A DNA stretch of 64,000 bases, from the NCBI RefSeq assembly GCF_003688895.1, contig NZ_REFV01000001.1, positions 413,503-477,502 of the forward strand, read 5' to 3'. Position 1 is the first letter of the stretch, and each line of letters starts with the position of its first letter. Made by a program: the position numbers and the translations under genes. Under the pieces are notes generated by a model. The model had not been told where the DNA came from and searched no databases. It was given only the letters and a program-made list of their open reading frames with translations. The DNA is from Dokdonia sinensis (lineage in GTDB: Bacteria > Bacteroidota > Bacteroidia > Flavobacteriales > Flavobacteriaceae). Positions 1 to 64,000 of the stretch are shown piece after piece.

Positions 1-825
1 ATCATTGATTATATAGTCGAGTGTACCTTTACTGCTTTCTACTGTTGAGACGAGGCTTTTTAGCTGGTCTGTCGTAGTTACAAGATTTTCACTCGATTTC
101 TCTATATCTGTAATAATTTTGTGTACAGTACGTCCCGATACTGTATCAGAAAAAATCGTATGTGCGAGACTACCCTCAGTTTGCAATGATTTTGTAAAAA
201 GGCTAATTTCTTGCAAACTTTGTGAGGCATAAGCGCTGGTACTTTTTATTTGTGCTATAGATGCTCCTAAATCATTGGCGAGTTTTGGGTCGTTTAAAAG
301 CTTTGCTAGTGTTCCTTCTCCCTCGAGAATTTGTGTCGTGATTTTAAGTAAGTCTGCGGTGAGTAGAGAAGCGTTTTGATTGGTCACACTCAAGGTAGAC
401 AACATATCGTCTGTCGCAATTTTGCTGTAAGTTTGTAAAGTGTCTCCAGTTTTTACTGGAGTAACACCTCCCTTTTTAGGTGTAATATTTACTATCATAT
501 TCCCAACTAGACCATCTGAGCCTATGGAGGCAACGGCATTTTTACGTATGAAATCTGTCGTCTCTCTCCTGATGCGCATCTCAATAAGTATAGTAGAGTC
601 GCTCGTCATATTTATCTTGCTCACGGTTCCTACATCGATACCAGAAAAGCGAACGTTGTTTCCTAATTGAAGTCCATTTACATTATAGAATTGAGCCTTT
701 AGAACCATACTTTTCTCAAAGAGATGTTGCCTATTGCCTATAAAATAGAGCGCGACAATAAGTAACGTAGTTGCTATCACGACAAAGACGCCAAGGTTAG
801 TTTTCTGTTTGATAGTCTTTTCCAT
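1..825 (-). CDS. MCE-family (MlaD-like) lipid transport substrate-binding protein, partial
   Basis: The reading frame is open from an ATG at 825 to the left edge, so the C-terminus is missing and 275 codons are visible. The N-terminus has one hydrophobic anchor (about residues 10-28) and is followed by an MCE domain (about 35-120) with the family-like segment GNNVRFSGIDVGTV. After that comes a long helical, coiled-coil-like region rich in Ser, Thr and Leu. In the family, such proteins are anchored in the inner membrane and bind lipid while it moves between the membranes. The ATPase and permease genes lie just upstream on the same strand, 6 bp away, so the three genes look like one operon with this gene last among those visible. 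The exact lipid cannot be told from sequence. Confidence 0.85.
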   Translation of the reverse strand, partial: MEKTIKQKTNLGVFVVIATTLLIVALYFIGNRQHLFEKSMVLKAQFYNVNGLQLGNNVRFSGIDVGTVSKINMTSDSTILIEMRIRRETTDFIRKNAVASIGSDGLVGNMIVNITPKKGGVTPVKTGDTLQTYSKIATDDMLSTLSVTNQNASLLTADLLKITTQILEGEGTLAKLLNDPKLANDLGASIAQIKSTSAYASQSLQEISLFTKSLQTEGSLAHTIFSDTVSGRTVHKIITDIEKSSENLVTTTDQLKSLVSTVESSKGTLDYIIND

Positions 826-831
826 AAAATT

Positions 832-1584
832 CTATTTAAAAAATGCACGAACTTGTGGGTCGGTACTTCCAGCCAGTTCTTGAAAGGTTCCTTCTATGTA
901 GTTCTTACCATCAATGAGTAAGATTACGCGGTCTGCAACTACCCGCGCACAGTCTATATCGTGCGTGATAATAAGCGCAGATGTTCCATAGGTTTCTTGT
1001 ATGGTATTCATTAATGCTATAATTTCTTTAGCAGTAATGGGGTCTAGTCCTGTGGTGGGTTCATCATATATGATAATGCTGGGCTTTAGGATTAAAGCTC
1101 TTGCAAGCGCCACACGCCGTTTCATCCCACCTGATAATTCACTAGGCATTAAATCAATCGCGTGAGCGAGACCCACATTTTCAAGGGCTTCCGCAACTAA
1201 TTCTTGATTACTTTCTGTAATATCTAGTCGCTCTTTATGTCTTCGCAAGGGAAATTCTAAGTTTTCCCGTACTGTCATTGAGTCGTACAAGGCACTCCCC
1301 TGAAAAAGAAATCCTATCTCGGTACGTAAGATATCAAGTGACTCCTGACTGAGAGATGTGATATTTTTATCTCTAATTGTAATAAGCCCGTCATCTGCTT
1401 CCAGCAATCCCACAAGACATTTTACCATAACTGACTTTCCTGAACCAGATTTTCCCATCACCACCAAGTTCTCGCCCTTGTAGAGTTTCAGATTAAAATC
1501 ATCCAACACTTTATTTGAGCCAAAAGATTTCTCTAGATTACTGACTTCCATTACAATAGCTCTATTTGGATGTTGTTCTTTCAT
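832..1584 (-). CDS. MlaF-like ABC transporter ATP-binding protein
   Basis: A 250-residue ABC ATPase. Walker A is GKSGSGKS (about residues 44-51), the signature is LSGGMKRR, Walker B is IIIYDEPTTGLD, and the switch His lies in ITHD. The LSGGMKRRVALARAL signature is typical of the Mla/Ttg2-type subgroup. It is expected to power lipid movement at the inner membrane with the permease encoded just upstream, whose reading frame it overlaps by 4 bp (translational coupling likely). The MCE-domain gene follows after 6 bp. Length is normal for the family. Confidence 0.9.
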   Translation of the reverse strand: MKEQHPNRAIVMEVSNLEKSFGSNKVLDDFNLKLYKGENLVVMGKSGSGKSVMVKCLVGLLEADDGLITIRDKNITSLSQESLDILRTEIGFLFQGSALYDSMTVRENLEFPLRRHKERLDITESNQELVAEALENVGLAHAIDLMPSELSGGMKRRVALARALILKPSIIIYDEPTTGLDPITAKEIIALMNTIQETYGTSALIITHDIDCARVVADRVILLIDGKNYIEGTFQELAGSTDPQVRAFFK

Positions 1585-2363
1585 ATCTCAAAGAAAATAT
1601 CAGAAATAAACACAGCAATAAAGTCTACCACAAAAAGTAGCATCGAGGCATATACCACCGCAGAGTTAGATGCCTGTCCTACGCCTGCCGTACCTTTCTT
1701 GCAATGATAACCTTTATAACAACCCACTAACCCAATCACAAAACCAAAGAAAAATGACTTAGCCGTAGCTGGAAGAACATCATTAAATATAATCGCATCA
1801 AAGACCTTATTAAAATATAGAAGAAAGGAAACTCCTCCTTTTAAATATTCTACAATAGCCGAGCCTAATAAGGCTACGGCGTCGCCAAAAATGATGAGCA
1901 ATGGCAACATAAGCGTGGTTGCCGTGATTCTAGTGACCACTAGATATTTAAAGGGATTAGTCCCTGAAACTTCCATCGCATCTATTTGTTCTGTAACGCG
2001 CATTGAACCTATCTCAGCCCCCATTCCAGAGCCTATTTTGCCAGCGCATACTAATGCTGTGATTACAGGTCCTATCTCGCGTACAATAGAAATACTCACC
2101 ATAGACGGCATCCAAGACACAGCGCCAAATTCTGCAAGTGTTGGTCTAGATTGTAATGTAAATACTAAACCTAAAATGAAACCCGTAACGCCTACCAGTA
2201 ACAACGATTTATTCCCGACCAGATAGCATTGTCGCAATAACTCGTCCCACTCAAAGGGTCGTGTGAAAACCGACTTAAAGTACCGTTTTGCAAAGAGTGT
2301 CATATCACCTATTTCGGTGAGTACTTTTTTGGTGTTCTCTAAGACTGTCATTGAAGATGTCAT
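1581..2363 (-). CDS. MlaE-like ABC transporter permease
   Basis: A 260-residue integral membrane protein of the MlaE/YrbE permease family, recognised by the segment EIGPVITALVCAGKIGSGMGAEIGSMRVTEQIDAMEV (about 95-130, given here as the visible family hallmark) and about five hydrophobic segments. It forms the membrane channel part of the MCE transporter with the ATPase that follows. It is the first gene of the operon. A TACATTTG box on the minus strand (2376-2369) ends only six bases before the start codon, so the transcript may have almost no leader. Confidence 0.88.
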   Translation of the reverse strand: MTSSMTVLENTKKVLTEIGDMTLFAKRYFKSVFTRPFEWDELLRQCYLVGNKSLLLVGVTGFILGLVFTLQSRPTLAEFGAVSWMPSMVSISIVREIGPVITALVCAGKIGSGMGAEIGSMRVTEQIDAMEVSGTNPFKYLVVTRITATTLMLPLLIIFGDAVALLGSAIVEYLKGGVSFLLYFNKVFDAIIFNDVLPATAKSFFFGFVIGLVGCYKGYHCKKGTAGVGQASNSAVVYASMLLFVVDFIAVFISDIFFEI

Positions 2364-2368
2364 ACTTT

Positions 2369-2376
2369 CAAATGTA
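2369..2376 (-). promoter_or_regulatory. candidate -7 promoter box for the MCE transporter operon
   Basis: On the minus strand the bases read TACATTTG, an exact match to the Bacteroidetes -7 consensus TAnnTTTG. It lies so close to the permease ATG (2363) that transcription would start at or within a few bases of the start codon. No clear TTTG -33 box is seen. Confidence 0.4.
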
Positions 2377-2448
2377 ACCTAGTGTGACCTTCAGAAATAT
2401 GATATAAATCAGCTCCAGTAGTGTGAATAGATGATAATTGTCATTGAT

Positions 2449-2468
2449 TACGCTTTCGCGAAAGCGTA
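2449..2468. repeat. GCTTTCGCGAAAGC palindrome, intergenic
   Basis: A 20-bp perfect palindrome (core GCTTTCGCGAAAGC with TAC/GTA outer arms) in the divergent gap between the MCE permease and the HMA gene, 24 bp before the HMA start codon. Confidence 0.95.
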
Positions 2469-2492
2469 CTTTAAAACCTTAAATACTATACT

Positions 2493-2759
2493 ATGAGAAT
2501 TACACTCTTTATACAGAACTTAAAATGTAGTGGTTGTGGAAAAACAATAGTCAGCGCATTGAAGACCGTACCCAAAATAGAAAGCACTTCAGTTTCTACA
2601 GAAAACAATTCTGTGAGTTTTAATTATGAAGAGGCAAGTGACTTAAACCTTGCTGAAGAAACACTTTCCAGATTAGGCTATCCCGTTGATGGAACCTCTA
2701 ATACGTTGCTAAAGAAGGCCACTTCTTTTGTGAGTTGCGCCATCGGACGGATGAAGTGA
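2493..2759 (+). CDS. small heavy-metal-associated (HMA) domain protein
   Basis: An 88-residue protein that opens with an HMA-type beta strand and the motif CSGCG, with C12 and C15 placed as metal ligands. Alternating strand and helix pattern fits one ferredoxin-like HMA fold over about residues 1-66, followed by a short basic tail. Such proteins bind Cu(I) or other soft metals and pass them to P-type ATPases, but no ATPase gene is adjacent. It is the only plus-strand gene in this part of the window and stops 2 bp before the convergent TauE/SafE gene. Role is inferred from fold and CxxC only. Confidence 0.75.
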   Translation: MRITLFIQNLKCSGCGKTIVSALKTVPKIESTSVSTENNSVSFNYEEASDLNLAEETLSRLGYPVDGTSNTLLKKATSFVSCAIGRMK

Positions 2760-2761
2760 TA

Positions 2762-3499
2762 TTAAAGTTTTACATATTCTGCTACGACACTTGCAATACC
2801 TATGAGTAGTATAAGCACTAGTACAAAAGTTCTGAATTGCTCTTGAGAAAATCGATTTAGAATTTGCTTGCCTATCCACGTGCCTAAAATGGCAACGACC
2901 ACCAAGAAAACGGCAATATATAAATGTTCTGCTTTCATATAGCCGTTGTAATAATATACTACTGCCCTACTGGCATCTACGCCAAAATCTATGACTGCAG
3001 ATGTAGCTATAAAAGTAGCTTTATCCATCTTAAAAGCTGTCATTGTAATACCCCTTATAGCTCCACCTGTTCCTAACAGACCGGCACTCAATCCTGAAAG
3101 AATTCCACCTGTAATAGCATTTTTATTACTGTCTTTTACGACCAGTTTTTTGAATATCAGAAAGACTAGACTCAAAACAATTAAAAAAACACCAAGAATA
3201 AGTCCGAGCAAAGTAGGGTTAATATGCTTACTTAGAACCGCTCCAATTGAGACAAAAATGACAGCTGGAATTCCTAAATATAAGATGAGCATTTTGTCCA
3301 ATCCTTTTCTGAAGAATGCAATTTTTGTAAGATTACTAGACAAATGGAACACTGCCGTAATACCTAGAACAGTCTGAAAATCAAAATAGAAATTTGCGAC
3401 GGGAACAAAGAATACAGAGGAGCCAAAACCGCCTACAGTACCTAAAATCTCTGCAAGTAATGCTAGAATCAAGAAAACAGGAAGATATCTTGTGAGCAT
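2762..3499 (-). CDS. TauE/SafE-family sulfite exporter-like permease
   Basis: A 245-residue membrane protein with about seven to eight hydrophobic segments. The paired glycine-rich stretches GTVGGFGSSVFF (near residue 20) and GGILSGLSAGLLGTGGAIRG (about 131-150) are the duplicated signature of the TauE/SafE (DUF81) family. Known members export or import sulfite, sulfoacetate and related small sulfur or organic anions. Its substrate is unknown here. The universal stress protein gene lies 10 bp upstream on the same strand, so the two are probably co-transcribed. Confidence 0.82.
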   Translation of the reverse strand: MLTRYLPVFLILALLAEILGTVGGFGSSVFFVPVANFYFDFQTVLGITAVFHLSSNLTKIAFFRKGLDKMLILYLGIPAVIFVSIGAVLSKHINPTLLGLILGVFLIVLSLVFLIFKKLVVKDSNKNAITGGILSGLSAGLLGTGGAIRGITMTAFKMDKATFIATSAVIDFGVDASRAVVYYYNGYMKAEHLYIAVFLVVVAILGTWIGKQILNRFSQEQFRTFVLVLILLIGIASVVAEYVKL

Positions 3500-3509
3500 C
3501 TTCCTCTTT

Positions 3510-4358
3510 TTAGCTATTACAATCTCTCAATATTAATAGTGGGATTGTCGACGAATTTACAATTTGAGATAGGTGTGAATTCGAAAAAATACGCTCTAAA
3601 AATGTCTGTTTATGTGCAGACAGGACTTGAAGCTGTGCCGGTGCTGTCTGTTGTCTTACTTGAATAACTCGTACTGGGTCCTGGTCTATATATGTGTGAT
3701 AGGTAACAGGATTGCTAGGGAAGAATTTCTGAATCTCTTTATGTTCTTGCTCACATTCTCTAGGTTCCATATCGTACCCAAAAGTCAAACGTAATACATC
3801 TATATTAGATTTGAACTTTCTGACTATTTGAATTAAGGGTTCTTTCCCGCACATTTCAAAAACATCATCATAATCCAGTAAATATTGAATACTTGACGGC
3901 TTTTGAAACTCAACTCCTTCTGGAATGACCAGAACTGGACAATCTACTTTGCGAATGATACGAAGCGTATGTGAACTAAAGATGGTTTCAACGACACCAG
4001 TTTTTCCATCTGTACCACAAACGATAAGTTCGATTTCATATTCATTTACCGCTTGATTTATAGCATCTGTAAATACATCATAATCCACACTACTCTTAAA
4101 AGTAAAATCTTCGCCAGTATATTGTTTTCTCAATCTTGCCTTGGTTGCTTTAAGCTTACTCTTATTATCTCCTAGCAAGGCTGTATTTAAATCATCCTTA
4201 GGGTTTGCCACCATTAAATCATCCATAGTATACTCCCAAATTTTTTGAATACTCATCAAATAAAAAGTACACTGTTGCCACTTATGAAATTGCATCGCAT
4301 ACTTATGAGCATTGTCAGATTTGGAAGAAAAGTCGGTGAGAAGTAGGATATTTTTCAT
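3510..4358 (-). CDS. universal stress protein, tandem two-domain
   Basis: A 282-residue soluble protein with two Usp folds. The first (about 1-147) starts MKNILLLTDFSSKSDNA and ends with a CGTDGKTGV...SS segment followed by CPVLVIP, resembling the ATP-binding Usp loop G-x2-G-x9-G(S/T). The second (about 155-282) is more divergent and ends STIPLLILR. Flavobacterial genomes carry several such proteins, often near ion or redox functions. It leads a two-gene unit with the TauE/SafE permease. Confidence 0.82.
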   Translation of the reverse strand: MKNILLLTDFSSKSDNAHKYAMQFHKWQQCTFYLMSIQKIWEYTMDDLMVANPKDDLNTALLGDNKSKLKATKARLRKQYTGEDFTFKSSVDYDVFTDAINQAVNEYEIELIVCGTDGKTGVVETIFSSHTLRIIRKVDCPVLVIPEGVEFQKPSSIQYLLDYDDVFEMCGKEPLIQIVRKFKSNIDVLRLTFGYDMEPRECEQEHKEIQKFFPSNPVTYHTYIDQDPVRVIQVRQQTAPAQLQVLSAHKQTFLERIFSNSHLSQIVNSSTIPLLILRDCNS

Positions 4359-4378
4359 CTGGATTGATTTTATACAGT

Positions 4379-4386
4379 CAAATCTA
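4379..4386 (-). promoter_or_regulatory. candidate -7 promoter box for the universal stress protein gene
   Basis: The minus strand reads TAGATTTG, an exact TAnnTTTG match 20 bp upstream of the start codon at 4358. No obvious -33 TTTG box is seen at the usual distance. Confidence 0.35.
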
Positions 4387-4457
4387 GATGGATTACAGAA
4401 GGAAAACTATGATATATACCAAGGTATGTGGATTGCGTAGGGTATGTTAGAACAAAA

Positions 4458-5660
4458 TCAAAAATTAACAACACTATCCAGCGCATCATCCACATCATCT
4501 TGCATAAAATTAGATTGATACATAATCGTGGTGGTTACTGATGAATGACGATAGAGCTTTTGTAGCATCTGGATAGGAATCTTGTTCCCCGAAATATTCC
4601 CGAATGTATGTCTGGCAATGTGCATACTTAATTTCTTCTCGATTCCTACCTTATCAGCAATGAGACTCAAACGTCTATTAAAATTTCTAGTTACAGTTTT
4701 AATTCTCGTACGCAATTGTTTTGGGTCGTCTGGATTAACCATACTCAATTCTTGAAAAACAAAATTACTTTGACTTTTTCTTTTGTAGGAGTTAAGAATA
4801 GGCTTTACTTTCTGTGGGATTTTCAAAGAAACAAGCTTCTGATTTTTGCCCATCCTATAACGCAACCGGTTATCTATAAAGTCGGACCATTTTAGTTTGA
4901 GTAAGTCACCAACTCTAATACCAGCAAAATAAAAACTTACGAGCCACACATTAAGAGCGTGTCTTTGGGCAGGAGAAATATCTTCTACAGATTCCAGAAG
5001 TTGCACTTCGTCAATGGACAATCCAATTTTTTGAGATTCTAAAATTTTTATGGTGTAACCTCCTCTCCCAAAAGGATAAAAATTATGCTCCGCCCACTTC
5101 TCTCCTATCGCAATATTATATATTGTCCTAATGGATATCATATAATTGACAACAGTTCTATGTGCTAGCTTGATATCGTTTTTAAGATATGCTTCAAATC
5201 TTTTAAGCAAGTCAACCGTGATTTCATTAAAATGTAACTTATCGGCTTTCGCGAAAGCTTTAAACCTATTCATCCGTTGTTTTACAACATCAGCTTGGTG
5301 GAACTGGCCTCTCTCTTTTATTCTCTCTATTTGAATCTCTACGGCGCTAAAGAAATCGAATCGCTCATTTCTTATAATACTCGTTTTTATTGACTTTACA
5401 GATTGATATTTGCTTTCGGATTCAGCAGTTAAAAGTCTTTTGTTCGCTTCAGTAAGTTTTGATAAAATTAGTTGATTTATAAATATAGCATCTGGATGTG
5501 ATTTTCTGACTAGACCATTTCGCTCATCCCACTGACGCTTTTCGATATACTGTCCAATGTATATATATGATGTTTTTCTATCTTTTGTCATCCGTACCGC
5601 AATAGGGTACAACAAACGTGAGTTGGGTTTGTTCCGTAATACTGCCTGAATAGTTGCCAT
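4458..5660 (-). CDS. tyrosine-type site-specific integrase
   Basis: A 400-residue tyrosine recombinase of the Bacteroidetes integrase group. An N-terminal arm-type DNA-binding domain (about 1-85) is followed by a SAM-like core-binding domain (about 100-190) and the catalytic domain (about 210-390). The catalytic set is visible: R249 (GIRVGD), H347 and R350 (HIAR), H372 and the nucleophile Y381 (TTIMYQ), so the enzyme looks intact. The peptide AFAKA at 135-139 is encoded by a copy of the GCTTTCGCGAAAGC repeat. A tRNA 3' fragment lies about 165 bp upstream of the start, which fits integration into a tRNA gene. No excisionase or mobilization genes are seen next to it. Confidence 0.92.
   Translation of the reverse strand: MATIQAVLRNKPNSRLLYPIAVRMTKDRKTSYIYIGQYIEKRQWDERNGLVRKSHPDAIFINQLILSKLTEANKRLLTAESESKYQSVKSIKTSIIRNERFDFFSAVEIQIERIKERGQFHQADVVKQRMNRFKAFAKADKLHFNEITVDLLKRFEAYLKNDIKLAHRTVVNYMISIRTIYNIAIGEKWAEHNFYPFGRGGYTIKILESQKIGLSIDEVQLLESVEDISPAQRHALNVWLVSFYFAGIRVGDLLKLKWSDFIDNRLRYRMGKNQKLVSLKIPQKVKPILNSYKRKSQSNFVFQELSMVNPDDPKQLRTRIKTVTRNFNRRLSLIADKVGIEKKLSMHIARHTFGNISGNKIPIQMLQKLYRHSSVTTTIMYQSNFMQDDVDDALDSVVNF
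5245..5258. repeat. GCTTTCGCGAAAGC palindrome inside integrase gene
   Basis: Perfect 14-bp core, read in frame as AFAKA between the arm and core-binding domains of the integrase. Confidence 0.95.
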
Positions 5661-5823
5661 ACCTGTCTTATTGGACTATTAAGGTAGTAATTTTTTTGGT
5701 ACAACATAGGTACAACAAATTGCAATTGAGCCTATATTCAGATGAATACATATAAATGCAATTTCTACATAACATATTGATTTTAAGTTGTTTTGAATAA
5801 AGTTAGTCTATAAAGATGAATAT

Positions 5824-5865
5824 TCATAACCCGGAGGTCGGGGGATCGTGCCCCCCTCTCGCTAC
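5824..5865 (+). pseudogene. 3' fragment of a CAU-anticodon tRNA (probable attachment-site remnant)
   Basis: Starting at TCATAACCC the sequence matches the second half of a tRNA: CAT anticodon with loop bases, CCC as the 3' strand of the anticodon stem, GGAGGTC variable region, a 5-bp GGGGG/CCCCC T-stem and the acceptor strand TCTCGCT. The 5' half (acceptor, D-arm and the GGG anticodon-stem strand) is absent. The T-loop reads ATCGTGC instead of TTCGANN, so it is not functional. Integrases that use tRNA genes leave exactly such displaced 3' halves at the far end of the element. The integrase next door supports this; the intact copy is not in the window. Confidence 0.72.
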
Positions 5866-5869
5866 AAAA

Positions 5870-5897
5870 AAGGTCAGCTTTGTGCTGACCTTTTTTT
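5870..5897 (+). terminator. Rho-independent terminator behind the tRNA fragment
   Basis: The hairpin AAGGTCAGC-TTTGT-GCTGACCTT is followed by a T run. It probably was the terminator of the original tRNA gene and stayed attached to the displaced 3' fragment. Confidence 0.8.
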
Positions 5898-5970
5898 GTT
5901 CTATTATTTAAAGGGGGTCAGCTTAAATACATTCTAATCTTACAGTTTTAAAGTAATATTTACTTTTAGG

Positions 5971-6480
5971 CTAATCTACCTCCATCCCATCTGTTGTAAA
6001 TGAAAATGTCCTGCTGGCCAGGCCTCCTATCATTACCCCTTGCATAATAGGTCTTAGGCTTTTATCGCCATACCAGTCTACCTTAAAGTTTGCGCCACTA
6101 CCACCCGTATCATCGTTTTGATCTATTACATATTCTAGCGACTCTAAAGGTTTCAAGTAAATAGGCTGTTTAACATAATTACGAACTAGATTACCTTCTG
6201 TATCAAAATAAGCAACTCTGCTTAAAAAAATGGAATCTCTCTCGCTAGTGTTGCGTATGCTCAACGTTGCCGTTAAGAGTACTTTCTCGTTCTTAGAGCC
6301 ATTGTATATACTAGAATATATGGGCACATAAACTTTATGTAAAGAATCTTCAATAGTTCTTATAGGAGCGCTACGTTCAATCTCTCGATTTGTAATTACA
6401 GAGTCTATTTCTTTATTAGGATTATCATCTATACAGGAGAACAAAGCAAAACCAAGACAGAGTAACAGAAGATTTTTCAT
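5971..6480 (-). CDS. DUF3124-like lipoprotein
   Basis: A 169-residue protein with a lipoprotein signal peptide (LLLLCLGFALFSC, lipidated Cys about residue 16). The body from about residue 45 resembles DUF3124: VYVPIYSSIYNG, followed by TATLSIRNTS, RVAYFDTEGNLV and YVIDQNDDTGGSGANF. The family is of unknown function and is usually exported. The gene stands alone, with intergenic DNA on both sides. Confidence 0.7.
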   Translation of the reverse strand: MKNLLLLCLGFALFSCIDDNPNKEIDSVITNREIERSAPIRTIEDSLHKVYVPIYSSIYNGSKNEKVLLTATLSIRNTSERDSIFLSRVAYFDTEGNLVRNYVKQPIYLKPLESLEYVIDQNDDTGGSGANFKVDWYGDKSLRPIMQGVMIGGLASRTFSFTTDGMEVD

Positions 6481-6784
6481 AGTAAAAAGATTTTGATTCT
6501 TTAAAGATAAGTTCTTCGATAGACCAAGATAACTTAAAATAGGATAACATTATCAAGCTTAATTATACATAGGTACAGCAATAGTATTTTTACTTGCGCT
6601 TATGCTCCATTATAAATTGATAATTCTAAAGACTCTCATAAATAGAAGTTTTGTAATTCAATACTCAAGTCATTTAGTATACTTCCTTAAGAAAAGTTAA
6701 CTTAAGAAATACTTGGAGAAGGTAAAAATTAAAAGCGCTTGTCTGAAGACAAGCGCTTTTAAATATAAAATACTCGTTTTAATA
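6481..6784. other. intergenic stretch
   Basis: AT-rich DNA between the DUF3124 gene and the end of the T9SS protein gene. Apart from the terminator at 6731-6760 nothing recognisable was seen. Confidence 0.5.
6731..6760 (-). terminator. terminator of the T9SS two-domain protein cluster
   Basis: A perfect hairpin with stem AAAAGCGCTTGTC and loop TGAA, with A/T runs on both sides, 25 bp beyond the stop codon of the minus-strand gene ending at 6785. Its symmetry would also let it work on the other strand. Confidence 0.85.
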
Positions 6785-7987
6785 TTAATTTCTCACAACT
6801 AATTTTTTTGTTGCTGTTTGATTTGCGTCATCCGTAACTTGAATGAAGTAAACGCCAGAGTTCAATCTTGAAATATCAAGTTTATCACCAACTAGTTGAG
6901 AAGACTGTACTAACTGTCCGGCAACGTTATAAATTGAAACTTCGTTTAAGGTACTTGAACTATTTAAAAGTACCTGACCTGATGCTGGATTAGGATATAA
7001 ATCAAAAGTTCTTGCAACGGTATCTTCAAGACCAAGAACTTCCTCATTATTGAATTCAATGCTATCTATATCTACATTACCTGTTCCATCACTAGCGCCA
7101 GCTGCCTCGTTACGGAATTGAATCTGGATATCTTCAACTACACCAGTCCAATCTGCATTAGAAAGGTCTACTTGGTACGTAGTAAATTCGCTGTCTGCGG
7201 TTGTAATAATTGTGTTCTTAAAAACGCGACCTCCTCCTGTTTTAGGATACGAAACTCTCATTTGATCATCTGTAGCACTATTATTTTGTAATGTAATATT
7301 TACGTATTGGTTTGCATCTGCATCTACGTTAAAAGATTCTTGAGCAATTCTTGGGCTAGTACTTCCGTCAAAATCAAGATTAAGCACTCCACCAGCAACA
7401 GTTTCTGTCGTTCCGCTGATTCCTCTCCAACCTTCATTATCACCGTCCGTATCAAAGTTGTAAACTAAACGTGGTTCAGTAGGAATTGCATCTAGAAATT
7501 CTACTTTATCAAAATCAACCGTTCCAGCAGTTGCAATATTCATATTATCAGCACTTTTAAATGTGATTTCAATATTATCTTGAACACCGCCCACGCCATT
7601 GTTATCCCACTCTGCATTAGAAAGATCCACATAATATGTTATAAATTCATCAGAACCAGATGTAATTTCTGTGTTTACAGAACGTGTCCCGCTTCCTGTT
7701 GCAAGCTTGTCATACTTTACTTTCATCAGCGCGGCATCAGACGGGTTCTTGATTGTAATTGCAGCAATAAATACTTCACTAGACTCAACGCCAGCACCAT
7801 TTCCATCTTCACGTCTAATTTTAGGTGACTTATCCGCATTATAATCGAGTGTTGATGCTGTTGCACCAGGAATCAGAGAAGCACCACTTGCGCCTTCCCA
7901 GCCCCCATTATCGTTTGTAAAATCCCAAGTTTGGGCCATTGTCATTGCTGGAATTGCAAATAATGCTAAGAGTAATAATTTTTTCAT
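6785..7987 (-). CDS. secreted two-domain protein with T9SS sorting domain
   Basis: The start is set at the Met of MKKLLLLALFAIPAMTMAQ, giving a clear signal peptide; an open frame extends 19 codons further but lacks a signal. The 400-residue protein holds two related beta-rich units (about 20-165 and 175-330). Each begins with a WDFTNDNGGWEG or YNFDTDGDNEGWRG segment and shares YYVDLSNAEW / YQVDLSNADW, resembling carbohydrate-binding jelly-roll modules. The C-terminus (about 330-400) is a type A T9SS domain with LYPNPASGQV, SIYNVAGQLV and SGVYFIQV. It should be secreted across the outer membrane and perhaps attached. It is the last gene of a three-gene cluster with gaps of about 25 bp. Confidence 0.78.
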   Translation of the reverse strand: MKKLLLLALFAIPAMTMAQTWDFTNDNGGWEGASGASLIPGATASTLDYNADKSPKIRREDGNGAGVESSEVFIAAITIKNPSDAALMKVKYDKLATGSGTRSVNTEITSGSDEFITYYVDLSNAEWDNNGVGGVQDNIEITFKSADNMNIATAGTVDFDKVEFLDAIPTEPRLVYNFDTDGDNEGWRGISGTTETVAGGVLNLDFDGSTSPRIAQESFNVDADANQYVNITLQNNSATDDQMRVSYPKTGGGRVFKNTIITTADSEFTTYQVDLSNADWTGVVEDIQIQFRNEAAGASDGTGNVDIDSIEFNNEEVLGLEDTVARTFDLYPNPASGQVLLNSSSTLNEVSIYNVAGQLVQSSQLVGDKLDISRLNSGVYFIQVTDDANQTATKKLVVRN

Positions 7988-8012
7988 GTTTGTAAAGTTT
8001 AGGGTTACTTGG

Positions 8013-8375
8013 TTATTTATTATCGTCATCGTTGTCCTCATCATTTTTCTTTCCAGCTCGTCGTGCTTTTAGTTGTTTTTTAGTGAGGATTTCTTTGTAA
8101 ATTTTTTGATTGTATTTCTTGTTAACCGCTTTGATATCGGCCTTCTCTGCACCGCTTTTTCTTAGGGCTTTAGACTCTGTAAGTCTTGCAAGATGGGCCT
8201 CAGAGATTTGTTCTTTTTGAATATCTGTTAATGCAAGTGATTTATCTTGAGATGTAATCTCTTTATTGAGCGCCTCAACCTTTTCATTTGCTTTTTCTAA
8301 AAGCTTTTTGTTTTGTGCAGTTCCACTTAGAGTGAATGCAACTAGAAGTACTAGAGTTACGAATATCTTTTTCAT
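8013..8375 (-). CDS. small exported helical protein, function unknown
   Basis: The start is placed at the Met of MKKIFVTLVLLVAFTLSGTAQ (8375), because upstream codons overlap the neighbouring gene and hide the signal peptide. The mature part is about 100 residues, strongly charged and predicted helical (KLLEKANEKVEALNKEI...), with LTDIQKEQISEAHL and a C-terminal acidic tail of alternating Asp/Asn. The pattern recalls small periplasmic Spy/CpxP-like helical proteins, but no family signature is certain. It sits between the Calx-beta lipoprotein gene (28 bp) and the T9SS protein gene (25 bp), likely in one transcript. Confidence 0.65.
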   Translation of the reverse strand: MKKIFVTLVLLVAFTLSGTAQNKKLLEKANEKVEALNKEITSQDKSLALTDIQKEQISEAHLARLTESKALRKSGAEKADIKAVNKKYNQKIYKEILTKKQLKARRAGKKNDEDNDDDNK

Positions 8376-8403
8376 AATTACAGGTATTATTATTAAATTA
8401 ATT

Positions 8404-10149
8404 CTATTGTGCGACTGCCCTAATGTTATCAAATCTCCATCTTGTGCGGAAATTCGTATCATCCATCTCTTGGCTTATACGAATAGCAACATAGAAGTTT
8501 GCAGTTGTATTTATATCAAATTCTTGACGCTTGAACGTATTGTTTCCAAAACCTTCATCGTTCATATCTGAAGCGGTTTCTGTTCCCATCACTAGCCAAT
8601 CTGCTTCATTAAATGCACCAGAACCGTCATACGTTTCAGAGTAATAGAATGTTATGGTAGCAGCATTCTGACCTCTAAATGCATAAGCTGCATCTATATT
8701 AACTGTAATGTCGCCCGTCCCTTCAAGAAGTGGCGTTACAAGTACATTGTCAAGCAGTCCATTATTTACTGGGTCATTTTGCGTATTGTAAAAAATATTT
8801 AATCCATTATCAGAAGGCATTGTTTCATCTGCAGGATCAGAAAATGAACCATCATTATTAATGACATCTATGAACCTTATATTATCTACAGTTTGTCCAT
8901 TAAGAAGCTGTACATAACCTAGAGTTGATGTGAGATAATCTTCAGATTCGTCAAAACCTTCAAAAGTTTCAAGGTAATCCAGTCCAGCACTATCTGAGTC
9001 ATTGTCTATTAAAGAGATAGTAATTTCTTGAATTTCTATACCTAGAGCTAATCCTCCAGAAGCATCTGTTAGTGTGAGTATGATGTCTTCTATATCTTCA
9101 ACATCCATATCATCCGTGATGTTTAGTGTTATTGCGGCCGAAGTGGCGCCAGATGGAACATTAAAAGTATATGGAGTTTCGGTAGTGCCGTCTACATCGT
9201 AATCTGTTCCTAAGATTGCTGTTCCAGAAATGTCAATAGTAACAGTAGCATCTTCGGTAGTAGGATCTGAGAGGTCAAAAGTAATAGTTGCCGAACCAGC
9301 CTCCTCATTAATTTCAGTTACATTAGACTCACTAAAGTCAATCGTAGGATTATTAACAGTATCATCATTTACTATAGTCACCGTTGTAATCGGTATTGTT
9401 CCAATAGTAAGACCATCTGAAACTTCAGTAATCGTAAATATTACGTTTTTATCGGCCTCAAAAGCATCGTTATCTATAGATTGTATATTAAAATTTGCTG
9501 TTGTATCACCAGCTTCAATAGGAATTGTAAAAGTATCTGTCATTTGACCTACTATCGTATAGTCTGTTCCTAAAACAGCATCTCCAGACGCTGTTACAGT
9601 AATATCACCAGAAGTAGTTGCAGGAGCACTAAGAGCTAGGTTTATTGCAATTTCATCTGAAGATTCTTCGGCTATGGATTGTGTGTCACTAACAAACGAA
9701 ACCAGCGCACTCTGAGGATTGTCATCATCTAAAATGGTGTAACTAAGCAAAGTATTTTCTCCAAGAACCAAGCCGCCGGTTGCATTTGTAAGTGTAATTG
9801 ATAATTCTTCTGTATCCTCTACGATGTTGTCATCTGTAGGAATTATAGAAAAAGAAGTTATAAGTGAGTTGGGCGCAACATCTAGTGTAAAGTTTGCCGC
9901 ACCTTCATTAGTCGTGTAGTCTTCATTATACGTTCCTCCTGCAATAGAGACATCTACAGAACCACCAGAATGATTTGCACGGTCTACACCTATATTTATA
10001 GTAAGCCCTATAGTTGCATTTTCAACTTCTCGTATAGAAGTGATTGAAAATTGCACTTCGCCAGTTTCATTTGCGTCATTGTCATCCGTTTCACATCCAA
10101 AGAAAAACAAGAGACCTAATGTCAAGGTAAGAAAACGTTGTAGTTTCAT
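8404..10149 (-). CDS. Calx-beta domain lipoprotein
   Basis: A 581-residue lipoprotein (LTLGLLFFFGCETDD, lipidated Cys about 19). Three to four Calx-beta domains follow, each ending in a motif of the type ITLTNATGG...LSYTILDDDN, ITEVSDG...TVTIVNDD and LTLTDASGG...ISLIDNDS, with acidic turns that usually bind calcium. From about residue 400 the C-terminal part (YLETFEGFDES...WLVMGTETASD...RWRFDNIRAVAQ) resembles the choice-of-anchor/cleaved-adhesin jelly roll common in flavobacterial surface proteins. No T9SS tail is present, so it is expected to be lipid-anchored. First gene of the cluster running to 6785. Possible role in adhesion or glycan contact is inference. Confidence 0.8.
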   Translation of the reverse strand: MKLQRFLTLTLGLLFFFGCETDDNDANETGEVQFSITSIREVENATIGLTINIGVDRANHSGGSVDVSIAGGTYNEDYTTNEGAANFTLDVAPNSLITSFSIIPTDDNIVEDTEELSITLTNATGGLVLGENTLLSYTILDDDNPQSALVSFVSDTQSIAEESSDEIAINLALSAPATTSGDITVTASGDAVLGTDYTIVGQMTDTFTIPIEAGDTTANFNIQSIDNDAFEADKNVIFTITEVSDGLTIGTIPITTVTIVNDDTVNNPTIDFSESNVTEINEEAGSATITFDLSDPTTEDATVTIDISGTAILGTDYDVDGTTETPYTFNVPSGATSAAITLNITDDMDVEDIEDIILTLTDASGGLALGIEIQEITISLIDNDSDSAGLDYLETFEGFDESEDYLTSTLGYVQLLNGQTVDNIRFIDVINNDGSFSDPADETMPSDNGLNIFYNTQNDPVNNGLLDNVLVTPLLEGTGDITVNIDAAYAFRGQNAATITFYYSETYDGSGAFNEADWLVMGTETASDMNDEGFGNNTFKRQEFDINTTANFYVAIRISQEMDDTNFRTRWRFDNIRAVAQ

Positions 10150-10480
10150 AAGTTTTAGTATTCACTTTTTGATGGTTTAAAAGTCCAACTTTATAACGGT
10201 TTTGGGGTATAATATGCGTCAGATAGCGTCTAAAAAACGTAATAAAACCCTACATTAATGGGATATTCTCATTATAACCCACAATATTTACGTTCTTATT
10301 AATAAAAATGAATACTTAAAATGCCATAACAGAAATAGCAAAGGAGTTCTTGACTTTTTACAATTCAGAATATTGATGGGAAATAAGGGTTACTAACTTA
10401 TTGAGTTAAACCGTGATTTTATACTTAATTCGCTTTCGCGAAAGCGGAATTAAATCCAACTTCATCTTAAAATCTAATAA
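10150..10480. other. intergenic stretch with palindrome
   Basis: Upstream region of the Calx-beta gene and downstream region of the beta-helix gene. It holds the palindrome at 10431-10446 and no visible gene or clear terminator hairpin. Confidence 0.5.
10431..10446. repeat. GCTTTCGCGAAAGC palindrome, intergenic
   Basis: A 16-bp perfect palindrome (CGC/GCG arms) about 35 bp past the stop codon of the beta-helix gene. Confidence 0.95.
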
Positions 10481-12187
10481 TCATTGCTTAATGACTTTAT
10501 TCACTTCCCCATTTGCTGAAACAAAATAAACCCCAGAATTAAGATGAGATGTTCTGATAGTTGCTTTATTATTCTCAATGGTTGTGGGAACTTTAATCTC
10601 TTGTCCAAGAATATTGTAAACTGCAACAGAAACAATAGTATTATTAGTTGCTAAGGTCAGTTGATCTGTAAAAGGATTAGGATATACAGAAACAGAAGCC
10701 AAAACAGCATCTTCCACACTCAAATTTGCTCCAAACTCCACCGCGCCAATATCTGGATTGTCATCTCTAGCGTTCCCAAAGTAATCCTCCTCTGGAGCAA
10801 ATGCAGTATCTGCTTCCCCTATTGCAGGCGAATTTTCTTGTAAGTTAAAATCCGCATTATCCGCATCTTCAAATAATGGATTTGCTTCGATGGTATTTAC
10901 AGCAATGCCCGTAACATCATTATCCTGTGTAAGAGTCCCATTAATGCCAAAAATTACATTATTCCGTACCTCTGCATTATCTTCATTTGCTAGTGAAATA
11001 GGAAAACCACCCCATCCACTATCGATGTAAATAATATTGTTTATAATCTTGTTGTCGCTTCCTCCCTGCGCACTTATCCCGATGTTTCTTCCCTGCGGAT
11101 CATCTGCATACGTTACACTATTTGTATACGAATTGAGATACGCTGTATTATTTACAAAATCTATACGCACACCAGTATTAGAATGTAAACCACTAAAACC
11201 GTTACCATAAGTAATGTTATTCGTAACTAGAAAACGTCCATGAGTCCATCCATTTGCAATATCATTGCGTTGTAGGGAGATTCCTTTACCTTCATCTATA
11301 CGAGGAGTTATGATGGTTTTAGATGGTGCCCAAGAGTAGATTTCATTATAATTATCGTAAACCTCATTATTTCTAATAAAAATTTTATGTCCCGTTTCCG
11401 TATCAAAACTATCGGCATTTGTAACTACGAGACCATGCGTACCAGAATATGACTTGCGCGAGTTATTATAAACCTTATTATTCTCTATCGTAATATAATC
11501 ACAACCCTGCACCCTAAAACCATTACCAGGAGTATCGTGCACATCGTTGTTACGAAAGTTAATGTGGTGCACATTACTAAAGTAAAATCCCCGAGTATCC
11601 GTATAAGATGGACGAGACACGTTATTTAAGACTGGAAAAGTCATATTTTCCACATCTTCATCCGTGGTTCCAGGTTGTACTCTGTAAAGCGTATTCGTAC
11701 TCCCTGACTCACGATATAAAAACTGCAACGCCAGCGCCGTCGACAGCGGAATATTAGGAACCTCACCTCTCAATTCGAAATCCTCGATGTTCAAATAAGA
11801 GCTGTTTGTAACTCTAAAGAGATTTGCCCCATCTCCTTTTATACGCGTATTCCCTTCGTATCCTTTTATACTAATATAATTATCGGGCGTACCGTTCAAG
11901 TTATTGATGCGAATCGTGTTCTCTTGATGCCAGATGTGCGGGTCATTTATGTCACCGCTGTAGCTGTAATCATTAATATAACTATCATTTTTATAGGCCC
12001 CCATTATAAAAAGGGTATCCCCAGGATCAAGCTCATCTAGAGCACGCTCTATCGTTTTAAAAGGTGAGTCGGGACTTGTGCCATTGTTACCATTGCTTCC
12101 AGAATTTTGTTTTACGTAGTAACTCGTCTGAGCACAGCATAATGCCGTGATGAATAGGAAAATAAAGTGGAGGGACTTTTGTAACAT
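10481..12187 (-). CDS. secreted right-handed beta-helix protein with T9SS sorting domain
   Basis: A 568-residue protein with a signal peptide (FIFLFITALCCAQ) and mature start TSYYVKQNSGSNGNNGTSPDSPF, which is typical of pectate-lyase-like beta-helix proteins (DUF1565-type opening with SPFKTIERAL). Many parallel beta-helix coils follow (about 95-450; for example NVHHINFRNNDVHDTPGNGFRV, YITIENNKVYNNS, KIFIRNNEVYDN). The C-terminus (about 495-568) is a T9SS type A domain (VYPNPFTDQL...YNILGQEI...SGVYFV). Such folds act as polysaccharide lyases, hydrolases or epimerases; no catalytic signature is clear. It lies on the same strand as the polysaccharide locus, so an outer-surface role in glycan attack is possible. 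Confidence 0.75.
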   Translation of the reverse strand: MLQKSLHFIFLFITALCCAQTSYYVKQNSGSNGNNGTSPDSPFKTIERALDELDPGDTLFIMGAYKNDSYINDYSYSGDINDPHIWHQENTIRINNLNGTPDNYISIKGYEGNTRIKGDGANLFRVTNSSYLNIEDFELRGEVPNIPLSTALALQFLYRESGSTNTLYRVQPGTTDEDVENMTFPVLNNVSRPSYTDTRGFYFSNVHHINFRNNDVHDTPGNGFRVQGCDYITIENNKVYNNSRKSYSGTHGLVVTNADSFDTETGHKIFIRNNEVYDNYNEIYSWAPSKTIITPRIDEGKGISLQRNDIANGWTHGRFLVTNNITYGNGFSGLHSNTGVRIDFVNNTAYLNSYTNSVTYADDPQGRNIGISAQGGSDNKIINNIIYIDSGWGGFPISLANEDNAEVRNNVIFGINGTLTQDNDVTGIAVNTIEANPLFEDADNADFNLQENSPAIGEADTAFAPEEDYFGNARDDNPDIGAVEFGANLSVEDAVLASVSVYPNPFTDQLTLATNNTIVSVAVYNILGQEIKVPTTIENNKATIRTSHLNSGVYFVSANGEVNKVIKQ

Positions 12188-12359
12188 CGTTTAAGTAGTT
12201 TTGGTTCCCAAAGATCACTTTTTTTACCCATAATGGAGTCCAATAATCGTCTAGATGAGGTATAATCGTGATAAGAATGCTGTAGTAAGTACCATTTTTC
12301 CAACGTAAGTCCTAACCTTCTGACAAATTTCTTTAAAATGTTGGTAACCCTTAGTATTA

Positions 12360-12375
12360 CGCTTTCGCGAAAGCG
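12360..12375. repeat. GCTTTCGCGAAAGC palindrome, intergenic
   Basis: A 16-bp perfect palindrome in the 272-bp gap between the isomerase-like gene and the beta-helix gene. It is 3' of the former and 5' of the latter. Confidence 0.95.
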
Positions 12376-12459
12376 GACTCAGATAAAATTCGCACCTTCA
12401 AACATTCTCTAAGAGATCACAAAGCTGACTTTTTAATTCTCAAGTCTCACGTCTAACAT

Positions 12460-13329
12460 CTACTGAGGAAACAATCCCCAAAGCCCCCGCATATTCTTAT
12501 CTAGAAGCACCTCAGGATCACCACCCTTCACGTGCCCAAGTATTCCCCAAGGTCCATCATACCCCAAATCCAACAAGCGCTGAATCATTTGCTTCTCCAA
12601 CTCACCCTGACCTATGGTCAATATTTTAGGGCCACCGGCCTTCATTCCGTTCAGATTTACACATTTTAAATAAGGCAAAAGCATTGCAATGTTCTCATCA
12701 TAGGCATCTAACTCCTCGTGTGCGTGGTGGAAATTATAAACCACACCTATATTGTATTGCGGTAGTCGATTAATGATCTCAAGCTGATTCTTAGGATCGC
12801 CGTACCAACCTCCGTGGTTATACATATTTATGGTACAACCTATTCTTTCGGCTCTTTGAGCGAGATAGGATAGCATTGATAACGCTTTTGTGAAAGCTTT
12901 ATCATCATCCAACCCATCAAAATACTCAGGATGAAAGCCCACCCAAATCTGAGTCTGCAATCCCGTTTTTTCGAGCGTTTGAAACACCTGCTCACTCATA
13001 GGCTTGAGCTTACCGACGCTGTCTTTCTTATGATTAAGATATAACCAAACAGCGCTTATCTCCACATTCTCAGACCGCGCGATGCCTATCTCCTCCTCCA
13101 TCTTATCAATATGCTCCTGACGACCGCCAAAGGCATATCTATCAAAACCCAACTTCTTCACCATCGCCACACGCTCTGCCGGCCTACGCTTCAGACTATC
13201 AAAAGCCACGATAGACCAAGGGATCAGGTTTTCTTGCGCAAAAGGATACTTAGAAACGTTCTTAGTTTTTTGTGTACCGCAAGAAGACAGAACTAAAGTT
13301 AGAATTATAAATACTAAAAGATTGCGCAT
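12460..13329 (-). CDS. sugar phosphate isomerase/epimerase-like TIM-barrel lipoprotein
   Basis: A 289-residue protein with a lipoprotein signal (IILTLVLSSCGTQ, Cys about 17). The rest matches the xylose isomerase-like TIM barrel (AP endonuclease 2 fold): metal-binding positions look present in NMYNHGGWYGDP, VGVVYNFHHAHEE and GHVKGGDPE. Exported members of this family are common in Planctomycetes and Bacteroidota beside sulfatases, and their substrates are mostly unknown. It lies 9 bp downstream of the DUF1501 gene in a three-gene unit. A decayed repeat copy (CGCTTTTGTGAAAGC) is present at 12883-12897, read as KAFTKA. Confidence 0.75.
   Translation of the reverse strand: MRNLLVFIILTLVLSSCGTQKTKNVSKYPFAQENLIPWSIVAFDSLKRRPAERVAMVKKLGFDRYAFGGRQEHIDKMEEEIGIARSENVEISAVWLYLNHKKDSVGKLKPMSEQVFQTLEKTGLQTQIWVGFHPEYFDGLDDDKAFTKALSMLSYLAQRAERIGCTINMYNHGGWYGDPKNQLEIINRLPQYNIGVVYNFHHAHEELDAYDENIAMLLPYLKCVNLNGMKAGGPKILTIGQGELEKQMIQRLLDLGYDGPWGILGHVKGGDPEVLLDKNMRGLWGLFPQ
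12883..12897. repeat. decayed copy of the GCTTTCGCGAAAGC palindrome
   Basis: CGCTTTTGTGAAAGC differs from the intact repeat only by C to T at the two CpG cytosines, inside the isomerase-like gene. Confidence 0.6.
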
Positions 13330-13338
13330 AGCTATTGT

Positions 13339-14532
13339 TTATCCTAAAAAGTCAAGTTTTGAAAATCCCTTATTGAGTACCTTCTCATCATCTACAGCTA
13401 GCCATTTATCTAAAATCGTAGCATACACTTCCCGAAAATCTACCGAATAGATTAAATCTCCATTTCTATCCAGATTGACAAGGTCCGAAGCTTCATTGTA
13501 AAATCCCGGTTTCTTCAGATTCTTCCCCACCACAAATACATTATTTGCCGTGCCGTGGTCAGTTCCTTTAGCGGCATTCTGTTGTACCCGACGACCAAAT
13601 TCAGAAAAAGTAAGTATCAACGTATCCTTAAAAGAATCGTTCTTTTCAAGGTCTCTCACAAAGGTTTCTAGCGCGTCGCTGTAAGTTTCGTGCAATCGCT
13701 TTTGCCTGTTTTCTTGATTAACGTGGGTGTCAAAACCGCCCATAGATACATAATACACCTTTGTATCTACGTCAGAGTTTATAAACTGTGCAGTCGTCTG
13801 TAACTGTTTCCCGAATGGGTTATCGGGATAAGTTGTTTTAGAACTGTATGTCCCAGTTTTCTCGTGCAAATACTTGGCCGAAGATTTTGCCTCAATCATT
13901 GTTTTATACAAATATCCAAGATTATGCTCGCTCAAGTGCGCATCTGTTTGCTCGTCCAGTACTTTTGAAAAGTATGGCGACGCCATAATTCTATTCAACA
14001 GAGCTGGATTCTTGGTGGCAATTCCGTTAAGCTTCTCTCCTTTTAAAATGGCAGAAAGACTGTCGTCCACCTCAATCCCGTTATAGGGTTTTCCGCCAAA
14101 TTCTTCCACATAGCGCCCGAGCCAACCCGTATTCAAATATTCATTTGCATCGCTCGCGGTGTGCCAAATGTCCGTGCTTCTAAAATGCGACCTGTCCGGA
14201 TTTGGGTAACCTACGTTGTTTATTACGGTCAGATATCCTTTATCGTACAGGTTTTTAAGTCCGCAAAGGTGTTTGTTAAAGCCTAAATCATTTCCTGCTC
14301 TGAGCACCTCACTTTTGGTAACCGCTAAATTAGGTCGGCTCTTGTAATATAGGTCGTTTTCGTAAGGAATTATCGTATTCAACCCATCATTACCTCCCGA
14401 GAGCTGTATCACCACTAACTTCTTAAACGCAGAAACTTCTTTAGGTATCATCTCAAACGCTCGCACAAAATCGGGCACTAGAAAGACGCTACTCGCAAGG
14501 GCACTCTTTTGTATGAACAGTCTTCTTTTCAT
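13339..14532 (-). CDS. DUF1501 family protein
   Basis: A 397-residue DUF1501 protein. The N-terminus MKRRLFIQKSALASSVFLVPDFV has an RR-containing signal of the kind DUF1501 proteins often use for Tat export. Hallmarks are QLSGGNDGLNTIIPY (about 43-57), NVGYPNPDRSHFRSTDIWHTASD, YVSMGGFDTHVNQ, LTFSEFGRRVQQNAAKGTDHGTAN and VDFREVYATIL. The family shares the alkaline phosphatase/sulfatase fold, with metal-ligand-like Asp and His (GGFDTH, TDHG), but a reaction has not been assigned. The DUF1800 gene lies 9 bp upstream; the two are found paired in many bacteria. Confidence 0.88.
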   Translation of the reverse strand: MKRRLFIQKSALASSVFLVPDFVRAFEMIPKEVSAFKKLVVIQLSGGNDGLNTIIPYENDLYYKSRPNLAVTKSEVLRAGNDLGFNKHLCGLKNLYDKGYLTVINNVGYPNPDRSHFRSTDIWHTASDANEYLNTGWLGRYVEEFGGKPYNGIEVDDSLSAILKGEKLNGIATKNPALLNRIMASPYFSKVLDEQTDAHLSEHNLGYLYKTMIEAKSSAKYLHEKTGTYSSKTTYPDNPFGKQLQTTAQFINSDVDTKVYYVSMGGFDTHVNQENRQKRLHETYSDALETFVRDLEKNDSFKDTLILTFSEFGRRVQQNAAKGTDHGTANNVFVVGKNLKKPGFYNEASDLVNLDRNGDLIYSVDFREVYATILDKWLAVDDEKVLNKGFSKLDFLG

Positions 14533-14541
14533 AGCGATAGT

Positions 14542-15969
14542 TTAACACATTTGATATTCCGGCAACGACATCAGCTGGATGCAATAGGCCTGTGTAGTCG
14601 AGCTTTCTAGATTTTCTAGCAGACGCTCTGTGTCCTTGTCTAAAGGAGCTTGTAAGATATGTTGTTGTAAACGCTTTTTTAAGACGACTTCAGCGTTTCG
14701 CGAAAGCGTAATAGCACCCACTTGAAGCGGATTCACATAATTCTCTTCAAAATTTGACCAGTCTGGCTCGGTCTTTAGAAATCTGCGTTTGGTCTTTTCG
14801 GCTTCGTAGTAGTCTTCTAAGGAATCTTCAAACTCCCCTTTTTCTGAAAATTCGATAACGGCATTCGCCAGTATTGCGCTGGGCAAGTTCATTCTGAACA
14901 TCAAGGTGTTCGAATCTATCCAACTACGATTGCCCTTCCACCCTGCAACATTGAGCGGGTCCAGCAATACTTGCCCCATCATACGTTGCAGGAAGAGTAA
15001 CTGCTTTTTCTTTTGAAATTTGACAGGCACCACATTTTGAATCCCTACCATAAGCTCTACAGGCGACTTAATTTTTGCGCCTAGGTGCTGCGCTTCATAA
15101 AACCAGTCCGACTCAAAAATATGGCGCATAAGGCGTTCGATATCGTAATCTTGATAGAAGAAATCTGTCAATGCTTCTACGCGCCGGCTATTGATTTCTG
15201 GATTTACAAAATAGGCATACACTTTTGTACAGATGTGGCGTGCGCATTGCTTTTGCTTAAGGATAATATCGATAATGTCGTCTCCATCCCAATTTCCGGT
15301 CTCGTCCATAAAGGTCTTGACACCCTCATCGTGCTGACGCACGCGCAATAAAAAATCGCCATTGCGGTCAAAACTCCATCCAGTAAACGCCCTAGCAGAT
15401 TCTTTAATGTCCTGCTCCGTATAATTTCCCACACCCAGGGTAAACAGCTCCATTAACTCACGGGCAAAATTCTCATTGGGCTTTTCCTTTCGGTTCTGCC
15501 TGTTGTTCAGGTATTTGCTCATAGATGGAGCTTTGGCAACGGCTTTTACAAAATCACCAAAATTCCCCAGCGCATGCTCCCGCAACAGGTTGTGATAGGG
15601 CAAAATATGCCAAATCGCATTGTCCCGACACACAAACACATTTGTCCAGAATAAGGTCATTTTCTCACGCAGTACAGATTCTGGTTCTGACATTCTCGAG
15701 AGCCACGCATAATTGAGGTCTTTGACCATTTTACGTCCCTTCTGAGCGAGCTCACGAAACTTCTTGTCCTCCATCATCTTCCTTGCGCGGGGTTGTTTAA
15801 GCACTTCAAAGGCACTCAAATCCATTTCCAGCGGTTTGATGGTCTTTGCTGCTTCAAAAAGTGTATCCACAACTTCCCCTCTCGAAGCATCCTCCAACTT
15901 AGAAAGCGCTTTCGGCGAGATGCCAAAGCCCGCTCGCCAGTACAGATGTTTGATTTCTTGAGGGTTCAT
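14542..15969 (-). CDS. DUF1800 family protein
   Basis: A 475-residue DUF1800 protein with the family landmarks LYWRAGFGISP (8-18), REKMTLFWTNVFVC, YHNLLREHALGNFGDF, NENFARELMELFTLGVGNYTEQD, ARAFTGWSF, KQKQCARHICTKVYAYFVNPE and AGWKGNRSWID. No clear signal peptide is present at this start. DUF1800 and DUF1501 are usually adjacent and are thought to act together, but the role is unknown. It is the first gene of a unit with the DUF1501 and isomerase-like genes. Near the C-terminus a damaged palindrome copy is read as TLSRN. Confidence 0.88.
   Translation of the reverse strand: MNPQEIKHLYWRAGFGISPKALSKLEDASRGEVVDTLFEAAKTIKPLEMDLSAFEVLKQPRARKMMEDKKFRELAQKGRKMVKDLNYAWLSRMSEPESVLREKMTLFWTNVFVCRDNAIWHILPYHNLLREHALGNFGDFVKAVAKAPSMSKYLNNRQNRKEKPNENFARELMELFTLGVGNYTEQDIKESARAFTGWSFDRNGDFLLRVRQHDEGVKTFMDETGNWDGDDIIDIILKQKQCARHICTKVYAYFVNPEINSRRVEALTDFFYQDYDIERLMRHIFESDWFYEAQHLGAKIKSPVELMVGIQNVVPVKFQKKKQLLFLQRMMGQVLLDPLNVAGWKGNRSWIDSNTLMFRMNLPSAILANAVIEFSEKGEFEDSLEDYYEAEKTKRRFLKTEPDWSNFEENYVNPLQVGAITLSRNAEVVLKKRLQQHILQAPLDKDTERLLENLESSTTQAYCIQLMSLPEYQMC
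14693..14708. repeat. variant palindrome copy inside DUF1800 gene
   Basis: GCGTTTCGCGAAAGCG: intact TTTCGCGAAA centre and right arm, left arm altered. Confidence 0.8.
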
Positions 15970-15993
15970 TAAAGCGATGTTTCTGTTTAGACT

Positions 15994-16011
15994 ACGCTTT
16001 CGCGAAAGCGT
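15994..16011. repeat. GCTTTCGCGAAAGC palindrome, intergenic
   Basis: An 18-bp perfect palindrome (ACGC/GCGT arms) 25 bp upstream of the DUF1800 start codon. Confidence 0.95.
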
Positions 16012-16107
16012 TTAAATTATAAGTATCTATTTTATATCTGACAATAGATATTTCTTTCCCTACAAACGGAAAAATAGAAATAATCATTGCAGACACGGGA
16101 TGTTGAT

Positions 16108-17559
16108 TTACCCTTTAAAATCGGGATTACGACGAGGCTCCTCAGAAACCGTCTCGATTTTCCACCGCTCCAATCTTGCTTTTAATCGCCTCAAAACAGC
16201 AAGTTCTTGGGCCGAAATCTCGGTCGTTTCGTAGGGGTCTTCATTAAGGTTGTACAGGAAATACTCGCCACTTTCTACTACTTCAGTCATTTTGTAACCG
16301 TCCACCTGAATGACATTTACCCACTCACTGGCAAAGTCGCCTCGCTTCTCATTGTAGCGTGCATAATTTGTGTATTGCCAGATGAGTGCGTCGCGTTTTG
16401 TTTTAATCGCTCCTGCCTGTCCGTCAGGCAGGTTCGCGAAAAGTATTGGAGACAAATCTTCTCCGTCGAGCATATAATTTTCTGGACGCTTTGTATCTGT
16501 AAGCCCCAGAAACGTAGGATACAAATCAACGTGAATTATAGGCTCCGTCGACACCGAATTAGGCTTTATTTTGCCTTTCCACTTAAAAATATATGGAACC
16601 CGGATGCCTCCTTCCAGTGTCTCACCTTTCACCCCACGATACGGCTGATTGAAAATATTGCTCTCAGTCTTATAATGCCCGTTATCGCTCGTAAAGACGA
16701 CTATTGTATCTTCTTCAAGACCTAAATCTTTGAGCGCTTGTAAAAGTTGGCCTACACTCTCATCCAGACTTTTAATCATTGCTAGGACTTTGATTTCATC
16801 TTTACCAACATCTGGATTGCCTTTGAGCTTTTCTTTAAAATGTTTTAAATATTCAGGTTTTGGCTCCAGCGGTTTGTGTACCAAATAATAAGGCACATAA
16901 GCAAAAAATGGCGTATTAGTTTCCTTTGATTTCTTAATAAAATCAATCGTCTTAACCGTGATATGGTCGGCGCTGTATAGGGAATTATCCACCTCTAGCT
17001 GAGTGGGTGAAGTTTTAAAGTTGTAATGACCTGTGACTTCATAACCCTCGTCAAAACCTTGATTTTGAATCTGTAATTCGTTTTTACCCAAATGCCACTT
17101 ACCATAAGCCGAAGTCGCATAGCCATTTGCTTTTAAAGCTTCGGCGATGGTGATTTTTTCTAAGTTCAAACCTGCGCCAGAGCCTTTGACTTTATTGATT
17201 TCTGGAGGCAGAAATTTCATTGCCTCTAGCGTTTTTTTATCGGTTTTGTAACGGTCTGCGACTCTATACACCTTATGGCGTGGTGCGTACCGCCCAGAAA
17301 TAATAGAAGCTCGTGATGGCGCACAGGTTGGGTCGTTGCTGTAGCCGTTTGTAAAGTGCATCCCTTCTGAAAATAAGGTATCAATATTAGGCGACTCCAC
17401 AAGCGGATTCCCATAGCAATGAAGTGCATTAATGCCCAAATCATCGGCGAGGATGAAGAGAATATTGGGTTGTTTTGTCGCAATCGTTGATTGCGTTTGT
17501 TGTGCGCTACAGGAATGGAATAGAGCGACCAAAATGATGATAAGTACTCCGTTTCTCAT
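16108..17559 (-). CDS. S1-type sulfatase (arylsulfatase family), lipoprotein
   Basis: A 483-residue type I sulfatase. A lipoprotein signal (IIILVALFHSC, Cys 17) places it in the cell envelope. LFILADDLGINALHCYG supplies the metal-binding aspartates, and C79-A-P-S-R is the maturation motif in which Cys becomes formylglycine. Further active-site pieces are YGKWHLGKNE and VVFTSDNGHYK. An insertion read as LPDGQAG (residues about 377-383) comes from a palindromic repeat at 16412-16432. Its start overlaps the stop of the upstream sulfatase by one base, so they are translationally coupled. Sulfated glycan is the likely substrate; sulfate position is unknown. Confidence 0.92.
   Translation of the reverse strand: MRNGVLIIILVALFHSCSAQQTQSTIATKQPNILFILADDLGINALHCYGNPLVESPNIDTLFSEGMHFTNGYSNDPTCAPSRASIISGRYAPRHKVYRVADRYKTDKKTLEAMKFLPPEINKVKGSGAGLNLEKITIAEALKANGYATSAYGKWHLGKNELQIQNQGFDEGYEVTGHYNFKTSPTQLEVDNSLYSADHITVKTIDFIKKSKETNTPFFAYVPYYLVHKPLEPKPEYLKHFKEKLKGNPDVGKDEIKVLAMIKSLDESVGQLLQALKDLGLEEDTIVVFTSDNGHYKTESNIFNQPYRGVKGETLEGGIRVPYIFKWKGKIKPNSVSTEPIIHVDLYPTFLGLTDTKRPENYMLDGEDLSPILFANLPDGQAGAIKTKRDALIWQYTNYARYNEKRGDFASEWVNVIQVDGYKMTEVVESGEYFLYNLNEDPYETTEISAQELAVLRRLKARLERWKIETVSEEPRRNPDFKG
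16412..16443. repeat. composite: palindromic repeat of the CCTGCCTG/CAGGCAGG type abutting a half GCTTTCGCGAAAGC copy
   Basis: The inverted arms CCTGCCTG and CAGGCAGG with a short centre span 16412-16432 and are followed directly by TTCGCGAAAAG, the right part of the window's main palindrome. It lies in frame in the sulfatase gene. Confidence 0.75.
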
Positions 17560-19124
17560 TACTTCTTCTCTTTTAGCCAGAATAGTTGCTTCCAGATTTT
17601 GGTTCCGTGGTTTTCTAGTGCTTTACCTTTAGTGCTCCGACCGCTTAAAATAATGTCGTTGAGGGCGAGAGTCAGTTCTTCTTTCTTTTTCGCATAAGCG
17701 GAATCCTCAAAAAGATTATTGGTTTCTGACGGGTCATCCTTAATATTAAATAAATAGCTTTTTCCCTTTTTAGGATTTAAATCCATTTTCCAATCCCCTT
17801 TACGAATAGAAAATCTTCCCGCAAAATTTGTGTACACCGATGCCTCGCGGTCATAGGTATTTTCACCTTGTAATAAGGGCAAGATGCTGTAACTGTCCAC
17901 AGCTTGATTAAGTTCTGTTTTGGTATTTACAATGTCGGCGCAGGTGGCGTATAAATCTCCAAGGCTTATGGTGGTTGCGTTTGTACTGTTTGGCTTTATC
18001 GTGTTTTTCCATTGCACAATAAATGGCACGGTAAGACCTCCTTGGTGCAAGGTTGCTTTTCGCCCGCGTAAATGTGCGCTGGGTTTGTGGTTGTATTTTT
18101 CCTCAAATTCAATAGGAAAAGAAGCCTTAGAAGCTCCATTATCTGCGGTGAAGATGATAATGGTATTGTCCTCAATTCCCTTTTCCTTAACAGCAGTCAT
18201 AATTTGCCCAACCGTCCAGTCCAATTCTTGGATAAAGTCTCCATAAATCCCAGCTTTACTCGTTCCCTCAAACTCTGGACGCGGGTACACAGGCGTGTGA
18301 GGTGCAGTCAAAGGGATATATAAAAAGAAAGGTTTACTTTGCTTGTAATCCGCAATATATTTTACAGACTTGTTCGTTAAATCTAGCATTACGTCTTCTG
18401 CCTCAAAATCTGGAGCTTTATCCCCTTTTCGCTTGAGCTTCTGACCGCCGACTAAATCCAACTTTCGTCCGCCCGGAAAGTCTTTATCTTTTCCGTCGGG
18501 TTTCATTGTTTCGGTAGGCTCTGTTATCAAATTGTCATTTTCGGCATATACGTAGGGTGGGAAATCCAAAGAAGCATTGATTCCAAAAAAATAATCAAAT
18601 CCGTGATCCGTCGGACCTCCTTGAAAGGGTTTTGTGTAATCTACTTTATCACTTATATCTTGAGCATATTGGTATGGATTTTTAGCATCCATCTCGAGAT
18701 TTTCTTCTGTTTGTAATTGCCAGTCCCATCCCAAGTGCCATTTACCAATCATCGCCGTAGCATACCCATTGCGTTGTAACAATTCTGGAGCAGTATCTTT
18801 CTCATCGGCAATCAAGGATTTTGAATAGCCGTCCAGCACTCTAGCCTTTAACTTTGTGCGCCACGCGTACTCGCCTGTCATAATACTGTATCGCGACGGC
18901 GTACATACCGACGAAGTGGTGTGCGCATCAGTAAATGTCATTCCATTTTTTATGAGCGCGTCTATGTTTGGAGTGCTGACTTTTGCCTCTGGATTGAGAC
19001 CGGACACATCGCCAATTCCCATATCATCGGCAAGGATGTAGACGATGTTGGGGTTTGAGGTTTCTTGCGCTTTCGCGAAAGCGGATATCAACACAAGCGC
19101 TATTATATATAATGTTCTACTCAT
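17559..19124 (-). CDS. S1-type sulfatase (arylsulfatase A-like)
   Basis: A 521-residue sulfatase with a cleavable signal peptide (LYIIALVLISAFAKAQ); the AFAKA at its end is encoded by a palindrome copy at 19068-19083, so the repeat forms part of the signal peptide cleavage region. Active-site features: YILADDMGIGDVSGLN, the motif C74-T-P-S-R, IGKWHLGWDW, TAPHTP and FTADNGASK. The segment EYAWRTKLKARVLDGYSKSLI is typical of the arylsulfatase A-like subgroup with a long internal loop. It overlaps the fucosidase gene by 8 bp upstream and the next sulfatase by 1 bp downstream. Confidence 0.92.
   Translation of the reverse strand: MSRTLYIIALVLISAFAKAQETSNPNIVYILADDMGIGDVSGLNPEAKVSTPNIDALIKNGMTFTDAHTTSSVCTPSRYSIMTGEYAWRTKLKARVLDGYSKSLIADEKDTAPELLQRNGYATAMIGKWHLGWDWQLQTEENLEMDAKNPYQYAQDISDKVDYTKPFQGGPTDHGFDYFFGINASLDFPPYVYAENDNLITEPTETMKPDGKDKDFPGGRKLDLVGGQKLKRKGDKAPDFEAEDVMLDLTNKSVKYIADYKQSKPFFLYIPLTAPHTPVYPRPEFEGTSKAGIYGDFIQELDWTVGQIMTAVKEKGIEDNTIIIFTADNGASKASFPIEFEEKYNHKPSAHLRGRKATLHQGGLTVPFIVQWKNTIKPNSTNATTISLGDLYATCADIVNTKTELNQAVDSYSILPLLQGENTYDREASVYTNFAGRFSIRKGDWKMDLNPKKGKSYLFNIKDDPSETNNLFEDSAYAKKKEELTLALNDIILSGRSTKGKALENHGTKIWKQLFWLKEKK
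17686..17701. repeat. possible decayed palindrome copy
   Basis: TTTTTCGCATAAGCGG keeps the CGC centre and right arm with changes. It lies near the 3' end of the sulfatase gene. Assignment is uncertain. Confidence 0.35.
19068..19083. repeat. GCTTTCGCGAAAGC palindrome in a signal-peptide coding region
   Basis: A 16-bp perfect palindrome encoding SAFAKA at the cleavage end of the sulfatase signal peptide. Confidence 0.95.
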
Positions 19125-20907
19125 AACTATTAAAAGCGGTTATTTGAATGTCATTTGTATGCTCTAAAATGACCAATCTCGTTCCATAAATCGCATCCCC
19201 ATTGAGTTTCACTCGAAGTCCTTCACCTATGATTTTACCTTTGTAAACGGTTTTCCAATTCCCTGCTGCATCTTTTGTATCAATATGGAAGTTGCGCACA
19301 CAATGTGAACGCATATTCTCACTCAACAACAGCGTCTTTAATTTTTTGGGAGTTGTAAAGTATACAGTTAAATTGGGGTTTTTATCCTCTTTTGCCGGCT
19401 CCCACCAAGATTTTAGGTGTATGACTTCACTAAACACATTACCTTTTGCATTATAGATAACTTCTGGTTTGTTTTTTGCTTTCGCAAAAGATGAAGCAGA
19501 TACCTTGAATTCTTTTTTAGCTACTGGAATCGCTTCCCAAGTCTCTATACGCTCAAAAGTCGACGGATCTTCTGCCAAGGTAAGTGTGACAATATTGTCC
19601 AAATTTTTCGCGAAAGCGTTCTTATCAAAATACAACAATAGCTTACCATTCTTGACTTCGTACCGCTTAAAACCTTTGGTAATTCCTTCGGCACTTAAGA
19701 TTTGGGTAGGTAGCTGTGGTAGTTCTATGGTTGCCTCTGCATTGTCTGCCAATTGCTGTAAAACGTGTACATACAGCGTATTTCCTACCTGTGTACTGGC
19801 GCCATAATCACCACCTATATATATGCCACGCCGTGTATTTTTAATCGTGTGGCCATATTTCTTAATCCACTCGCCTACTTTGCTCGCCTCTTCGGCTTCT
19901 TTGGCAACGAATTCGCCTTTGCCGTTTGGGCCCAGATTGAGCAATAAATTCCCACCATTTCCTGCTACTTGAATGAGCATTCCTAAAACTGTTTCATAAG
20001 GTTTAATGGGCCCGTTTGGGCTATACAGCCATTTATCTGTCATTGTCAGGCACGCCTCCCAATACCTATGATGATTAACAGGCCCCAAACTTTGCTCGGG
20101 CGTGTCATAATCGCCTCTGTCCTGCAACGGCCAGCCAAAACCTGTACGAGCATTGCTCACAATACCCGGTTGCCATTCCTTCATTTTTTTAAGCAAATGG
20201 TAGCTGTCCCACTGCCAGTATTTGGTCGCCAGATGATCCCAAAACACGCCGTCTATCTTTCCGTACTGCGTAAATAGTTGCTCTACGTGGGCATTCATAT
20301 ACGGTAAGTAATTCTCGTAATGTTTCTCCCGCAAGTTGTCGGGATGCGTCCAATCAGGTTGCGAGTAATACCAAAAAATCTTTACGCCCGCCTTCTGCGC
20401 AGACTCGGCCAACTCCTTGCAAATGTCCCTCCCGAAAGGCGTGTTCATAATCCCATACTCCGTATTATCAGCATCAAAAAAAACAAAACCATCGTGATGT
20501 TTGGCCGTAAAAACCACATACTCTGCTCCCCAATCTTTTACTTGTTGCATCCAGCGGTCGGCGTCAAAATTCTTGGGGTTAAATTTTTTATAGAGGTTAT
20601 CATACACCTCGGCAGGCACACCTTTAGTTGCTGGTTTTTCCGCTCCAGGGCGTTCACCATCGCGACCCCAACTGAGCACATTGGTCTTTAACAATGCGGG
20701 TCCCCAATGAATAAAAATACCTAGCTTTGCGTCCTTAAACCACTCCATCTCACCCTCTGTGGCGTACAATTCTTTTTGTTGCTCGGCCGTCACGTACATC
20801 GTGCTATCCTTTGCGGGAAACTGCCATTGGTCTTTGTAGGACGTCTTTTTTTGAGCAAACACCGAAAGGGATGCAAACAAGATGATAAGAAGCTGAGTAT
20901 ATCTCAT
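19117..20907 (-). CDS. GH29-type alpha-L-fucosidase
   Basis: A 596-residue exported protein (signal LLIILFASLSVFAQ). The GH29 catalytic barrel spans about 40-370: WFKDAKLGIFIHWGP (57-70), YVVFTAKHHDGFVFFDADNTEYG (130-152), KIFWYYSQPDWTHP and KIDGVFWDH, where D224 is placed as the catalytic nucleophile. A C-terminal beta domain (about 380-596, FKVSASSFAKA...) is likely accessory and may be galactose-binding-like. GH29 enzymes release alpha-linked fucose, so fucose in the target glycan is implied. Two damaged palindrome copies lie in the C-terminal part, read SFAKAK and NAFAKN. It is in a tight unit with sulfatases on both sides. Confidence 0.9.
   Translation of the reverse strand: MRYTQLLIILFASLSVFAQKKTSYKDQWQFPAKDSTMYVTAEQQKELYATEGEMEWFKDAKLGIFIHWGPALLKTNVLSWGRDGERPGAEKPATKGVPAEVYDNLYKKFNPKNFDADRWMQQVKDWGAEYVVFTAKHHDGFVFFDADNTEYGIMNTPFGRDICKELAESAQKAGVKIFWYYSQPDWTHPDNLREKHYENYLPYMNAHVEQLFTQYGKIDGVFWDHLATKYWQWDSYHLLKKMKEWQPGIVSNARTGFGWPLQDRGDYDTPEQSLGPVNHHRYWEACLTMTDKWLYSPNGPIKPYETVLGMLIQVAGNGGNLLLNLGPNGKGEFVAKEAEEASKVGEWIKKYGHTIKNTRRGIYIGGDYGASTQVGNTLYVHVLQQLADNAEATIELPQLPTQILSAEGITKGFKRYEVKNGKLLLYFDKNAFAKNLDNIVTLTLAEDPSTFERIETWEAIPVAKKEFKVSASSFAKAKNKPEVIYNAKGNVFSEVIHLKSWWEPAKEDKNPNLTVYFTTPKKLKTLLLSENMRSHCVRNFHIDTKDAAGNWKTVYKGKIIGEGLRVKLNGDAIYGTRLVILEHTNDIQITAFNSYE
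19478..19490. repeat. decayed palindrome copy inside fucosidase gene
   Basis: GCTTTCGCAAAAG: a G to A change at the second CpG and loss of the final C. Still read as SFAKAK. Confidence 0.6.
19606..19620. repeat. one-armed palindrome copy inside fucosidase gene
   Basis: TTTCGCGAAAGCGTT: intact centre and right arm, left arm replaced by T run. Read as NAFAKN. Confidence 0.7.
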
Positions 20908-22635
20908 CTACAATTGCGTTTTAAAGATCTCGCTTTCGCGAAAACCAATACGTTGCGCCATCGCATATAGATACTGGCCTTTCTTAACTTCCAGAGGCTT
21001 GTGATACACGTGCCAACCGCTATTCAAATCCAACTCATCCATAACAGTATCCGAAATGATATACCCAATAGATGCTCCCTTAGTGGAAGATGAAAGTCTT
21101 ACAACTTCAGCGCTTGCGTTTTCAGATTCGGTGTTGATTTCAATTTCAGCCGTCACCGGTTGTTCAAAATCTGGCCAGATTTGATTAATAAATTGAGCCT
21201 CCGGCATCATCCCATAATCGATATATTCGTCACGAAATTTGAGTAATCTTGACCGAAGTTCCTTTTGAACAGCTGTGTACTTTGGATTATCAATTAAGTT
21301 GATCAGATTGTGAGGATCGTTAACGTAATCGTACAGTTCGGCTTTGGGCTTGTCCGTAAACCATTCCTGCTGTGTTGGGGTTAGGTTACAGCCACTTCGA
21401 CTACGCTCAGCGCAGGTTTCGCGAAAGCGTAATAATTCCTCCATCATCGGTACTTGCTTTCTGTAGCCTACATCTTTATACCACATCTTCTCTGGAAAGT
21501 CGTTCTGAATGTAGAGAAATTGGTCGTTGTACACCGCACGGGAACGATCTGTAAACTCGTCAAAACGGTCTGACGTGCCAAAGGCGTAGTTGCGTTTCTC
21601 GTCATTTTGCACTCCCAAAAATGCCTTTCCTTGAATGTGTTCGGGAATCTCCACTCCAGCCAAACTCAATACGGTAGGCGCCAAATCTACAAAAGAGACA
21701 ATTTGATCACTACGGCCTTTTGTACCGCGCAAATCCTTAACCATAAAGGGTACGTGAAGACCGCTGTCGTAAATTTCTCTTTTCTGGCGGGGCATCGGGC
21801 CACCGTGGTCGCTGTAAAAGAAAATGATGGTGTTATCGTATAAACCGTCATCTTTAAGTTTCTGGAGCAGGTCGCCCACTTCTTTATCTAGTAATTCTAC
21901 ATTGCTGTATAAGCGTGCGAGATCTGTGCGAGAGGTTTCTGTATCTTGAAAGTAAGGTGGCACAGGCACATCATCTGGACTTACGGTAAGTGGCAAATCA
22001 GCATTTTTCCAAATACGGCTCTCGTGGGTTACGCCAAAATTAAATACCGAGAAAAAAGGCTGTCCTTTTTTACGATTACGCCAATGCGCTTTCTTTCCGT
22101 TCTCATCCCAAACGGTTACGGGCGATGCAAACTGGTAATCTGTTTTTTCATTATTTGAGGTGAAGTATCCTTCCGTACGCAAGTATTCTGGAAATGCTTT
22201 TACATAATCAGGAATCACAGAAGCATATTGAATGATGTCATTGCCCTGAACATCTTGCCTTCCCACGTCCTTTTTGTAGGTACGCTTTCCCCAGTTCATC
22301 ACATCCTGCGCCGTACGCATATGCATCGTCCCAATGCTGGTAGGATACATACCCGTAATAATCGCACTTCGCGATGGTCCGCAAACGCCAACTACTGAGA
22401 AAGCCTTATCGTACACCACACTTTCAGAGGCAAGTTTATCTAAAACTGGGGTTTTTGCGGTGTTATCTCCGTAAAAAGAGAGTATCGGACTAATGTCTTC
22501 ACAAACAATCCAGAGAATATTAGGCTGTCCACCATCCGAATCCTGAGCGGAGCCGAAGGATGAAGTTGAGGACTTATTTGAATTACAAGAAATAATCAGA
22601 ACAAACAGACCTATAAGCGAGAGAACATATTTCAT
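20908..22635 (-). CDS. S1-type sulfatase (N-sulfoglucosamine/heparan sulfatase-like), lipoprotein
   Basis: A 575-residue sulfatase with lipoprotein signal (LIGLFVLIISC, Cys 17). Directly after it, FGSAQDS is encoded by a palindromic repeat. The catalytic domain begins NILWIVCEDISPILSFYGD, with C85-G-P-S-R as maturation motif, TGMYPTSIGTMHMRT, and YSDHGG near 270. The subgroup recalls sulfamidase-like family members with an extra C-terminal beta domain (about 480-575), here ending in FRES from another repeat copy. The peptide FRETCAERSRSGCN in the middle comes from two abutting repeats at 21395-21430. The GH10 gene start overlaps its neighbour by 1 bp; this gene ends directly at the fucosidase start. 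Confidence 0.9.
   Translation of the reverse strand: MKYVLSLIGLFVLIISCNSNKSSTSSFGSAQDSDGGQPNILWIVCEDISPILSFYGDNTAKTPVLDKLASESVVYDKAFSVVGVCGPSRSAIITGMYPTSIGTMHMRTAQDVMNWGKRTYKKDVGRQDVQGNDIIQYASVIPDYVKAFPEYLRTEGYFTSNNEKTDYQFASPVTVWDENGKKAHWRNRKKGQPFFSVFNFGVTHESRIWKNADLPLTVSPDDVPVPPYFQDTETSRTDLARLYSNVELLDKEVGDLLQKLKDDGLYDNTIIFFYSDHGGPMPRQKREIYDSGLHVPFMVKDLRGTKGRSDQIVSFVDLAPTVLSLAGVEIPEHIQGKAFLGVQNDEKRNYAFGTSDRFDEFTDRSRAVYNDQFLYIQNDFPEKMWYKDVGYRKQVPMMEELLRFRETCAERSRSGCNLTPTQQEWFTDKPKAELYDYVNDPHNLINLIDNPKYTAVQKELRSRLLKFRDEYIDYGMMPEAQFINQIWPDFEQPVTAEIEINTESENASAEVVRLSSSTKGASIGYIISDTVMDELDLNSGWHVYHKPLEVKKGQYLYAMAQRIGFRESEIFKTQL
20931..20943. repeat. one-armed palindrome copy at the 3' end of a sulfatase gene
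   Basis: CGCTTTCGCGAAA, left arm and centre intact, right arm lost. Read as GFRES seven codons before the sulfatase stop. Confidence 0.8.
21395..21430. repeat. composite repeat: CTTCGACTACGCTCAG-type element abutting a TTTCGCGAAAGCGT half palindrome
   Basis: 21395-21416 is a copy of the CCTGAGCGGAGTCGAAGG-type element in reverse orientation. 21417-21430 is the main palindrome lacking its left arm. Together they add about a dozen residues (RFRETCAERSRSGC) to the sulfatase in frame. Confidence 0.8.
22541..22563. repeat. CCTGAGCGGAGTCGAAGG-type repeat in a sulfatase signal-linker
   Basis: A copy with one change (AGCCGAAGG), read as FGSAQDS immediately after the lipoprotein signal of the sulfatase. 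Confidence 0.75.
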
Positions 22636-24377
22636 TATAATTGAATTTGAATTTGATTTGAAGCGTTTGGAACTACTTCAAAACTTCCTGTTTTTTCAAC
22701 TCCGTCAACCAAGACTTTATAGGTATATAAACCATAAAACCCACGGTCTGAAATAGCTCCTTGCTCATTAAGCTTTCGCGAAAGCGTAGTCTTCCAATCC
22801 CCATTTACTAATGAGAAATACGCCTTGCCCATCTCGCCTATACTTTCGTCTGCCTCATAAATATCAACTTTGCCACGACCGTCATCATCCTGAAATCCCC
22901 AAAAAAGAAACTCAGAAACGTTAGGGTGTGAAAAAGTGGCAATCATAAAATCGCGGGTATACTGCTCGCGGATTTTTGGGTCGGTTTCATCCATCGTAAA
23001 CTCTGAGATACTGATGCGCTTTCCCAGAGAGGCATAATATGACAGCAAACTCAGCACCTTTTCTGGCGGTGTGAGGTCGGTGCCCATATGGGACTGGATG
23101 CCAATACCTTGCACAGCACCATTAGTATTTGTGTCTACACGTTTGATATAATCGTAGTACCATTGTTGCTTTTGGGTATCTATCCCGCCCTTGCTTATGA
23201 TGCCGTACTCGTTGGTAAATCGGCTCACATTAGGCTGACGATTGCGTAAAATTCGGAAGCCATCGTAGAGTAATTCTTCGCTTCCCAATATGTTTTGAAA
23301 GTCCTTGTTTGTGTAGGTTTCATTTGCCACATCCCAATGCGTTACTTTACCCTCAGTAGCATCTAGTATATTGTACACGTGGGATTTAATCGCCTTTTCT
23401 AGTTTTACTGGATCGTTTTTTAATTTTTTGATGCTCGCAGGGTTATACTGAAATCCTGGCCAAATAAGAACGTGACCTTTTACAGAAATCCCATCAGCTT
23501 TTAATTTATCGAGTGCTTTTAAAGTCGTAGCTCTGTTTTCTTTGCGAGACCAGCGTTTGATTTTCAAGTCATTGGCCAGCACAGTAAGACCAAAAGCTTC
23601 TTTAAATCGGTTGTATTTGTCTTTATTGTTTAGGATTTCTTCGGCGTCCATCGCAACGCCAAAGGGGAAGTAATGACGCTTTAGTTCCACCTCTATTTGT
23701 GCATTAGGCACAGGTTTACCATCTTGTGTAACTTCTATCTGAAAATCGCCTTTGCGTATTTGCTCTATCCTTGCTAGGGCATCTTTCCGCCATTGAGCAT
23801 CAGGTTCCATACCTTGGTACGTAACTTCGGTTTTTGGTAAATCTTGTAGTAACGTCCCTCTAGGATACACTTGAAATGAGATATTCTTTAACGCGATAGT
23901 CTGTGGTTCAAAGCCATACTGTAACATCACTCCGAGATTTTTAGGACTTATAGATTGCGTAGTTTGAAACGGTATAAAATAACGTTTCCAGACAGAACCA
24001 ATATTTAAAGTCCTATCTAGGTTTTGCTTAAAGGAGCCTGATTGTTTGAGTTGGATAAGCAACTTTGCCTCCCCAGTTTCTTCACTACTTTTTTCGGTAA
24101 TAGCCTCAAATGAAAGTAGAACTACATCACCCTCGTTAAGTTTTTCCTTTTGTAGCGGAAGGCTGGTCGCGTAGTTGTAAATAAATTTGGGTTGTGTTTC
24201 TGTGATAAAACGTACGACATTTGTCTCATTTTCTTTTGTCACTTCTACTTGGGAGCCTTCTGCTTTTGAAGTGAGAAATTTCAATCGTGAAGCATCCAGA
24301 ATATCCCTTCCTTCGGGTTGCTGGGCACAAGCCGAGAAAACAAGCAGTAAAAATATAGGGAGAAAAATGTGTTTCAT
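22635..24377 (-). CDS. GH10 endo-xylanase-like glycoside hydrolase, lipoprotein
   Basis: The start is set at MKHIFLPIFLLLVFSAC (24377), a clean lipoprotein signal (Cys 17) whose ATG overlaps the upstream sulfatase stop by one base; six in-frame codons upstream are not needed. The 580-residue protein has an N-terminal beta-rich, CBM-like region (about 20-180). The GH10 barrel (about 205-535) has HYFPFGVAMD, LKIKRWSRKE, GHVLIWPG, E353 in WDVANE as acid/base and E459 in ISISEF as nucleophile. Both catalytic glutamates are present, though the WDVVNE and TELD forms common in xylanases are changed, so the substrate may be an unusual or sulfated xylan-like glycan. A repeat copy gives TLSRK near the barrel end. 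Confidence 0.87.
   Translation of the reverse strand: MKHIFLPIFLLLVFSACAQQPEGRDILDASRLKFLTSKAEGSQVEVTKENETNVVRFITETQPKFIYNYATSLPLQKEKLNEGDVVLLSFEAITEKSSEETGEAKLLIQLKQSGSFKQNLDRTLNIGSVWKRYFIPFQTTQSISPKNLGVMLQYGFEPQTIALKNISFQVYPRGTLLQDLPKTEVTYQGMEPDAQWRKDALARIEQIRKGDFQIEVTQDGKPVPNAQIEVELKRHYFPFGVAMDAEEILNNKDKYNRFKEAFGLTVLANDLKIKRWSRKENRATTLKALDKLKADGISVKGHVLIWPGFQYNPASIKKLKNDPVKLEKAIKSHVYNILDATEGKVTHWDVANETYTNKDFQNILGSEELLYDGFRILRNRQPNVSRFTNEYGIISKGGIDTQKQQWYYDYIKRVDTNTNGAVQGIGIQSHMGTDLTPPEKVLSLLSYYASLGKRISISEFTMDETDPKIREQYTRDFMIATFSHPNVSEFLFWGFQDDDGRGKVDIYEADESIGEMGKAYFSLVNGDWKTTLSRKLNEQGAISDRGFYGLYTYKVLVDGVEKTGSFEVVPNASNQIQIQL
22772..22786. repeat. GCTTTCGCGAAAGC palindrome inside GH10 gene
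   Basis: Perfect core with one extra G, read as TLSRK at about residues 531-534 after the barrel. Confidence 0.95.
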
Positions 24378-25861
24378 TAAAATGTGGATTTCCAATTATT
24401 CAGCTTTCGCGAAAGCGTACGCACTCTTTCCGGCATCGCCTTACTTAGATCATTTTGCTCACCAGGATCTTGTGCGATGTTATATAATTCAAATCGGTTT
24501 TCTTTATACCAATGAATGAGTTTAAAATCCCCCTCACGCACCGCCGAAGACTTTGTATCGCCTGTATTTGTAGGGCGTGCTTTTGAGGAGTGCCAAAAGA
24601 CGGTTCGGTCGTCCCACTCCTCGGTATCGTTAAGGACAGGGAGCATATTCTGACCTTCGGTTTCTAGATTTTTTCCAGTTGTGAGATTTGTGAGCGTAGG
24701 TAAAACGTCCATCAACATTACTAGAGATGATTCATCTCGCGGTTGCAGTTTATCCTGCCACTTTACGAAAAACGGAATTTTGATCCCGCCATCGTAGAGA
24801 TGACCTTTTCCCGCTCTAAGCGGATAATTTGTGGTAGCTAGATTGCGCTGTTTTGTCCCGTCGTTTGAAAGTCCGCCGTGGTCGCTGGAGAAGATGATCA
24901 GGGTGTTGTCTAAAATCCCCTCGGCTTCGAGAAGGGCCAATAGTTTTCCTACATTTTCATCGGTATTTTCTACCATAGCGGCGTAGGTGGCGTTGTCTTG
25001 ACGCATTTTTGTTCGGCCGGTGCCTTCTTTGATATATTCTGGAGTATCGCCAAAATCGAAAGCCCTTATCTCCTTACGATTGCGCTTTATGTCTTCTTCT
25101 TTGGCCTCAAAGGGTTGATGAACGTTGTAAAAAGCGAGCATTGCCATAAATGGCGCATTTTTATCTCGATTTTTAATGTATTGCGCGACTTGGTCTGTAA
25201 GGACATCGGTTAGGTAATCACCGTCTTTTGAAATTTCGTCTAGGTCCTTTATAGGTGCCTTTTTAGATTTTCCTTTACCCTTTTTCTCATTGAATGGATA
25301 TAAAAATGAAATGGGCGAACCCGCGTGGCCAGCGGCGACACTTGTATCAAAACCCAGCTCTTTTGGGTCTTCGCCCAAATGCCATTTGCCAAAATAAGCG
25401 GTTTGATAGCCAGCCCCGTCTATAGCTTTTATAAAATTCTTATTATCTGGAATATTGTCAATCTCAAACCCATCATCTGGCACATCGCCATTTTGCACAG
25501 GATAACCGCCCGTCATCATCGCATAGCGCGAGGGCACACAACGAGGATAGTTTGCATAGGCATTTGTAAAACGTACGCTTTCACCAGCGAGCTTATCAAT
25601 ATTAGGCGTTTGATAAATTTTTGAACCGTGCACGCTCAGGTCGTGGTACCCGAGGTCATCTACGTGCAAAATCAAAATATTTGGTTTTTCAATTTTCGAA
25701 CCCTGAGCAGAGTCGAAGGATGAACTCGAATCTGAACCCTGAGCGGAGTCGAAGGGTGAAGAATTCTGATTTGATTTACAACTGAATGTTAAGATTAAAA
25801 GCATAAAAGCGAACACTCGCAGAGCGCTCGCTTTTAATAGGATTTTGAAATTCAAACTCAT
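24377..25861 (-). CDS. S1-type sulfatase, lipoprotein, paralogue of the gene at 26210
   Basis: A 494-residue sulfatase. The lipoprotein signal (FAFMLLILTFSC, Cys 28) is preceded by a longer basic N-region. Two FDSAQGS peptides (about 37-54) follow it, each from a palindromic repeat. Then ILHVDDLGYHDLSVHGS, C108-V-P-S-R, GKWHLGEDP, FSSDHGGLSNDGTKQRNLATTNYPLRAGKGHLYDGGI and FWHSSKARPTNTGD. The last segments are shared almost word for word with the next sulfatase upstream, so the two are recent paralogues. It ends in a repeat-derived TLSRKL. It leads a tight seven-gene run with the GH10, GH29 and sulfatase genes downstream to 16108. Confidence 0.92.
   Translation of the reverse strand: MSLNFKILLKASALRVFAFMLLILTFSCKSNQNSSPFDSAQGSDSSSSFDSAQGSKIEKPNILILHVDDLGYHDLSVHGSKIYQTPNIDKLAGESVRFTNAYANYPRCVPSRYAMMTGGYPVQNGDVPDDGFEIDNIPDNKNFIKAIDGAGYQTAYFGKWHLGEDPKELGFDTSVAAGHAGSPISFLYPFNEKKGKGKSKKAPIKDLDEISKDGDYLTDVLTDQVAQYIKNRDKNAPFMAMLAFYNVHQPFEAKEEDIKRNRKEIRAFDFGDTPEYIKEGTGRTKMRQDNATYAAMVENTDENVGKLLALLEAEGILDNTLIIFSSDHGGLSNDGTKQRNLATTNYPLRAGKGHLYDGGIKIPFFVKWQDKLQPRDESSLVMLMDVLPTLTNLTTGKNLETEGQNMLPVLNDTEEWDDRTVFWHSSKARPTNTGDTKSSAVREGDFKLIHWYKENRFELYNIAQDPGEQNDLSKAMPERVRTLSRKLNNWKSTF
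24403..24417. repeat. GCTTTCGCGAAAGC palindrome at the 3' end of a sulfatase gene
   Basis: Perfect core, read as TLSRKL nine codons before the stop. Confidence 0.95.
25701..25723. repeat. CCTGAGCGGAGTCGAAGG-type repeat, first of a tandem pair
   Basis: Copy with one change (GAGCAGAG). Encodes FDSAQGS in the linker between lipobox and sulfatase domain. Confidence 0.8.
25737..25759. repeat. CCTGAGCGGAGTCGAAGG-type repeat, second of a tandem pair
   Basis: Consensus copy 14 bp from the first, same orientation, again encoding FDSAQGS. Confidence 0.85.
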
Positions 25862-26209
25862 TATTTGAAATATTAATTTAAAAAAGATTGAGTTTTAATC
25901 TTCGTACTCAGTCTACTTCATATCATTGTTCATTTTTTTCATTGCCAAAAAAACGAACCAAAAAAGGCTAGGCTGAACCGACTTTTACTAAAAATTTCCC
26001 TCGCTTCGGCGCAAAATAAAGGTGTAGTCATTCTTAAAATGACTTCTTAAGGGGTTAACAAATTGGTATTGTCAATAACATTTTGTCTAGCCCTATTTTG
26101 CTTAACCCTACGCTCACATCATTTTTTACGTAAAATTCGCTTAGGCCAGTTTGGATTCAACTATTGCATTTTCAACTGCCAGGCTGTTCACAAAAAGAGA
26201 ATGGCTCAG
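25862..26209. other. intergenic stretch between two paralogous sulfatase genes
   Basis: No gene or clean hairpin terminator was seen. The segment around 25945-26025 (CCAAAAAAGGCTAGGCTG followed by CTCGCTTCGGCGCAAAA) looks like dispersed-repeat material of the kind found between flavobacterial genes, by impression only. A GCGCAAAATA stretch also occurs at 62342-62351 before uvrA. The stretch probably also holds the promoter for the gene run starting at 25861. Confidence 0.35.
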
Positions 26210-27658
26210 TTAGTTTTTCTCCTTCCCCTTCTTTTTATCTGCTTTTTGGGTGGCGCGGTAGTCTTTCCACATATTCATTTTTTCGGGGACGAGGTATTCT
26301 TTTTTAAAGTTCTTTAGCTTTCGCGAAAGCGTCTCCACCTTCTCCGGCATCTGCATCGCAAGGTCATTTTCCTCACCTACATCCTCTTTAAGATTGTAAA
26401 GCTCCATTTTTTTGGTTTCATTATAGACCACTAATTTATAATCGCCATCACGTACCACAGACATTTTTGCATCTCCCGTAGAATGCGGGCGAGCTTTTCT
26501 AGAATGCCAGAAAACAGTGCGGTCATCCCAAGATTCTTTACCTTTTAGAACTGGCTCCATACTCATCCCGTCTATACCTTCGACTTTTTGATCTAACGCC
26601 AAATCTAATAGCGTAGGAAAAATATCCATCCCAACAACAATCGATTTGTCATCTACTTTTGGCTCAATTTCTTTTTCCCACTTTATAAAAAATGGAACAC
26701 GTATTCCGCCTTCGTACAACCAACCTTTCCCTGCTTTAAGAGGAAGATTAGAGGTTGCAAGTTGGCGCTCGCCTTTATGACCGTCATTTGAGAGACCACC
26801 GTGGTCGCTGGTAAAAATGATGATGGTGTTCTTGTCTATATTCAAGTCTTTAAGCGTTTGCAGAAGCTTTCCTACATTTTCATCTACATTCTCCACCATT
26901 CCTGCATAATCCGCATCATCTTGGTGCATCTTACGACGGCCCGCTCCTTCTTTGATAAATGCTGGGCCTTCAAATTTCATTCCCTTGAGTTGCTCTTCAT
27001 TACGGGCTTTGTCTTCGACTTTCGCCTCGAGCGGTGTGTGTACCGAGTAATATGCAAGTACGGCTAGGAAAGGCTTGTTAGATTCATTTTCCTTTATAAA
27101 ACGGATGGTCTCATCTGTCATCATATCGCTGATGTAATCTCCTTCTTTACCGTCTTCTTCAACGTTGGGCACATTGTACTTCGCAGGTTTACCATTTCGT
27201 TGCGTGTTGAAAGGATAATAGCGTTGTCCCACTCCACCGGCTTCGCCAGAAGCGTAGGTGTGCTTATAACCAAATTTATCTGGAGCACTCTTACCTTTTC
27301 CTAAATGCCATTTGCCAACAAAAGAAGTGTTGTAACCTGCTTCGTTAAATTGCTTGACAAAATTCTTATCATCCTCTATTCCACCTAGAAATCCCTTATC
27401 CTCATTAACAGGATATGTTCCTGTCATTAGGCCGTAACGAGAGGGCGTACATCTTGGGTAGCTCGAATAGCCATTTGTAAACTGAACGGATGTTTTAGCG
27501 AGTCCGTCTATGTTTGGAGTTTCATACAACTGAGAACCAGTAATACTCAAGTCGTGGTAACCTAGGTCGTCTGTAATTACGACAAGAATATTTGGTTTGT
27601 CCTGAGCGAACATTGCCGTAGTGGCAATGAGAAAAAAAAGGGAGAATATGTTTTTCAT
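26210..27658 (-). CDS. S1-type sulfatase, exported, paralogue of the gene at 24377
   Basis: The start is set at MKNIFSLFFLIATTAMFAQ (27658); an open frame runs eight codons further upstream but begins with TTG and lacks a signal. The 482-residue protein has ITDDLGYHDLSITGS, C70-T-P-S-R, GKWHLGKGK, FTSDHGGLSNDGHKGERQLATSNLPLKAGKGWLYEGGI and FWHSRKARPHSTGD. The match with the neighbouring sulfatase runs over the full length, and both carry a repeat-derived TLSRKL at the same C-terminal place. Here a signal peptidase I site replaces the lipobox, so the two would occupy different places in the envelope. The tail is strongly basic (KADKKKGKEKN). Confidence 0.92.
   Translation of the reverse strand: MKNIFSLFFLIATTAMFAQDKPNILVVITDDLGYHDLSITGSQLYETPNIDGLAKTSVQFTNGYSSYPRCTPSRYGLMTGTYPVNEDKGFLGGIEDDKNFVKQFNEAGYNTSFVGKWHLGKGKSAPDKFGYKHTYASGEAGGVGQRYYPFNTQRNGKPAKYNVPNVEEDGKEGDYISDMMTDETIRFIKENESNKPFLAVLAYYSVHTPLEAKVEDKARNEEQLKGMKFEGPAFIKEGAGRRKMHQDDADYAGMVENVDENVGKLLQTLKDLNIDKNTIIIFTSDHGGLSNDGHKGERQLATSNLPLKAGKGWLYEGGIRVPFFIKWEKEIEPKVDDKSIVVGMDIFPTLLDLALDQKVEGIDGMSMEPVLKGKESWDDRTVFWHSRKARPHSTGDAKMSVVRDGDYKLVVYNETKKMELYNLKEDVGEENDLAMQMPEKVETLSRKLKNFKKEYLVPEKMNMWKDYRATQKADKKKGKEKN
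26317..26330. repeat. GCTTTCGCGAAAGC palindrome in the C-terminal part of a sulfatase gene
   Basis: Perfect core, read as TLSRKL. Aligned position matches the copy at 24403 in the paralogue. Confidence 0.95.
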
Positions 27659-27796
27659 TAATTTCTTGATTACGTTTTTCAAAATGAATTACTGCATTAA
27701 TAAATGTCTTAGACTTTCATTTTACAGATACGTTTAAGTCACGTTTTGTGCCAAAAGAGGATAGGATTTGATTTCTATATCCTTTTCAATTTTTTA

Positions 27797-29410
27797 CTAT
27801 TGATTTGCCTGTTTATTCACAAGCTCATTTTTAAGCTTTGCTTTTAATTCTGCTCGTATTTTCGCGTAAGCGGGATCTTTTGCAAAATTTTTCGTCTCAA
27901 GTGGATCATTTTTGTAATCGTACAATTCGTATCCAACTATATTTGATTCCTTGTAGTTATCAAAACTGCGGTACTCATTATCGTGCCACTCCGTATAGCG
28001 GTATTGTGTCGTACGGACCGCATACCCCATACGCTTCTGACGGCGATACTGGTGGAAGGCGTAATCTTGGTCAAGGTTTGTGTTTGGGTCATTATCTAGC
28101 ACAGGAACTAAAGATTTTCCATCTGTTTGAGGGGATTGCTTTACGTTTGCCAACTCAAAAACGGTCGGAAACAAGTCCAATAATTCTACGGGAGCATCGT
28201 CTTTTTTGTTTTTTGCAACACCAGGCCCGGCAAACATAAACGGGATGCGGGTAGCCTGTTCAAAATTAGAATGCTTACACCACTCCGTATGATCGCCTAA
28301 GTGAAAACCGTGATCTCCCCAAAGTACGATTACCGTATCCTCTGTTATGCCTCTGCGGTCTATATCATCTAGTAAAATTCCCAACTGAGCATCGATGTAA
28401 GAGATACACGCCATATAGCCGTGGATGAGTTCGCGTTGTTTTGCCTCAGGCAATTTATCACCTACACGCAGATCGTTATCAATATCTGAGAATGCTCGTA
28501 ACTCGCCGAAAGAATGATACGCAAATTTAGGCGTACCATCTGCCGTTTGTTGGAACGGGGCAAGATCTATCTTATCACGATCGTATAAGTCCCAATATTT
28601 CTTAGGCGCAACAAATGGTAAATGCGGTTTTTGATACCCTACGCCAAGGAACCAAGGCTTACCGCTAGCTTCTAATTTGTCTAATTTTTTCAGCGCTTCA
28701 ACCGTGTAAAGTCCGTCTTGATATGCCGTATCAGAAACGTCGCCCGCTTCTGTACTGGGCTTAAATTTTTTAAATGCGTAACTACGTTTTTTGCCGTTTT
28801 TCTTAATACCTTTTTTCTCGGCTTCAGCGAGGAGTGCATCAAATTTTGCTTTGTTCTCTGGAGTTTGGTAATAGCTGAACGCTGGCTCACCGTATTTTGG
28901 GTCATAGTTGTCTGGCAAGGTATGCGGCATAGACCACGACTTCCCATCGTGTCCTGGTGCAGACGACCCTTTGTGATAAATTTTCCCTACCGCTGTGGTT
29001 TCATATCCTTGTTCGATAAGGTGCTCTGGCATTGACTTTAGTTGGGGTGCGCTTTCGCGAAAATCTGTATGCAAGTCCCACACCTTAGTACGATCTGGAA
29101 CTGTTCCCGTCATCACACTCGCTCTAGATGGCCCGCAAACGGCATATTGAACGTGAGCGTTTGTAAAGGTTACTCCCATTTTTGCCAGTCGGTCAAAGTT
29201 TGGGGTTTTCATTTGTTTCTCACCATAATTAGAAAGCAAGGGCTTCAAGTCATCTATGGCCAAGAAGAGGATGTTTTTTTGGTCTCCGCTAACTTCAACT
29301 TGGCTCTGTGGGCGGTTTTCATTTTGCGGATTTGGACCAGCCTTTTGAGCATTGCAACTGCTCATCAGCAATGTGATGGCTAGGGTTGCTATGTAGGATA
29401 TGTTTTTCAT
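27797..29410 (-). CDS. S1-type sulfatase (iduronate-2-sulfatase-like), lipoprotein
   Basis: A 537-residue sulfatase with lipoprotein signal (ATLAITLLMSSC, Cys 19) and a low-complexity linker. LFLAIDDLKPLLSNYGE supplies the metal aspartates, C92-G-P-S-R is the maturation motif, and TVPDRTKVWDLHTDFRE, VGKIYHKGSS, GVGYQKPHLPFVAPKKYWDLY and LWGDHGFHLGDHTEWCKHSNFE are strongly reminiscent of the iduronate-2-sulfatase group. The FRES after the substrate loop comes from a one-armed palindrome copy. Target position on the glycan cannot be read from sequence. It lies 53 bp downstream of the next sulfatase. Confidence 0.92.
   Translation of the reverse strand: MKNISYIATLAITLLMSSCNAQKAGPNPQNENRPQSQVEVSGDQKNILFLAIDDLKPLLSNYGEKQMKTPNFDRLAKMGVTFTNAHVQYAVCGPSRASVMTGTVPDRTKVWDLHTDFRESAPQLKSMPEHLIEQGYETTAVGKIYHKGSSAPGHDGKSWSMPHTLPDNYDPKYGEPAFSYYQTPENKAKFDALLAEAEKKGIKKNGKKRSYAFKKFKPSTEAGDVSDTAYQDGLYTVEALKKLDKLEASGKPWFLGVGYQKPHLPFVAPKKYWDLYDRDKIDLAPFQQTADGTPKFAYHSFGELRAFSDIDNDLRVGDKLPEAKQRELIHGYMACISYIDAQLGILLDDIDRRGITEDTVIVLWGDHGFHLGDHTEWCKHSNFEQATRIPFMFAGPGVAKNKKDDAPVELLDLFPTVFELANVKQSPQTDGKSLVPVLDNDPNTNLDQDYAFHQYRRQKRMGYAVRTTQYRYTEWHDNEYRSFDNYKESNIVGYELYDYKNDPLETKNFAKDPAYAKIRAELKAKLKNELVNKQANQ
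27859..27872. repeat. decayed palindrome copy near the 3' end of a sulfatase gene
   Basis: TTTTCGCGTAAGCG keeps the CGCG centre and right GCG with two changes. Read as DPAYAKI. Confidence 0.45.
29050..29062. repeat. one-armed palindrome copy inside sulfatase gene
   Basis: CGCTTTCGCGAAA with intact left arm, read as DFRES. Confidence 0.8.
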
Positions 29411-29463
29411 TTGTTTTTGTTTTCGCGGTACGCTAAAGACGTACTATTCTAAAAGCGAGTAAA

Positions 29464-31131
29464 TTATTTCCCTTTTTCCTTATCATTCCCACCAGTCAAT
29501 ACATCTTGCACACTGGTCTCATCATCTTTTTTATCTACAATCGAGCCAAAATCTGTGTCCGTGATTTTACGGAAGTCGGCTAGGGATTTGTTGTTTTCGT
29601 ATTTAATCATCAAGTTCTTAAGTTGCTTTTTCAAATCTGTAACAACTGTGGCGTAGGCAGGATCGTTTATAATGTTGTTCATCTGCTCTGGGTCTTTTTC
29701 TAGGTCGTATAATTCCCAAACATCGATGTTATAATAAAAATGAGCTAGCGTGTACTTTTGGGTACGGATGCCGTAGTGCGGTTGTACGTGATGCCAGTAG
29801 GGCCACTCATAATAGTGATAATACATCCCCTGTTCCCAGTCTGCTGGCGTATTTCCTTTTAAAATAGGCTCAAAACTTTTACCGTGCATATCTTGATCTG
29901 TCTCAATATCTGCAAGGTCAAGGAGTGTTGGTGCAAAATCTATGTTTGTGATGATATCTTCATTCTGCGTTCCTGGTTTTACAACGCCCGGATATTTTAA
30001 AATAAATGGCATACGGATAGACTCCTCATAAATGAAACGCTTATCAAAAAATCCGTGGTCTCCTAGATAAAAACCTTGGTCTGAGGTTAAAACGATAATC
30101 GTATTATCGGCAAGGTTATTATCGTCAAGATATTTCAACACACGCCCGATGTTGTCATCTACAGACTTTACACAGGCGAGGTAATCTTTGATGTAGGTCT
30201 GGTATCTCCATTTTCTACCTTCTTCTGCCGTCATTCCTTCTGGCTGAACGATTTCTCCTTTTTTTGCACCATAAAATGCCCATTGGATTTTTTCTTTCCC
30301 TTTGAGGTTTTCTGGCTCTTTGTATTTCATATCACGACGAGAGAAATACTCCATCGTCATTTCTGTATCGCCAGCTGTGAGTTCGCGCCCCTTGTAATCA
30401 TCATTAAATGTAGATGGATACGGCATCTCAATATCTTCCCAAAGATCTTCATACTTCGTATCTGGTTGCCACGGGCGGTGCGGTGCTTTGTACTGCAATA
30501 CCATCATAAAAGGTGCATCTTGCTTGCGTCCTTCCTGCAACCATTGCATCGCAAAGTCCGTAGAAAGATTCGTTGAATAGCCTTCTTCCTTAACATCCTT
30601 CCCATTTTCATTAAAAGTTGGATTCCAATAATGGCCTTGCTGTCCTGCGCTGTTGTGATATTTAAAAGTGTCAAAACCCGCTGGCTCTGTTCCTAAATGC
30701 CATTTACCAAAAAGCGAAGTCTGATACCCATTTTTCTGAAACTCTTGCGGGAACGTCCATTGACTACGGTCAAATTTTCCTCCACTCTCATTCTTATAAT
30801 AACCGTTGCGATTGCTGTAATTACCCGTAAGTATCGCTGCGCGACTTGGCCCACAGATCGCATTAGTACATAGTACATCCTGAAAGAGCATTCCTTCAGA
30901 CGCAATACGATCGATGTTTGGTGTAGGTGCAATGTCTTTGTAGATTCCGCCGTAGGCACTTATCGCTTGCGTAGTAAGGTCATCTGCCATAATGTAGATG
31001 ATGTTTGGACGTTCTTTCGTAGCCGTGTTTGTAGCCATTGCTACATCTTGAGACTTTTCTTTGCAACTTACTGCCATCAATGCAAGCACTACAAGACTTA
31101 CTCTAAAAACTATGTTTTTCATCCCGTTCAT
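29464..31131 (-). CDS. S1-type sulfatase (glucosamine-6-sulfatase-like), lipoprotein
   Basis: A 555-residue sulfatase with lipoprotein signal (VSLVVLALMAVSC, Cys 23); the Met at residue 4 is an equally good start. YIMADDLTTQAISAYGG, C93-G-P-S-R, TGNYSNRNGYYKNE, FGKWHLGTEP, KAPHRPWQP and LTSDQGFYLGDHGFFDKRFIYEESIRMP are visible. The SNRNG and DQGFYLGDHGFFDKR segments resemble the N-acetylglucosamine-6-sulfatase-like group. It follows the GH3 gene by one base, so it belongs to the SusCD transcription unit. No palindrome-derived peptide was noted in this sulfatase. Confidence 0.92.
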   Translation of the reverse strand: MNGMKNIVFRVSLVVLALMAVSCKEKSQDVAMATNTATKERPNIIYIMADDLTTQAISAYGGIYKDIAPTPNIDRIASEGMLFQDVLCTNAICGPSRAAILTGNYSNRNGYYKNESGGKFDRSQWTFPQEFQKNGYQTSLFGKWHLGTEPAGFDTFKYHNSAGQQGHYWNPTFNENGKDVKEEGYSTNLSTDFAMQWLQEGRKQDAPFMMVLQYKAPHRPWQPDTKYEDLWEDIEMPYPSTFNDDYKGRELTAGDTEMTMEYFSRRDMKYKEPENLKGKEKIQWAFYGAKKGEIVQPEGMTAEEGRKWRYQTYIKDYLACVKSVDDNIGRVLKYLDDNNLADNTIIVLTSDQGFYLGDHGFFDKRFIYEESIRMPFILKYPGVVKPGTQNEDIITNIDFAPTLLDLADIETDQDMHGKSFEPILKGNTPADWEQGMYYHYYEWPYWHHVQPHYGIRTQKYTLAHFYYNIDVWELYDLEKDPEQMNNIINDPAYATVVTDLKKQLKNLMIKYENNKSLADFRKITDTDFGSIVDKKDDETSVQDVLTGGNDKEKGK

Positions 31132-31132
31132 A

Positions 31133-33514
31133 TTATTCGGCTATTTGTAAATGTTTTGTTGCAGTAAGGGTTGTTTCCTGCAATGATTTTTTATGGGAAG
31201 AATTACCAGTCATAATGGTAAAATCTCCTTCTTCTATCACGAAGTTGTAATCCTTATCGTAAAAGGCGAGGCTTTCTCCAGTGAGTTTGAGCTCGACAGT
31301 TTTAGTTTCGCCTGCTTTTAAACTCACACGCTTATAAGCCTTTAATTCTTTTACAGGTCTCGTAAATGAGCTTACTTTATCGCGTATATATAATTGAACA
31401 ACTTCGTCGCCATCCATTTTTCCTTTATTTGTAACATCTACAGAAACAGTAATTATGTCACTCGCGTTGTCAAAAGTTAACTTAGACAAGCGTGGCGCAC
31501 TCATTTCAAATGTGGTGTAGCTCAAGCCAAATCCAAAAGGATGCAATGGCACTTTTTTCTCTGTATTGTACTTATGAATGTAGGTCGTGGGCTTGTGGTT
31601 ATACACCATCTGTAATTGTCCCACAGAACGAGGAATGGTTACAGGCAACTTACCCGAAGGATTTACTTCGCCGAAGATAATTTCGGCAGTCGCTTGTCCT
31701 CCGAAGCTTCCTGGCTCCCAGGTGTTGAGTACGGCTTTTGCACGTTTTTCTAATGTAGGCTCTGCGATGGGGCTACCGCTTACGTAGACTACGATTACGG
31801 GTTTTCCTAGATTAAGTATCTGATTTGCTAATTTCATCTGCTTCCCAGATAAAGCTAACGTCGCTCTGTCTACATTTTCGCCAGTAGTTTTATTTTTCCA
31901 ATCGTGACGGAAGGAATTTTCTCCTAAAACTAGGATAGTAATATCTGCCTCAGTCGCTTTTTCGACAGCGGTTTTGATATCGTTGTCTTTCATCTTTTTT
32001 GAGCGGTCGCCAGAGTCAAAATAAGTAACATCATAGCCGTATTTTTCGCCCACTTTCTTGATGCCCTCGTACATCGTCACCACGTTTTCTTCGGGTTGTG
32101 GGGAAGCCCAATCTCCTAAAATGGTCTGGTTATTTGCATTAGGTCCTGTGATGAAGATTTTTTTGTTTTTGGTTACCTCGGCTCCGCTCGGTACAAGTTT
32201 CGCCAAAGGAAGTATCCCGTTATTCTTCTGCAATACGATGGCCTGTCGAGCTTGCTCAAGGGCTGTTTTTTGGTGCGCTTTCGCGAAAGCGGTCTCCTTC
32301 TGCTCCTCAAGGTCTATGAAAGGATTTTCAAAAAGGCCGAGTTTAAACTTGGTGGTAAGAATCTTTTCGCAGGCATAATTTACACGTGCCTCATCCAATT
32401 TTCCTTCCTTCACCAAAGCGACGATATACTCGTCAAATTTTGGTCCGTGCATATGCATATCCAGTCCAGCTCTCACCGAAAATAAAGAAGCCTCTTTAAA
32501 ATCGCGCGCCACGTGATGCCAGTTTGCAATACGGGAAACGTCGTTCCAGTCGCTCACAAAAAAACCATCAAAGCCCCAGCGATCGCGCATCACGTCGTTC
32601 ATCATATACTCATCCATATGTGCCGGCACTCCTGCCACTTCATTATGAGCTGCCATTATGGAATAAACGTTTGCCTCACGTACCGCACGGCGGTATGGAG
32701 GTAAAAACATTTCAAAAAGGGTGCGCTTAGAAACATCTGTAGGCGAAGAATTGATCCCATTTACGGACTGACTTCCAGCAATTAAATGTTTAGCACAAGC
32801 GATCACATTATCAGGTCCAAAATCGTCCGACTGTAAGCCTTTAATCGTGGCGATACCCATATTTCCTACGAGGTAAGGATCTTCACCAAAAGTTTCGCCC
32901 GTGCGACCCCACCTAGGGTCACGCAGGACGTCAATATTAGGGGTAAAAGACCAGTGGGAACCTGTTGCACGCATTTCGGCAGCGGTTTCCTGGCTTGATA
33001 ATTCGATGAGGGCGTCGTTCCAAGTAGCCGCTTGTGTAATGGGGGACGGATAAATGGTAGCGCCCTCATATAAACCGTTACCGTGTATGGCGTCTATACC
33101 AATGAGTAATGGAATTTTTAAGGGAGATTGTTGTGCTAGTTTTTGAAGTTCATTTGCTTCTTCTGGAGTTACTACGTGTAAGAACGAGCCTATTTTACCT
33201 TCAGTGGTGAGTTTTGCAATATCATCACTACGCAAACCTGGGTAAAAACCTAGTGCGTCATTTTTGGCAAGTTCTTCAGGTTTAATCTTAGCTTCGGCAG
33301 CTTTCATATGCTCGAGACCAACGTATTGGCACATTTGCCATACTTTGTCCTCGAGGGTCATACGAGACATCAAATCCTTTACTCGATCTTCCACTTTCGC
33401 GGAAGCGTTCATATATAAAGGTTTTTTAGGATCTGTATCTGCAGTTTTAAATGCAGAAATAATCAATACTAAAGTGAGGAGACTTGCTCGTAAAATTATC
33501 TTTTTCTTAGTCAT
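31133..33514 (-). CDS. GH3 beta-glycosidase
   Basis: A 793-residue GH3 enzyme (beta-glucosidase/beta-xylosidase type) with a hydrophobic signal segment (IILRASLLTLVLIISAF). The TIM-barrel domain (about 40-395) contains GIDAIHGNGLYEGATIYP, WTPNIDV-like FTPNIDVLRDPRWGRTGETFGEDP, CAKHLIAGS and nucleophile D322 in FFVSDW. The alpha/beta sandwich (about 415-645) is followed by a fibronectin III-like C-terminal domain (about 690-785, FGFGLSYTTFE...GDEVVQLYIRD). It would release terminal beta-linked sugars from oligosaccharides in the periplasm. AFAKA (about 409-413) in the linker between the two main domains is repeat-derived. It lies 16 bp after susD. Confidence 0.93.
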   Translation of the reverse strand: MTKKKIILRASLLTLVLIISAFKTADTDPKKPLYMNASAKVEDRVKDLMSRMTLEDKVWQMCQYVGLEHMKAAEAKIKPEELAKNDALGFYPGLRSDDIAKLTTEGKIGSFLHVVTPEEANELQKLAQQSPLKIPLLIGIDAIHGNGLYEGATIYPSPITQAATWNDALIELSSQETAAEMRATGSHWSFTPNIDVLRDPRWGRTGETFGEDPYLVGNMGIATIKGLQSDDFGPDNVIACAKHLIAGSQSVNGINSSPTDVSKRTLFEMFLPPYRRAVREANVYSIMAAHNEVAGVPAHMDEYMMNDVMRDRWGFDGFFVSDWNDVSRIANWHHVARDFKEASLFSVRAGLDMHMHGPKFDEYIVALVKEGKLDEARVNYACEKILTTKFKLGLFENPFIDLEEQKETAFAKAHQKTALEQARQAIVLQKNNGILPLAKLVPSGAEVTKNKKIFITGPNANNQTILGDWASPQPEENVVTMYEGIKKVGEKYGYDVTYFDSGDRSKKMKDNDIKTAVEKATEADITILVLGENSFRHDWKNKTTGENVDRATLALSGKQMKLANQILNLGKPVIVVYVSGSPIAEPTLEKRAKAVLNTWEPGSFGGQATAEIIFGEVNPSGKLPVTIPRSVGQLQMVYNHKPTTYIHKYNTEKKVPLHPFGFGLSYTTFEMSAPRLSKLTFDNASDIITVSVDVTNKGKMDGDEVVQLYIRDKVSSFTRPVKELKAYKRVSLKAGETKTVELKLTGESLAFYDKDYNFVIEEGDFTIMTGNSSHKKSLQETTLTATKHLQIAE
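32276..32291. repeat. GCTTTCGCGAAAGC palindrome in the interdomain linker of the GH3 gene
   Basis: A 16-bp perfect palindrome read as AFAKA between the barrel and the sandwich domain. Confidence 0.95.
33394..33407. repeat. decayed palindrome copy near the 5' end of the GH3 gene
   Basis: CTTTCGCGGAAGCG, with A to G in the right arm. Read as NASAKV just after the signal peptide. Confidence 0.55.
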
Positions 33515-33529
33515 AGCGGTGCTTAAGAA

Positions 33530-35071
33530 TTAGTACCCAGGGTTTTGATCTGCTGGGGTGATTGCCTGATTTCCTGATATCTCGTTAGATGGAATAGGGA
33601 GCAACATATTCTTTACACTCACAGGGTAAACAAAATCAGTATTCTCATCAAATGTAGGATGGGTATTGTGCGGTGTCACCACTTCGTCAAGGAAATACTG
33701 ATACCCACGTCTTCTCGTATCAAACCAGATATGACCTTCGGCTAATAATTCGTACTGTCGCTCTCTTAAAATTCGTGTGCGGAATTCATCTTGATCCATT
33801 CCTGCAAAATCCTGAGGTTCTGTGACCTCCCCTTCCTCAGTAGTACGCGCACGTGCAAGTACTTCATTCACATACTGATATGCATTTGCAGGGCCGTTGA
33901 GTTCGTTTTCAATTTCGGCAAGCATTAAGAGTAGATCTGCATAACGGAATTTTATGAAGTTACGATTTGTAGTTGTTCCATTAAAATTAGGGTCGAAATA
34001 CTTGCGTATCACGGCATAACCGTCGTTTCCAGAAGTACGCTCTGGATAAATTGTTCTTTCTGATCCGTTATTTTGTTCATAGGAGCCAAAAACAAAAGTC
34101 CCTTCAATACGAGGGTCTTCTGGGTACTGATTAACGTGCTGGTCGAACGTTTCTTTATTAGGACGAATACGTCCAAATGTTACTGTATTATCAGGAGTGA
34201 AAACACTGTTTCTAGGCGTATAAAAACGTATTACATCAGAGTTGCGCAATGCACCGTTCTGGCCGTACTGAAGTTCAAAAATTGATTCTTCTGAGTTTTC
34301 ATTTGACAAGTCAAAAATCTCTGCGTAGGTTGCATTAAGACTGTAGCGACCTATAACTTTAAGTGCTTCATTTTTTGCATTTTGCCAAAACGCGGGATTA
34401 CCATTATCTTCTCCAGCCATTTGCATATAAACTTTGGCTAAATATGCGTTTGCCGCATATTTTACCGGACGTCCTTCTAGGTATTCACCAAAATCTGGTA
34501 GTGTTGCAGCGGCTTTTTCAAAGTCCGAAATTATTTGTGCGTAAACTTCTGATTTAGGAGCACGTGCAACATGCAGTGTCTCATTTGTAGAAGGTTCTAA
34601 TCGTAGTGGAACTTCTCCAAACCAACGCACTAAATCAAAATATGTAACCGCTCTTATAAAATATGCTTGAGCTAGTGCCGTCTCCCTGTTTTCTAATGCA
34701 ACGTCTGTGTTTTCTAAATTGAGAATGATCCCGTTTGCAATATTAACCGTAGTATACATCTGGGGCCATAAACGTGTTATCCAAGTATTTACAGGAGAAC
34801 AGTTAAGACTAGTCGCATCTTCACTAGCTCCTTGATTAGAAAAGAACTTCCCCGAGATGGGCATAATGAGGCCGTGCATTGAGGAACCGTGATAGCCTGG
34901 ATCTGCCATACTCTGGTACAGTCCGTTTATTACAGATTCTACTCCTTGCTCCGTACTATAAATTTGTTCCTCGCTAAAAAATGTTTCTGGCGATTCATCT
35001 AGAGCATCTTCACAACTAAAAGAAGAAAATAATGCAGTAAGCGCTGCAAATGCAATGATATATTTTTTCAT
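33530..35071 (-). CDS. SusD/RagB-family glycan-binding lipoprotein
   Basis: A 513-residue SusD-like protein: lipoprotein signal (IIAFAALTALFSSFSC, Cys about 20), EDALDESPETFFSEEQIYST, tetratricopeptide-like helices (AYFIRAVTYFDLVRWFGEVPL; YLAKVYMQMAGE) and the typical end KNMLLPIPSNEISGNQAITPADQNPGY. On the cell surface it caps the SusC transporter and captures oligosaccharide. It lies 11 bp after the susC gene and 16 bp before the GH3 gene. The binding site residues that would name the glycan cannot be picked out by eye. Confidence 0.95.
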   Translation of the reverse strand: MKKYIIAFAALTALFSSFSCEDALDESPETFFSEEQIYSTEQGVESVINGLYQSMADPGYHGSSMHGLIMPISGKFFSNQGASEDATSLNCSPVNTWITRLWPQMYTTVNIANGIILNLENTDVALENRETALAQAYFIRAVTYFDLVRWFGEVPLRLEPSTNETLHVARAPKSEVYAQIISDFEKAAATLPDFGEYLEGRPVKYAANAYLAKVYMQMAGEDNGNPAFWQNAKNEALKVIGRYSLNATYAEIFDLSNENSEESIFELQYGQNGALRNSDVIRFYTPRNSVFTPDNTVTFGRIRPNKETFDQHVNQYPEDPRIEGTFVFGSYEQNNGSERTIYPERTSGNDGYAVIRKYFDPNFNGTTTNRNFIKFRYADLLLMLAEIENELNGPANAYQYVNEVLARARTTEEGEVTEPQDFAGMDQDEFRTRILRERQYELLAEGHIWFDTRRRGYQYFLDEVVTPHNTHPTFDENTDFVYPVSVKNMLLPIPSNEISGNQAITPADQNPGY

Positions 35072-35081
35072 AATAATTAGA

Positions 35082-38000
35082 TTAAAATGTTAAGTTGAGT
35101 GCAAAGCTGAAACGCTTCGTGTTTGGAAATGAATTCCAGTCTATTCCTACTCTTCCTGGATCGAAAGAGAAGCTATTTACCTCTGGATCAAAACCGCTGT
35201 AATCTGTAATTAACCAGAGATTTTGTCCTGATACAGAGAAGTAAGCACTATCTAATGGACTGTTATCGCCTAATGGCAATTGATAACCCAAGGTGATATT
35301 ACTCAGTCTCAAGAAACTCCCATCCTCAACAATACGGTCAGTAAACCCTGTTTCATCTGCTAGGTCATATCCAACTCTAGGGAAAGTACCGTTAGGATTA
35401 TCTGCGCGGTAAGCATTCTCGTAAGCCTCCGTTCTTATGTTATTACCGTTGTTGTCTGCATATCCTTCCCTTAGTAAGTTTCCGTTTGCAATGTCATTAC
35501 CTTCTACACCATTAAAAAAGAAACTCAGGGACACTCCTTTGTAACTCGCTTGTGAGCCGAAACCATATGTAAAGTCTGGGTTAGGATCTCCAATAATTGT
35601 AAGGTCTGAATCTGTAATATCCCCGTCTCCGTTCTGGTCTATTATAGCAACATCTCCTAGCTGGGCAGGATTACCTCTGAAGGATGGGGCATTTGCAAGT
35701 TCTTCTTCAGAAGAAATAATACCGTCTGTGGCAAAGCCGTAAAATAAGGCTGGTGCTTCTCCTTCAATAAAAATGTTTGCGGGTGTTTTAAAGAAATTAC
35801 CTCCCGAAACCTGTCTTCCTAGGAAAGCGCTATATGTTGCATTTCCGAAAGTTGCTGGTGGAATACCAAGATTTCCAATTTCGTTCCGATTCACAGATAG
35901 ATTTCCAAAAACATTCCAAGTGAAGTTATCATTATCAATAATATCCGCGTTTATAGCAAATTCAATTCCTTTATTTGTTAAATCTCCTTGATTTGCAAAA
36001 TAGTTCTCAAATCCTGTAGACGGACCTATCTCGACATTAAGTAGTAAGTCTGTAATCTCTTTATGATACACGTCTATAGTTCCAGTAAAGCGATCATTTA
36101 AGAATCCGAAATCGATCCCTGCATTGTACTGACTTGTTGTTTCCCAAGTAAGATCAGGATTGGCCAAGTTTGTTGGAATAATTGCGGTGAGCGGATTGTT
36201 CTCATCGTCAGAATATGGCGTTTGAGTTGGGCCATACGGAGTAAGTGTTCGATAATTAGGAATACTCTGGTTTCCTGTTAATCCCCAACCTACTCTCACT
36301 TTGAGATCTGATAAAGATTCAGACTTTCTTAAAAATTTCTCTTTATTCAGTTTCCAAGCAAATGCGACTGCTGGAAAGTGACCGAAACGCTCACCACGAG
36401 CAAATTTACTTGATCCATCTGCACGGTAGGTCGCTGTAAAAAGATACTTATTGTAGAGCGTATAATTTAAACGCCCCAGGAAAGACACGATACTTTCTTG
36501 TTGTTTATCAAAAAATGGCACCTGTTGTACTTGACCGAAAGAGATACCGTCTGCGCGTAAATCTTGATTAGGAAAATCTGATGCTTGGTTTGCTGTTCTC
36601 TTGATTGTACTTTGATCCCAAGTGGTTCCAACGGTTCCATCAAGCTTATGGTTTTTATTAAATTTTTTCTTAAACATTAAAGTATTATCGATGTTATAAC
36701 GAAAACGCTCTAACGTACTAATCCCAGCTTCCCCGTTTGCCTGTCGACCACGGAAGATGTTTGTTCCGTACCAGATAGAACGTTCTTTGTTTCTAAAATC
36801 TGTTCCTATACGTGCTCTATACTTAAATACCTCTGAAATTTTATAATCTAAAGTCAAAGCTCCTAAAAGACGCAGCTCATTTGATAGATCATCGTAATCT
36901 TCGATCCAGGCTTGTGGACCATCAATAACTTCGGTAAAATCTAAGCCATCATTGTTTTCATCAAAATTTTCAAATGGCGCACCACTTATAATCTGGCGTA
37001 CCAGGTTGTTGTTTGTCCCACCGAGATTATCGGTTCCTTTAGAAGCAGAATTTTCTAAATATGAAGCACCTATTTTTGTGGTGAGTTCTAGCTTTCGCGA
37101 AAGCGTATTATCCAAATTCATTGTGAAATCAGTACGCTTTGCAAATGCCCTAGGAACAATACCCTCATTTTTAAGATGTCCTCCTGCAAAATAGAATTTA
37201 TTCTTTTCTCCACCGCCATAAATTGAAATCCTATTATTTGTTGTGATGGCTGTGCGATACGTGTCGTCACTCCAATCTACAGGAGTAAGCCTAGGAATCG
37301 TCTCAGAATTTGCCAGCATAAAGGCCTCGTCCATTTGAAACTCTGCATAAGTCCCATCAGGATAAACGAAGAACTTAGGGTCAAAATCTTGATTTGCTCT
37401 AACTTCATTCTGATACTGAACATAACCCGCAGTATCTAAAACGTCTATATTGTTTGTAAGCCTTCCTATTTGAACTGTTGAAGAAAAACTATACTTGGTT
37501 TCTCCCGCTTTTCCTCTCTTAGTGGTTATGATTATAACACCATTTGCGCCTCTAGATCCATAAATCGCCGTTGCCGAAGCATCTTTAAGCACCTGAATGC
37601 TTTCAATATCTTGTGGATTTATACCAGTAATTCCTCCTTGTGGCGCGAGGTAACTGCTTCCACCAGAAAGCGGATCAAACGTATCCTCTGTGGCAGAGTC
37701 TACAATCACGCCGTCTATAACGTAAAGCGGTTGTGTATTTCCAGTTAGACTATTGATCCCGCGGATACTAACACTAGATGGTGCTCCAGGCTCTGTACCA
37801 TTGTTTGTTATTTGAACACCGGCGGCGCGACCTTGGAGTATCCCTTCTATATTCGGGTTTACAGCTACATTATCTCTTTTAGGATCAATTGTAGTAATGG
37901 CTCCAGTAACATCCCGCCTATTTACTTCTCCGTATCCTATTACTACAACCTGTGCAAGTTGCTCTGCATTTTCCTCTAGAACAATACTAACGGGTGTCGT

Positions 38001-38252
38001 AGTACTTTCTACCTTAACTTCTATAGATGTATAGCCCAGATAGCTTACCGTTAGATAGGCTGGCATCCTGCCGACATTGATTGTAAAATTACCATCAAAG
38101 TCTGTGACGACTCCGTTAGTTGTTCCATTTTCTAGAACCGAGGCACCTAGTAATGGAGTATCATTTTCATCTGTAATGGTTCCTGTGACCGTTTGCTGTG
38201 CAAATGCTATTACTGGTAGTAAGAGCAAAAGTGTGGAGAATATTTTCTTCAT
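35082..38252 (-). CDS. SusC/RagA-family TonB-dependent outer membrane transporter
   Basis: A 1056-residue protein with a signal peptide (LLLLLPVIAFAQ). The N-terminal carboxypeptidase-D regulatory-like domain (about 20-105, TVTGTITDENDTPLLGASV) is followed by a plug domain (about 115-235; VSIRGINSLTGNTQPLYVIDG; SIQVLKDASATAIYGSRGANGVIIITTKRG) and a beta-barrel ending NTKRFSFALNLTF with terminal Phe. It imports oligosaccharides using TonB energy together with SusD. It is the first gene of the SusCD-GH3-sulfatase unit. The adjacent HTCS gene, same strand and 178 bp upstream, is the likely regulator. One repeat copy gives TLSRKL inside the barrel. Confidence 0.95.
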   Translation of the reverse strand: MKKIFSTLLLLLPVIAFAQQTVTGTITDENDTPLLGASVLENGTTNGVVTDFDGNFTINVGRMPAYLTVSYLGYTSIEVKVESTTTPVSIVLEENAEQLAQVVVIGYGEVNRRDVTGAITTIDPKRDNVAVNPNIEGILQGRAAGVQITNNGTEPGAPSSVSIRGINSLTGNTQPLYVIDGVIVDSATEDTFDPLSGGSSYLAPQGGITGINPQDIESIQVLKDASATAIYGSRGANGVIIITTKRGKAGETKYSFSSTVQIGRLTNNIDVLDTAGYVQYQNEVRANQDFDPKFFVYPDGTYAEFQMDEAFMLANSETIPRLTPVDWSDDTYRTAITTNNRISIYGGGEKNKFYFAGGHLKNEGIVPRAFAKRTDFTMNLDNTLSRKLELTTKIGASYLENSASKGTDNLGGTNNNLVRQIISGAPFENFDENNDGLDFTEVIDGPQAWIEDYDDLSNELRLLGALTLDYKISEVFKYRARIGTDFRNKERSIWYGTNIFRGRQANGEAGISTLERFRYNIDNTLMFKKKFNKNHKLDGTVGTTWDQSTIKRTANQASDFPNQDLRADGISFGQVQQVPFFDKQQESIVSFLGRLNYTLYNKYLFTATYRADGSSKFARGERFGHFPAVAFAWKLNKEKFLRKSESLSDLKVRVGWGLTGNQSIPNYRTLTPYGPTQTPYSDDENNPLTAIIPTNLANPDLTWETTSQYNAGIDFGFLNDRFTGTIDVYHKEITDLLLNVEIGPSTGFENYFANQGDLTNKGIEFAINADIIDNDNFTWNVFGNLSVNRNEIGNLGIPPATFGNATYSAFLGRQVSGGNFFKTPANIFIEGEAPALFYGFATDGIISSEEELANAPSFRGNPAQLGDVAIIDQNGDGDITDSDLTIIGDPNPDFTYGFGSQASYKGVSLSFFFNGVEGNDIANGNLLREGYADNNGNNIRTEAYENAYRADNPNGTFPRVGYDLADETGFTDRIVEDGSFLRLSNITLGYQLPLGDNSPLDSAYFSVSGQNLWLITDYSGFDPEVNSFSFDPGRVGIDWNSFPNTKRFSFALNLTF
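37091..37105. repeat. GCTTTCGCGAAAGC palindrome inside susC-like gene
   Basis: Perfect core read as TLSRKLELTT at a barrel strand edge, at about residue 385. Confidence 0.95.
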
Positions 38253-38430
38253 AGGTTGTCAAATACGTTTGTGCTAAAGTACTTGATTACCTAAATGAAG
38301 AGGTTTAAAAAACAATCACAAAGGGTTTACTAATTGTCAAAACATTAGAAATAAGCGACTTTTCTAGCTTCAGAAAATTATTTTCGCAAATAATCTTAGA
38401 AAAAATTAGCAACCTCAAAATGATTATATT

Positions 38431-41400
38431 CTAGTTATCTGATGATTTTTTTAAGCTCTCAATAAAGCTTGTCGGTGTCATTCCATAGAATTTTTTAAAG
38501 GAGGTGCTAAAATATTTCGGATTTGAAAAACCAGAATTATACGCGACTTCCTTGATACTCATATCACCTTTTATAAGCAGCTTTTTAGAATACTTTAATT
38601 TTGTATCAATTATAAAATCTTGGGGAGAGAGGTCTACTAAATTTTTGAGCTTCATATATAAGGAGGTGCGACTCATCCCAAAATTCTTCGAAAGATCGTG
38701 CACCGAGAAGTTACCATCAGCTATGTTTTCTATTATATTTTTCTTGAGCTTCTTTAAGAATTTACGATCCTTCTTGTTTCTAAAGTTCTGAGCGCTGTCA
38801 GCATCTCCTTCTTGAATATACTTTTTTTGAAGCTTCTTTTGGGTTTTTAGGGTGTTGACAATTTTAGCAAACAGAAAATCCATATTAATAGGCTTCTCTA
38901 TGTATTCGGAAATACCACTTTTAATACTCTCTAATTTCTGGATGCTATTCTGTAACACCGTGAGCATAAATACAGGAATATGATTTAGGTTAATATCGTC
39001 TTTTAACAGCTTTGCCATTTGCATTCCATCCATTTCAGGCATTATAAGATCTGTTAGGATAATATCTGGGAAAACCTCGCTCGCAATTTTAAGTCCCTCA
39101 ACGCCATTACTGGCTTCGTAAACTTGGAAGTATACACCCAAGGTATCTATCAAGTTTTCGCGCAACTCATCATTATCCTCTACAATAAGTATTTTTTTAT
39201 CACTATAATCTTCCAGGTCAGTTTGCTCCGTTATACCACTTACAATGCTTTGTGCCATATCGTGTTTAGATACTCGCTCGTCGTTGCGCAAGGCAATTAG
39301 GTTCTTAAGGACGACCGTGAATGTAGTTCCTACATTCTCTTCACTTTTAAAACTGATATTTCCTCCTATTTTATCTATTATATTTTTGACCATCATCAGT
39401 CCTAGTCCCGTTCCTGGTCGCTGGCTGTTAATTACATTGCGCGCTCGATAGTATTTTTTTAAGATGTGAACCTGCTGGTCCTTAGGAATCCCTAGACCCT
39501 GATCGGCAATTTGGAACTCAAAATCTCCAGATTTTGTTTTGGAGATGTTAAGGGTTATTAAACCGCCATCTTTAGAATATTTTACCGCATTAGAAAATAG
39601 ATTAAGAAAAATCTTGCGCAGCACTTCTTTGTCAAAATAGAAAGCACTTCCCGTCCAATGATTATTCACTTTGATTTCTAGACCACGTTCCTTGATCATC
39701 GGGTCAAAGTTATAGATCATTTTCTGCACCATACGATTAATACTAATTTCCGTAACATCGTTTATCACTCTGTCGGTCGAAGTAACTTTGTGAAAGTTGA
39801 GCATTTGCTCAAAAAGACCATTTACACGACCTATAGTAGTCTTTATACGCTTTCTGGTTTCCTCTCCAGAGCCGTCAATTTCATTGGCACTATTATCCAG
39901 TGAAGACATTAATATCGTGAGCGGTGTCTTTATCTCGTGCGTAATATTGTTATAAAAATCTATTTGCTCATCTGCGTTGCGCTTATTTACAATAACTTTT
40001 GTAAAATGAACAATCAGTAAAAAAATTCCAATGGCCATTAGTCCATAAATAATGAATGCCCACCAACATAGGTACCACGGTGTACTTATCTGAACTACAA
40101 TCTGGCGCTCCTCACCGAACTGGTCGTACTTATTTGCCGCACGCACTTTAAAAATATATTCTCCAGACGGTAAGTTTGTATAGTTAGCCACATTCTGAAC
40201 AGATGGTTCTGACCAATCGTCTTGAAAACCCTCCAATTTCCAGCTATATGTAATCCTATTTGCCGAACTATGAGAAATTCCAATAAATTTAAAAGAAATT
40301 GAATTCTCATCACTCTCGAGCTCAATGATGTCAGTCTGATTGATATGCTTACCTAGCGGTTTTGAAGTAGCCTCTACAACATCATTAAAAAGTCGAAATT
40401 CATCAAAATGTATGACCGGTGCATTCCCGCTCTCGACTATTCTATCTGGATTAAACAACGTTACTCCCTCTACTCCACCAAATGCAAATAGATTATCGCT
40501 TATTTTTTTATATGCTCCATAATTAAATTCTGTCCCTGCGAGCCCATCTTTTTCGGTAAAAACCTGAATGAGCGTGTCGTTTTCTGTAATCGATATGTGT
40601 GCAAGTCCCTTTGTTGTACTCGCCCAATAAATCCCATCCTCCTGCTTTATAATCCCTTGAACAATGTCTGACGGCATACCAGAAGCTAAATTGATTTTAT
40701 GAAGCTTGTCATTTTCGGGAGCATAAAAAACTAAACCAGATCCATTTGTTCCTAAAACTATATGTCCTTTACTATCTTGTACGACACTATTAATGGTAGA
40801 GTATCGCAATGCGCTTTCAGAAGGTGATAATTGCTCAATACGTTTAAAGGTTTTCTCCTTTCCATTAATATTGAAAACTCCATTTCTTCCTACCGCCAGC
40901 ATCGTACCGTCGTTAGACTCATAAAACGATTTGAGTTGCTGGATAGAGTATGTATCTACATCATTATTGGGATAAATTACTGCGAGATCCCCTGAGAGTC
41001 CTCCTACCCAAACCGCTCCTGCTGAATCTTTTTTAATCGCATAAACCTTTGAGGCAATTTCTTTTGTAGAGATATCTCTTATAGAAGTAGCTTCGAGGGA
41101 GTCTATATTTACACGATAAAGTCCGTCATTATAGGTCCCGACCCACATAAAATCACCAGCAGATTCTAAAGCAAGTACAATGTCTGGGTTAGTATTACGC
41201 TTTCGCGAAAGCGTACGTATATGCATCCAATTCCCACTATCTACATCCCAAATACTGACCCCGTTTTTTGTACCAAACCACCTTCTTCCTTTTTTATCAA
41301 TAGCGATAGCTCTTGTAAAGTCAGAGACCAAACTATTAGGCTCATTTATCTCGTGCTGTACTTTTATAAACGGTAATGCGGTCGTGTCATAATAATTAAT

Positions 41401-42357
41401 CCCACCTCCATAGGTAGCTAACCATAGAAACCCCTCTTTGCCAAAGGTCAAATCATACACTCCATTACTAGATAGTGAGTTTTTCTTGTTTTCATTATTA
41501 GTATGGTGCATCACGAGCTCATTACTCGCCGAAAACGTGAACAGCCCATCACCATCTGTCGCTACGTAAATAGCTCCGGCACTATCTGATAGGATGTCTT
41601 TAATAGGAAATCCTGATGAAACATTAATGGGCGCAGGGACTAGATTATCTAAACTACTATTAATAGTAAATAAGACCCCATCGTCTGTACCCACCCAGAT
41701 TGTCCTATTTACTTTACTTAAAGAAGAAATACTCTTAGCTGTTTCCTGAGGTAGAAAAATAGACTCTATAGTATCAGTAATTGGATTAAAGAGAAACAAC
41801 CCTTGTTTAGTACCTAGGATAATCATCTCGCCATAAGTTTCGACGTCTTCGATTATCAAATTATCAAGCAAACGATTAATATTAGGACTCTCTTCTGATT
41901 GAGAAACGCGCCAGAGTCCATTAAAACCAGCCACCCAGATAGTACCAGAAGCATCTTGAGTAATCGCTTTTATATTACTGGGGTTAATATCTAGCGCACT
42001 CGGAACCATTTCAAAAGCATCAAGGTCTTCATTGTACTGAGAAAGTCCCTTTTCTGAACCTGCCCAGATTCTATCCTGAGCATCTATAAATAAGGATTGA
42101 TGTCTATTACCTAAAATTTCAGGAATACCATTATAGCTATTGTAAATAGTAAGATTGGCAGAATTGTAACGCAAAATACCTTCCTCAGAAGCAATCCATA
42201 TATTACCTTTAGCATCTTGTTCGACAGCATAAGTGATGCTTTGAGTAGTCACGTTTTCACCTTTAAGCTGTGTAAAATCTACAGCATTCTGAGCGCGACA
42301 ACATGCTGAACATAGTGCTACAACAACAATAATAATTAAGGATAATAAATATTTCAC
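38431..42357 (-). CDS. hybrid two-component system regulator (HTCS) of the polysaccharide locus
   Basis: A 1308-residue one-protein two-component system. A signal peptide and a periplasmic sensor with many Reg_prop-type beta-propeller repeats (GNIWIASEEGILRY, DRIWAGSEKGLSQY, GTIWVAGFNGLWRV...) cover about 25-690. A Y_Y_Y domain (about 690-760; YSWKLEGFQDDWSE...YTNLPSGEYIFKVRA) and a membrane segment (about 765-785) follow. The kinase has H808 in THEIKTPL and an ATPase with GTGLGLMMVKNI. The receiver (about 1055-1170) has D1103, and an AraC-type helix-turn-helix domain lies at about 1200-1305. It should sense an oligosaccharide in the periplasm and activate susC and partner genes. A repeat copy in the propeller gives TLSRKR. 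Confidence 0.95.
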   Translation of the reverse strand: MKYLLSLIIIVVVALCSACCRAQNAVDFTQLKGENVTTQSITYAVEQDAKGNIWIASEEGILRYNSANLTIYNSYNGIPEILGNRHQSLFIDAQDRIWAGSEKGLSQYNEDLDAFEMVPSALDINPSNIKAITQDASGTIWVAGFNGLWRVSQSEESPNINRLLDNLIIEDVETYGEMIILGTKQGLFLFNPITDTIESIFLPQETAKSISSLSKVNRTIWVGTDDGVLFTINSSLDNLVPAPINVSSGFPIKDILSDSAGAIYVATDGDGLFTFSASNELVMHHTNNENKKNSLSSNGVYDLTFGKEGFLWLATYGGGINYYDTTALPFIKVQHEINEPNSLVSDFTRAIAIDKKGRRWFGTKNGVSIWDVDSGNWMHIRTLSRKRNTNPDIVLALESAGDFMWVGTYNDGLYRVNIDSLEATSIRDISTKEIASKVYAIKKDSAGAVWVGGLSGDLAVIYPNNDVDTYSIQQLKSFYESNDGTMLAVGRNGVFNINGKEKTFKRIEQLSPSESALRYSTINSVVQDSKGHIVLGTNGSGLVFYAPENDKLHKINLASGMPSDIVQGIIKQEDGIYWASTTKGLAHISITENDTLIQVFTEKDGLAGTEFNYGAYKKISDNLFAFGGVEGVTLFNPDRIVESGNAPVIHFDEFRLFNDVVEATSKPLGKHINQTDIIELESDENSISFKFIGISHSSANRITYSWKLEGFQDDWSEPSVQNVANYTNLPSGEYIFKVRAANKYDQFGEERQIVVQISTPWYLCWWAFIIYGLMAIGIFLLIVHFTKVIVNKRNADEQIDFYNNITHEIKTPLTILMSSLDNSANEIDGSGEETRKRIKTTIGRVNGLFEQMLNFHKVTSTDRVINDVTEISINRMVQKMIYNFDPMIKERGLEIKVNNHWTGSAFYFDKEVLRKIFLNLFSNAVKYSKDGGLITLNISKTKSGDFEFQIADQGLGIPKDQQVHILKKYYRARNVINSQRPGTGLGLMMVKNIIDKIGGNISFKSEENVGTTFTVVLKNLIALRNDERVSKHDMAQSIVSGITEQTDLEDYSDKKILIVEDNDELRENLIDTLGVYFQVYEASNGVEGLKIASEVFPDIILTDLIMPEMDGMQMAKLLKDDINLNHIPVFMLTVLQNSIQKLESIKSGISEYIEKPINMDFLFAKIVNTLKTQKKLQKKYIQEGDADSAQNFRNKKDRKFLKKLKKNIIENIADGNFSVHDLSKNFGMSRTSLYMKLKNLVDLSPQDFIIDTKLKYSKKLLIKGDMSIKEVAYNSGFSNPKYFSTSFKKFYGMTPTSFIESLKKSSDN
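41196..41215. repeat. GCTTTCGCGAAAGC palindrome inside HTCS sensor domain
   Basis: A 20-bp perfect palindrome (TACGC/GCGTA arms) read as RTLSRKRNT in a propeller loop. Confidence 0.95.
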
Positions 42358-42404
42358 TTGCGGGGCTTCTAGCCGTCTAAATTAATAAACCTCAACTTAA
42401 AAAC

Positions 42405-42412
42405 TAAATTTG
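42405..42412 (+). promoter_or_regulatory. candidate -7 promoter box for the formylglycine-generating enzyme gene
   Basis: TAAATTTG, an exact TAnnTTTG match that ends seven bases before the ATG at 42420. Transcription would begin within a few bases of the start codon. No clear -33 TTTG is present in the 62-bp divergent gap shared with the HTCS gene. Confidence 0.45.
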
Positions 42413-42419
42413 TTACCTC

Positions 42420-43538
42420 ATGAATACTAAAAAACCACTACAAGGTAGTTTTTTCCTACTGATTATCATGTTGTTACCTCTACTAGGTTGCAAAAACAAT
42501 AATGAAAAAAAGAGTGTACGTATAGAGGACGAAATTTCATTTACGCCAACTGAATCAAAACCTGAAAATATTGAAACTCCAAAAGGAATGGTTTGGGTTC
42601 CTGGACGAACCTTTATGCAAGGAGCGATAACAGACGACCCTTATGCAATGCCTCGAGAGAGACCTGCTCATCCCGTGGTTGTAGATGGCTTTTTTATAGA
42701 TGCTACAGAAGTAACAAATGCAGCGTTTTCTAAATTTGTCAATGCGACAAACTATATTACCATTGCAGAGCGTCCTATAGATTGGGAAGTGATGAAGAAA
42801 GAATTACCTGCAGGCACGCCAAAACCTCACGACTCGATCTTACAACCAGGTTCTCTTGTTTTTAATAAAGAAGTACGCGGTGTGGTAGGTATGGAAAATT
42901 ATGGACAATGGTGGGCTTGGAAAATAGGTGCCAACTGGAAACAACCCTACGGTCCAGGAAGTTCTATAAAAGGACAAGACAACTATCCCGTAATACACAT
43001 TGCTTACGAAGACGCTCTCGCATATTGTAATTGGGCAAATAGGAGGCTCCCCACAGAAGCCGAATGGGAACTTGCAGCTCAGGGTGCAAATAATCACGAG
43101 ACCTATACTTGGGGAAATGATGCATCGCAACTAGAAGATAGAGCAAATACTTGGACAGGTAAATTCCCAACAGAAAATACTGGTGAGGACGGCTTTGAAT
43201 ATATTGCTCCTACAAAATCATTTGCCCCAAATTCTTTAGGTATTTACGATATGCTAGGAAATGTTTGGGAATGGACGAGCGATGTATACAATCAGAACTA
43301 TTATGCTAGTTTGGACAATAATAAACCCACTATTAATCCACAAGGAGCTTTGGAATATTACAACCCACAGAATCCCTATCAGATAGAGATGGTGATGAAA
43401 GGTGGGTCATACCTATGTCACGACTCATATTGCGCGAGCTTTAGGATTTCTGCACGTATGTCTACCAGTAAAGATTCTGGATCTGATCACCTAGGGTTCA
43501 GAACGGTGGCCACGGTTAATATGCTAGAAGGTAATTAA
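42420..43538 (+). CDS. formylglycine-generating enzyme (sulfatase-modifying factor), lipoprotein
   Basis: A 372-residue FGE-sulfatase domain protein. The lipoprotein signal (LLIIMLLPLLGC, Cys 24) predicts export. The domain opens MVWVPGRTFMQGA (57-69) and contains RRLPTEAEWELAAQG (208-222), GNVWEWTSDVY (280-290) and GGSYLCHDSYCASFR (328-342), ending DHLGFRTV. C333 and C338 lie five apart, as do the two active-site cysteines of human FGE (C336 and C341), so this looks like a true enzyme rather than a structural homologue. FGE oxidises Cys of C-x-P-x-R to formylglycine using oxygen and copper. It is divergent from the HTCS gene and close to seven sulfatase genes with that motif. Confidence 0.9.
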   Translation: MNTKKPLQGSFFLLIIMLLPLLGCKNNNEKKSVRIEDEISFTPTESKPENIETPKGMVWVPGRTFMQGAITDDPYAMPRERPAHPVVVDGFFIDATEVTNAAFSKFVNATNYITIAERPIDWEVMKKELPAGTPKPHDSILQPGSLVFNKEVRGVVGMENYGQWWAWKIGANWKQPYGPGSSIKGQDNYPVIHIAYEDALAYCNWANRRLPTEAEWELAAQGANNHETYTWGNDASQLEDRANTWTGKFPTENTGEDGFEYIAPTKSFAPNSLGIYDMLGNVWEWTSDVYNQNYYASLDNNKPTINPQGALEYYNPQNPYQIEMVMKGGSYLCHDSYCASFRISARMSTSKDSGSDHLGFRTVATVNMLEGN

Positions 43539-44197
43539 CTATAATCTATCACGTTAATAGTCTTATTTTAAAATTTACAAATCAAATACTTTTCATCCCA
43601 GTAATCAACGGCACACAAGTATCTTCAGAAATCTACTATGCAATAGTCAACAGCAATCTAAAATAATTTTGACTACTCCGTCTAAAAAGGGTTACTATCT
43701 TGACGTGCTCTATGTAAAAACCTGCATAAAAGAAAGTAAGACAGGGAACTACTCTTACCGCGACATTAGTTTCAAGATTTATGAGCGATATTGAGAGTGT
43801 TCGGAATCTTATAACGGACTTAATGTAACTCGTAAGAGTACGATTACAAAAGTAATTTTGCTTATTCTGCTCATTAATATCAATCCGTGGATGACGCCCT
43901 TTGACTTCCCGTTGGGCTTTTTGCGTTTAAAGCGCTTGGCGCATTTAAATACATGTCTAATATTCAGCGTACAAGGGAGAATAAAAAACTCAGTTCCCTA
44001 AAGCTCATATAGTTATAGAACTTTAGAGTCAAAATCACAAATATTTTGATTTTAAACTGACTAAAAATTTGTCAATTAATTTAGAATATTTATGAAAAAG
44101 GTTCAAGCAGAATATACCCACTTCTGGGTATTTCACATAAAAATGCCATGTGTTTATTTTGAGGTTTTACAAATCGCACCTTAAAATCTCTCTCAAA
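43539..44197. other. intergenic stretch holding the ABC gene fragment
   Basis: Besides the fragment at 43761-43987, no intact gene is visible. The 3' part is AT-rich and must hold the promoter of the giant T9SS protein gene; no perfect TAnnTTTG box was found. Confidence 0.5.
43761..43987 (+). pseudogene. decayed fragment of an ABC exporter gene (copy of part of 49166-50920)
   Basis: From about GCGACATTAGTTTCAAGA to GGGAGAATAAA the bases follow 49535-49770 of the intact ABC transporter gene with many substitutions and small gaps. Shared stretches include CTTATTCTGCTCAT, ATCAATCCGTGGATGACGC, CCCGTTGGGCTTTTTG and TTTAAATACAT. Stops and frameshifts break every frame. Only an internal transmembrane-domain piece remains. 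It lies about 5.7 kb upstream of the intact gene, on the same strand, with the giant repeat gene between them. Confidence 0.8.
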
Positions 44198-47100
44198 ATG
44201 ATTGCAACAACAATACGACTAACCCTTATTTTTTTATGTTTCGCTGCAAACTCCATACAAGCTCAAACCTTTGAGCGTATACAAGCCCCACCACCTTTTC
44301 CCCAAATTACTAATGAATTCAGTTCTAATTTTTCGGGAACGATCAATGCTTTTGATGCAGATAATGATGGTGATGAAGACGTCTTTATTACTGGATCGAT
44401 GGATAATGGCGATAGGATTGCAGAGCTTCATCTCAACGATGGAATAGGAAACTATGTTATTCAGGAAATGACAATATTTGAAGGTATCTCAACGAGCGCT
44501 GTTGCTATTGCTGATGTTGATGGAGATAATGACCTAGACATAATAGCTACTGGCTTGAATTCTTCATTTATGCCAAGCACTAAACTCTATCTTAATGACG
44601 GTATGGGTTCATTTACTGAAGACTCTCAAAATTCAATAGATCCGGTTCGATCTGGCTCGGTTAATTTTTTTGATATTGACGGTGATGGAGATCAGGATAT
44701 TTTAATAACAGGGCTTTCAAGTGGGGGCAATATCTCAAAAATCTATTCGAATAACGGTACTGGAATATTTACCGAGTTAAGCACTAGCAGTTTAGAAAGT
44801 GTAATACTTGGCTCTGTGGATGTTGCAGATGTAGACGGTGACAATGACATTGATTTTGTCTTAAGTGGAAGGAATGCTGCATCACAAGCCATCACAAAGC
44901 TTTATAAAAATAATGGAGTTGGTGTCTTTACAGAAGATGTAACAAACCCATTAGTAGGAGCAAAAGAGGGAGATATTAAATTTATTGATATTAATAATAC
45001 TGGTATTCCAAGCCTATATATAAATGGAGCTGATAATGATGATGATCCTCTTAACATCCTTTATGACAACGATGGTTTCGGAAATTTTACCCCATCAAGC
45101 ACACAGCCGTTTAATCTTCAAATTGAAATTAACTCATTAGCAATGGCAGATGTAAATGGAGACAACTTAGTAGATGTTCTTACTACAGGAACAAGATTTG
45201 GAATAACTAGTTTAGTCTCTCTTTATTTGAATGATGGTGCAGGAGGGTTTACAGAGGATACTACTAACCAGTTTATAGGAGCAAGTGATGGTGATATCAC
45301 ATTTTCAGATATTGATGATGATGGAGATCAAGATTTTTTAATAAGTGGTCGTGCTTCTAGATCGCCTATCTCGACGATCTATGTAAATGATAGTACTGCA
45401 AGCTTTATTGAGGCTTCGCAATCTACTTTTCCAACTATCAAAGGTAATGTAGAAGTAGCTATTTTTAAGGATATTGATAACGACTCAGATGAAGACCTTT
45501 ATGTAATGAGTGGTCGGCAATCTAAGTTATTTTTCAACGACGGGACTGGCGAATTTTCCGAAGCTGTAGGGACAACCATTAGAGGTTTACTCTTAAGTGC
45601 AGCTGCCTTTGCAGATGTAGATGGTGACCTCGACCAAGACCTTATCATTTCAGGATCTACTGATCCAAATGCTCTTAATAGATTTACGGAGTTGTATATA
45701 AATGACGGCTTGGGAAATTATACTCTTAACACGAGTAACTCTTTCCCAAACATCGCTAGAAGTGCCGTTGCTTTTGGAGATATAGATGGTGACTTAGATC
45801 AAGACCTCATAATTTCTGGAACTGAAAGGCTTCCTGGTCAATCCACCCAAATTATATTAAGCCTTTTTAAAAATGATGGTAATGGAATATTTACGGAAGT
45901 ATCAGGAACCCCTATAGTGCCAGTAAGCCAGGGTAAGATTGATTTTGCAGATTTTGACGGTGATACAGATTTAGACCTTTTAATTACGGGAAACACAGCT
46001 ATAACAGGGTCTCTAGTAAGAGAAACACATATCTATACAAATGACGGAACAGGTAATTTTTCTGACACGATTAATCCAGCTTTTGAAGGCATCCAGGGCT
46101 ATCAAGCCGTGGGTGACCTAGATGGAGATCTCGATTTAGATGTTATACTTACCGGTTTAAACTCTTCACGTGAGGCCATTTCAGAGATATATTTGAATGA
46201 TGGTAGTGCACTATTTTCTCAAATTACCCCCTCTCCATTTTCAGATGTATCTCGTGGTCCAGCTATAGGAGATGTCGACAGTAATGGTACAAATGATATC
46301 ATTATTTCATTTGCTACTAGTGATGGAGAGTTTGTTGATATACTATTAAATGATGGCAATGCTAACTTTGTACCAGTTCCTGAAAGACAGTTTGTAGGAG
46401 CAATAAATGGAGTCAACTTAGTCGAAGACATCGACAACGATAATGACTTAGACGTTTTCATTTCTGGATTTAACAACAATAGTGGAGAAATAGTCAATCT
46501 ATACAGAAATACAACACTATTAAACACTGCACCTACGGCAAGCTGTAAAAATATTACAGCTCAATTGGACAGCAATGGTCTAATTACTATTTTACCAGAA
46601 GATGTAGACGATGGAAGCTCAGACGCCGAAGGAACCGTGACTTTATCATTGGATATTACAGATTTTACGTGCTCAGATATAGGAACCCCTATAACAGTTA
46701 CCTTAACAGTGGAAGACCAGGAAGGTCTTACAGATAGTTGCACAGCAACAGTAACGGTACAGGATAATGTCGCCCCAACAGCGATATGCAGCAACATTAC
46801 CGTACAACTAGACGACACGGGCAATGCCTCCATAACAGCAGCAGATATAGACAACGGAAGCAATGATGCCTGCGGAATAGACTCCATAGCAATAGACACA
46901 ACAAGCTTTACCTGTGCAGATGTGGGTGACAATACAGTCACACTCACCGTTACAGATAACAATGGCAACGTTGCAGACTGTATGGCAACAGTCACCGTAG
47001 AGGATAATGTCGCCCCAACAGCAATATGCAGCAACATTACCGTGCAATTAGATGACACGGGCAATGCCACCATAACGGCAGCACAGATAGACAACGGAAG

Positions 47101-48994
47101 TAATGACGCCTGCGGAATAGACTCCATAGCAATAGATACAACAAGCTTTACCTGTGCAGATGTGGGTGACAATACAGTCACACTCACCGTTACAGATAAC
47201 AACGGGAACGTTGCAGACTGTATGGCAACAGTCACCGTGGAGGATAATGTCGCCCCAACAGCGATATGCAGCAACATTACCGTGCAATTAGATGACACGG
47301 GCAATGCCACCATAACGGCAGCACAGATAGACAACGGAAGTAATGACGCCTGCGGAATAGACTCCATAGCAATAGACACAACAAGCTTTACCTGTGCAGA
47401 TGTGGGTGACAATACAGTCACACTCACCGTTACAGATAACAATGGCAACGTTGCAGACTGTATGGCAACAGTCACCGTAGAGGATAATGTCGCCCCAACA
47501 GCGATATGCAGCAACATTACCGTACAACTAGATAACACGGGCAACGCCACCATAACAGCAGCACAGATAGACAACGGAAGTAATGACGCCTGCGGAATAG
47601 ACACCATAGCAATAGACACAACAAGCTTTACCTGTGCAGATGTGGGTGACAATACAGTCATACTCACCGTTACAGATAACAACGGGAACGTTGCAGATTG
47701 TATGGCAACCGTAACCGTAGAGGACAATGTCGCCCCAACAGCAATATGCAGCAACATTACCGTACAACTAAATGACACGGGCAATGCCACCATAACGGCA
47801 GCACAGATAGACAACGGAAGTAATGACGCCTGCGGAATAAACACCATAGCAATAGACACAACAAGCTTTACCTGTGCAGATGTGGGTGACAATACAGTCA
47901 CACTCACCGTTACAGATAACAATGGCAACGTTGCAGATTGTATGGCAACCGTAACGGTACAGGACAATGTCGCCCCAACAGCAATATGCAGCAACATAAC
48001 CGTTCAGCTAGACGACACGGGCAACGCCACCATAACAGCAGCAGATGTAGACAACGGAAGCAATGATGCCTGTGGAATAGACTCCATAGCAATAGACACA
48101 ACAAGCTTTACCTGTGCAGATGTGGGTGACAATACAGTCACACTCACAATTACAGATAACAACGGCAACGTTGCAGATTGTGTGGCAGTTGTCACAATTC
48201 TAGGAGAAGATCCAATTACAATAGTTTCTGGTCCAACAGATATTTTTACTGGTACTGGGCCAAATGATAATAACTGTAGTTCTCTTGTTGTTTATGATGA
48301 AGTGACCATAGACAGTTTCGTAATAGAAAACAATTGTGGATCTGCAACAATTTCATCGGTAACTCAATCTGGCGGTCTTGGAAGTGGCTCAATGTTTCCA
48401 GTAGGAACAACAACCGAAGAATTCACCTTGACAGACTCAAATGGTAACACAACAATCTACACATTTGAAATAACGATTACAGACACAAGCCTCCCTACTT
48501 TAGAATGTCCAGAGCAGGATTTAGTAGCAATGATGAATGACGAAGGTGTATATCTCGTTGAAGATTTTTCAATTTTTGCGTCAGATAATTGTTCGCAAGG
48601 CGACAACTTAGAAGTGATTCAGACACCAGCGCAAGGTACTGTCGTTAATGAAAACGGTATTATCGAGGTGGACCTTATCGTTTTTGATGAGGCTGGTAAC
48701 ACTACTACCTGCACATTTAATGTTATTGTAGACGATTTATTAGGACTTGAGAGTTCTGTGATATCGCCAGAAATTACAGTCTATCCTAATCCAACTTTAA
48801 ATCTAGTGACAGTTGAAGCCAGTGTAGTAATTGACAATATTTCTGTTTTTGATTTACGAGGCAGAGAGTTAATACAATTAGAGTCTTCAACATTAAAAAG
48901 TATTCTCGATTTATCTTCTTTATCAACCGGAGCATATTTAATCAAGATACAATCAGGGTCACATAGTACTATTAAACGTGTAATCAAGCAATAG
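44198..48994 (+). CDS. giant secreted FG-GAP/repeat protein with T9SS sorting domain
   Basis: The start is set at MIATTIRLTLIFLCFAANSIQAQ (44198), which gives a signal peptide; the open frame extends 16 codons upstream without one. The 1598-residue protein has 14 FG-GAP/VCBS-like blades (about 40-760), each with an acidic loop such as DVDGDNDLDI followed by ITG or ISG; 14 fits two seven-bladed propellers. An Ig-like unit (about 770-850) precedes six almost identical 80-residue HYR/Ig-like repeats (DNVAPTAICSNITVQLDDTG...), then two more divergent units and a T9SS type A end (VYPNPTLNLV...FDLRGREL...STGAYLIKI). Probably a calcium-dependent surface adhesin, possibly glycan-binding. Confidence 0.88.
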   Translation: MIATTIRLTLIFLCFAANSIQAQTFERIQAPPPFPQITNEFSSNFSGTINAFDADNDGDEDVFITGSMDNGDRIAELHLNDGIGNYVIQEMTIFEGISTSAVAIADVDGDNDLDIIATGLNSSFMPSTKLYLNDGMGSFTEDSQNSIDPVRSGSVNFFDIDGDGDQDILITGLSSGGNISKIYSNNGTGIFTELSTSSLESVILGSVDVADVDGDNDIDFVLSGRNAASQAITKLYKNNGVGVFTEDVTNPLVGAKEGDIKFIDINNTGIPSLYINGADNDDDPLNILYDNDGFGNFTPSSTQPFNLQIEINSLAMADVNGDNLVDVLTTGTRFGITSLVSLYLNDGAGGFTEDTTNQFIGASDGDITFSDIDDDGDQDFLISGRASRSPISTIYVNDSTASFIEASQSTFPTIKGNVEVAIFKDIDNDSDEDLYVMSGRQSKLFFNDGTGEFSEAVGTTIRGLLLSAAAFADVDGDLDQDLIISGSTDPNALNRFTELYINDGLGNYTLNTSNSFPNIARSAVAFGDIDGDLDQDLIISGTERLPGQSTQIILSLFKNDGNGIFTEVSGTPIVPVSQGKIDFADFDGDTDLDLLITGNTAITGSLVRETHIYTNDGTGNFSDTINPAFEGIQGYQAVGDLDGDLDLDVILTGLNSSREAISEIYLNDGSALFSQITPSPFSDVSRGPAIGDVDSNGTNDIIISFATSDGEFVDILLNDGNANFVPVPERQFVGAINGVNLVEDIDNDNDLDVFISGFNNNSGEIVNLYRNTTLLNTAPTASCKNITAQLDSNGLITILPEDVDDGSSDAEGTVTLSLDITDFTCSDIGTPITVTLTVEDQEGLTDSCTATVTVQDNVAPTAICSNITVQLDDTGNASITAADIDNGSNDACGIDSIAIDTTSFTCADVGDNTVTLTVTDNNGNVADCMATVTVEDNVAPTAICSNITVQLDDTGNATITAAQIDNGSNDACGIDSIAIDTTSFTCADVGDNTVTLTVTDNNGNVADCMATVTVEDNVAPTAICSNITVQLDDTGNATITAAQIDNGSNDACGIDSIAIDTTSFTCADVGDNTVTLTVTDNNGNVADCMATVTVEDNVAPTAICSNITVQLDNTGNATITAAQIDNGSNDACGIDTIAIDTTSFTCADVGDNTVILTVTDNNGNVADCMATVTVEDNVAPTAICSNITVQLNDTGNATITAAQIDNGSNDACGINTIAIDTTSFTCADVGDNTVTLTVTDNNGNVADCMATVTVQDNVAPTAICSNITVQLDDTGNATITAADVDNGSNDACGIDSIAIDTTSFTCADVGDNTVTLTITDNNGNVADCVAVVTILGEDPITIVSGPTDIFTGTGPNDNNCSSLVVYDEVTIDSFVIENNCGSATISSVTQSGGLGSGSMFPVGTTTEEFTLTDSNGNTTIYTFEITITDTSLPTLECPEQDLVAMMNDEGVYLVEDFSIFASDNCSQGDNLEVIQTPAQGTVVNENGIIEVDLIVFDEAGNTTTCTFNVIVDDLLGLESSVISPEITVYPNPTLNLVTVEASVVIDNISVFDLRGRELIQLESSTLKSILDLSSLSTGAYLIKIQSGSHSTIKRVIKQ
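46762..48201 (+). repeat. six tandem 240-bp coding repeats
   Basis: Units begin at 46762, 47002, 47242, 47482, 47722 and 47962. They differ by only a few bases each, mostly silent, and the unit length is exactly constant at 80 codons. Each codes one domain with the conserved pair ACGIDSIAIDTTSFTC. Confidence 0.95.
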
Positions 48995-49002
48995 AGATGA
49001 TT

Positions 49003-49020
49003 ACGCTTTCGCGAAAGCGT
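49003..49020. repeat. GCTTTCGCGAAAGC palindrome, intergenic
   Basis: An 18-bp perfect palindrome 9 bp after the stop of the giant protein and 14 bp before its terminator. Confidence 0.95.
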
Positions 49021-49033
49021 GTAAATAAATACC

Positions 49034-49072
49034 AAGAAGCCATCTATCAGTAGATGGCTTCTTGTTTTATAA
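49034..49072 (+). terminator. terminator of the giant T9SS protein gene
   Basis: Perfect stem AAGAAGCCATCTA with loop TCAG, followed by TGTTTTAT. Confidence 0.85.
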
Positions 49073-49165
49073 TATGAATTGTACTTAAAAAAATCGTGAT
49101 AATTAGTTGACCGATTTTACTATCTACCTCATTCACGCTAAAGGTTCACTACCTTTACCATCGCT

Positions 49166-50920
49166 ATGAAAAAACCCACTTCAAAAAAAATAAGTCAAGT
49201 CACTATCCTTAGCGCCTTTAAAACCATAATCTGGCCCAGAAGGAATTTGGTATTTATAGGGCTATTGCTCATTGTTTTAAGCAGGCTGGCAAGTCTAGTA
49301 TTGCCTTGGAAATCTAAGGAACTGCTTGATGTTATTATTCCGAACAAGGATATCTCGTTGCTTTATGACTTACTTTGGCTAGTAGGGATTGCTATACTCG
49401 TACAAGCCATTACCTCATTTTTACTTACAAGAATTTTAAGTGTACAAGCTCAATTTCTCATCTCTGAGCTTCGCGCTCAAGTACAGAAAAAGGTGCTTTC
49501 TCTTCCTATAAGCTTTTTTGACAATACTAAATCGGGTGCATTAGTTTCAAGAATTATGAGCGATGTTGAGGGTGTTCGGAATTTGATAGGAACGGGATTA
49601 GTGCAACTCGTAGGCGGTACGATTACAGCAGTAATTTCGCTTATTCTGCTCATAAACATCAATCCGTGGATGACGCTATTTGTCCTTCTTCCCGTTGGGC
49701 TTTTTGGGTTTATTGCACTAAAAGCGTTTAAATACATCCGCCCTATATTTCGAGCCCGAGGAAAGATAAATGCAGAGGTTCAAGGAAGACTCACCGAAAC
49801 GCTAGCTGGCGTCCGCGTCATAAAAGCTTTTAACGCCGAAGAGCAAGAAAATAAAGTGTTTGAAGAAGGTGTGGACCGTCTTTTTCAAAATGTAAAAAAG
49901 AGTCTAACAGCTACTGCCGCAATGACGAGCTCCTCGACATTCTTATTAGGGCTAGCCTCACTTGGGATTATGGGAATAGGTGGTTACTTTATGATTGAAG
50001 GATCTATGACCACTGGGGATTTTTTATCCTTTACATTACTTCTGGGCTTTATGATTGCGCCTATAGTACAAATGAGTAATATAGGTAGCCAACTCACAGA
50101 AGCCCTTGCAGGTCTAGACCGCACAGAAGAGCTTATGAATATGACACCAGAAGAAGACCTGGCACATCGTACGACAGTTTTAGAAGAAGTTAAGGGGAAT
50201 GTGAAATTTGAAAATGTTTCTTTTTCCTATGAAGAGGGCAAAGAGGTGCTTCACAATATTAGTTTTGAAATGAAACCAGGACAAGTATTTGCACTTGTAG
50301 GTAGCTCAGGTTCTGGAAAGTCCACCATTGCAGGTCTTGCTGCGACATTTTTAAATCCCAACAAAGGTGTTGTCTCTGTAGACGGTCAAGATTTATCTAC
50401 CGTAAAACTGAGCAGTTATCGCCGTAACCTAGGCGTTGTATTACAGGACGAATTTCTATTTGAAGGCTCAATAAGAGACAATATTCTATTCCCTAGACCC
50501 AATGCGAGCGAGGAGGAACTACTCAACGCCGTTAAGGCTGGTTATGTAAACGAGTTCACAGACCGCTTTGAGGATGGGCTGGATACATTAATTGGTGAGC
50601 GCGGTGTAAAACTTTCTGGAGGACAGCGCCAGCGTATTTCTATTGCCAGAGCTATTCTAGCAAATCCTAAAATCATAATTCTGGACGAGGCAACCTCAAA
50701 CCTGGACACCGAGAGCGAAGCGCTTATCCAGAAATCACTCAATGAGCTCATAAAGGATAGAACGACCCTCATCATTGCCCACCGTTTAAGTACCATTCAG
50801 AAAGCAGACCAGATTCTGGTCATTGAAAGTGGCAACATTGTAGAGCGTGGCAATCACGCAACACTTCTTGCAAAAGAAGGTAGATATCACGATCTGTATA
50901 CCTATCAAGCAAAAATTTAA
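49166..50920 (+). CDS. ABC exporter, fused permease and ATPase (MsbA-like)
   Basis: A 584-residue half-transporter. About six membrane helices lie in residues 20-310, followed by an ATPase with Walker A GSSGSGKST, Q-loop VVLQDEFLFEGSI, signature LSGGQRQRISIARAI, Walker B IIILDEATSNLD and switch IAHRLST. It resembles MsbA/multidrug exporters and works as a homodimer or heterodimer; the substrate is open. It is monocistronic, convergent with the next gene, and has a decayed partial copy at 43761-43987. A TACCTTTA stretch at 49150-49157 could be a weak -7 box. Confidence 0.92.
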   Translation: MKKPTSKKISQVTILSAFKTIIWPRRNLVFIGLLLIVLSRLASLVLPWKSKELLDVIIPNKDISLLYDLLWLVGIAILVQAITSFLLTRILSVQAQFLISELRAQVQKKVLSLPISFFDNTKSGALVSRIMSDVEGVRNLIGTGLVQLVGGTITAVISLILLININPWMTLFVLLPVGLFGFIALKAFKYIRPIFRARGKINAEVQGRLTETLAGVRVIKAFNAEEQENKVFEEGVDRLFQNVKKSLTATAAMTSSSTFLLGLASLGIMGIGGYFMIEGSMTTGDFLSFTLLLGFMIAPIVQMSNIGSQLTEALAGLDRTEELMNMTPEEDLAHRTTVLEEVKGNVKFENVSFSYEEGKEVLHNISFEMKPGQVFALVGSSGSGKSTIAGLAATFLNPNKGVVSVDGQDLSTVKLSSYRRNLGVVLQDEFLFEGSIRDNILFPRPNASEEELLNAVKAGYVNEFTDRFEDGLDTLIGERGVKLSGGQRQRISIARAILANPKIIILDEATSNLDTESEALIQKSLNELIKDRTTLIIAHRLSTIQKADQILVIESGNIVERGNHATLLAKEGRYHDLYTYQAKI

Positions 50921-50952
50921 GTTACTATTGAGATGGAGTTATAGGGGTATAA

Positions 50953-50974
50953 TTACGCTTTCGCGAAAGCGTAA
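50953..50974. repeat. GCTTTCGCGAAAGC palindrome between convergent genes
   Basis: A 22-bp perfect palindrome (TTACGC/GCGTAA arms), the longest copy in the window, in the 71-bp gap between the ends of two convergent genes. It could act as a bidirectional terminator here, but has no T run. Confidence 0.95.
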
Positions 50975-50991
50975 AAATTATCTACCAACTA

Positions 50992-53900
50992 CTAAAATCT
51001 GAAACCTGCACTCACAATCAATCTACTATCTTCACTACTTGTGTAGTATCCTATGTTTGCAGTGATCGCTTTGAAACCATTAATAAAAACGGAGCCACCA
51101 TATCCATTGTGCCATTTCTCTGAAGAGTCATTTTCTGTCCAAACGCGGCCGTAATCAAAGCCCGCAGTAACCCCCAAACGCAGTGGCACATATCCCGTCC
51201 TGAACTGAGCTATGCCTACACGAAGATCTGTACTTTGAAAAAATGAACTTTTCCCCTGGAATCTATCATTGCGCAACGCTCTAATACTTGTATTACCACC
51301 TATCATCGCAGCGTGGTAAAACTCATACTTGTCTCCTATATTGAACTGCGCCTGAGCCTTTGTAGCAAGTGTCGCCACGCCACTCACGTGTATAGGATAT
51401 ACAAGTGAGATCATAGGTTTTACATAAGCAAATTCATTGTCAAAATCTTCATTAATACTTTGCTTGTATCCAGCGCGAAGTCCCAAAGCCATTCCCCTTC
51501 TAGGAAGGCTTATCAACGTTCGCTTGTTATTATACTCCACTCCCACCTCACCACCTAGATACATTTGATTCTCAAAAACATCATCTGCAGGTGCAAAAAA
51601 CTGCTGTGCAAAGCCATTGTCTGTATCTCCAACCTCGAATGAAGATATACTGGTCTGGATATAACCTGTAAAGTCTTGATGTTTTTTAAATACAAGCGAT
51701 GGTGCGACGTGCCATTGCTTGATTTTTGTTCTATTAAAATCTAGATCTACAGCATCATTATCGTACGTTGTTTCGTTGCCTATTCCGAAAAAGTTAATTG
51801 CATAATTATCTGATGTATATCTTCCATCTAAAACAAGATTCCAGTTGTAAAATATATGTGCAAACTCTCCACGGTACTTAAATTCTAGACCTTGAGTGGC
51901 CGCATAATAATTTACGCCGATACTATGCTCTGTGGTAAATGGATTGCGCAATAAACTGTACGTAGTAAAAGTGTTTACGATTCCTGCATTAAAACCACTA
52001 TCTCTATCAAAACCTGCACTGGGCAGTATGACGTTTGTAGTATATTTAGTTTTCTTAGGATCATAATTATTGATCTCGTATGCATCTGTTAGCCTTTTAG
52101 ACCCAACATTTTTAAATGTGTTCTTTTTTGATTTGTAATCGTAAATTGTTGTGTTCCTTGCATTTTCAAAGTCATAGACATCATTCTCTTCTCCTCCAAA
52201 AATCTTAAGTCTTATTGGGCTATTTCCATCGCCCTTTATAGTGATTGTATCATCTCCATCAAGAGTATATAGCCATATTTCTTTAGTTGTCTTTCGGTCA
52301 TAGGTATTGGATAGTATCACGGTATCATCTTCTTTTATCAAGACTGAGGTCTTTCCATCTTCTTGCCTCATAATTTCAACTGTGTTATCCTTTGACGTAC
52401 CTACAATAATTTCGTGCTTTTTAAAATATTCGAAATAATCTTGAGCCAAATCAGTAAGCTTATCACGTCGTATTTTTAAATTTTCCTTTATTTCGTTGAT
52501 GCTTTCATCTTGTGTATCTGCAAGTAAAGTGTCAAACGCATTATCTATCACCTCGTCTGTGAGGTTGTTTTGGATATAAGTTGCTTGTGATTTCCAGGTT
52601 TCCCAATCTGCAGAATTTATAAAGCTTTGATCCAAGTAAAAACCTGCGTGATTGAGCCACTTTACATTAGGCTCGGTATTACTGTAGCTTTGCATATTCC
52701 TTGTTATAGGTGCAGCAAGTTTCATAATAGCTGGAAACACGCCATCGTATTTTGGGAAGGCGTTATCTCTATCTCTTGGGATGGGTTTGTATAATTTCGT
52801 CCCGTCATCTTGCGTATGAAGCGCCCATCGCCATTGATCTGCGTGGCGATCCCAATCTCCTACGAGCATATCAAATAAACGTGCTTTGATATATGCTTCC
52901 TCATCTATACGAGTATCCTTATCTTCTTGTAATTCAATAAGAAAATCTGAAGTACTTATTATATCTTCTGGACTACCAAAAGTTTCAAAGGCCTTGTTCT
53001 CATCGCCTACGTGCTCCTCCAGCATATATAGTTTATCGCCATACGACTCATTAAAGCGCCCTAATTCTTTTTGTTTAGGTACGTAATAGATTTTAGGATT
53101 TGCGTGAGGTATATCTAACGCATCCATAAGCGATGCAGTGGCAAATGGCGCATAGGGATGAGCTGTAGTGTAGTAATCTTGTACTATATCTTCGGCAACG
53201 GTATTGCGCATTAACTCCATTACATAATGATCTGCAATAGATGATTGAATAAAGCGCACTGCGCTTTTACGCAATTCGCGTAAACTATATTCGTGTTCAT
53301 TGTCGTCTATAAGCCTTAATGTTCTGGACTGATTACCACCTCCAGAGGTAATAGCGCGTACATTATCAGGAAGGTTTTCGAGGAGTAATACTGGAGCCTC
53401 AATTTCTTTACTATATAACTGGCGATGGTGATCGCCCCAAAACCACTTATAAATTCCAGATTTATCTGTTTCCTCTTTGGTGTAAATGGATGCTTTATGT
53501 GTCTTTCCTAAATCGCTATTACCATCAAAACTATAATCGCTTGCATCTCCTTTTTTAAGTTTAATATCCTTAGAAAACGCCAAGCTACTTTCCCCATTAC
53601 TGACGGTATATATCATCACGTTCGAACTACCATCTTTATAAACATTGAGTTTAGCATAACCCGGCTCACCTGTCCCGAAGTCTCCTTTCTTAATTTTTGG
53701 ACGTACGCTGTTAGTTCTTCCTATTGATCCACTTATAATTTGAGGTATCCCATCATCCAGTAAAAACTGTAAATTCTTATCACCACCAGACACAAAAATC
53801 ACATCCTCAAACTGACTTGCAAGTGTTTCCAGTTGCCCTACAAAGTACTGCATATCGTTATGGTAGTAGGATTGATCTGAAAAACCTCCCATTCTCCCAA

Positions 53901-54609
53901 AGAAACCCTGACGGGTGCTTGTGAGTACAGGATGATGCACCGCAACAATAATCGTCTTATTCTGCTCATCTTTTAACTCGTCCTTGAAGGCGGCCATAAA
54001 TTGAGCCCGAGTTTTTATCTCGCAATCATTATTGATGTATGGGTAATTATCCCAATCTTCTAAGTACCATTGAGAATCGACCATAACAAGTTCTACCTCG
54101 TCGCTTAGCGTCTCACGCTCAATGGGGCAACCGTCGTTAGGCCAAAATTTACCCTTAGAATTGTCTTGAAGAAAAGACTCTAAATCATCTATATTTTTAT
54201 GTCCTCCTTTATTCCACTCATTCTTCCCAGGAATAAAAATGATATCACCGTTAAAATCCTTTAGAGGGTCTAAAAGTCGTTTCCTTAAGAAAGCTTCCTC
54301 TGCGAGTCTTTTATCCCCTTTCTTAGGATATCCTTGCTCGCTGGTATTATTACCCAATGATAAAAAAACGGGCTCTTCATCTTCTTGAGATGCGGTTACT
54401 ATTGCTTTTAGGACGGAATCAGTATGGTCACTGCCTGCACTTCCCACATTGGCAGTGAGATATATGGATCGTGAAATTTCCTTAGCTACTTCTTGTGCAG
54501 AAAGTTCCGTTATAAAACAGAAAAATAAAGAGAGCGCTGAGATTGTAAAAAAGGTGATGTTATTCGTTGGTCGTAATTTTGTTGTCATATGATGAGTCTG
54601 TACTGACAA
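50992..54609 (-). CDS. fusion protein: degenerate calcineurin-like phosphoesterase, kinase-like region and Omp85-type barrel
   Basis: A 1205-residue exported protein; Met8 (54588) is an equally good start before the signal FFTISALSLFFCFITELSAQ. Residues about 48-345 follow a calcineurin-like phosphoesterase but lack key ligands: LGNNT for the usual GD motif, PGKNEW for GNHE, AVHHP kept, SGGDKN for GHxH. Residues about 415-640 hold GGGNQSRTLRL, HPYAPF, GDWDRHADQW (584-593) and PRDRDNAF (611-618), recalling the loop, catalytic and metal motifs of HipA/Fam20/CotH-type kinases. From about 760 to the end is a beta-barrel with SIRALRNDRF and terminal RF, as in Omp85/BamA proteins. Function unknown; an outer membrane location is likely. 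Confidence 0.75.
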   Translation of the reverse strand: MSVQTHHMTTKLRPTNNITFFTISALSLFFCFITELSAQEVAKEISRSIYLTANVGSAGSDHTDSVLKAIVTASQEDEEPVFLSLGNNTSEQGYPKKGDKRLAEEAFLRKRLLDPLKDFNGDIIFIPGKNEWNKGGHKNIDDLESFLQDNSKGKFWPNDGCPIERETLSDEVELVMVDSQWYLEDWDNYPYINNDCEIKTRAQFMAAFKDELKDEQNKTIIVAVHHPVLTSTRQGFFGRMGGFSDQSYYHNDMQYFVGQLETLASQFEDVIFVSGGDKNLQFLLDDGIPQIISGSIGRTNSVRPKIKKGDFGTGEPGYAKLNVYKDGSSNVMIYTVSNGESSLAFSKDIKLKKGDASDYSFDGNSDLGKTHKASIYTKEETDKSGIYKWFWGDHHRQLYSKEIEAPVLLLENLPDNVRAITSGGGNQSRTLRLIDDNEHEYSLRELRKSAVRFIQSSIADHYVMELMRNTVAEDIVQDYYTTAHPYAPFATASLMDALDIPHANPKIYYVPKQKELGRFNESYGDKLYMLEEHVGDENKAFETFGSPEDIISTSDFLIELQEDKDTRIDEEAYIKARLFDMLVGDWDRHADQWRWALHTQDDGTKLYKPIPRDRDNAFPKYDGVFPAIMKLAAPITRNMQSYSNTEPNVKWLNHAGFYLDQSFINSADWETWKSQATYIQNNLTDEVIDNAFDTLLADTQDESINEIKENLKIRRDKLTDLAQDYFEYFKKHEIIVGTSKDNTVEIMRQEDGKTSVLIKEDDTVILSNTYDRKTTKEIWLYTLDGDDTITIKGDGNSPIRLKIFGGEENDVYDFENARNTTIYDYKSKKNTFKNVGSKRLTDAYEINNYDPKKTKYTTNVILPSAGFDRDSGFNAGIVNTFTTYSLLRNPFTTEHSIGVNYYAATQGLEFKYRGEFAHIFYNWNLVLDGRYTSDNYAINFFGIGNETTYDNDAVDLDFNRTKIKQWHVAPSLVFKKHQDFTGYIQTSISSFEVGDTDNGFAQQFFAPADDVFENQMYLGGEVGVEYNNKRTLISLPRRGMALGLRAGYKQSINEDFDNEFAYVKPMISLVYPIHVSGVATLATKAQAQFNIGDKYEFYHAAMIGGNTSIRALRNDRFQGKSSFFQSTDLRVGIAQFRTGYVPLRLGVTAGFDYGRVWTENDSSEKWHNGYGGSVFINGFKAITANIGYYTSSEDSRLIVSAGFRF

Positions 54610-54810
54610 AACTCTTAAAAGTATCTGTAGTAGTACTGCGCATTAACAATAATATATACTTTATGATCGGCAGATGATGACCTTCTTAGCGATAACTAAG
54701 TGCGGTGAGTTTCAATAGTATCCAGACGATGCAATTATGACAAAATTTTTACAGGCTAGGGATGAGCATTACAGGGTTATATATTTTAAAGTTGGGGATT
54801 AGGGTATTAC

Positions 54811-54823
54811 CGCTTTCGCGAAA
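54811..54823. repeat. one-armed palindrome copy, intergenic
   Basis: CGCTTTCGCGAAA with right arm lost, about 44 bp past the stop of the FAD-dependent dehydrogenase gene. Confidence 0.8.
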
Positions 54824-54866
54824 TATACTCTAAACTCGTTTCAGTAGCGTACTCAAGATAACTACC

Positions 54867-56423
54867 CTACCTCTCGTATTTTGCCACAATCTTGTCCACA
54901 CAATTGATACCATCTATCGCCGCCGAAATGATTCCTCCAGCATAACCCGCACCTTCACCACAAGGGTAAAGCCCCTTTATTTCAACGTGCTCGAGCGTTT
55001 CCCAGTCGCGCGGAATAGAAACTGGAGATGAAGTACGACTCTCTGGCGCGTGTATCACGGCATCGTTTGTAAGATATCCTTTCATCTTCCTACCGAAACC
55101 TAGAAAGGCCTTTTTTAGTCGTTTTGAAATCAAATCAGGTAAAACCTTATTTAAGTCTACTGAGACAATTCCTGGTTGATAAGAAGTTTTAGGGAAGTTT
55201 TTAGAAATACGACCGTCTACAAAATCACGCATACGTTGCGCAGGAACGGCCTGCGTTTTTCCCGCCGCTTCCCAACAAGCACGCTCTACAGATTTTTGAA
55301 AGTCCAGACATACGAAAGGGTCGCCTTCCTTAAAATTGGGTAGATCTTCTGGTGTGACACTCACAACAATACCAGAGTTTGCATAGGGATTATCTCGTTT
55401 ACTAGGACTCCAACCGTTAGTAACAACCTCCTCCTGATCCGTCGCGCAAGGTGCAATAATTCCACCAGGACACATACAGAAAGAGTACACACCCAGTCCA
55501 TCTACTTGCTGTACAAGACTGTAGGATGCTGGTGGCAAATACGGGTTATCCCCGTCAGAATGATATTGAATATCATCTATGAGCTCCTGTTGATGCTCGA
55601 TCCGTACTCCTATTGCAAATGGTTTTGCTTCAATCTTAATCCCACGCTCATGCAATAAATAAAAGATATCTCTTGCACTATGACCCGTTGCAAGAATCAC
55701 TTCATCAAAGTCGTGCCAAGCATCATCATTAATCTGAACGGAACTAATCGCTCCATCTGTTACTTTTAAATCGGTCAGTTTACTGTCAAAATGAACCTCG
55801 CCTCCATATTCGATGATTGCCTCGCGCATTGTGGTGATTATCTTAGGCAACTTGTTTGTTCCTATGTGCGGGTGCGCATCTACGAGAATTTCTGGCACTG
55901 CACCAAAATGCACAAACCACTCCAACGCCTTAAGCACATTCCCTCGCTTTTTTGAACGCGTATATAGTTTACCATCGGAATATGTTCCTGCCCCACCTTC
56001 TCCAAAACAGTAATTAGAGTCTGGATTTACAATATGATCTTTATTAATTGCTGCGAGATCCCTTCGTCTTGCTCGCACATCTTTCCCTCGTTCAAAAACA
56101 ATGGGTTTGAGCCCACCTTCAATCGCTCGCAAGGCTGCATATAGTCCCGCTGGCCCAGCCCCGATGATAGCAATGGGATGCCCGTCAGCAACATTTTGAG
56201 GCACAAAAGGCGGGATGTCAGGTCGCTCCTCTCCTACCATCCAAAACTCAATTTGCAAGGAAATCTTAACCGGTGCCTTGCGCGCATCTATACTACGCTT
56301 CCTAATATCCCACTCGCGTACTTCATCTGCGGTTAAGTTCGCTTTCGCGAAAGCTAACTCGGCGATATAATCATCATCTTCTGCCTGATGAGGAAGTACA
56401 TTTATTTGAACGAGTTTGGACAT
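54867..56423 (-). CDS. FAD-dependent dehydrogenase (COG2509-like)
   Basis: A 518-residue flavoprotein. Residues about 1-80 form an N-terminal domain typical of this group (ends ISLQIEFW). The dinucleotide-binding motif IGAGPAGLYAALRAIEGGLKPIVFERG starts near residue 87. The GEGGAGTYSDGKLYTR segment, ATGHSARDIF and the C-terminal GEGAGYAGGIISAAIDGI are hallmarks of this uncharacterised dehydrogenase family. Cys in SFCMCPGG may matter for redox work. AFAKA at about 24-28 is repeat-derived, inside the N-terminal domain. Cytoplasmic; substrate unknown. Confidence 0.87.
   Translation of the reverse strand: MSKLVQINVLPHQAEDDDYIAELAFAKANLTADEVREWDIRKRSIDARKAPVKISLQIEFWMVGEERPDIPPFVPQNVADGHPIAIIGAGPAGLYAALRAIEGGLKPIVFERGKDVRARRRDLAAINKDHIVNPDSNYCFGEGGAGTYSDGKLYTRSKKRGNVLKALEWFVHFGAVPEILVDAHPHIGTNKLPKIITTMREAIIEYGGEVHFDSKLTDLKVTDGAISSVQINDDAWHDFDEVILATGHSARDIFYLLHERGIKIEAKPFAIGVRIEHQQELIDDIQYHSDGDNPYLPPASYSLVQQVDGLGVYSFCMCPGGIIAPCATDQEEVVTNGWSPSKRDNPYANSGIVVSVTPEDLPNFKEGDPFVCLDFQKSVERACWEAAGKTQAVPAQRMRDFVDGRISKNFPKTSYQPGIVSVDLNKVLPDLISKRLKKAFLGFGRKMKGYLTNDAVIHAPESRTSSPVSIPRDWETLEHVEIKGLYPCGEGAGYAGGIISAAIDGINCVDKIVAKYER
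56341..56354. repeat. GCTTTCGCGAAAGC palindrome inside the FAD-dehydrogenase gene
   Basis: Perfect core read as LAFAKANLT near the N-terminus. Confidence 0.95.
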
Positions 56424-56527
56424 TTTTTAGAGATGAGATGTTAGATTTGAGATTGAAGACGTATCTGGACTATAGGCATAACATTTATGTAAAATTGAAT
56501 AATAGCACAATTAAAGGTGGTTGAGTG

Positions 56528-56546
56528 TCCCGACGTCAAGTTGGGA
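56528..56546. repeat. short imperfect hairpin between hisS and the FAD-dehydrogenase gene
   Basis: TCCCGACGTCAAGTTGGGA folds with one G:T pair. It lies 25 bp past the hisS stop. It lacks a T run on the minus strand, so a terminator role is doubtful. Confidence 0.4.
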
Positions 56547-56570
56547 TGTATCGAAACCTCCGACATAAAG

Positions 56571-58250
56571 TTACCCAACTTTCTCAACCAATTCCTTGAG
56601 ACTTAGCGTCTCCTGTGTCCCAGCTTCCATATCCTTTAAAGTAAACGTTCCAGCATTCATTTCTTCTGTTCCCGCAAGTACCAAAAATGGGATGTTTCTT
56701 CGATTTGCGTAGGTCATTTGCTTTTTCATCTGCTTATTAGAAGTCACAGCATCTGGATAGAGTTCAGATGAGATTCCTTGAGCTCGCAGTTGTGCGATGG
56801 CTTTCATTGCGTAGCCGGCTTCGCTGTCTCCAAAGTTTACAAAGAATACTTTAACACCCTCAGTCGCTTCTTCTGGAAACAATCCGAGATCTTCGAGCAC
56901 CAGATAAATTCGGTCTAACCCAAAAGAGATTCCTACTCCACTCACGTCTTTAAGGCCAAATATTCCAGTCAAATCTGCATAACGACCACCACCACCTATA
57001 CTTCCCATCTGTACACCATCTGGAGCGCTCACTTCAAAAATGGCTCCTGTGTAGTAGTTGAGTCCGCGAGCGAGGGTTACGTCTAGTTGCAATTGAGCCG
57101 TTTTCAATCCAAGATTTTCTATCGCATCATTGATAAATAACATCTCATCGATGCCTTCTTTCCCCGTTTCTGAACTAGAAAGTAATTCCTTGAGCGTTCC
57201 TAATTGCTCTCCAAAACTTCCTGATAATGTAAAGAGTGGTGCTACTTTATTAATGGCTTCTTGAGTAATTCCTTTTTCCAGCATTTCCTTAGTCACGCCT
57301 TCTTCTCCTATTTTATCCAGCTTATCCAGCGCCACGGTAAAATCTATGAGTTTATCGCTGGCTCCTATAACTTCGGCGATGCCGGAGAGGATTTTTCGGT
57401 TGTTCATTTTTATGGTGACACCATCTAATTTTAAAGCGGTAAAAACGGCATCGTACAACTGTACAAATTCCACTTCTTGCCACAGCGAATCACTCCCCAC
57501 CACATCTGCATCGCACTGATAGAACTCTCTAAAACGTCCTTTTTGTGGTCGGTCTGCCCTCCAAACGGGCTGGATTTGAAATCTCTTAAAAGGAAAAACA
57601 ATGTCGTTTTGGTGCTGTACGACATAACGTGCAAAAGGCACAGTTAGGTCGTAGCGTAAAGCTTTTTCGGAGATATAGTTACCAACATATTTACTACCCA
57701 TTTGAAAATAAAAATCTCCATATATAATATTAGACAATAAAGAAAGACTAGTATTATCTTTAGCAAGGAGCATATCATAAAGATTATCATTATGTATGAT
57801 GATACCTCTTATTCTCAACCATATATCATTAGTCAGCTCATCTAGGTCAATTAAATTCTCATCGAATTTTATCTCTTTATGCGCTCTCAATATATTTGGA
57901 AATTCTTTTTTGAAATTTGAGGCAAAATCTTCAAATGAGAAATTTCCTTCTGAAGTATTATCCAAAGTCACTCTTAAATTAGACAACGAAGTTTTTATTG
58001 ACTTAATCAAATTTTCATTGAATTTCTTCAAAAATTCCCCACTATTCAAAATTTTAAAAATCAATCGATCTCCTTCTTCCCCATACTTCCCCATTAGAGT
58101 ATCGCTGTTTTCAAAACTGGGCGTCTCAATAGGCTGAAAACCAAAACGCTGAAATTGCGTGCGAATGGTGTTCATAATATACGTACGTTTTGCCACCTCT
58201 TCTGGTGAAAAATCGCGGGTTCCTTTTGGGATGGAAGGTTTCTGAGCCAT
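56571..58250 (-). CDS. hisS: histidyl-tRNA synthetase with a large insertion
   Basis: A 559-residue class II synthetase that charges tRNA-His. Motif 1 region: [14 protein letters not shown]...[12 protein letters not shown]. Motif 2: [25 protein letters not shown]. HisA motif: [10 protein letters not shown]. Motif 3: [16 protein letters not shown]. The C-terminal anticodon domain starts near 465 ([10 protein letters not shown]). Between FKILNSGEF (about 65-73) and [18 protein letters not shown] (193-210) there are about 120 residues, where homologues usually have about 20. The inserted stretch is AT-rich, helical and Asn/Lys-rich. All catalytic motifs are kept, so the enzyme should work. Confidence 0.95.
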
Positions 58251-58406
58251 AAATAATGTAGAAGTTTACTTTTTCAGTTTCTAAGTTCGGATGAATTTCC
58301 CGCAAATATCCTAAAATTTGAGGGTTTAGGAGAATAATTAGAGAAGTAACGTAACTTTTTGACCACTTAGGAGTCTTATGAGACATACAAGAAAAAACCA
58401 ATCGTG

Positions 58407-59816
58407 ATGAAACAACATTTACTTGCTATTACCGCTTTTCTCCTCGGGCTTAGTGCTTACAGTCAAGAAATCACGGGAGACTGGAATGCAATGCTCAAAG
58501 TAATGGGTCAGGAATTACCTCTTGTTTTGCATATTTCTGAGCAAAATGGAACTTACAAAACCACGTTAGATAGCCCAAAGCAAGGTGCAATGGGAATCGA
58601 AGCGAGCGCAACAACCTTTATAAATGACACCTTAAATGTAGAAGTTAAGGCTATAGGAATGACCTATGAAGGTGTTTATCAAGAAAATGGAAATGTCGTA
58701 GGAACCTTTCAACAAGGAGGTATGCAACTGCCTCTAGAACTTACTCGAGAAGCGATTATTTCAGAACCTGTAAATCGTCCTCAAGAGCCCATAAAACCTT
58801 ATCCGTATAAAGAGGAAGAAGTAACTTTTGAAAATACCGAGGCCGGTATTACACTTGCAGGAACGCTCACGATACCTAAATCGATAATGGCGAGCAAGGC
58901 CTATCCTGCGGTTATTCTCATTTCTGGCTCAGGACCTCAAAATCGCGATGAGGAATTGCTGGGTCATAAACCATTTTTAGTTTTATCAGATTATTTGACA
59001 CGACAGGGATTTGCCGTATTGCGGTATGACGACCGAGGAACGGCTCAGAGTACGGGAGATTTTGCCAGTGCCACGAGTGAAGATCTTGCAACAGATGCGC
59101 AGGCGGCGTTTGAGTTTTTGCTTTCGCGAAAGCAAATAAATCCCAATAAAATAGGTTTTGCAGGTCATAGTGAAGGTGGTCTCATTGCCCCTATGGTTGC
59201 AGCCAAAAATAAGGATGTGGCATTCATCGCACTACTAGCAGGCGTAGGACAACCTGGTGCCGAACTTCTGGCAGATCAAAGATACCTTATAGGCAAAGCA
59301 CAGGGAATGTCAGAAGAAACTCTAAAGAAGAATAGAATTGGAGCTGAAAATATTTACAAAATTATCAACGACAATACAGGCGATGACGAAGTAATCATTG
59401 AGAAGGCTACTATTTATCTTAAGAACGCTCTAACCCAAAATCCTGAGCTTGTTCCTCAAGGTATGTCTGTTGATCAGTTGATTGAGCAACAGCTTAACCA
59501 ACTCACTACGCCGTGGTTTCAATACTTTTTAAAAACTGACCCTAGTCCTACTCTTGAAAAAGTACAGTGTCCCGTTCTTGCCATAAACGGAAGTTTAGAC
59601 CTACAAGTGCCTTCACAAAAGAATTTATCCCTTATTGAAGAACACGTAAAAAAAGGGGGCAACGATGATGTTACGACGGTAGAAATTCCTAATTTAAACC
59701 ACCTTTTCCAGACTGCTGAAACGGGAAGTCCTACAGAGTATGGGGCAATTGAGGAGACGTTTTCACCTGTGGCTTTAGAGATTATAGGAAACTGGATTAA
59801 AGAAAAAACCAACTAG
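58407..59816 (+). CDS. alpha/beta hydrolase with N-terminal lipocalin-like/DUF3887-type domain
   Basis: The start is placed at the ATG at 58407 (a GTG lies three bases earlier). The 469-residue exported protein has a signal peptide ([16 protein letters not shown]). The N-terminal beta domain (about 18-120) begins [22 protein letters not shown], and the hydrolase domain (about 135-465) has [11 protein letters not shown], nucleophile Ser in GHSEGG, acid Asp in NGSLDLQVP and His in NLNHLF. Probably an esterase or peptidase in the envelope. It is followed after 5 bp by the permease gene. A palindrome copy gives LLSRKQ between two hydrolase elements. Confidence 0.85.
59117..59136. repeat. GCTTTCGCGAAAGC palindrome inside the hydrolase gene
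   Basis: A 20-bp perfect palindrome with TTT/AAA outer arms, read as LLSRKQI before the nucleophile elbow. Confidence 0.95.
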
Positions 59817-59821
59817 AACCA

Positions 59822-61060
59822 ATGTTTACACTTTTTAGAGAAAATTTTTATATCGCTTGGGACAGTATTAAGAGTCAGCTCCTGCGTACGCTCATTACTG
59901 TTTTTATTATAGGAATAGGGATTACTGCTCTGGTGGGGATTCTGAGTCTCATAAATGCCTTAGAAACAAGTCTTACTGGAAGTTTCTCAGATATGGGGAG
60001 TAATACATTTACGGTAAACAGGTATGAATTTACCTCTCGTAACAGGGATGAAAAACAGAAAATAAATCCTGTAATTACATACCAACAAGTAAAACAATTC
60101 TCAGAAGATTATAATTATCCCGTCGCAACAACCTCCATAGCTTTCACGGGTACACGAACAGCCGAAGTAAAATTTGAAAGTGATAAAACTGACCCTGAAG
60201 TCTCGGTTCTGGGAGCAAATGAAAATTTTCTAGACAACTCTGGTCTGAAATTAGAAAGTGGGAGGAATTTCACCACCTTTGATATACAGAATAACACACG
60301 CGTTTGTATTCTGGGAAGTGACTTTAGAAAAAACCTTTTTAAAAGCACAAATCCCATAGATAAAACCATAAGTGTACGAGGCACAAAATTTAAGGTCATC
60401 GGGATTTTAGAGGAGAAGGGTTCAACATTTGGTAACCGAGTAGATTTACGAGTCATCATACCTATTCAAGTTGCTCGCTCCATATACACCCAACCGTTCA
60501 TAAATTATGATATGAGTGTAAAAGTTGCAGATGCAAACCTAATGGATAGTGCGCAAGATGAAGCTATTGCAGTTTTTAGAAATATTAGAAACTTGTCTCC
60601 TGTCGAGGAAAATGACTTCGGGATGCAGCGCAGTGACGACCTTATTAATCAGATAAAAGAAGATACTGCGAAGATTAATTTGGCAGCCTGGTTCATAAGC
60701 GGATTGACTATTTTTGGATCTTGTATTGCACTGCTCAACATTATGCTCGTTTCTGTAACAGAGCGTACCCGTGAGATTGGAGTACGTAAAGCCCTAGGGG
60801 CAAAGAAATCTACTATTGCCTTTCAATTTTTGTATGAAGCAATTCTCGTTGGGCAAATGGGAGGAATTCTCGGTATTGTTTTGGGGTGTCTTATAGGGCT
60901 GGCTATCTCGAAATTTGCTTTTCAAATTGAATTTATGATTCCTTGGGGAGCGATTATCATTGCGACTGTAATTACATTTATAGTAGCTCTATTATCAGGG
61001 ATTATCCCTGCGATTAAGGCTGCTAGACTAGATCCAGTGGAGTCATTGAGATATGAGTAG
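59822..61060 (+). CDS. MacB/FtsX-type ABC transporter permease
   Basis: A 412-residue permease. One helix near the N-terminus (about 20-45) is followed by a MacB-like periplasmic core domain (about 50-270) and three C-terminal helices (about 280-405) with [19 protein letters not shown] and [18 protein letters not shown], the hallmarks of FtsX/MacB permeases. Such proteins work with an ATPase and often export lipoproteins or peptides. No ATPase gene is adjacent, so it must use one encoded elsewhere. Co-transcribed with the upstream hydrolase gene. Confidence 0.92.
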
Positions 61061-61251
61061 TAGGCGGTAGTCGGTAGTCGAAAAATCTATTTATCCCTTT
61101 TCCATATTTAATAAGAAATCACAATCTAAGGTGACTTTCCGCTATTAATCGGGGGCAAACGGTGATTTTGTGCCCTAAGAGTAGCCGAAGAGTACAAGTT
61201 GTGCGATAAATACCAGAATACTTCCAGAAAACTAAGATTATCAAAATAAAG

Positions 61252-61271
61252 ATACCCGCCTTCGCGGGTAT
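61252..61271 (+). terminator. first of two hairpins after the permease gene
   Basis: ATACCCGCCTTCGCGGGTAT, a strong stem with a TTCG loop. Its centre resembles, but is not, the main palindrome. Confidence 0.7.
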
Positions 61272-61283
61272 TCTCTAAATAGT

Positions 61284-61311
61284 AAAAGCCCGATCTAACG
61301 ACCGGGCTTTT
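61284..61311 (+). terminator. second of two hairpins, terminator
   Basis: AAAAGCCCG and CGGGCTTTT arms around an 10-base loop, A-rich before and T-rich after, so it may serve both strands (the sigma factor gene ends at 61529 on the minus strand). Confidence 0.8.
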
Positions 61312-61528
61312 AACAAAGTTTAGTTGAGAAGCGCTTCAAACTTCATCGATTTATATGGTATAACACTTAAAGCCTTGGAATAATTAAGAAGAAACGCTAT
61401 TGTTTCTAATTTTGGGTTCATATCATTTGCCTTTTTGCCCGGCGTGGGCGTTGAGTAAATTTTTGCCATATAACTGCGAATTTGATTTTGGTTTATATCA
61501 GAAACGCAAAAATGTACCCCGTATTGTA

Positions 61529-62113
61529 TTAATTAGTCAAAATAATATTGTGCTTCTCTATCACTTTTCTCAAATTGATAAGTGCATAGCGCATTCTACC
61601 TAGTGCCGTATTAATACTCACACCCGTACGCTCAGAGATTTCCTTAAAACTCATCTCTTGATACATACGCATATGCAACACCTCTCTTTGATCATCTGGT
61701 AACTCTTCAATAAGGCGACGTACATCATTATGTACCTGATCTTTTACCATTTGCTTTTCTGCATTTAAAGCACCATCTGTCAGTACGGAGAATATTGAAA
61801 ATTCTCCCGCATTATCAAACTTAGGCATACGGTTGTTACGACGGAAATGGTCTATCACAAGGTTATGAGCAATACGCATCACCCAAGGAAGAAATTTACC
61901 TTCCTCATTATACTTACCCTTTTTGAGTGTCTTGATGACTTTTATAAATGTATCTTGAAAAACATCTTCGGCCACATCACGATCATAAACTTTTGAATAT
62001 ATAAAACTATATATACGCTGTTTGTGCCTCTTGATAAGAATAGCTAGTGAATTTTCGTCTCCTTGAATGTAATTACTTACGAGCGTAGCATCGCTTGTTA
62101 ACACGTTTTTCAT
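61529..62113 (-). CDS. ECF-type RNA polymerase sigma factor
   Basis: A 194-residue sigma-70 family protein with region 2 (about 20-90: HKQRIYSFIYSKVYDRDVAEDVFQDTFIKV, LPWVMRIAHNLVIDHFRR) and region 4 (about 130-185: LPDDQREVLHMRMYQEMSFKEISERTGVSINTALGRMRYALINLR). No anti-sigma gene is adjacent. Sigma factors of this type beside uvrA are seen in flavobacteria, which suggests a conserved core neighbourhood. Divergent from uvrA across about 320 bp. Confidence 0.93.
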   Translation of the reverse strand: MKNVLTSDATLVSNYIQGDENSLAILIKRHKQRIYSFIYSKVYDRDVAEDVFQDTFIKVIKTLKKGKYNEEGKFLPWVMRIAHNLVIDHFRRNNRMPKFDNAGEFSIFSVLTDGALNAEKQMVKDQVHNDVRRLIEELPDDQREVLHMRMYQEMSFKEISERTGVSINTALGRMRYALINLRKVIEKHNIILTN

Positions 62114-62437
62114 AATACAACTTTTGTAGGTTTAGAGTGTTTGAGTCACTCAATCAAAATTTCTAAAAGTAGTATTACGCTATAGGCAGTTGCTATTTAT
62201 TGTGTTAATGAATGGTAAATATAAACTAAATGGTGTTAAAAATGCAAATCACTTGTGAAATTTCTTTCTAAATTTCTGAAACCCCTTTGTTTATCGTGAG
62301 CGAGGGAAGTCTTATCTTTACAATTTAATAAACTATCTCGGCGCAAAATACGAGGTATTCACCGAAAATAATATTTCATTTCGAGGTAAGCCCGGTATTT
62401 TCACCCTTGGCTATCGCCCCGCGATTAAAAAAATGCA
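62114..62437. other. divergent intergenic stretch between the sigma factor gene and uvrA
   Basis: AT-rich with no gene. A possible promoter for uvrA lies at 62286-62320. Confidence 0.5.
62286..62320 (+). promoter_or_regulatory. weak promoter candidate for uvrA
   Basis: TTTG at 62286-62289 and TATCTTTA at 62313-62320 resemble the -33 and -7 boxes, with 23 bp between them and one mismatch in the -7 box. The leader would be over 100 bases. Confidence 0.3.
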
Positions 62438-64000
62438 ATGCAAAAAGACCTTTCTACCGTCGATCCTCGACACAATATTATCATAAAGGGTGCCAAACTC
62501 CATAATCTTAAGAATATAGATGTAATTATCCCGCGTAATAAGTTGGTGGTGATTACAGGTCTTTCTGGTTCTGGGAAATCCAGCCTTGCGTTTGATACAT
62601 TATATGCAGAGGGACAGCGCCGTTATGTAGAGAGTCTTTCCTCCTACGCCCGCCAGTTTCTCGGTCGGCTGGACAAACCTAAGGTAGATTATATAAAAGG
62701 TATTGCTCCCGCCATCGCCATCGAGCAAAAGGTGAATAGCACAAACCCACGTAGTACCGTTGGGACGACTACAGAAATTTATGATTACCTCAAACTGCTT
62801 TACGCCCGCATCGGGAGAACCATCTCACCAGTTTCGGGTAACGAGGTAAAGAAAGATACGGTTACGGATGTGGTGGAGTATATTAACACTTTCGCGAAAG
62901 CGGAAAAACTCCTGCTACTAGCTCCCATCCACTTAGAAAAAGGTCGAAAATTAGAAGACAAACTCAAAGCGTTACTCCAACAGGGATATGCCAGAGTCAA
63001 AATAAAAGATGAAGTACTCAGACTAGACGAACTGGATGCCAAAGCCAAAAAAGCCAAAGCAAAAGATGTCCTCCTAGTAGTAGACCGCATCGTCACAAAT
63101 CCAGACGATGAAGACTTCCTTAACCGACTTGCAGATGCCACACAAACTGCATTTTTTGAAGGAAAGGGCGAAATCTTCATCGAAAAAATGAGCGATGGAA
63201 GCCAGCGACAGTTTTCAAACAAATTTGAGCTAGACGGAATGACTTTTCTGGAGCCAAACGTGCATTTATTTTCCTTTAATAACCCGTATGGCGCTTGCCC
63301 CACTTGTGAAGGATATGGTGATGTCATAGGAATAGACGAAGACCTCGTGATTCCTAACACGGGGCTGTCGGTTTATGAAAATTGTATATTTCCGTGGCGC
63401 GGGGATAGTATGAGTCACTATCGCGACCAGCTGGTAAACCGTGCTTATAAATTTGACTTCCCGATTCATAAACCGTGGTTTGAACTTACAGAAGAGCAAA
63501 AACAGCTGGTTTGGGATGGAAATAAAGAATTTGACGGACTGAATAAATTCTTCAAATATTTAGAATCCAAAGCCTATAAAATTCAAAATCGCGTGATGCT
63601 TTCCCGTTATCGTGGGAAAACAAAATGTCAGACTTGTAAAGGAAAACGCCTGCGCCCAGAGGCAACATACGTACAAGTAGGTGGAAAAAACATTGTAGAT
63701 CTTGTCACGCTTCCTTTGGATGAAGTAGCTACTTTTTTTAAAGACCTTAAACTCTCCGAACACGATACTACGATTGCCAAAAGACTATTACAAGAAATCA
63801 ATAGTCGACTGGAATTTCTATCAAAAGTGGGTCTAAACTATCTTACCCTCAACCGTAAATCAAATACCCTTTCTGGAGGAGAATCACAACGTATCAATCT
63901 TGCGACTTCGCTAGGTAGTAGCCTTGTGGGGTCTATGTATATTCTGGATGAACCCAGTATCGGCCTGCATCCCAAGGACACCGAAAAACTTATCGAGGTC
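62438..64000 (+). CDS. uvrA: excinuclease ABC subunit A, partial
   Basis: The frame is open from the ATG at 62438 to the right edge (521 codons seen; the family usually has about 930-950). [20 protein letters not shown] leads into Walker [27 protein letters not shown]. Then come zinc-finger halves CPTCEGYG and CQTCKGK, the signature [13 protein letters not shown] and Walker [12 protein letters not shown] near the edge. UvrA scans DNA for bulky damage and loads UvrB in nucleotide excision repair. An earlier ATG at 62433 is in another frame. A palindrome copy gives NTFAKAEKL in the UvrB-binding region. Confidence 0.97.
62889..62902. repeat. near-perfect palindrome copy inside uvrA
   Basis: CTTTCGCGAAAGCG preceded by CA instead of CG. 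Read as FAKAEK. Confidence 0.85.

Follow-up and report, generated by a model that had tools for sequence, protein, structure and literature searches.

Results

The window, the whole 64-kb stretch of DNA that was analysed, contains 16 exact copies of the 14-mer GCTTTCGCGAAAGC, compared with 0.0002 expected under a first-order model. Each position below is followed in brackets by the number of outward G counted in the 32 wing bases of the copy (both wings, described below), and the strand of all copies is given as '.'. Between genes, exact copies lie at 2452..2465 (arms to 20 bp; 1 outward G/32), 10432..10445 (1/32), 12361..12374 (5/32), 15996..16009 (3/32), 49005..49018 (2/32) and 50957..50970 (a 22-bp palindrome; 0/32). 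Others fall within an integrase-like gene (4458-5660) at 5245..5258 (2/32), a GH10-like gene (22635-24395) at 22772..22785 (6/32, a weak wing), a TonB-dependent receptor gene (35082-38252) at 37091..37104 (1/32), the gene of an FAD-dependent protein (54867-56423) at 56341..56354 (6/32, likewise weak) and a peptidase/hydrolase-like gene (58404-59816) at 59120..59133 (2/32), with further genic copies at 19069..19082 (3/32), 24403..24416 (5/32), 26317..26330 (4/32), 32277..32290 (2/32) and 41199..41212 (3/32). Seven more cores, in which the centre TTTCGCGAAA is intact and one arm is broken, bring the number of TTTCGCGAAA cores to 23; they carry 1 mismatch at 20932..20945 (5/32), 21415..21428 (6/32) and 62888..62901 (1/32), and 2 mismatches at 14694..14707 (4/32), 19604..19617 (3/32), 29051..29064 (3/32) and 54812..54825 (2/32). 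No RNA families or tRNAs were reported in the window.

When up to 2 mismatches were allowed, the window yielded 26 matches; 100 dinucleotide shuffles gave 0.18 on average and never more than 2. Palindromy reaches at least 16 bp in 9 of the 16 exact copies, the longest arms read from the sequence being those at 2452 (20 bp) and 50957 (22 bp), and the 14-bp core is often extended toward TACGCTTTCGCGAAAGCGTA (20 bp). The preliminary description of this DNA had reported the 16 perfect cores, the seven with an intact centre, the longer arms and the random expectation, all of which we recover, with its start positions off by 0 to 4 bases (2449 for 2452 and 50953 for 50957, for example). It made no mention of the composition wings, of how evenly the copies are spaced or of their confinement to a few genera. 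The enrichment extends far beyond this locus, since the genome of 3.65 Mb carries 857 exact copies, or about one per ~4.3 kb, and none of the reversed control pattern; this refutes a window-limited enrichment and bears out the earlier view of a genome-wide, strand-symmetric motif that we, too, could match to none we know. No paper on GCTTTCGCGAAAGC was found in the full-text literature searched, outside which most subscription journals lie, and three related strings gave matches to TTTCGCGAAA alone, under titles on other matters.

Each copy is the centre of a symmetric, double-stranded DNA element of ~52 bp, and it is this element, with its composition wings, that is new here. From ~11 to 26 bases outward on both sides, the outward strand contains 2-14% G compared to 19%, so that each wing is ~16 bases long and its outward-running strand avoids G. 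The wings surround genic and intergenic copies alike and are present in two genera; at most 4 outward G/32 were counted in 79 of 90 copies, as opposed to 23% of random positions. In 27 one-armed cores, the intact side had 1.37 G/16 and the broken side 2.44. The bases of the left and right flanks matched no more often than independent draws at the 14 flank positions tested, and compensated changes were rare among two-mismatch cores, with 1 in 33 in G000, 2 in 62 in six g1 stretches and 0 in 5 in g11. The two halves therefore change independently of each other, an argument against a hairpin. An RNA or cruciform hairpin, acting as a terminator or regulatory site, would fit the palindromy and the higher intergenic density of the motif (intergenic bases, 9.2% of the total, contain 107 of 302 copies), but it can be given hardly any weight in view of the missing covariation, the 195 of 302 copies that are genic and the placement described below. 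Within the wings there is no base-by-base conservation, and C-to-G changes are not reduced; the element thus consists of a core with loosely constrained flanks, as in uptake signals. The g1 wings show a 3-base rhythm that is suggestive only, whereas at positions 13-27 of the g11 wings a rhythm of ~10 bases outweighs that of 3 bases.

As a palindrome that is grossly over-represented genome-wide, GCTTTCGCGAAAGC resembles the highly iterated palindrome HIP1, to which the preliminary description had likened it, and the likeness holds to that extent. A HIP-type role, in which the motif would serve as a signal in DNA methylation and repair or arise as their by-product, and with which C-to-T changes at the inner CpG in 7 of 22 one-mismatch copies would agree, is very unlikely, given that 10 of the 18 g1 genomes have no PF00145 match, that PF01555 exceeds the cut-off in 2 of 17 genomes, and that a methyltransferase site would not be expected to have wings of ~16 bases. 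Among the 14 motif genomes in which both families were examined, 7 have neither, which leaves the earlier proposal of a methylation site unsupported with respect to these two families. Two of those seven genomes are single-contig.

We also analyzed the spacing and placement of the copies. The coefficient of variation (CV) of the gaps was 0.34-0.70, below that of random placement, in 13 of 14 stretches, which come from related genomes and are thus not independent; the exception was the G011 stretch, with a CV of 1.09. Gaps shorter than 1.3 kb were scarce (3 of 89, compared to 22.6 expected), and the over-represented core is thus evenly spaced, in the manner of an uptake signal, in all stretches except that of G011. 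The genic and intergenic counts of the 302-copy sample come from a simple ORF caller that takes the longest open frame, with no trained gene finder. Among intergenic gap types in this sample no clear preference was seen, the observed and expected counts being 18 and 16.1 for convergent, 66 and 61.5 for tandem, and 23 and 29.4 for divergent gaps, and promoter or terminator placement is unsupported by these counts. Position relative to origin and terminus, a check raised in the preliminary description, was mapped in G016 using forward matches alone and parS as the origin marker. One extended form of the motif fell into the four quarters as 26, 11, 11 and 22 among the 70 listed of 80 forward matches (the others presumably lying beyond 2.97 Mb), with no clear origin-terminus gradient (KS p 0.16). 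In this one genome the copies are not confined to the terminus, as those of a matS-like site would be. Strand bias is likewise absent in G016, where this extended form has 80 forward and 83 reverse matches and splits 36/34 between replichores among the 70 listed.

In one rival reading, a dimeric nucleoid protein would sit on the palindrome and its wings every few kb and shape the chromosome, form loops or load other machinery. The palindromy and the modular halves fit a dimer, and the regular spacing with its scarcity of close pairs, the lack of a clear gradient in G016 and the presence of the motif on islands and a phage contig are in keeping with it; however, no candidate protein was found, and we consider this reading possible but doubtful. 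ParB is not an obvious reader, since a single ParB is encoded in 13 of 14 motif genomes and canonical parS persists (at most 1 mismatch) in 12 of 12, and the palindrome is probably not the site of the resident ParB. The ParB_N domain scored slightly lower in motif genomes (108.9-115.4 bits) than in the best copy elsewhere (114.4-119.9).

In another, the motif would be a Chi-like site working in both directions, at which the AddAB helicase-nuclease is switched and 3′ ends pass to RecA. In each wing the GT-rich strand enters the palindrome in the 5′ to 3′ direction, the polarity that loading needs, and both the density of copies and the 3-base rhythm of the g1 wings would suit such a site. All 42 genomes tested contain a PDDEXK_1 domain (PF12705), located in ORFs with the length of AddB, the names AddA and AddB being inferred from ORF length and neighbours; G027 and G317 showed no second match of AddA type. 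The available part of one study (PMC3763553) bears on both sides, as it describes RecA monomers leaving TGG repeats most slowly but no extra RecA nucleation on Chi or TG-rich DNA. The palindromic core and the balanced strands in G016 contrast with an asymmetric motif that has orientation bias, and the stronger ~10-base rhythm of g11 also counts against this reading. Nor do the known Chi sites resemble a 14-bp palindrome. Furthermore, E. coli Chi, the only Chi compared, is wingless and randomly spaced (CV 1.01, 76 sites in 300 kb), and overall a Chi-like role is improbable.

The copies are retained far more often than control DNA. At ~78% nucleotide identity, 11 of 18 aligned genic copies were exact, compared to 8% of control 14-mers, and at 86% identity the figures were 15 of 17 and 21%. 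At all 7 assessable coding sites (at least 4 orthologues aligned), the motif-encoded residues replace others with no gap, while 4 further sites lacked enough orthologues for a judgement; at the sites aligned, copies thus arise by substitution and not by insertion. This contradicts the self-spreading element that the preliminary description had entertained, and an insertion element of the REP/RAYT type, which the repeated and palindromic nature of the motif might bring to mind, has practically no chance of being correct. An extragenic inserted hairpin of that type also disagrees with the genic majority of the copies and the lack of covariation. Recurrent motif-encoded peptides include AFAKA, RFRES and LSRK, and selection on the motif that is strong enough to shape proteins indicates that the protein reading it should matter to the cell.

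Among relatives, of which a sample was compared whose listing may omit the window's own kin, 369-905 copies were found in each of the 18 genomes sampled from the genus and 408-664 per genome in two further genera, compared to at most 19 in each of the other sampled genomes of the phylum. The motif is therefore restricted to a few related Flavobacteriaceae genera among the samples taken; the motif-bearing groups probably correspond to Dokdonia and Nonlabens. In the AddA tree, which was built without AddA from g11 and G042, g1 and g225 fall on one side of a branch (100/99), and the AddB tree groups g1, g11 and g225 weakly (53/88; 56% of bootstrap trees). These groupings make a single origin likely, short of proof.

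Copies also occur on mobile DNA. Islands in other genera carry 1-8 copies per 13-20 kb stretch (the stretches having been picked for having copies), and a phage contig has 3 copies in 14.2 kb. An 18-mer was found in 15 stretches on 12 contigs, and most of the viral-contig loci among the matches listed had one copy. Two closely similar Nonlabens phages had no copies in 70.7 kb, and no named plasmid or phage with the extended form was found in a search that used a 32-base query, matched over 17 bases at best and is blind to single 14-mers. DNA that has apparently been exported from the clade is likewise marked by the motif.

Discussion

We infer that the best remaining reading of the palindrome is a protein site or an uptake signal, both of which the preliminary description had named. 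Its reader would be a putative symmetric (dimeric), sequence-specific protein, each protomer of which would take one arm plus its wing. That the winged palindrome represents a new class of genome-wide self mark for such a protein, spread by selection through the entire genomes of a few Flavobacteriaceae genera and serving either an uptake-signal or a chromosome-organising system, has in our estimate an even chance of being right.

As to purpose, the least certain step, we favour, tentatively and at less than even confidence, an uptake-signal-like self tag. The cell, or the recombination machinery behind uptake, would favour DNA bearing the mark, and selection would then hold one copy every few kb, with little to gain from having another one nearby. 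Neither a receptor nor a binding protein was found as a candidate reader. Known uptake sequences are denser, at about 1 per 1-2 kb. According to the available part of PMC1939737, the uptake sequences of H. influenzae reportedly combine even spacing with a core and loosely kept T-rich flanks, whereas the known ones are non-palindromic, which is a point against a self tag. Within the Flavobacteriaceae, as its authors classify it, Riemerella columbina prefers its own DNA, and the part of that report available gives candidate k-mers, none demonstrated as an uptake sequence (PMC7965970). The absence of copies from the two Nonlabens phages was counted for the self tag, and the G011 spacing and the unconserved wing bases against it. 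Copies on islands and the phage contig suit a self tag, but any intracellular role as well. Chromosome organisation is a close rival.

To our knowledge, genome-wide selected motifs that lack a known reader are rare, and the cases that have been explained (Chi, uptake sequences, KOPS and matS) each exposed a basic process. If our reading is true, the Bacteroidota would perhaps have their first uptake-signal system or, alternatively, the motif would belong to a chromosome-organising system whose regularly spaced sites number in the hundreds. The motif-bearing clade can be compared with relatives lacking the motif, and the sequence is exact enough for experimental tests.

Among known systems, the sites of the parS and Noc/KorB type are 14-16-bp palindromes, and parS and Noc carry TTTC...GAAA. 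The present palindrome differs from them in having hundreds of copies and not a few, in its spacer of 2 bp and not 4, and in that canonical parS is still present beside it. E. coli Chi has a similar density (~one per 4 kb across a 300-kb sample), but it is short, non-palindromic, randomly spaced and wingless. Cyanobacterial HIP1 (GCGATCGC) and the alternate HIPs are also clade-restricted, grossly over-represented palindromes, as described in the available part of PMC4390886. Unlike HIP1, the motif here belongs to Bacteroidota, has no cognate methyltransferase in the two families tested (PF00145 and PF01555), contains no GATC, is 14 bp long and not 6-8, and has composition wings. The uptake sequences of Haemophilus and Neisseria, in the account available from PMC1939737, are non-palindromic and likewise have many copies, many of them genic, with even spacing and a fixed core between loose flanks.

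Abundance and distribution of the motif

The 14-bp palindrome GCTTTCGCGAAAGC has 16 exact copies in the window (0.0002 expected), where it is the most over-represented 14-mer, and matches with up to two mismatches number 26, against 0.18 in shuffled sequence. The perfect cores of the preliminary description are real, although its coordinates were shifted by up to 4 bases, and a recount bore out its seven additional TTTCGCGAAA cores. The motif is genome-wide rather than confined to the window: the host genome, G000 (3,647,482 bases, 43 contigs), carries 857 copies and no copy of the reversed GCTTTCGCGAAAGC pattern that served as a control. A second 14-mer family in the window, GCAGATGTGGGTGA and its overlaps, comprises six copies spaced exactly 240 bp apart (46914-48130) within an FG-GAP repeat gene (44150-48994), and represents ordinary protein-internal repeats of that gene.

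All 18 sampled genomes of genus g1 contained 369-905 copies; among the 130 other genomes in this sample, G027 (genus g11) had 578, 11 had 1-17 and 118 had none. Across 397 Flavobacteriaceae genomes, with g1 represented by two, high counts were seen only in g1, g11 (578-664 copies in 3/3 genomes) and g225 (408 in its one genome), while 74 of the remainder had 1-19 copies and 317 had none. Any match was found in 22 of 395 genomes sampled phylum-wide, namely G000, 13 more Flavobacteriaceae with 1-6 copies, and eight genomes from outside the family with one each. Two genomes of genus g111 (G152 and G362) had 16 and 19 copies, above chance and below the full system, and these could be a relic, a beginning, or islands.

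Among the best 80 named loci matching the window's histidyl-tRNA synthetase, exact copies were found only in two MAGs, one of Dokdonia (two copies in 5.7 kb) and one of Nonlabens (one copy, with three one-mismatch copies, in 20.6 kb); we therefore infer that g1 is Dokdonia and, more weakly, that g11 is Nonlabens. In the synthetase of G000 (window 56571-58250), positions 82 and 183 bracket some 100 residues absent from most sampled congeners, and only G000, G006 and G014, among 16 g1 genomes with a match, gave a one-piece match.

Copies were clustered in some motif-poor genera, where 13 of 16 fetched stretches had related DNA. Loci L311-L326 (from G163, G154, G290, G177, G412, G029 and G068) are related islands with clustered copies, and a copy pair 933 bp apart is common to G163, G154, G290, G177 and G236. 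The only annotated stretch, L326 of G068, may come from a mis-binned contig; it carries a copper/silver-type resistance cluster with copper/silver-type efflux, heavy-metal ATPase and multicopper oxidase genes. The motif seems to mark DNA originating in the motif clade. Three copies were present in the 14.2 kb of a viral contig that encodes portal, capsid and tape-measure proteins; two closely similar Nonlabens phages had none in 70.7 kb.

The core is flanked by G-poor wings

The bases adjoining the core favour G, T and A (106 exact copies, 464 kb of G000). Further out, at 11 to 26 bases, G on the outward-running strand falls to 2-12% in G000 and to 2-14% in 207 g1 copies, against 19%; C content is normal or raised, and the depletion has disappeared by about 36-40 bases. 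These wings flank the core on either side, whether the copy is intergenic (36) or genic (70); those of g11 (57 copies) resemble g1, and those of g225 (15 copies) are weaker. At most four outward G per 32 wing bases were found in 79/90 copies, compared to 23% of random positions. None of four TTCGCGAA sites without the full TTTCGCGAAA had a wing, and TCGCGA sites outside the core were near background (15/45 with at most four G). Wing preferences followed a 3-base rhythm in g1 and a stronger ~10-base rhythm in g11. For most base classes, none of 1000 random phasings matched the 3-base phase-locking, but for C in g11 as many as 151 and 554 of them did; the stretch is too short for either rhythm to be decisive.

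Left and right flank bases agreed about as independent draws would, the excess never exceeding 0.04 (14 positions from 8 to 30; descriptive). Core covariation was judged on two-mismatch copies, exact copies being uninformative here: compensated palindromes numbered 1/33 in G000, 2/62 in six g1 stretches and 0/5 in g11, and both changes mostly fell in one arm (24 of 32 uncompensated cores in G000). The independent halves and rare compensated changes argue against a base-paired RNA or cruciform. In cores with one broken arm (n=27), the wing was cleaner on the intact side (1.37 vs 2.44 G of 16). Since the halves are independent and the wing is cleaner beside the intact arm, the sequence pattern argues for each arm and its wing being read by a putative protein, not for a hairpin.

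Copies are conserved and differ in position between genera

In genome pairs of ~78% nucleotide identity, 11/18 aligned genic copies were exact (11/13 in the reverse direction), whereas control 14-mers were exact in 7-8% of cases; pairs of 86% identity gave 15/17 (15/16 reverse) and 21%. For intergenic copies, which were few, 3/5 aligned were exact in G016 and in G008 vs G009 (controls, 12% and 27%). Few copies could be aligned to the distant G000, where genic copies from three genomes were exact in 1/3, 2/2 and 2/4 cases (controls, 2-3%). Core bases were 95-99% identical between genomes and wings 76-87%, the background of each pair. Relative to expectation, wing changes from A to G stood at 54-59% and from T to G at 0-48%, with no overall reduction of C-to-G changes in wings.

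A copy encoding RFRES, adjoining a loop of variable length in the putative helicase-nuclease gene AddA (named, like AddB, from ORF length and neighbours), sits at the same codons in 6/6 aligned g1 genomes; ten other aligned genomes, including g225, have different residues there and no gap. Six more coding positions showed the same in-place residue replacement, and four additional sites had too few orthologues for judgement. At these aligned sites, copies arise by in-place substitution. AddA/AddB copies in g11 and g225 lie at different places from those in g1, so the sites differ between genera. Genic copies used three reading frames (75, 24 and 36; n=135). The AddB of g11 (G317, G469 and G027; L365, L366 and L368), unlike that of most other aligned genera, has no adjoining AddA-length gene, and occupies a long branch in the AddB tree.

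Candidate readers and placement

PF00145 (cytosine-5 methyltransferase) had no match in 10/18 g1 genomes, two of the ten being <90% complete, and PF01555 was above cut-off in 2/17 motif genomes. Of 14 genomes surveyed for the two families, 7 had neither (G003, G004, G009, G010, G011, G013 and G014), and of these G004 and G009 are single-contig. These counts so far speak against a methyltransferase of these two families as the reader. ParB was single-copy in 13/14 motif genomes, with two in G011, and canonical parS (up to one mismatch) was kept in 12/12 motif and 8/13 motif-free genomes, which so far makes ParB an improbable reader. ParB_N scored 108.9-115.4 bits in 14 motif genomes vs 114.4-119.9 for the best copies in 28 motif-poor ones, and these slightly lower scores count against dismissing ParB. 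Intergenic copies showed no clear preference for convergent, tandem or divergent gaps, and no clear origin-terminus gradient was seen in G016 (70 listed of 80 forward matches of one extended form of the motif, with parS as presumed origin marker).

Even spacing and comparison with known systems

The gap CV was 0.34-0.68 over the first ten stretches, several of the spacing stretches coming from related genomes, and nine of the ten fell below random placement (p<0.05, uncorrected). Four more stretches, assessed by CV only, gave 0.38-0.70 in three cases and 1.09 in G011. In 400 kb of G000, 3 of 89 gaps were shorter than 1.3 kb, vs 22.6 expected. Taken together with selection and the independent halves, this spacing points to a symmetric double-strand binding site retained for coverage, at one per few kb.

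The polarity of the wings is compatible with a bidirectional Chi; however, the remaining features are absent from E. coli Chi, whose 76 sites in 300 kb are randomly spaced (CV 1.01) and wingless, whereas the motif is even and winged. A chromosome-organising site is nearly as likely as an uptake-signal-like self tag, because the motif is palindromic whereas known uptake sequences are not. With low confidence we favour the self tag, since the uptake sequences of H. influenzae are likewise reported to combine a fixed core with loose strand-polar flanks and regular spacing; PMC1939737, citing earlier work, describes uptake sequences as evenly spaced. Riemerella columbina is reported to prefer its own DNA, the account in PMC7965970 describing the preference and no demonstrated sequence.
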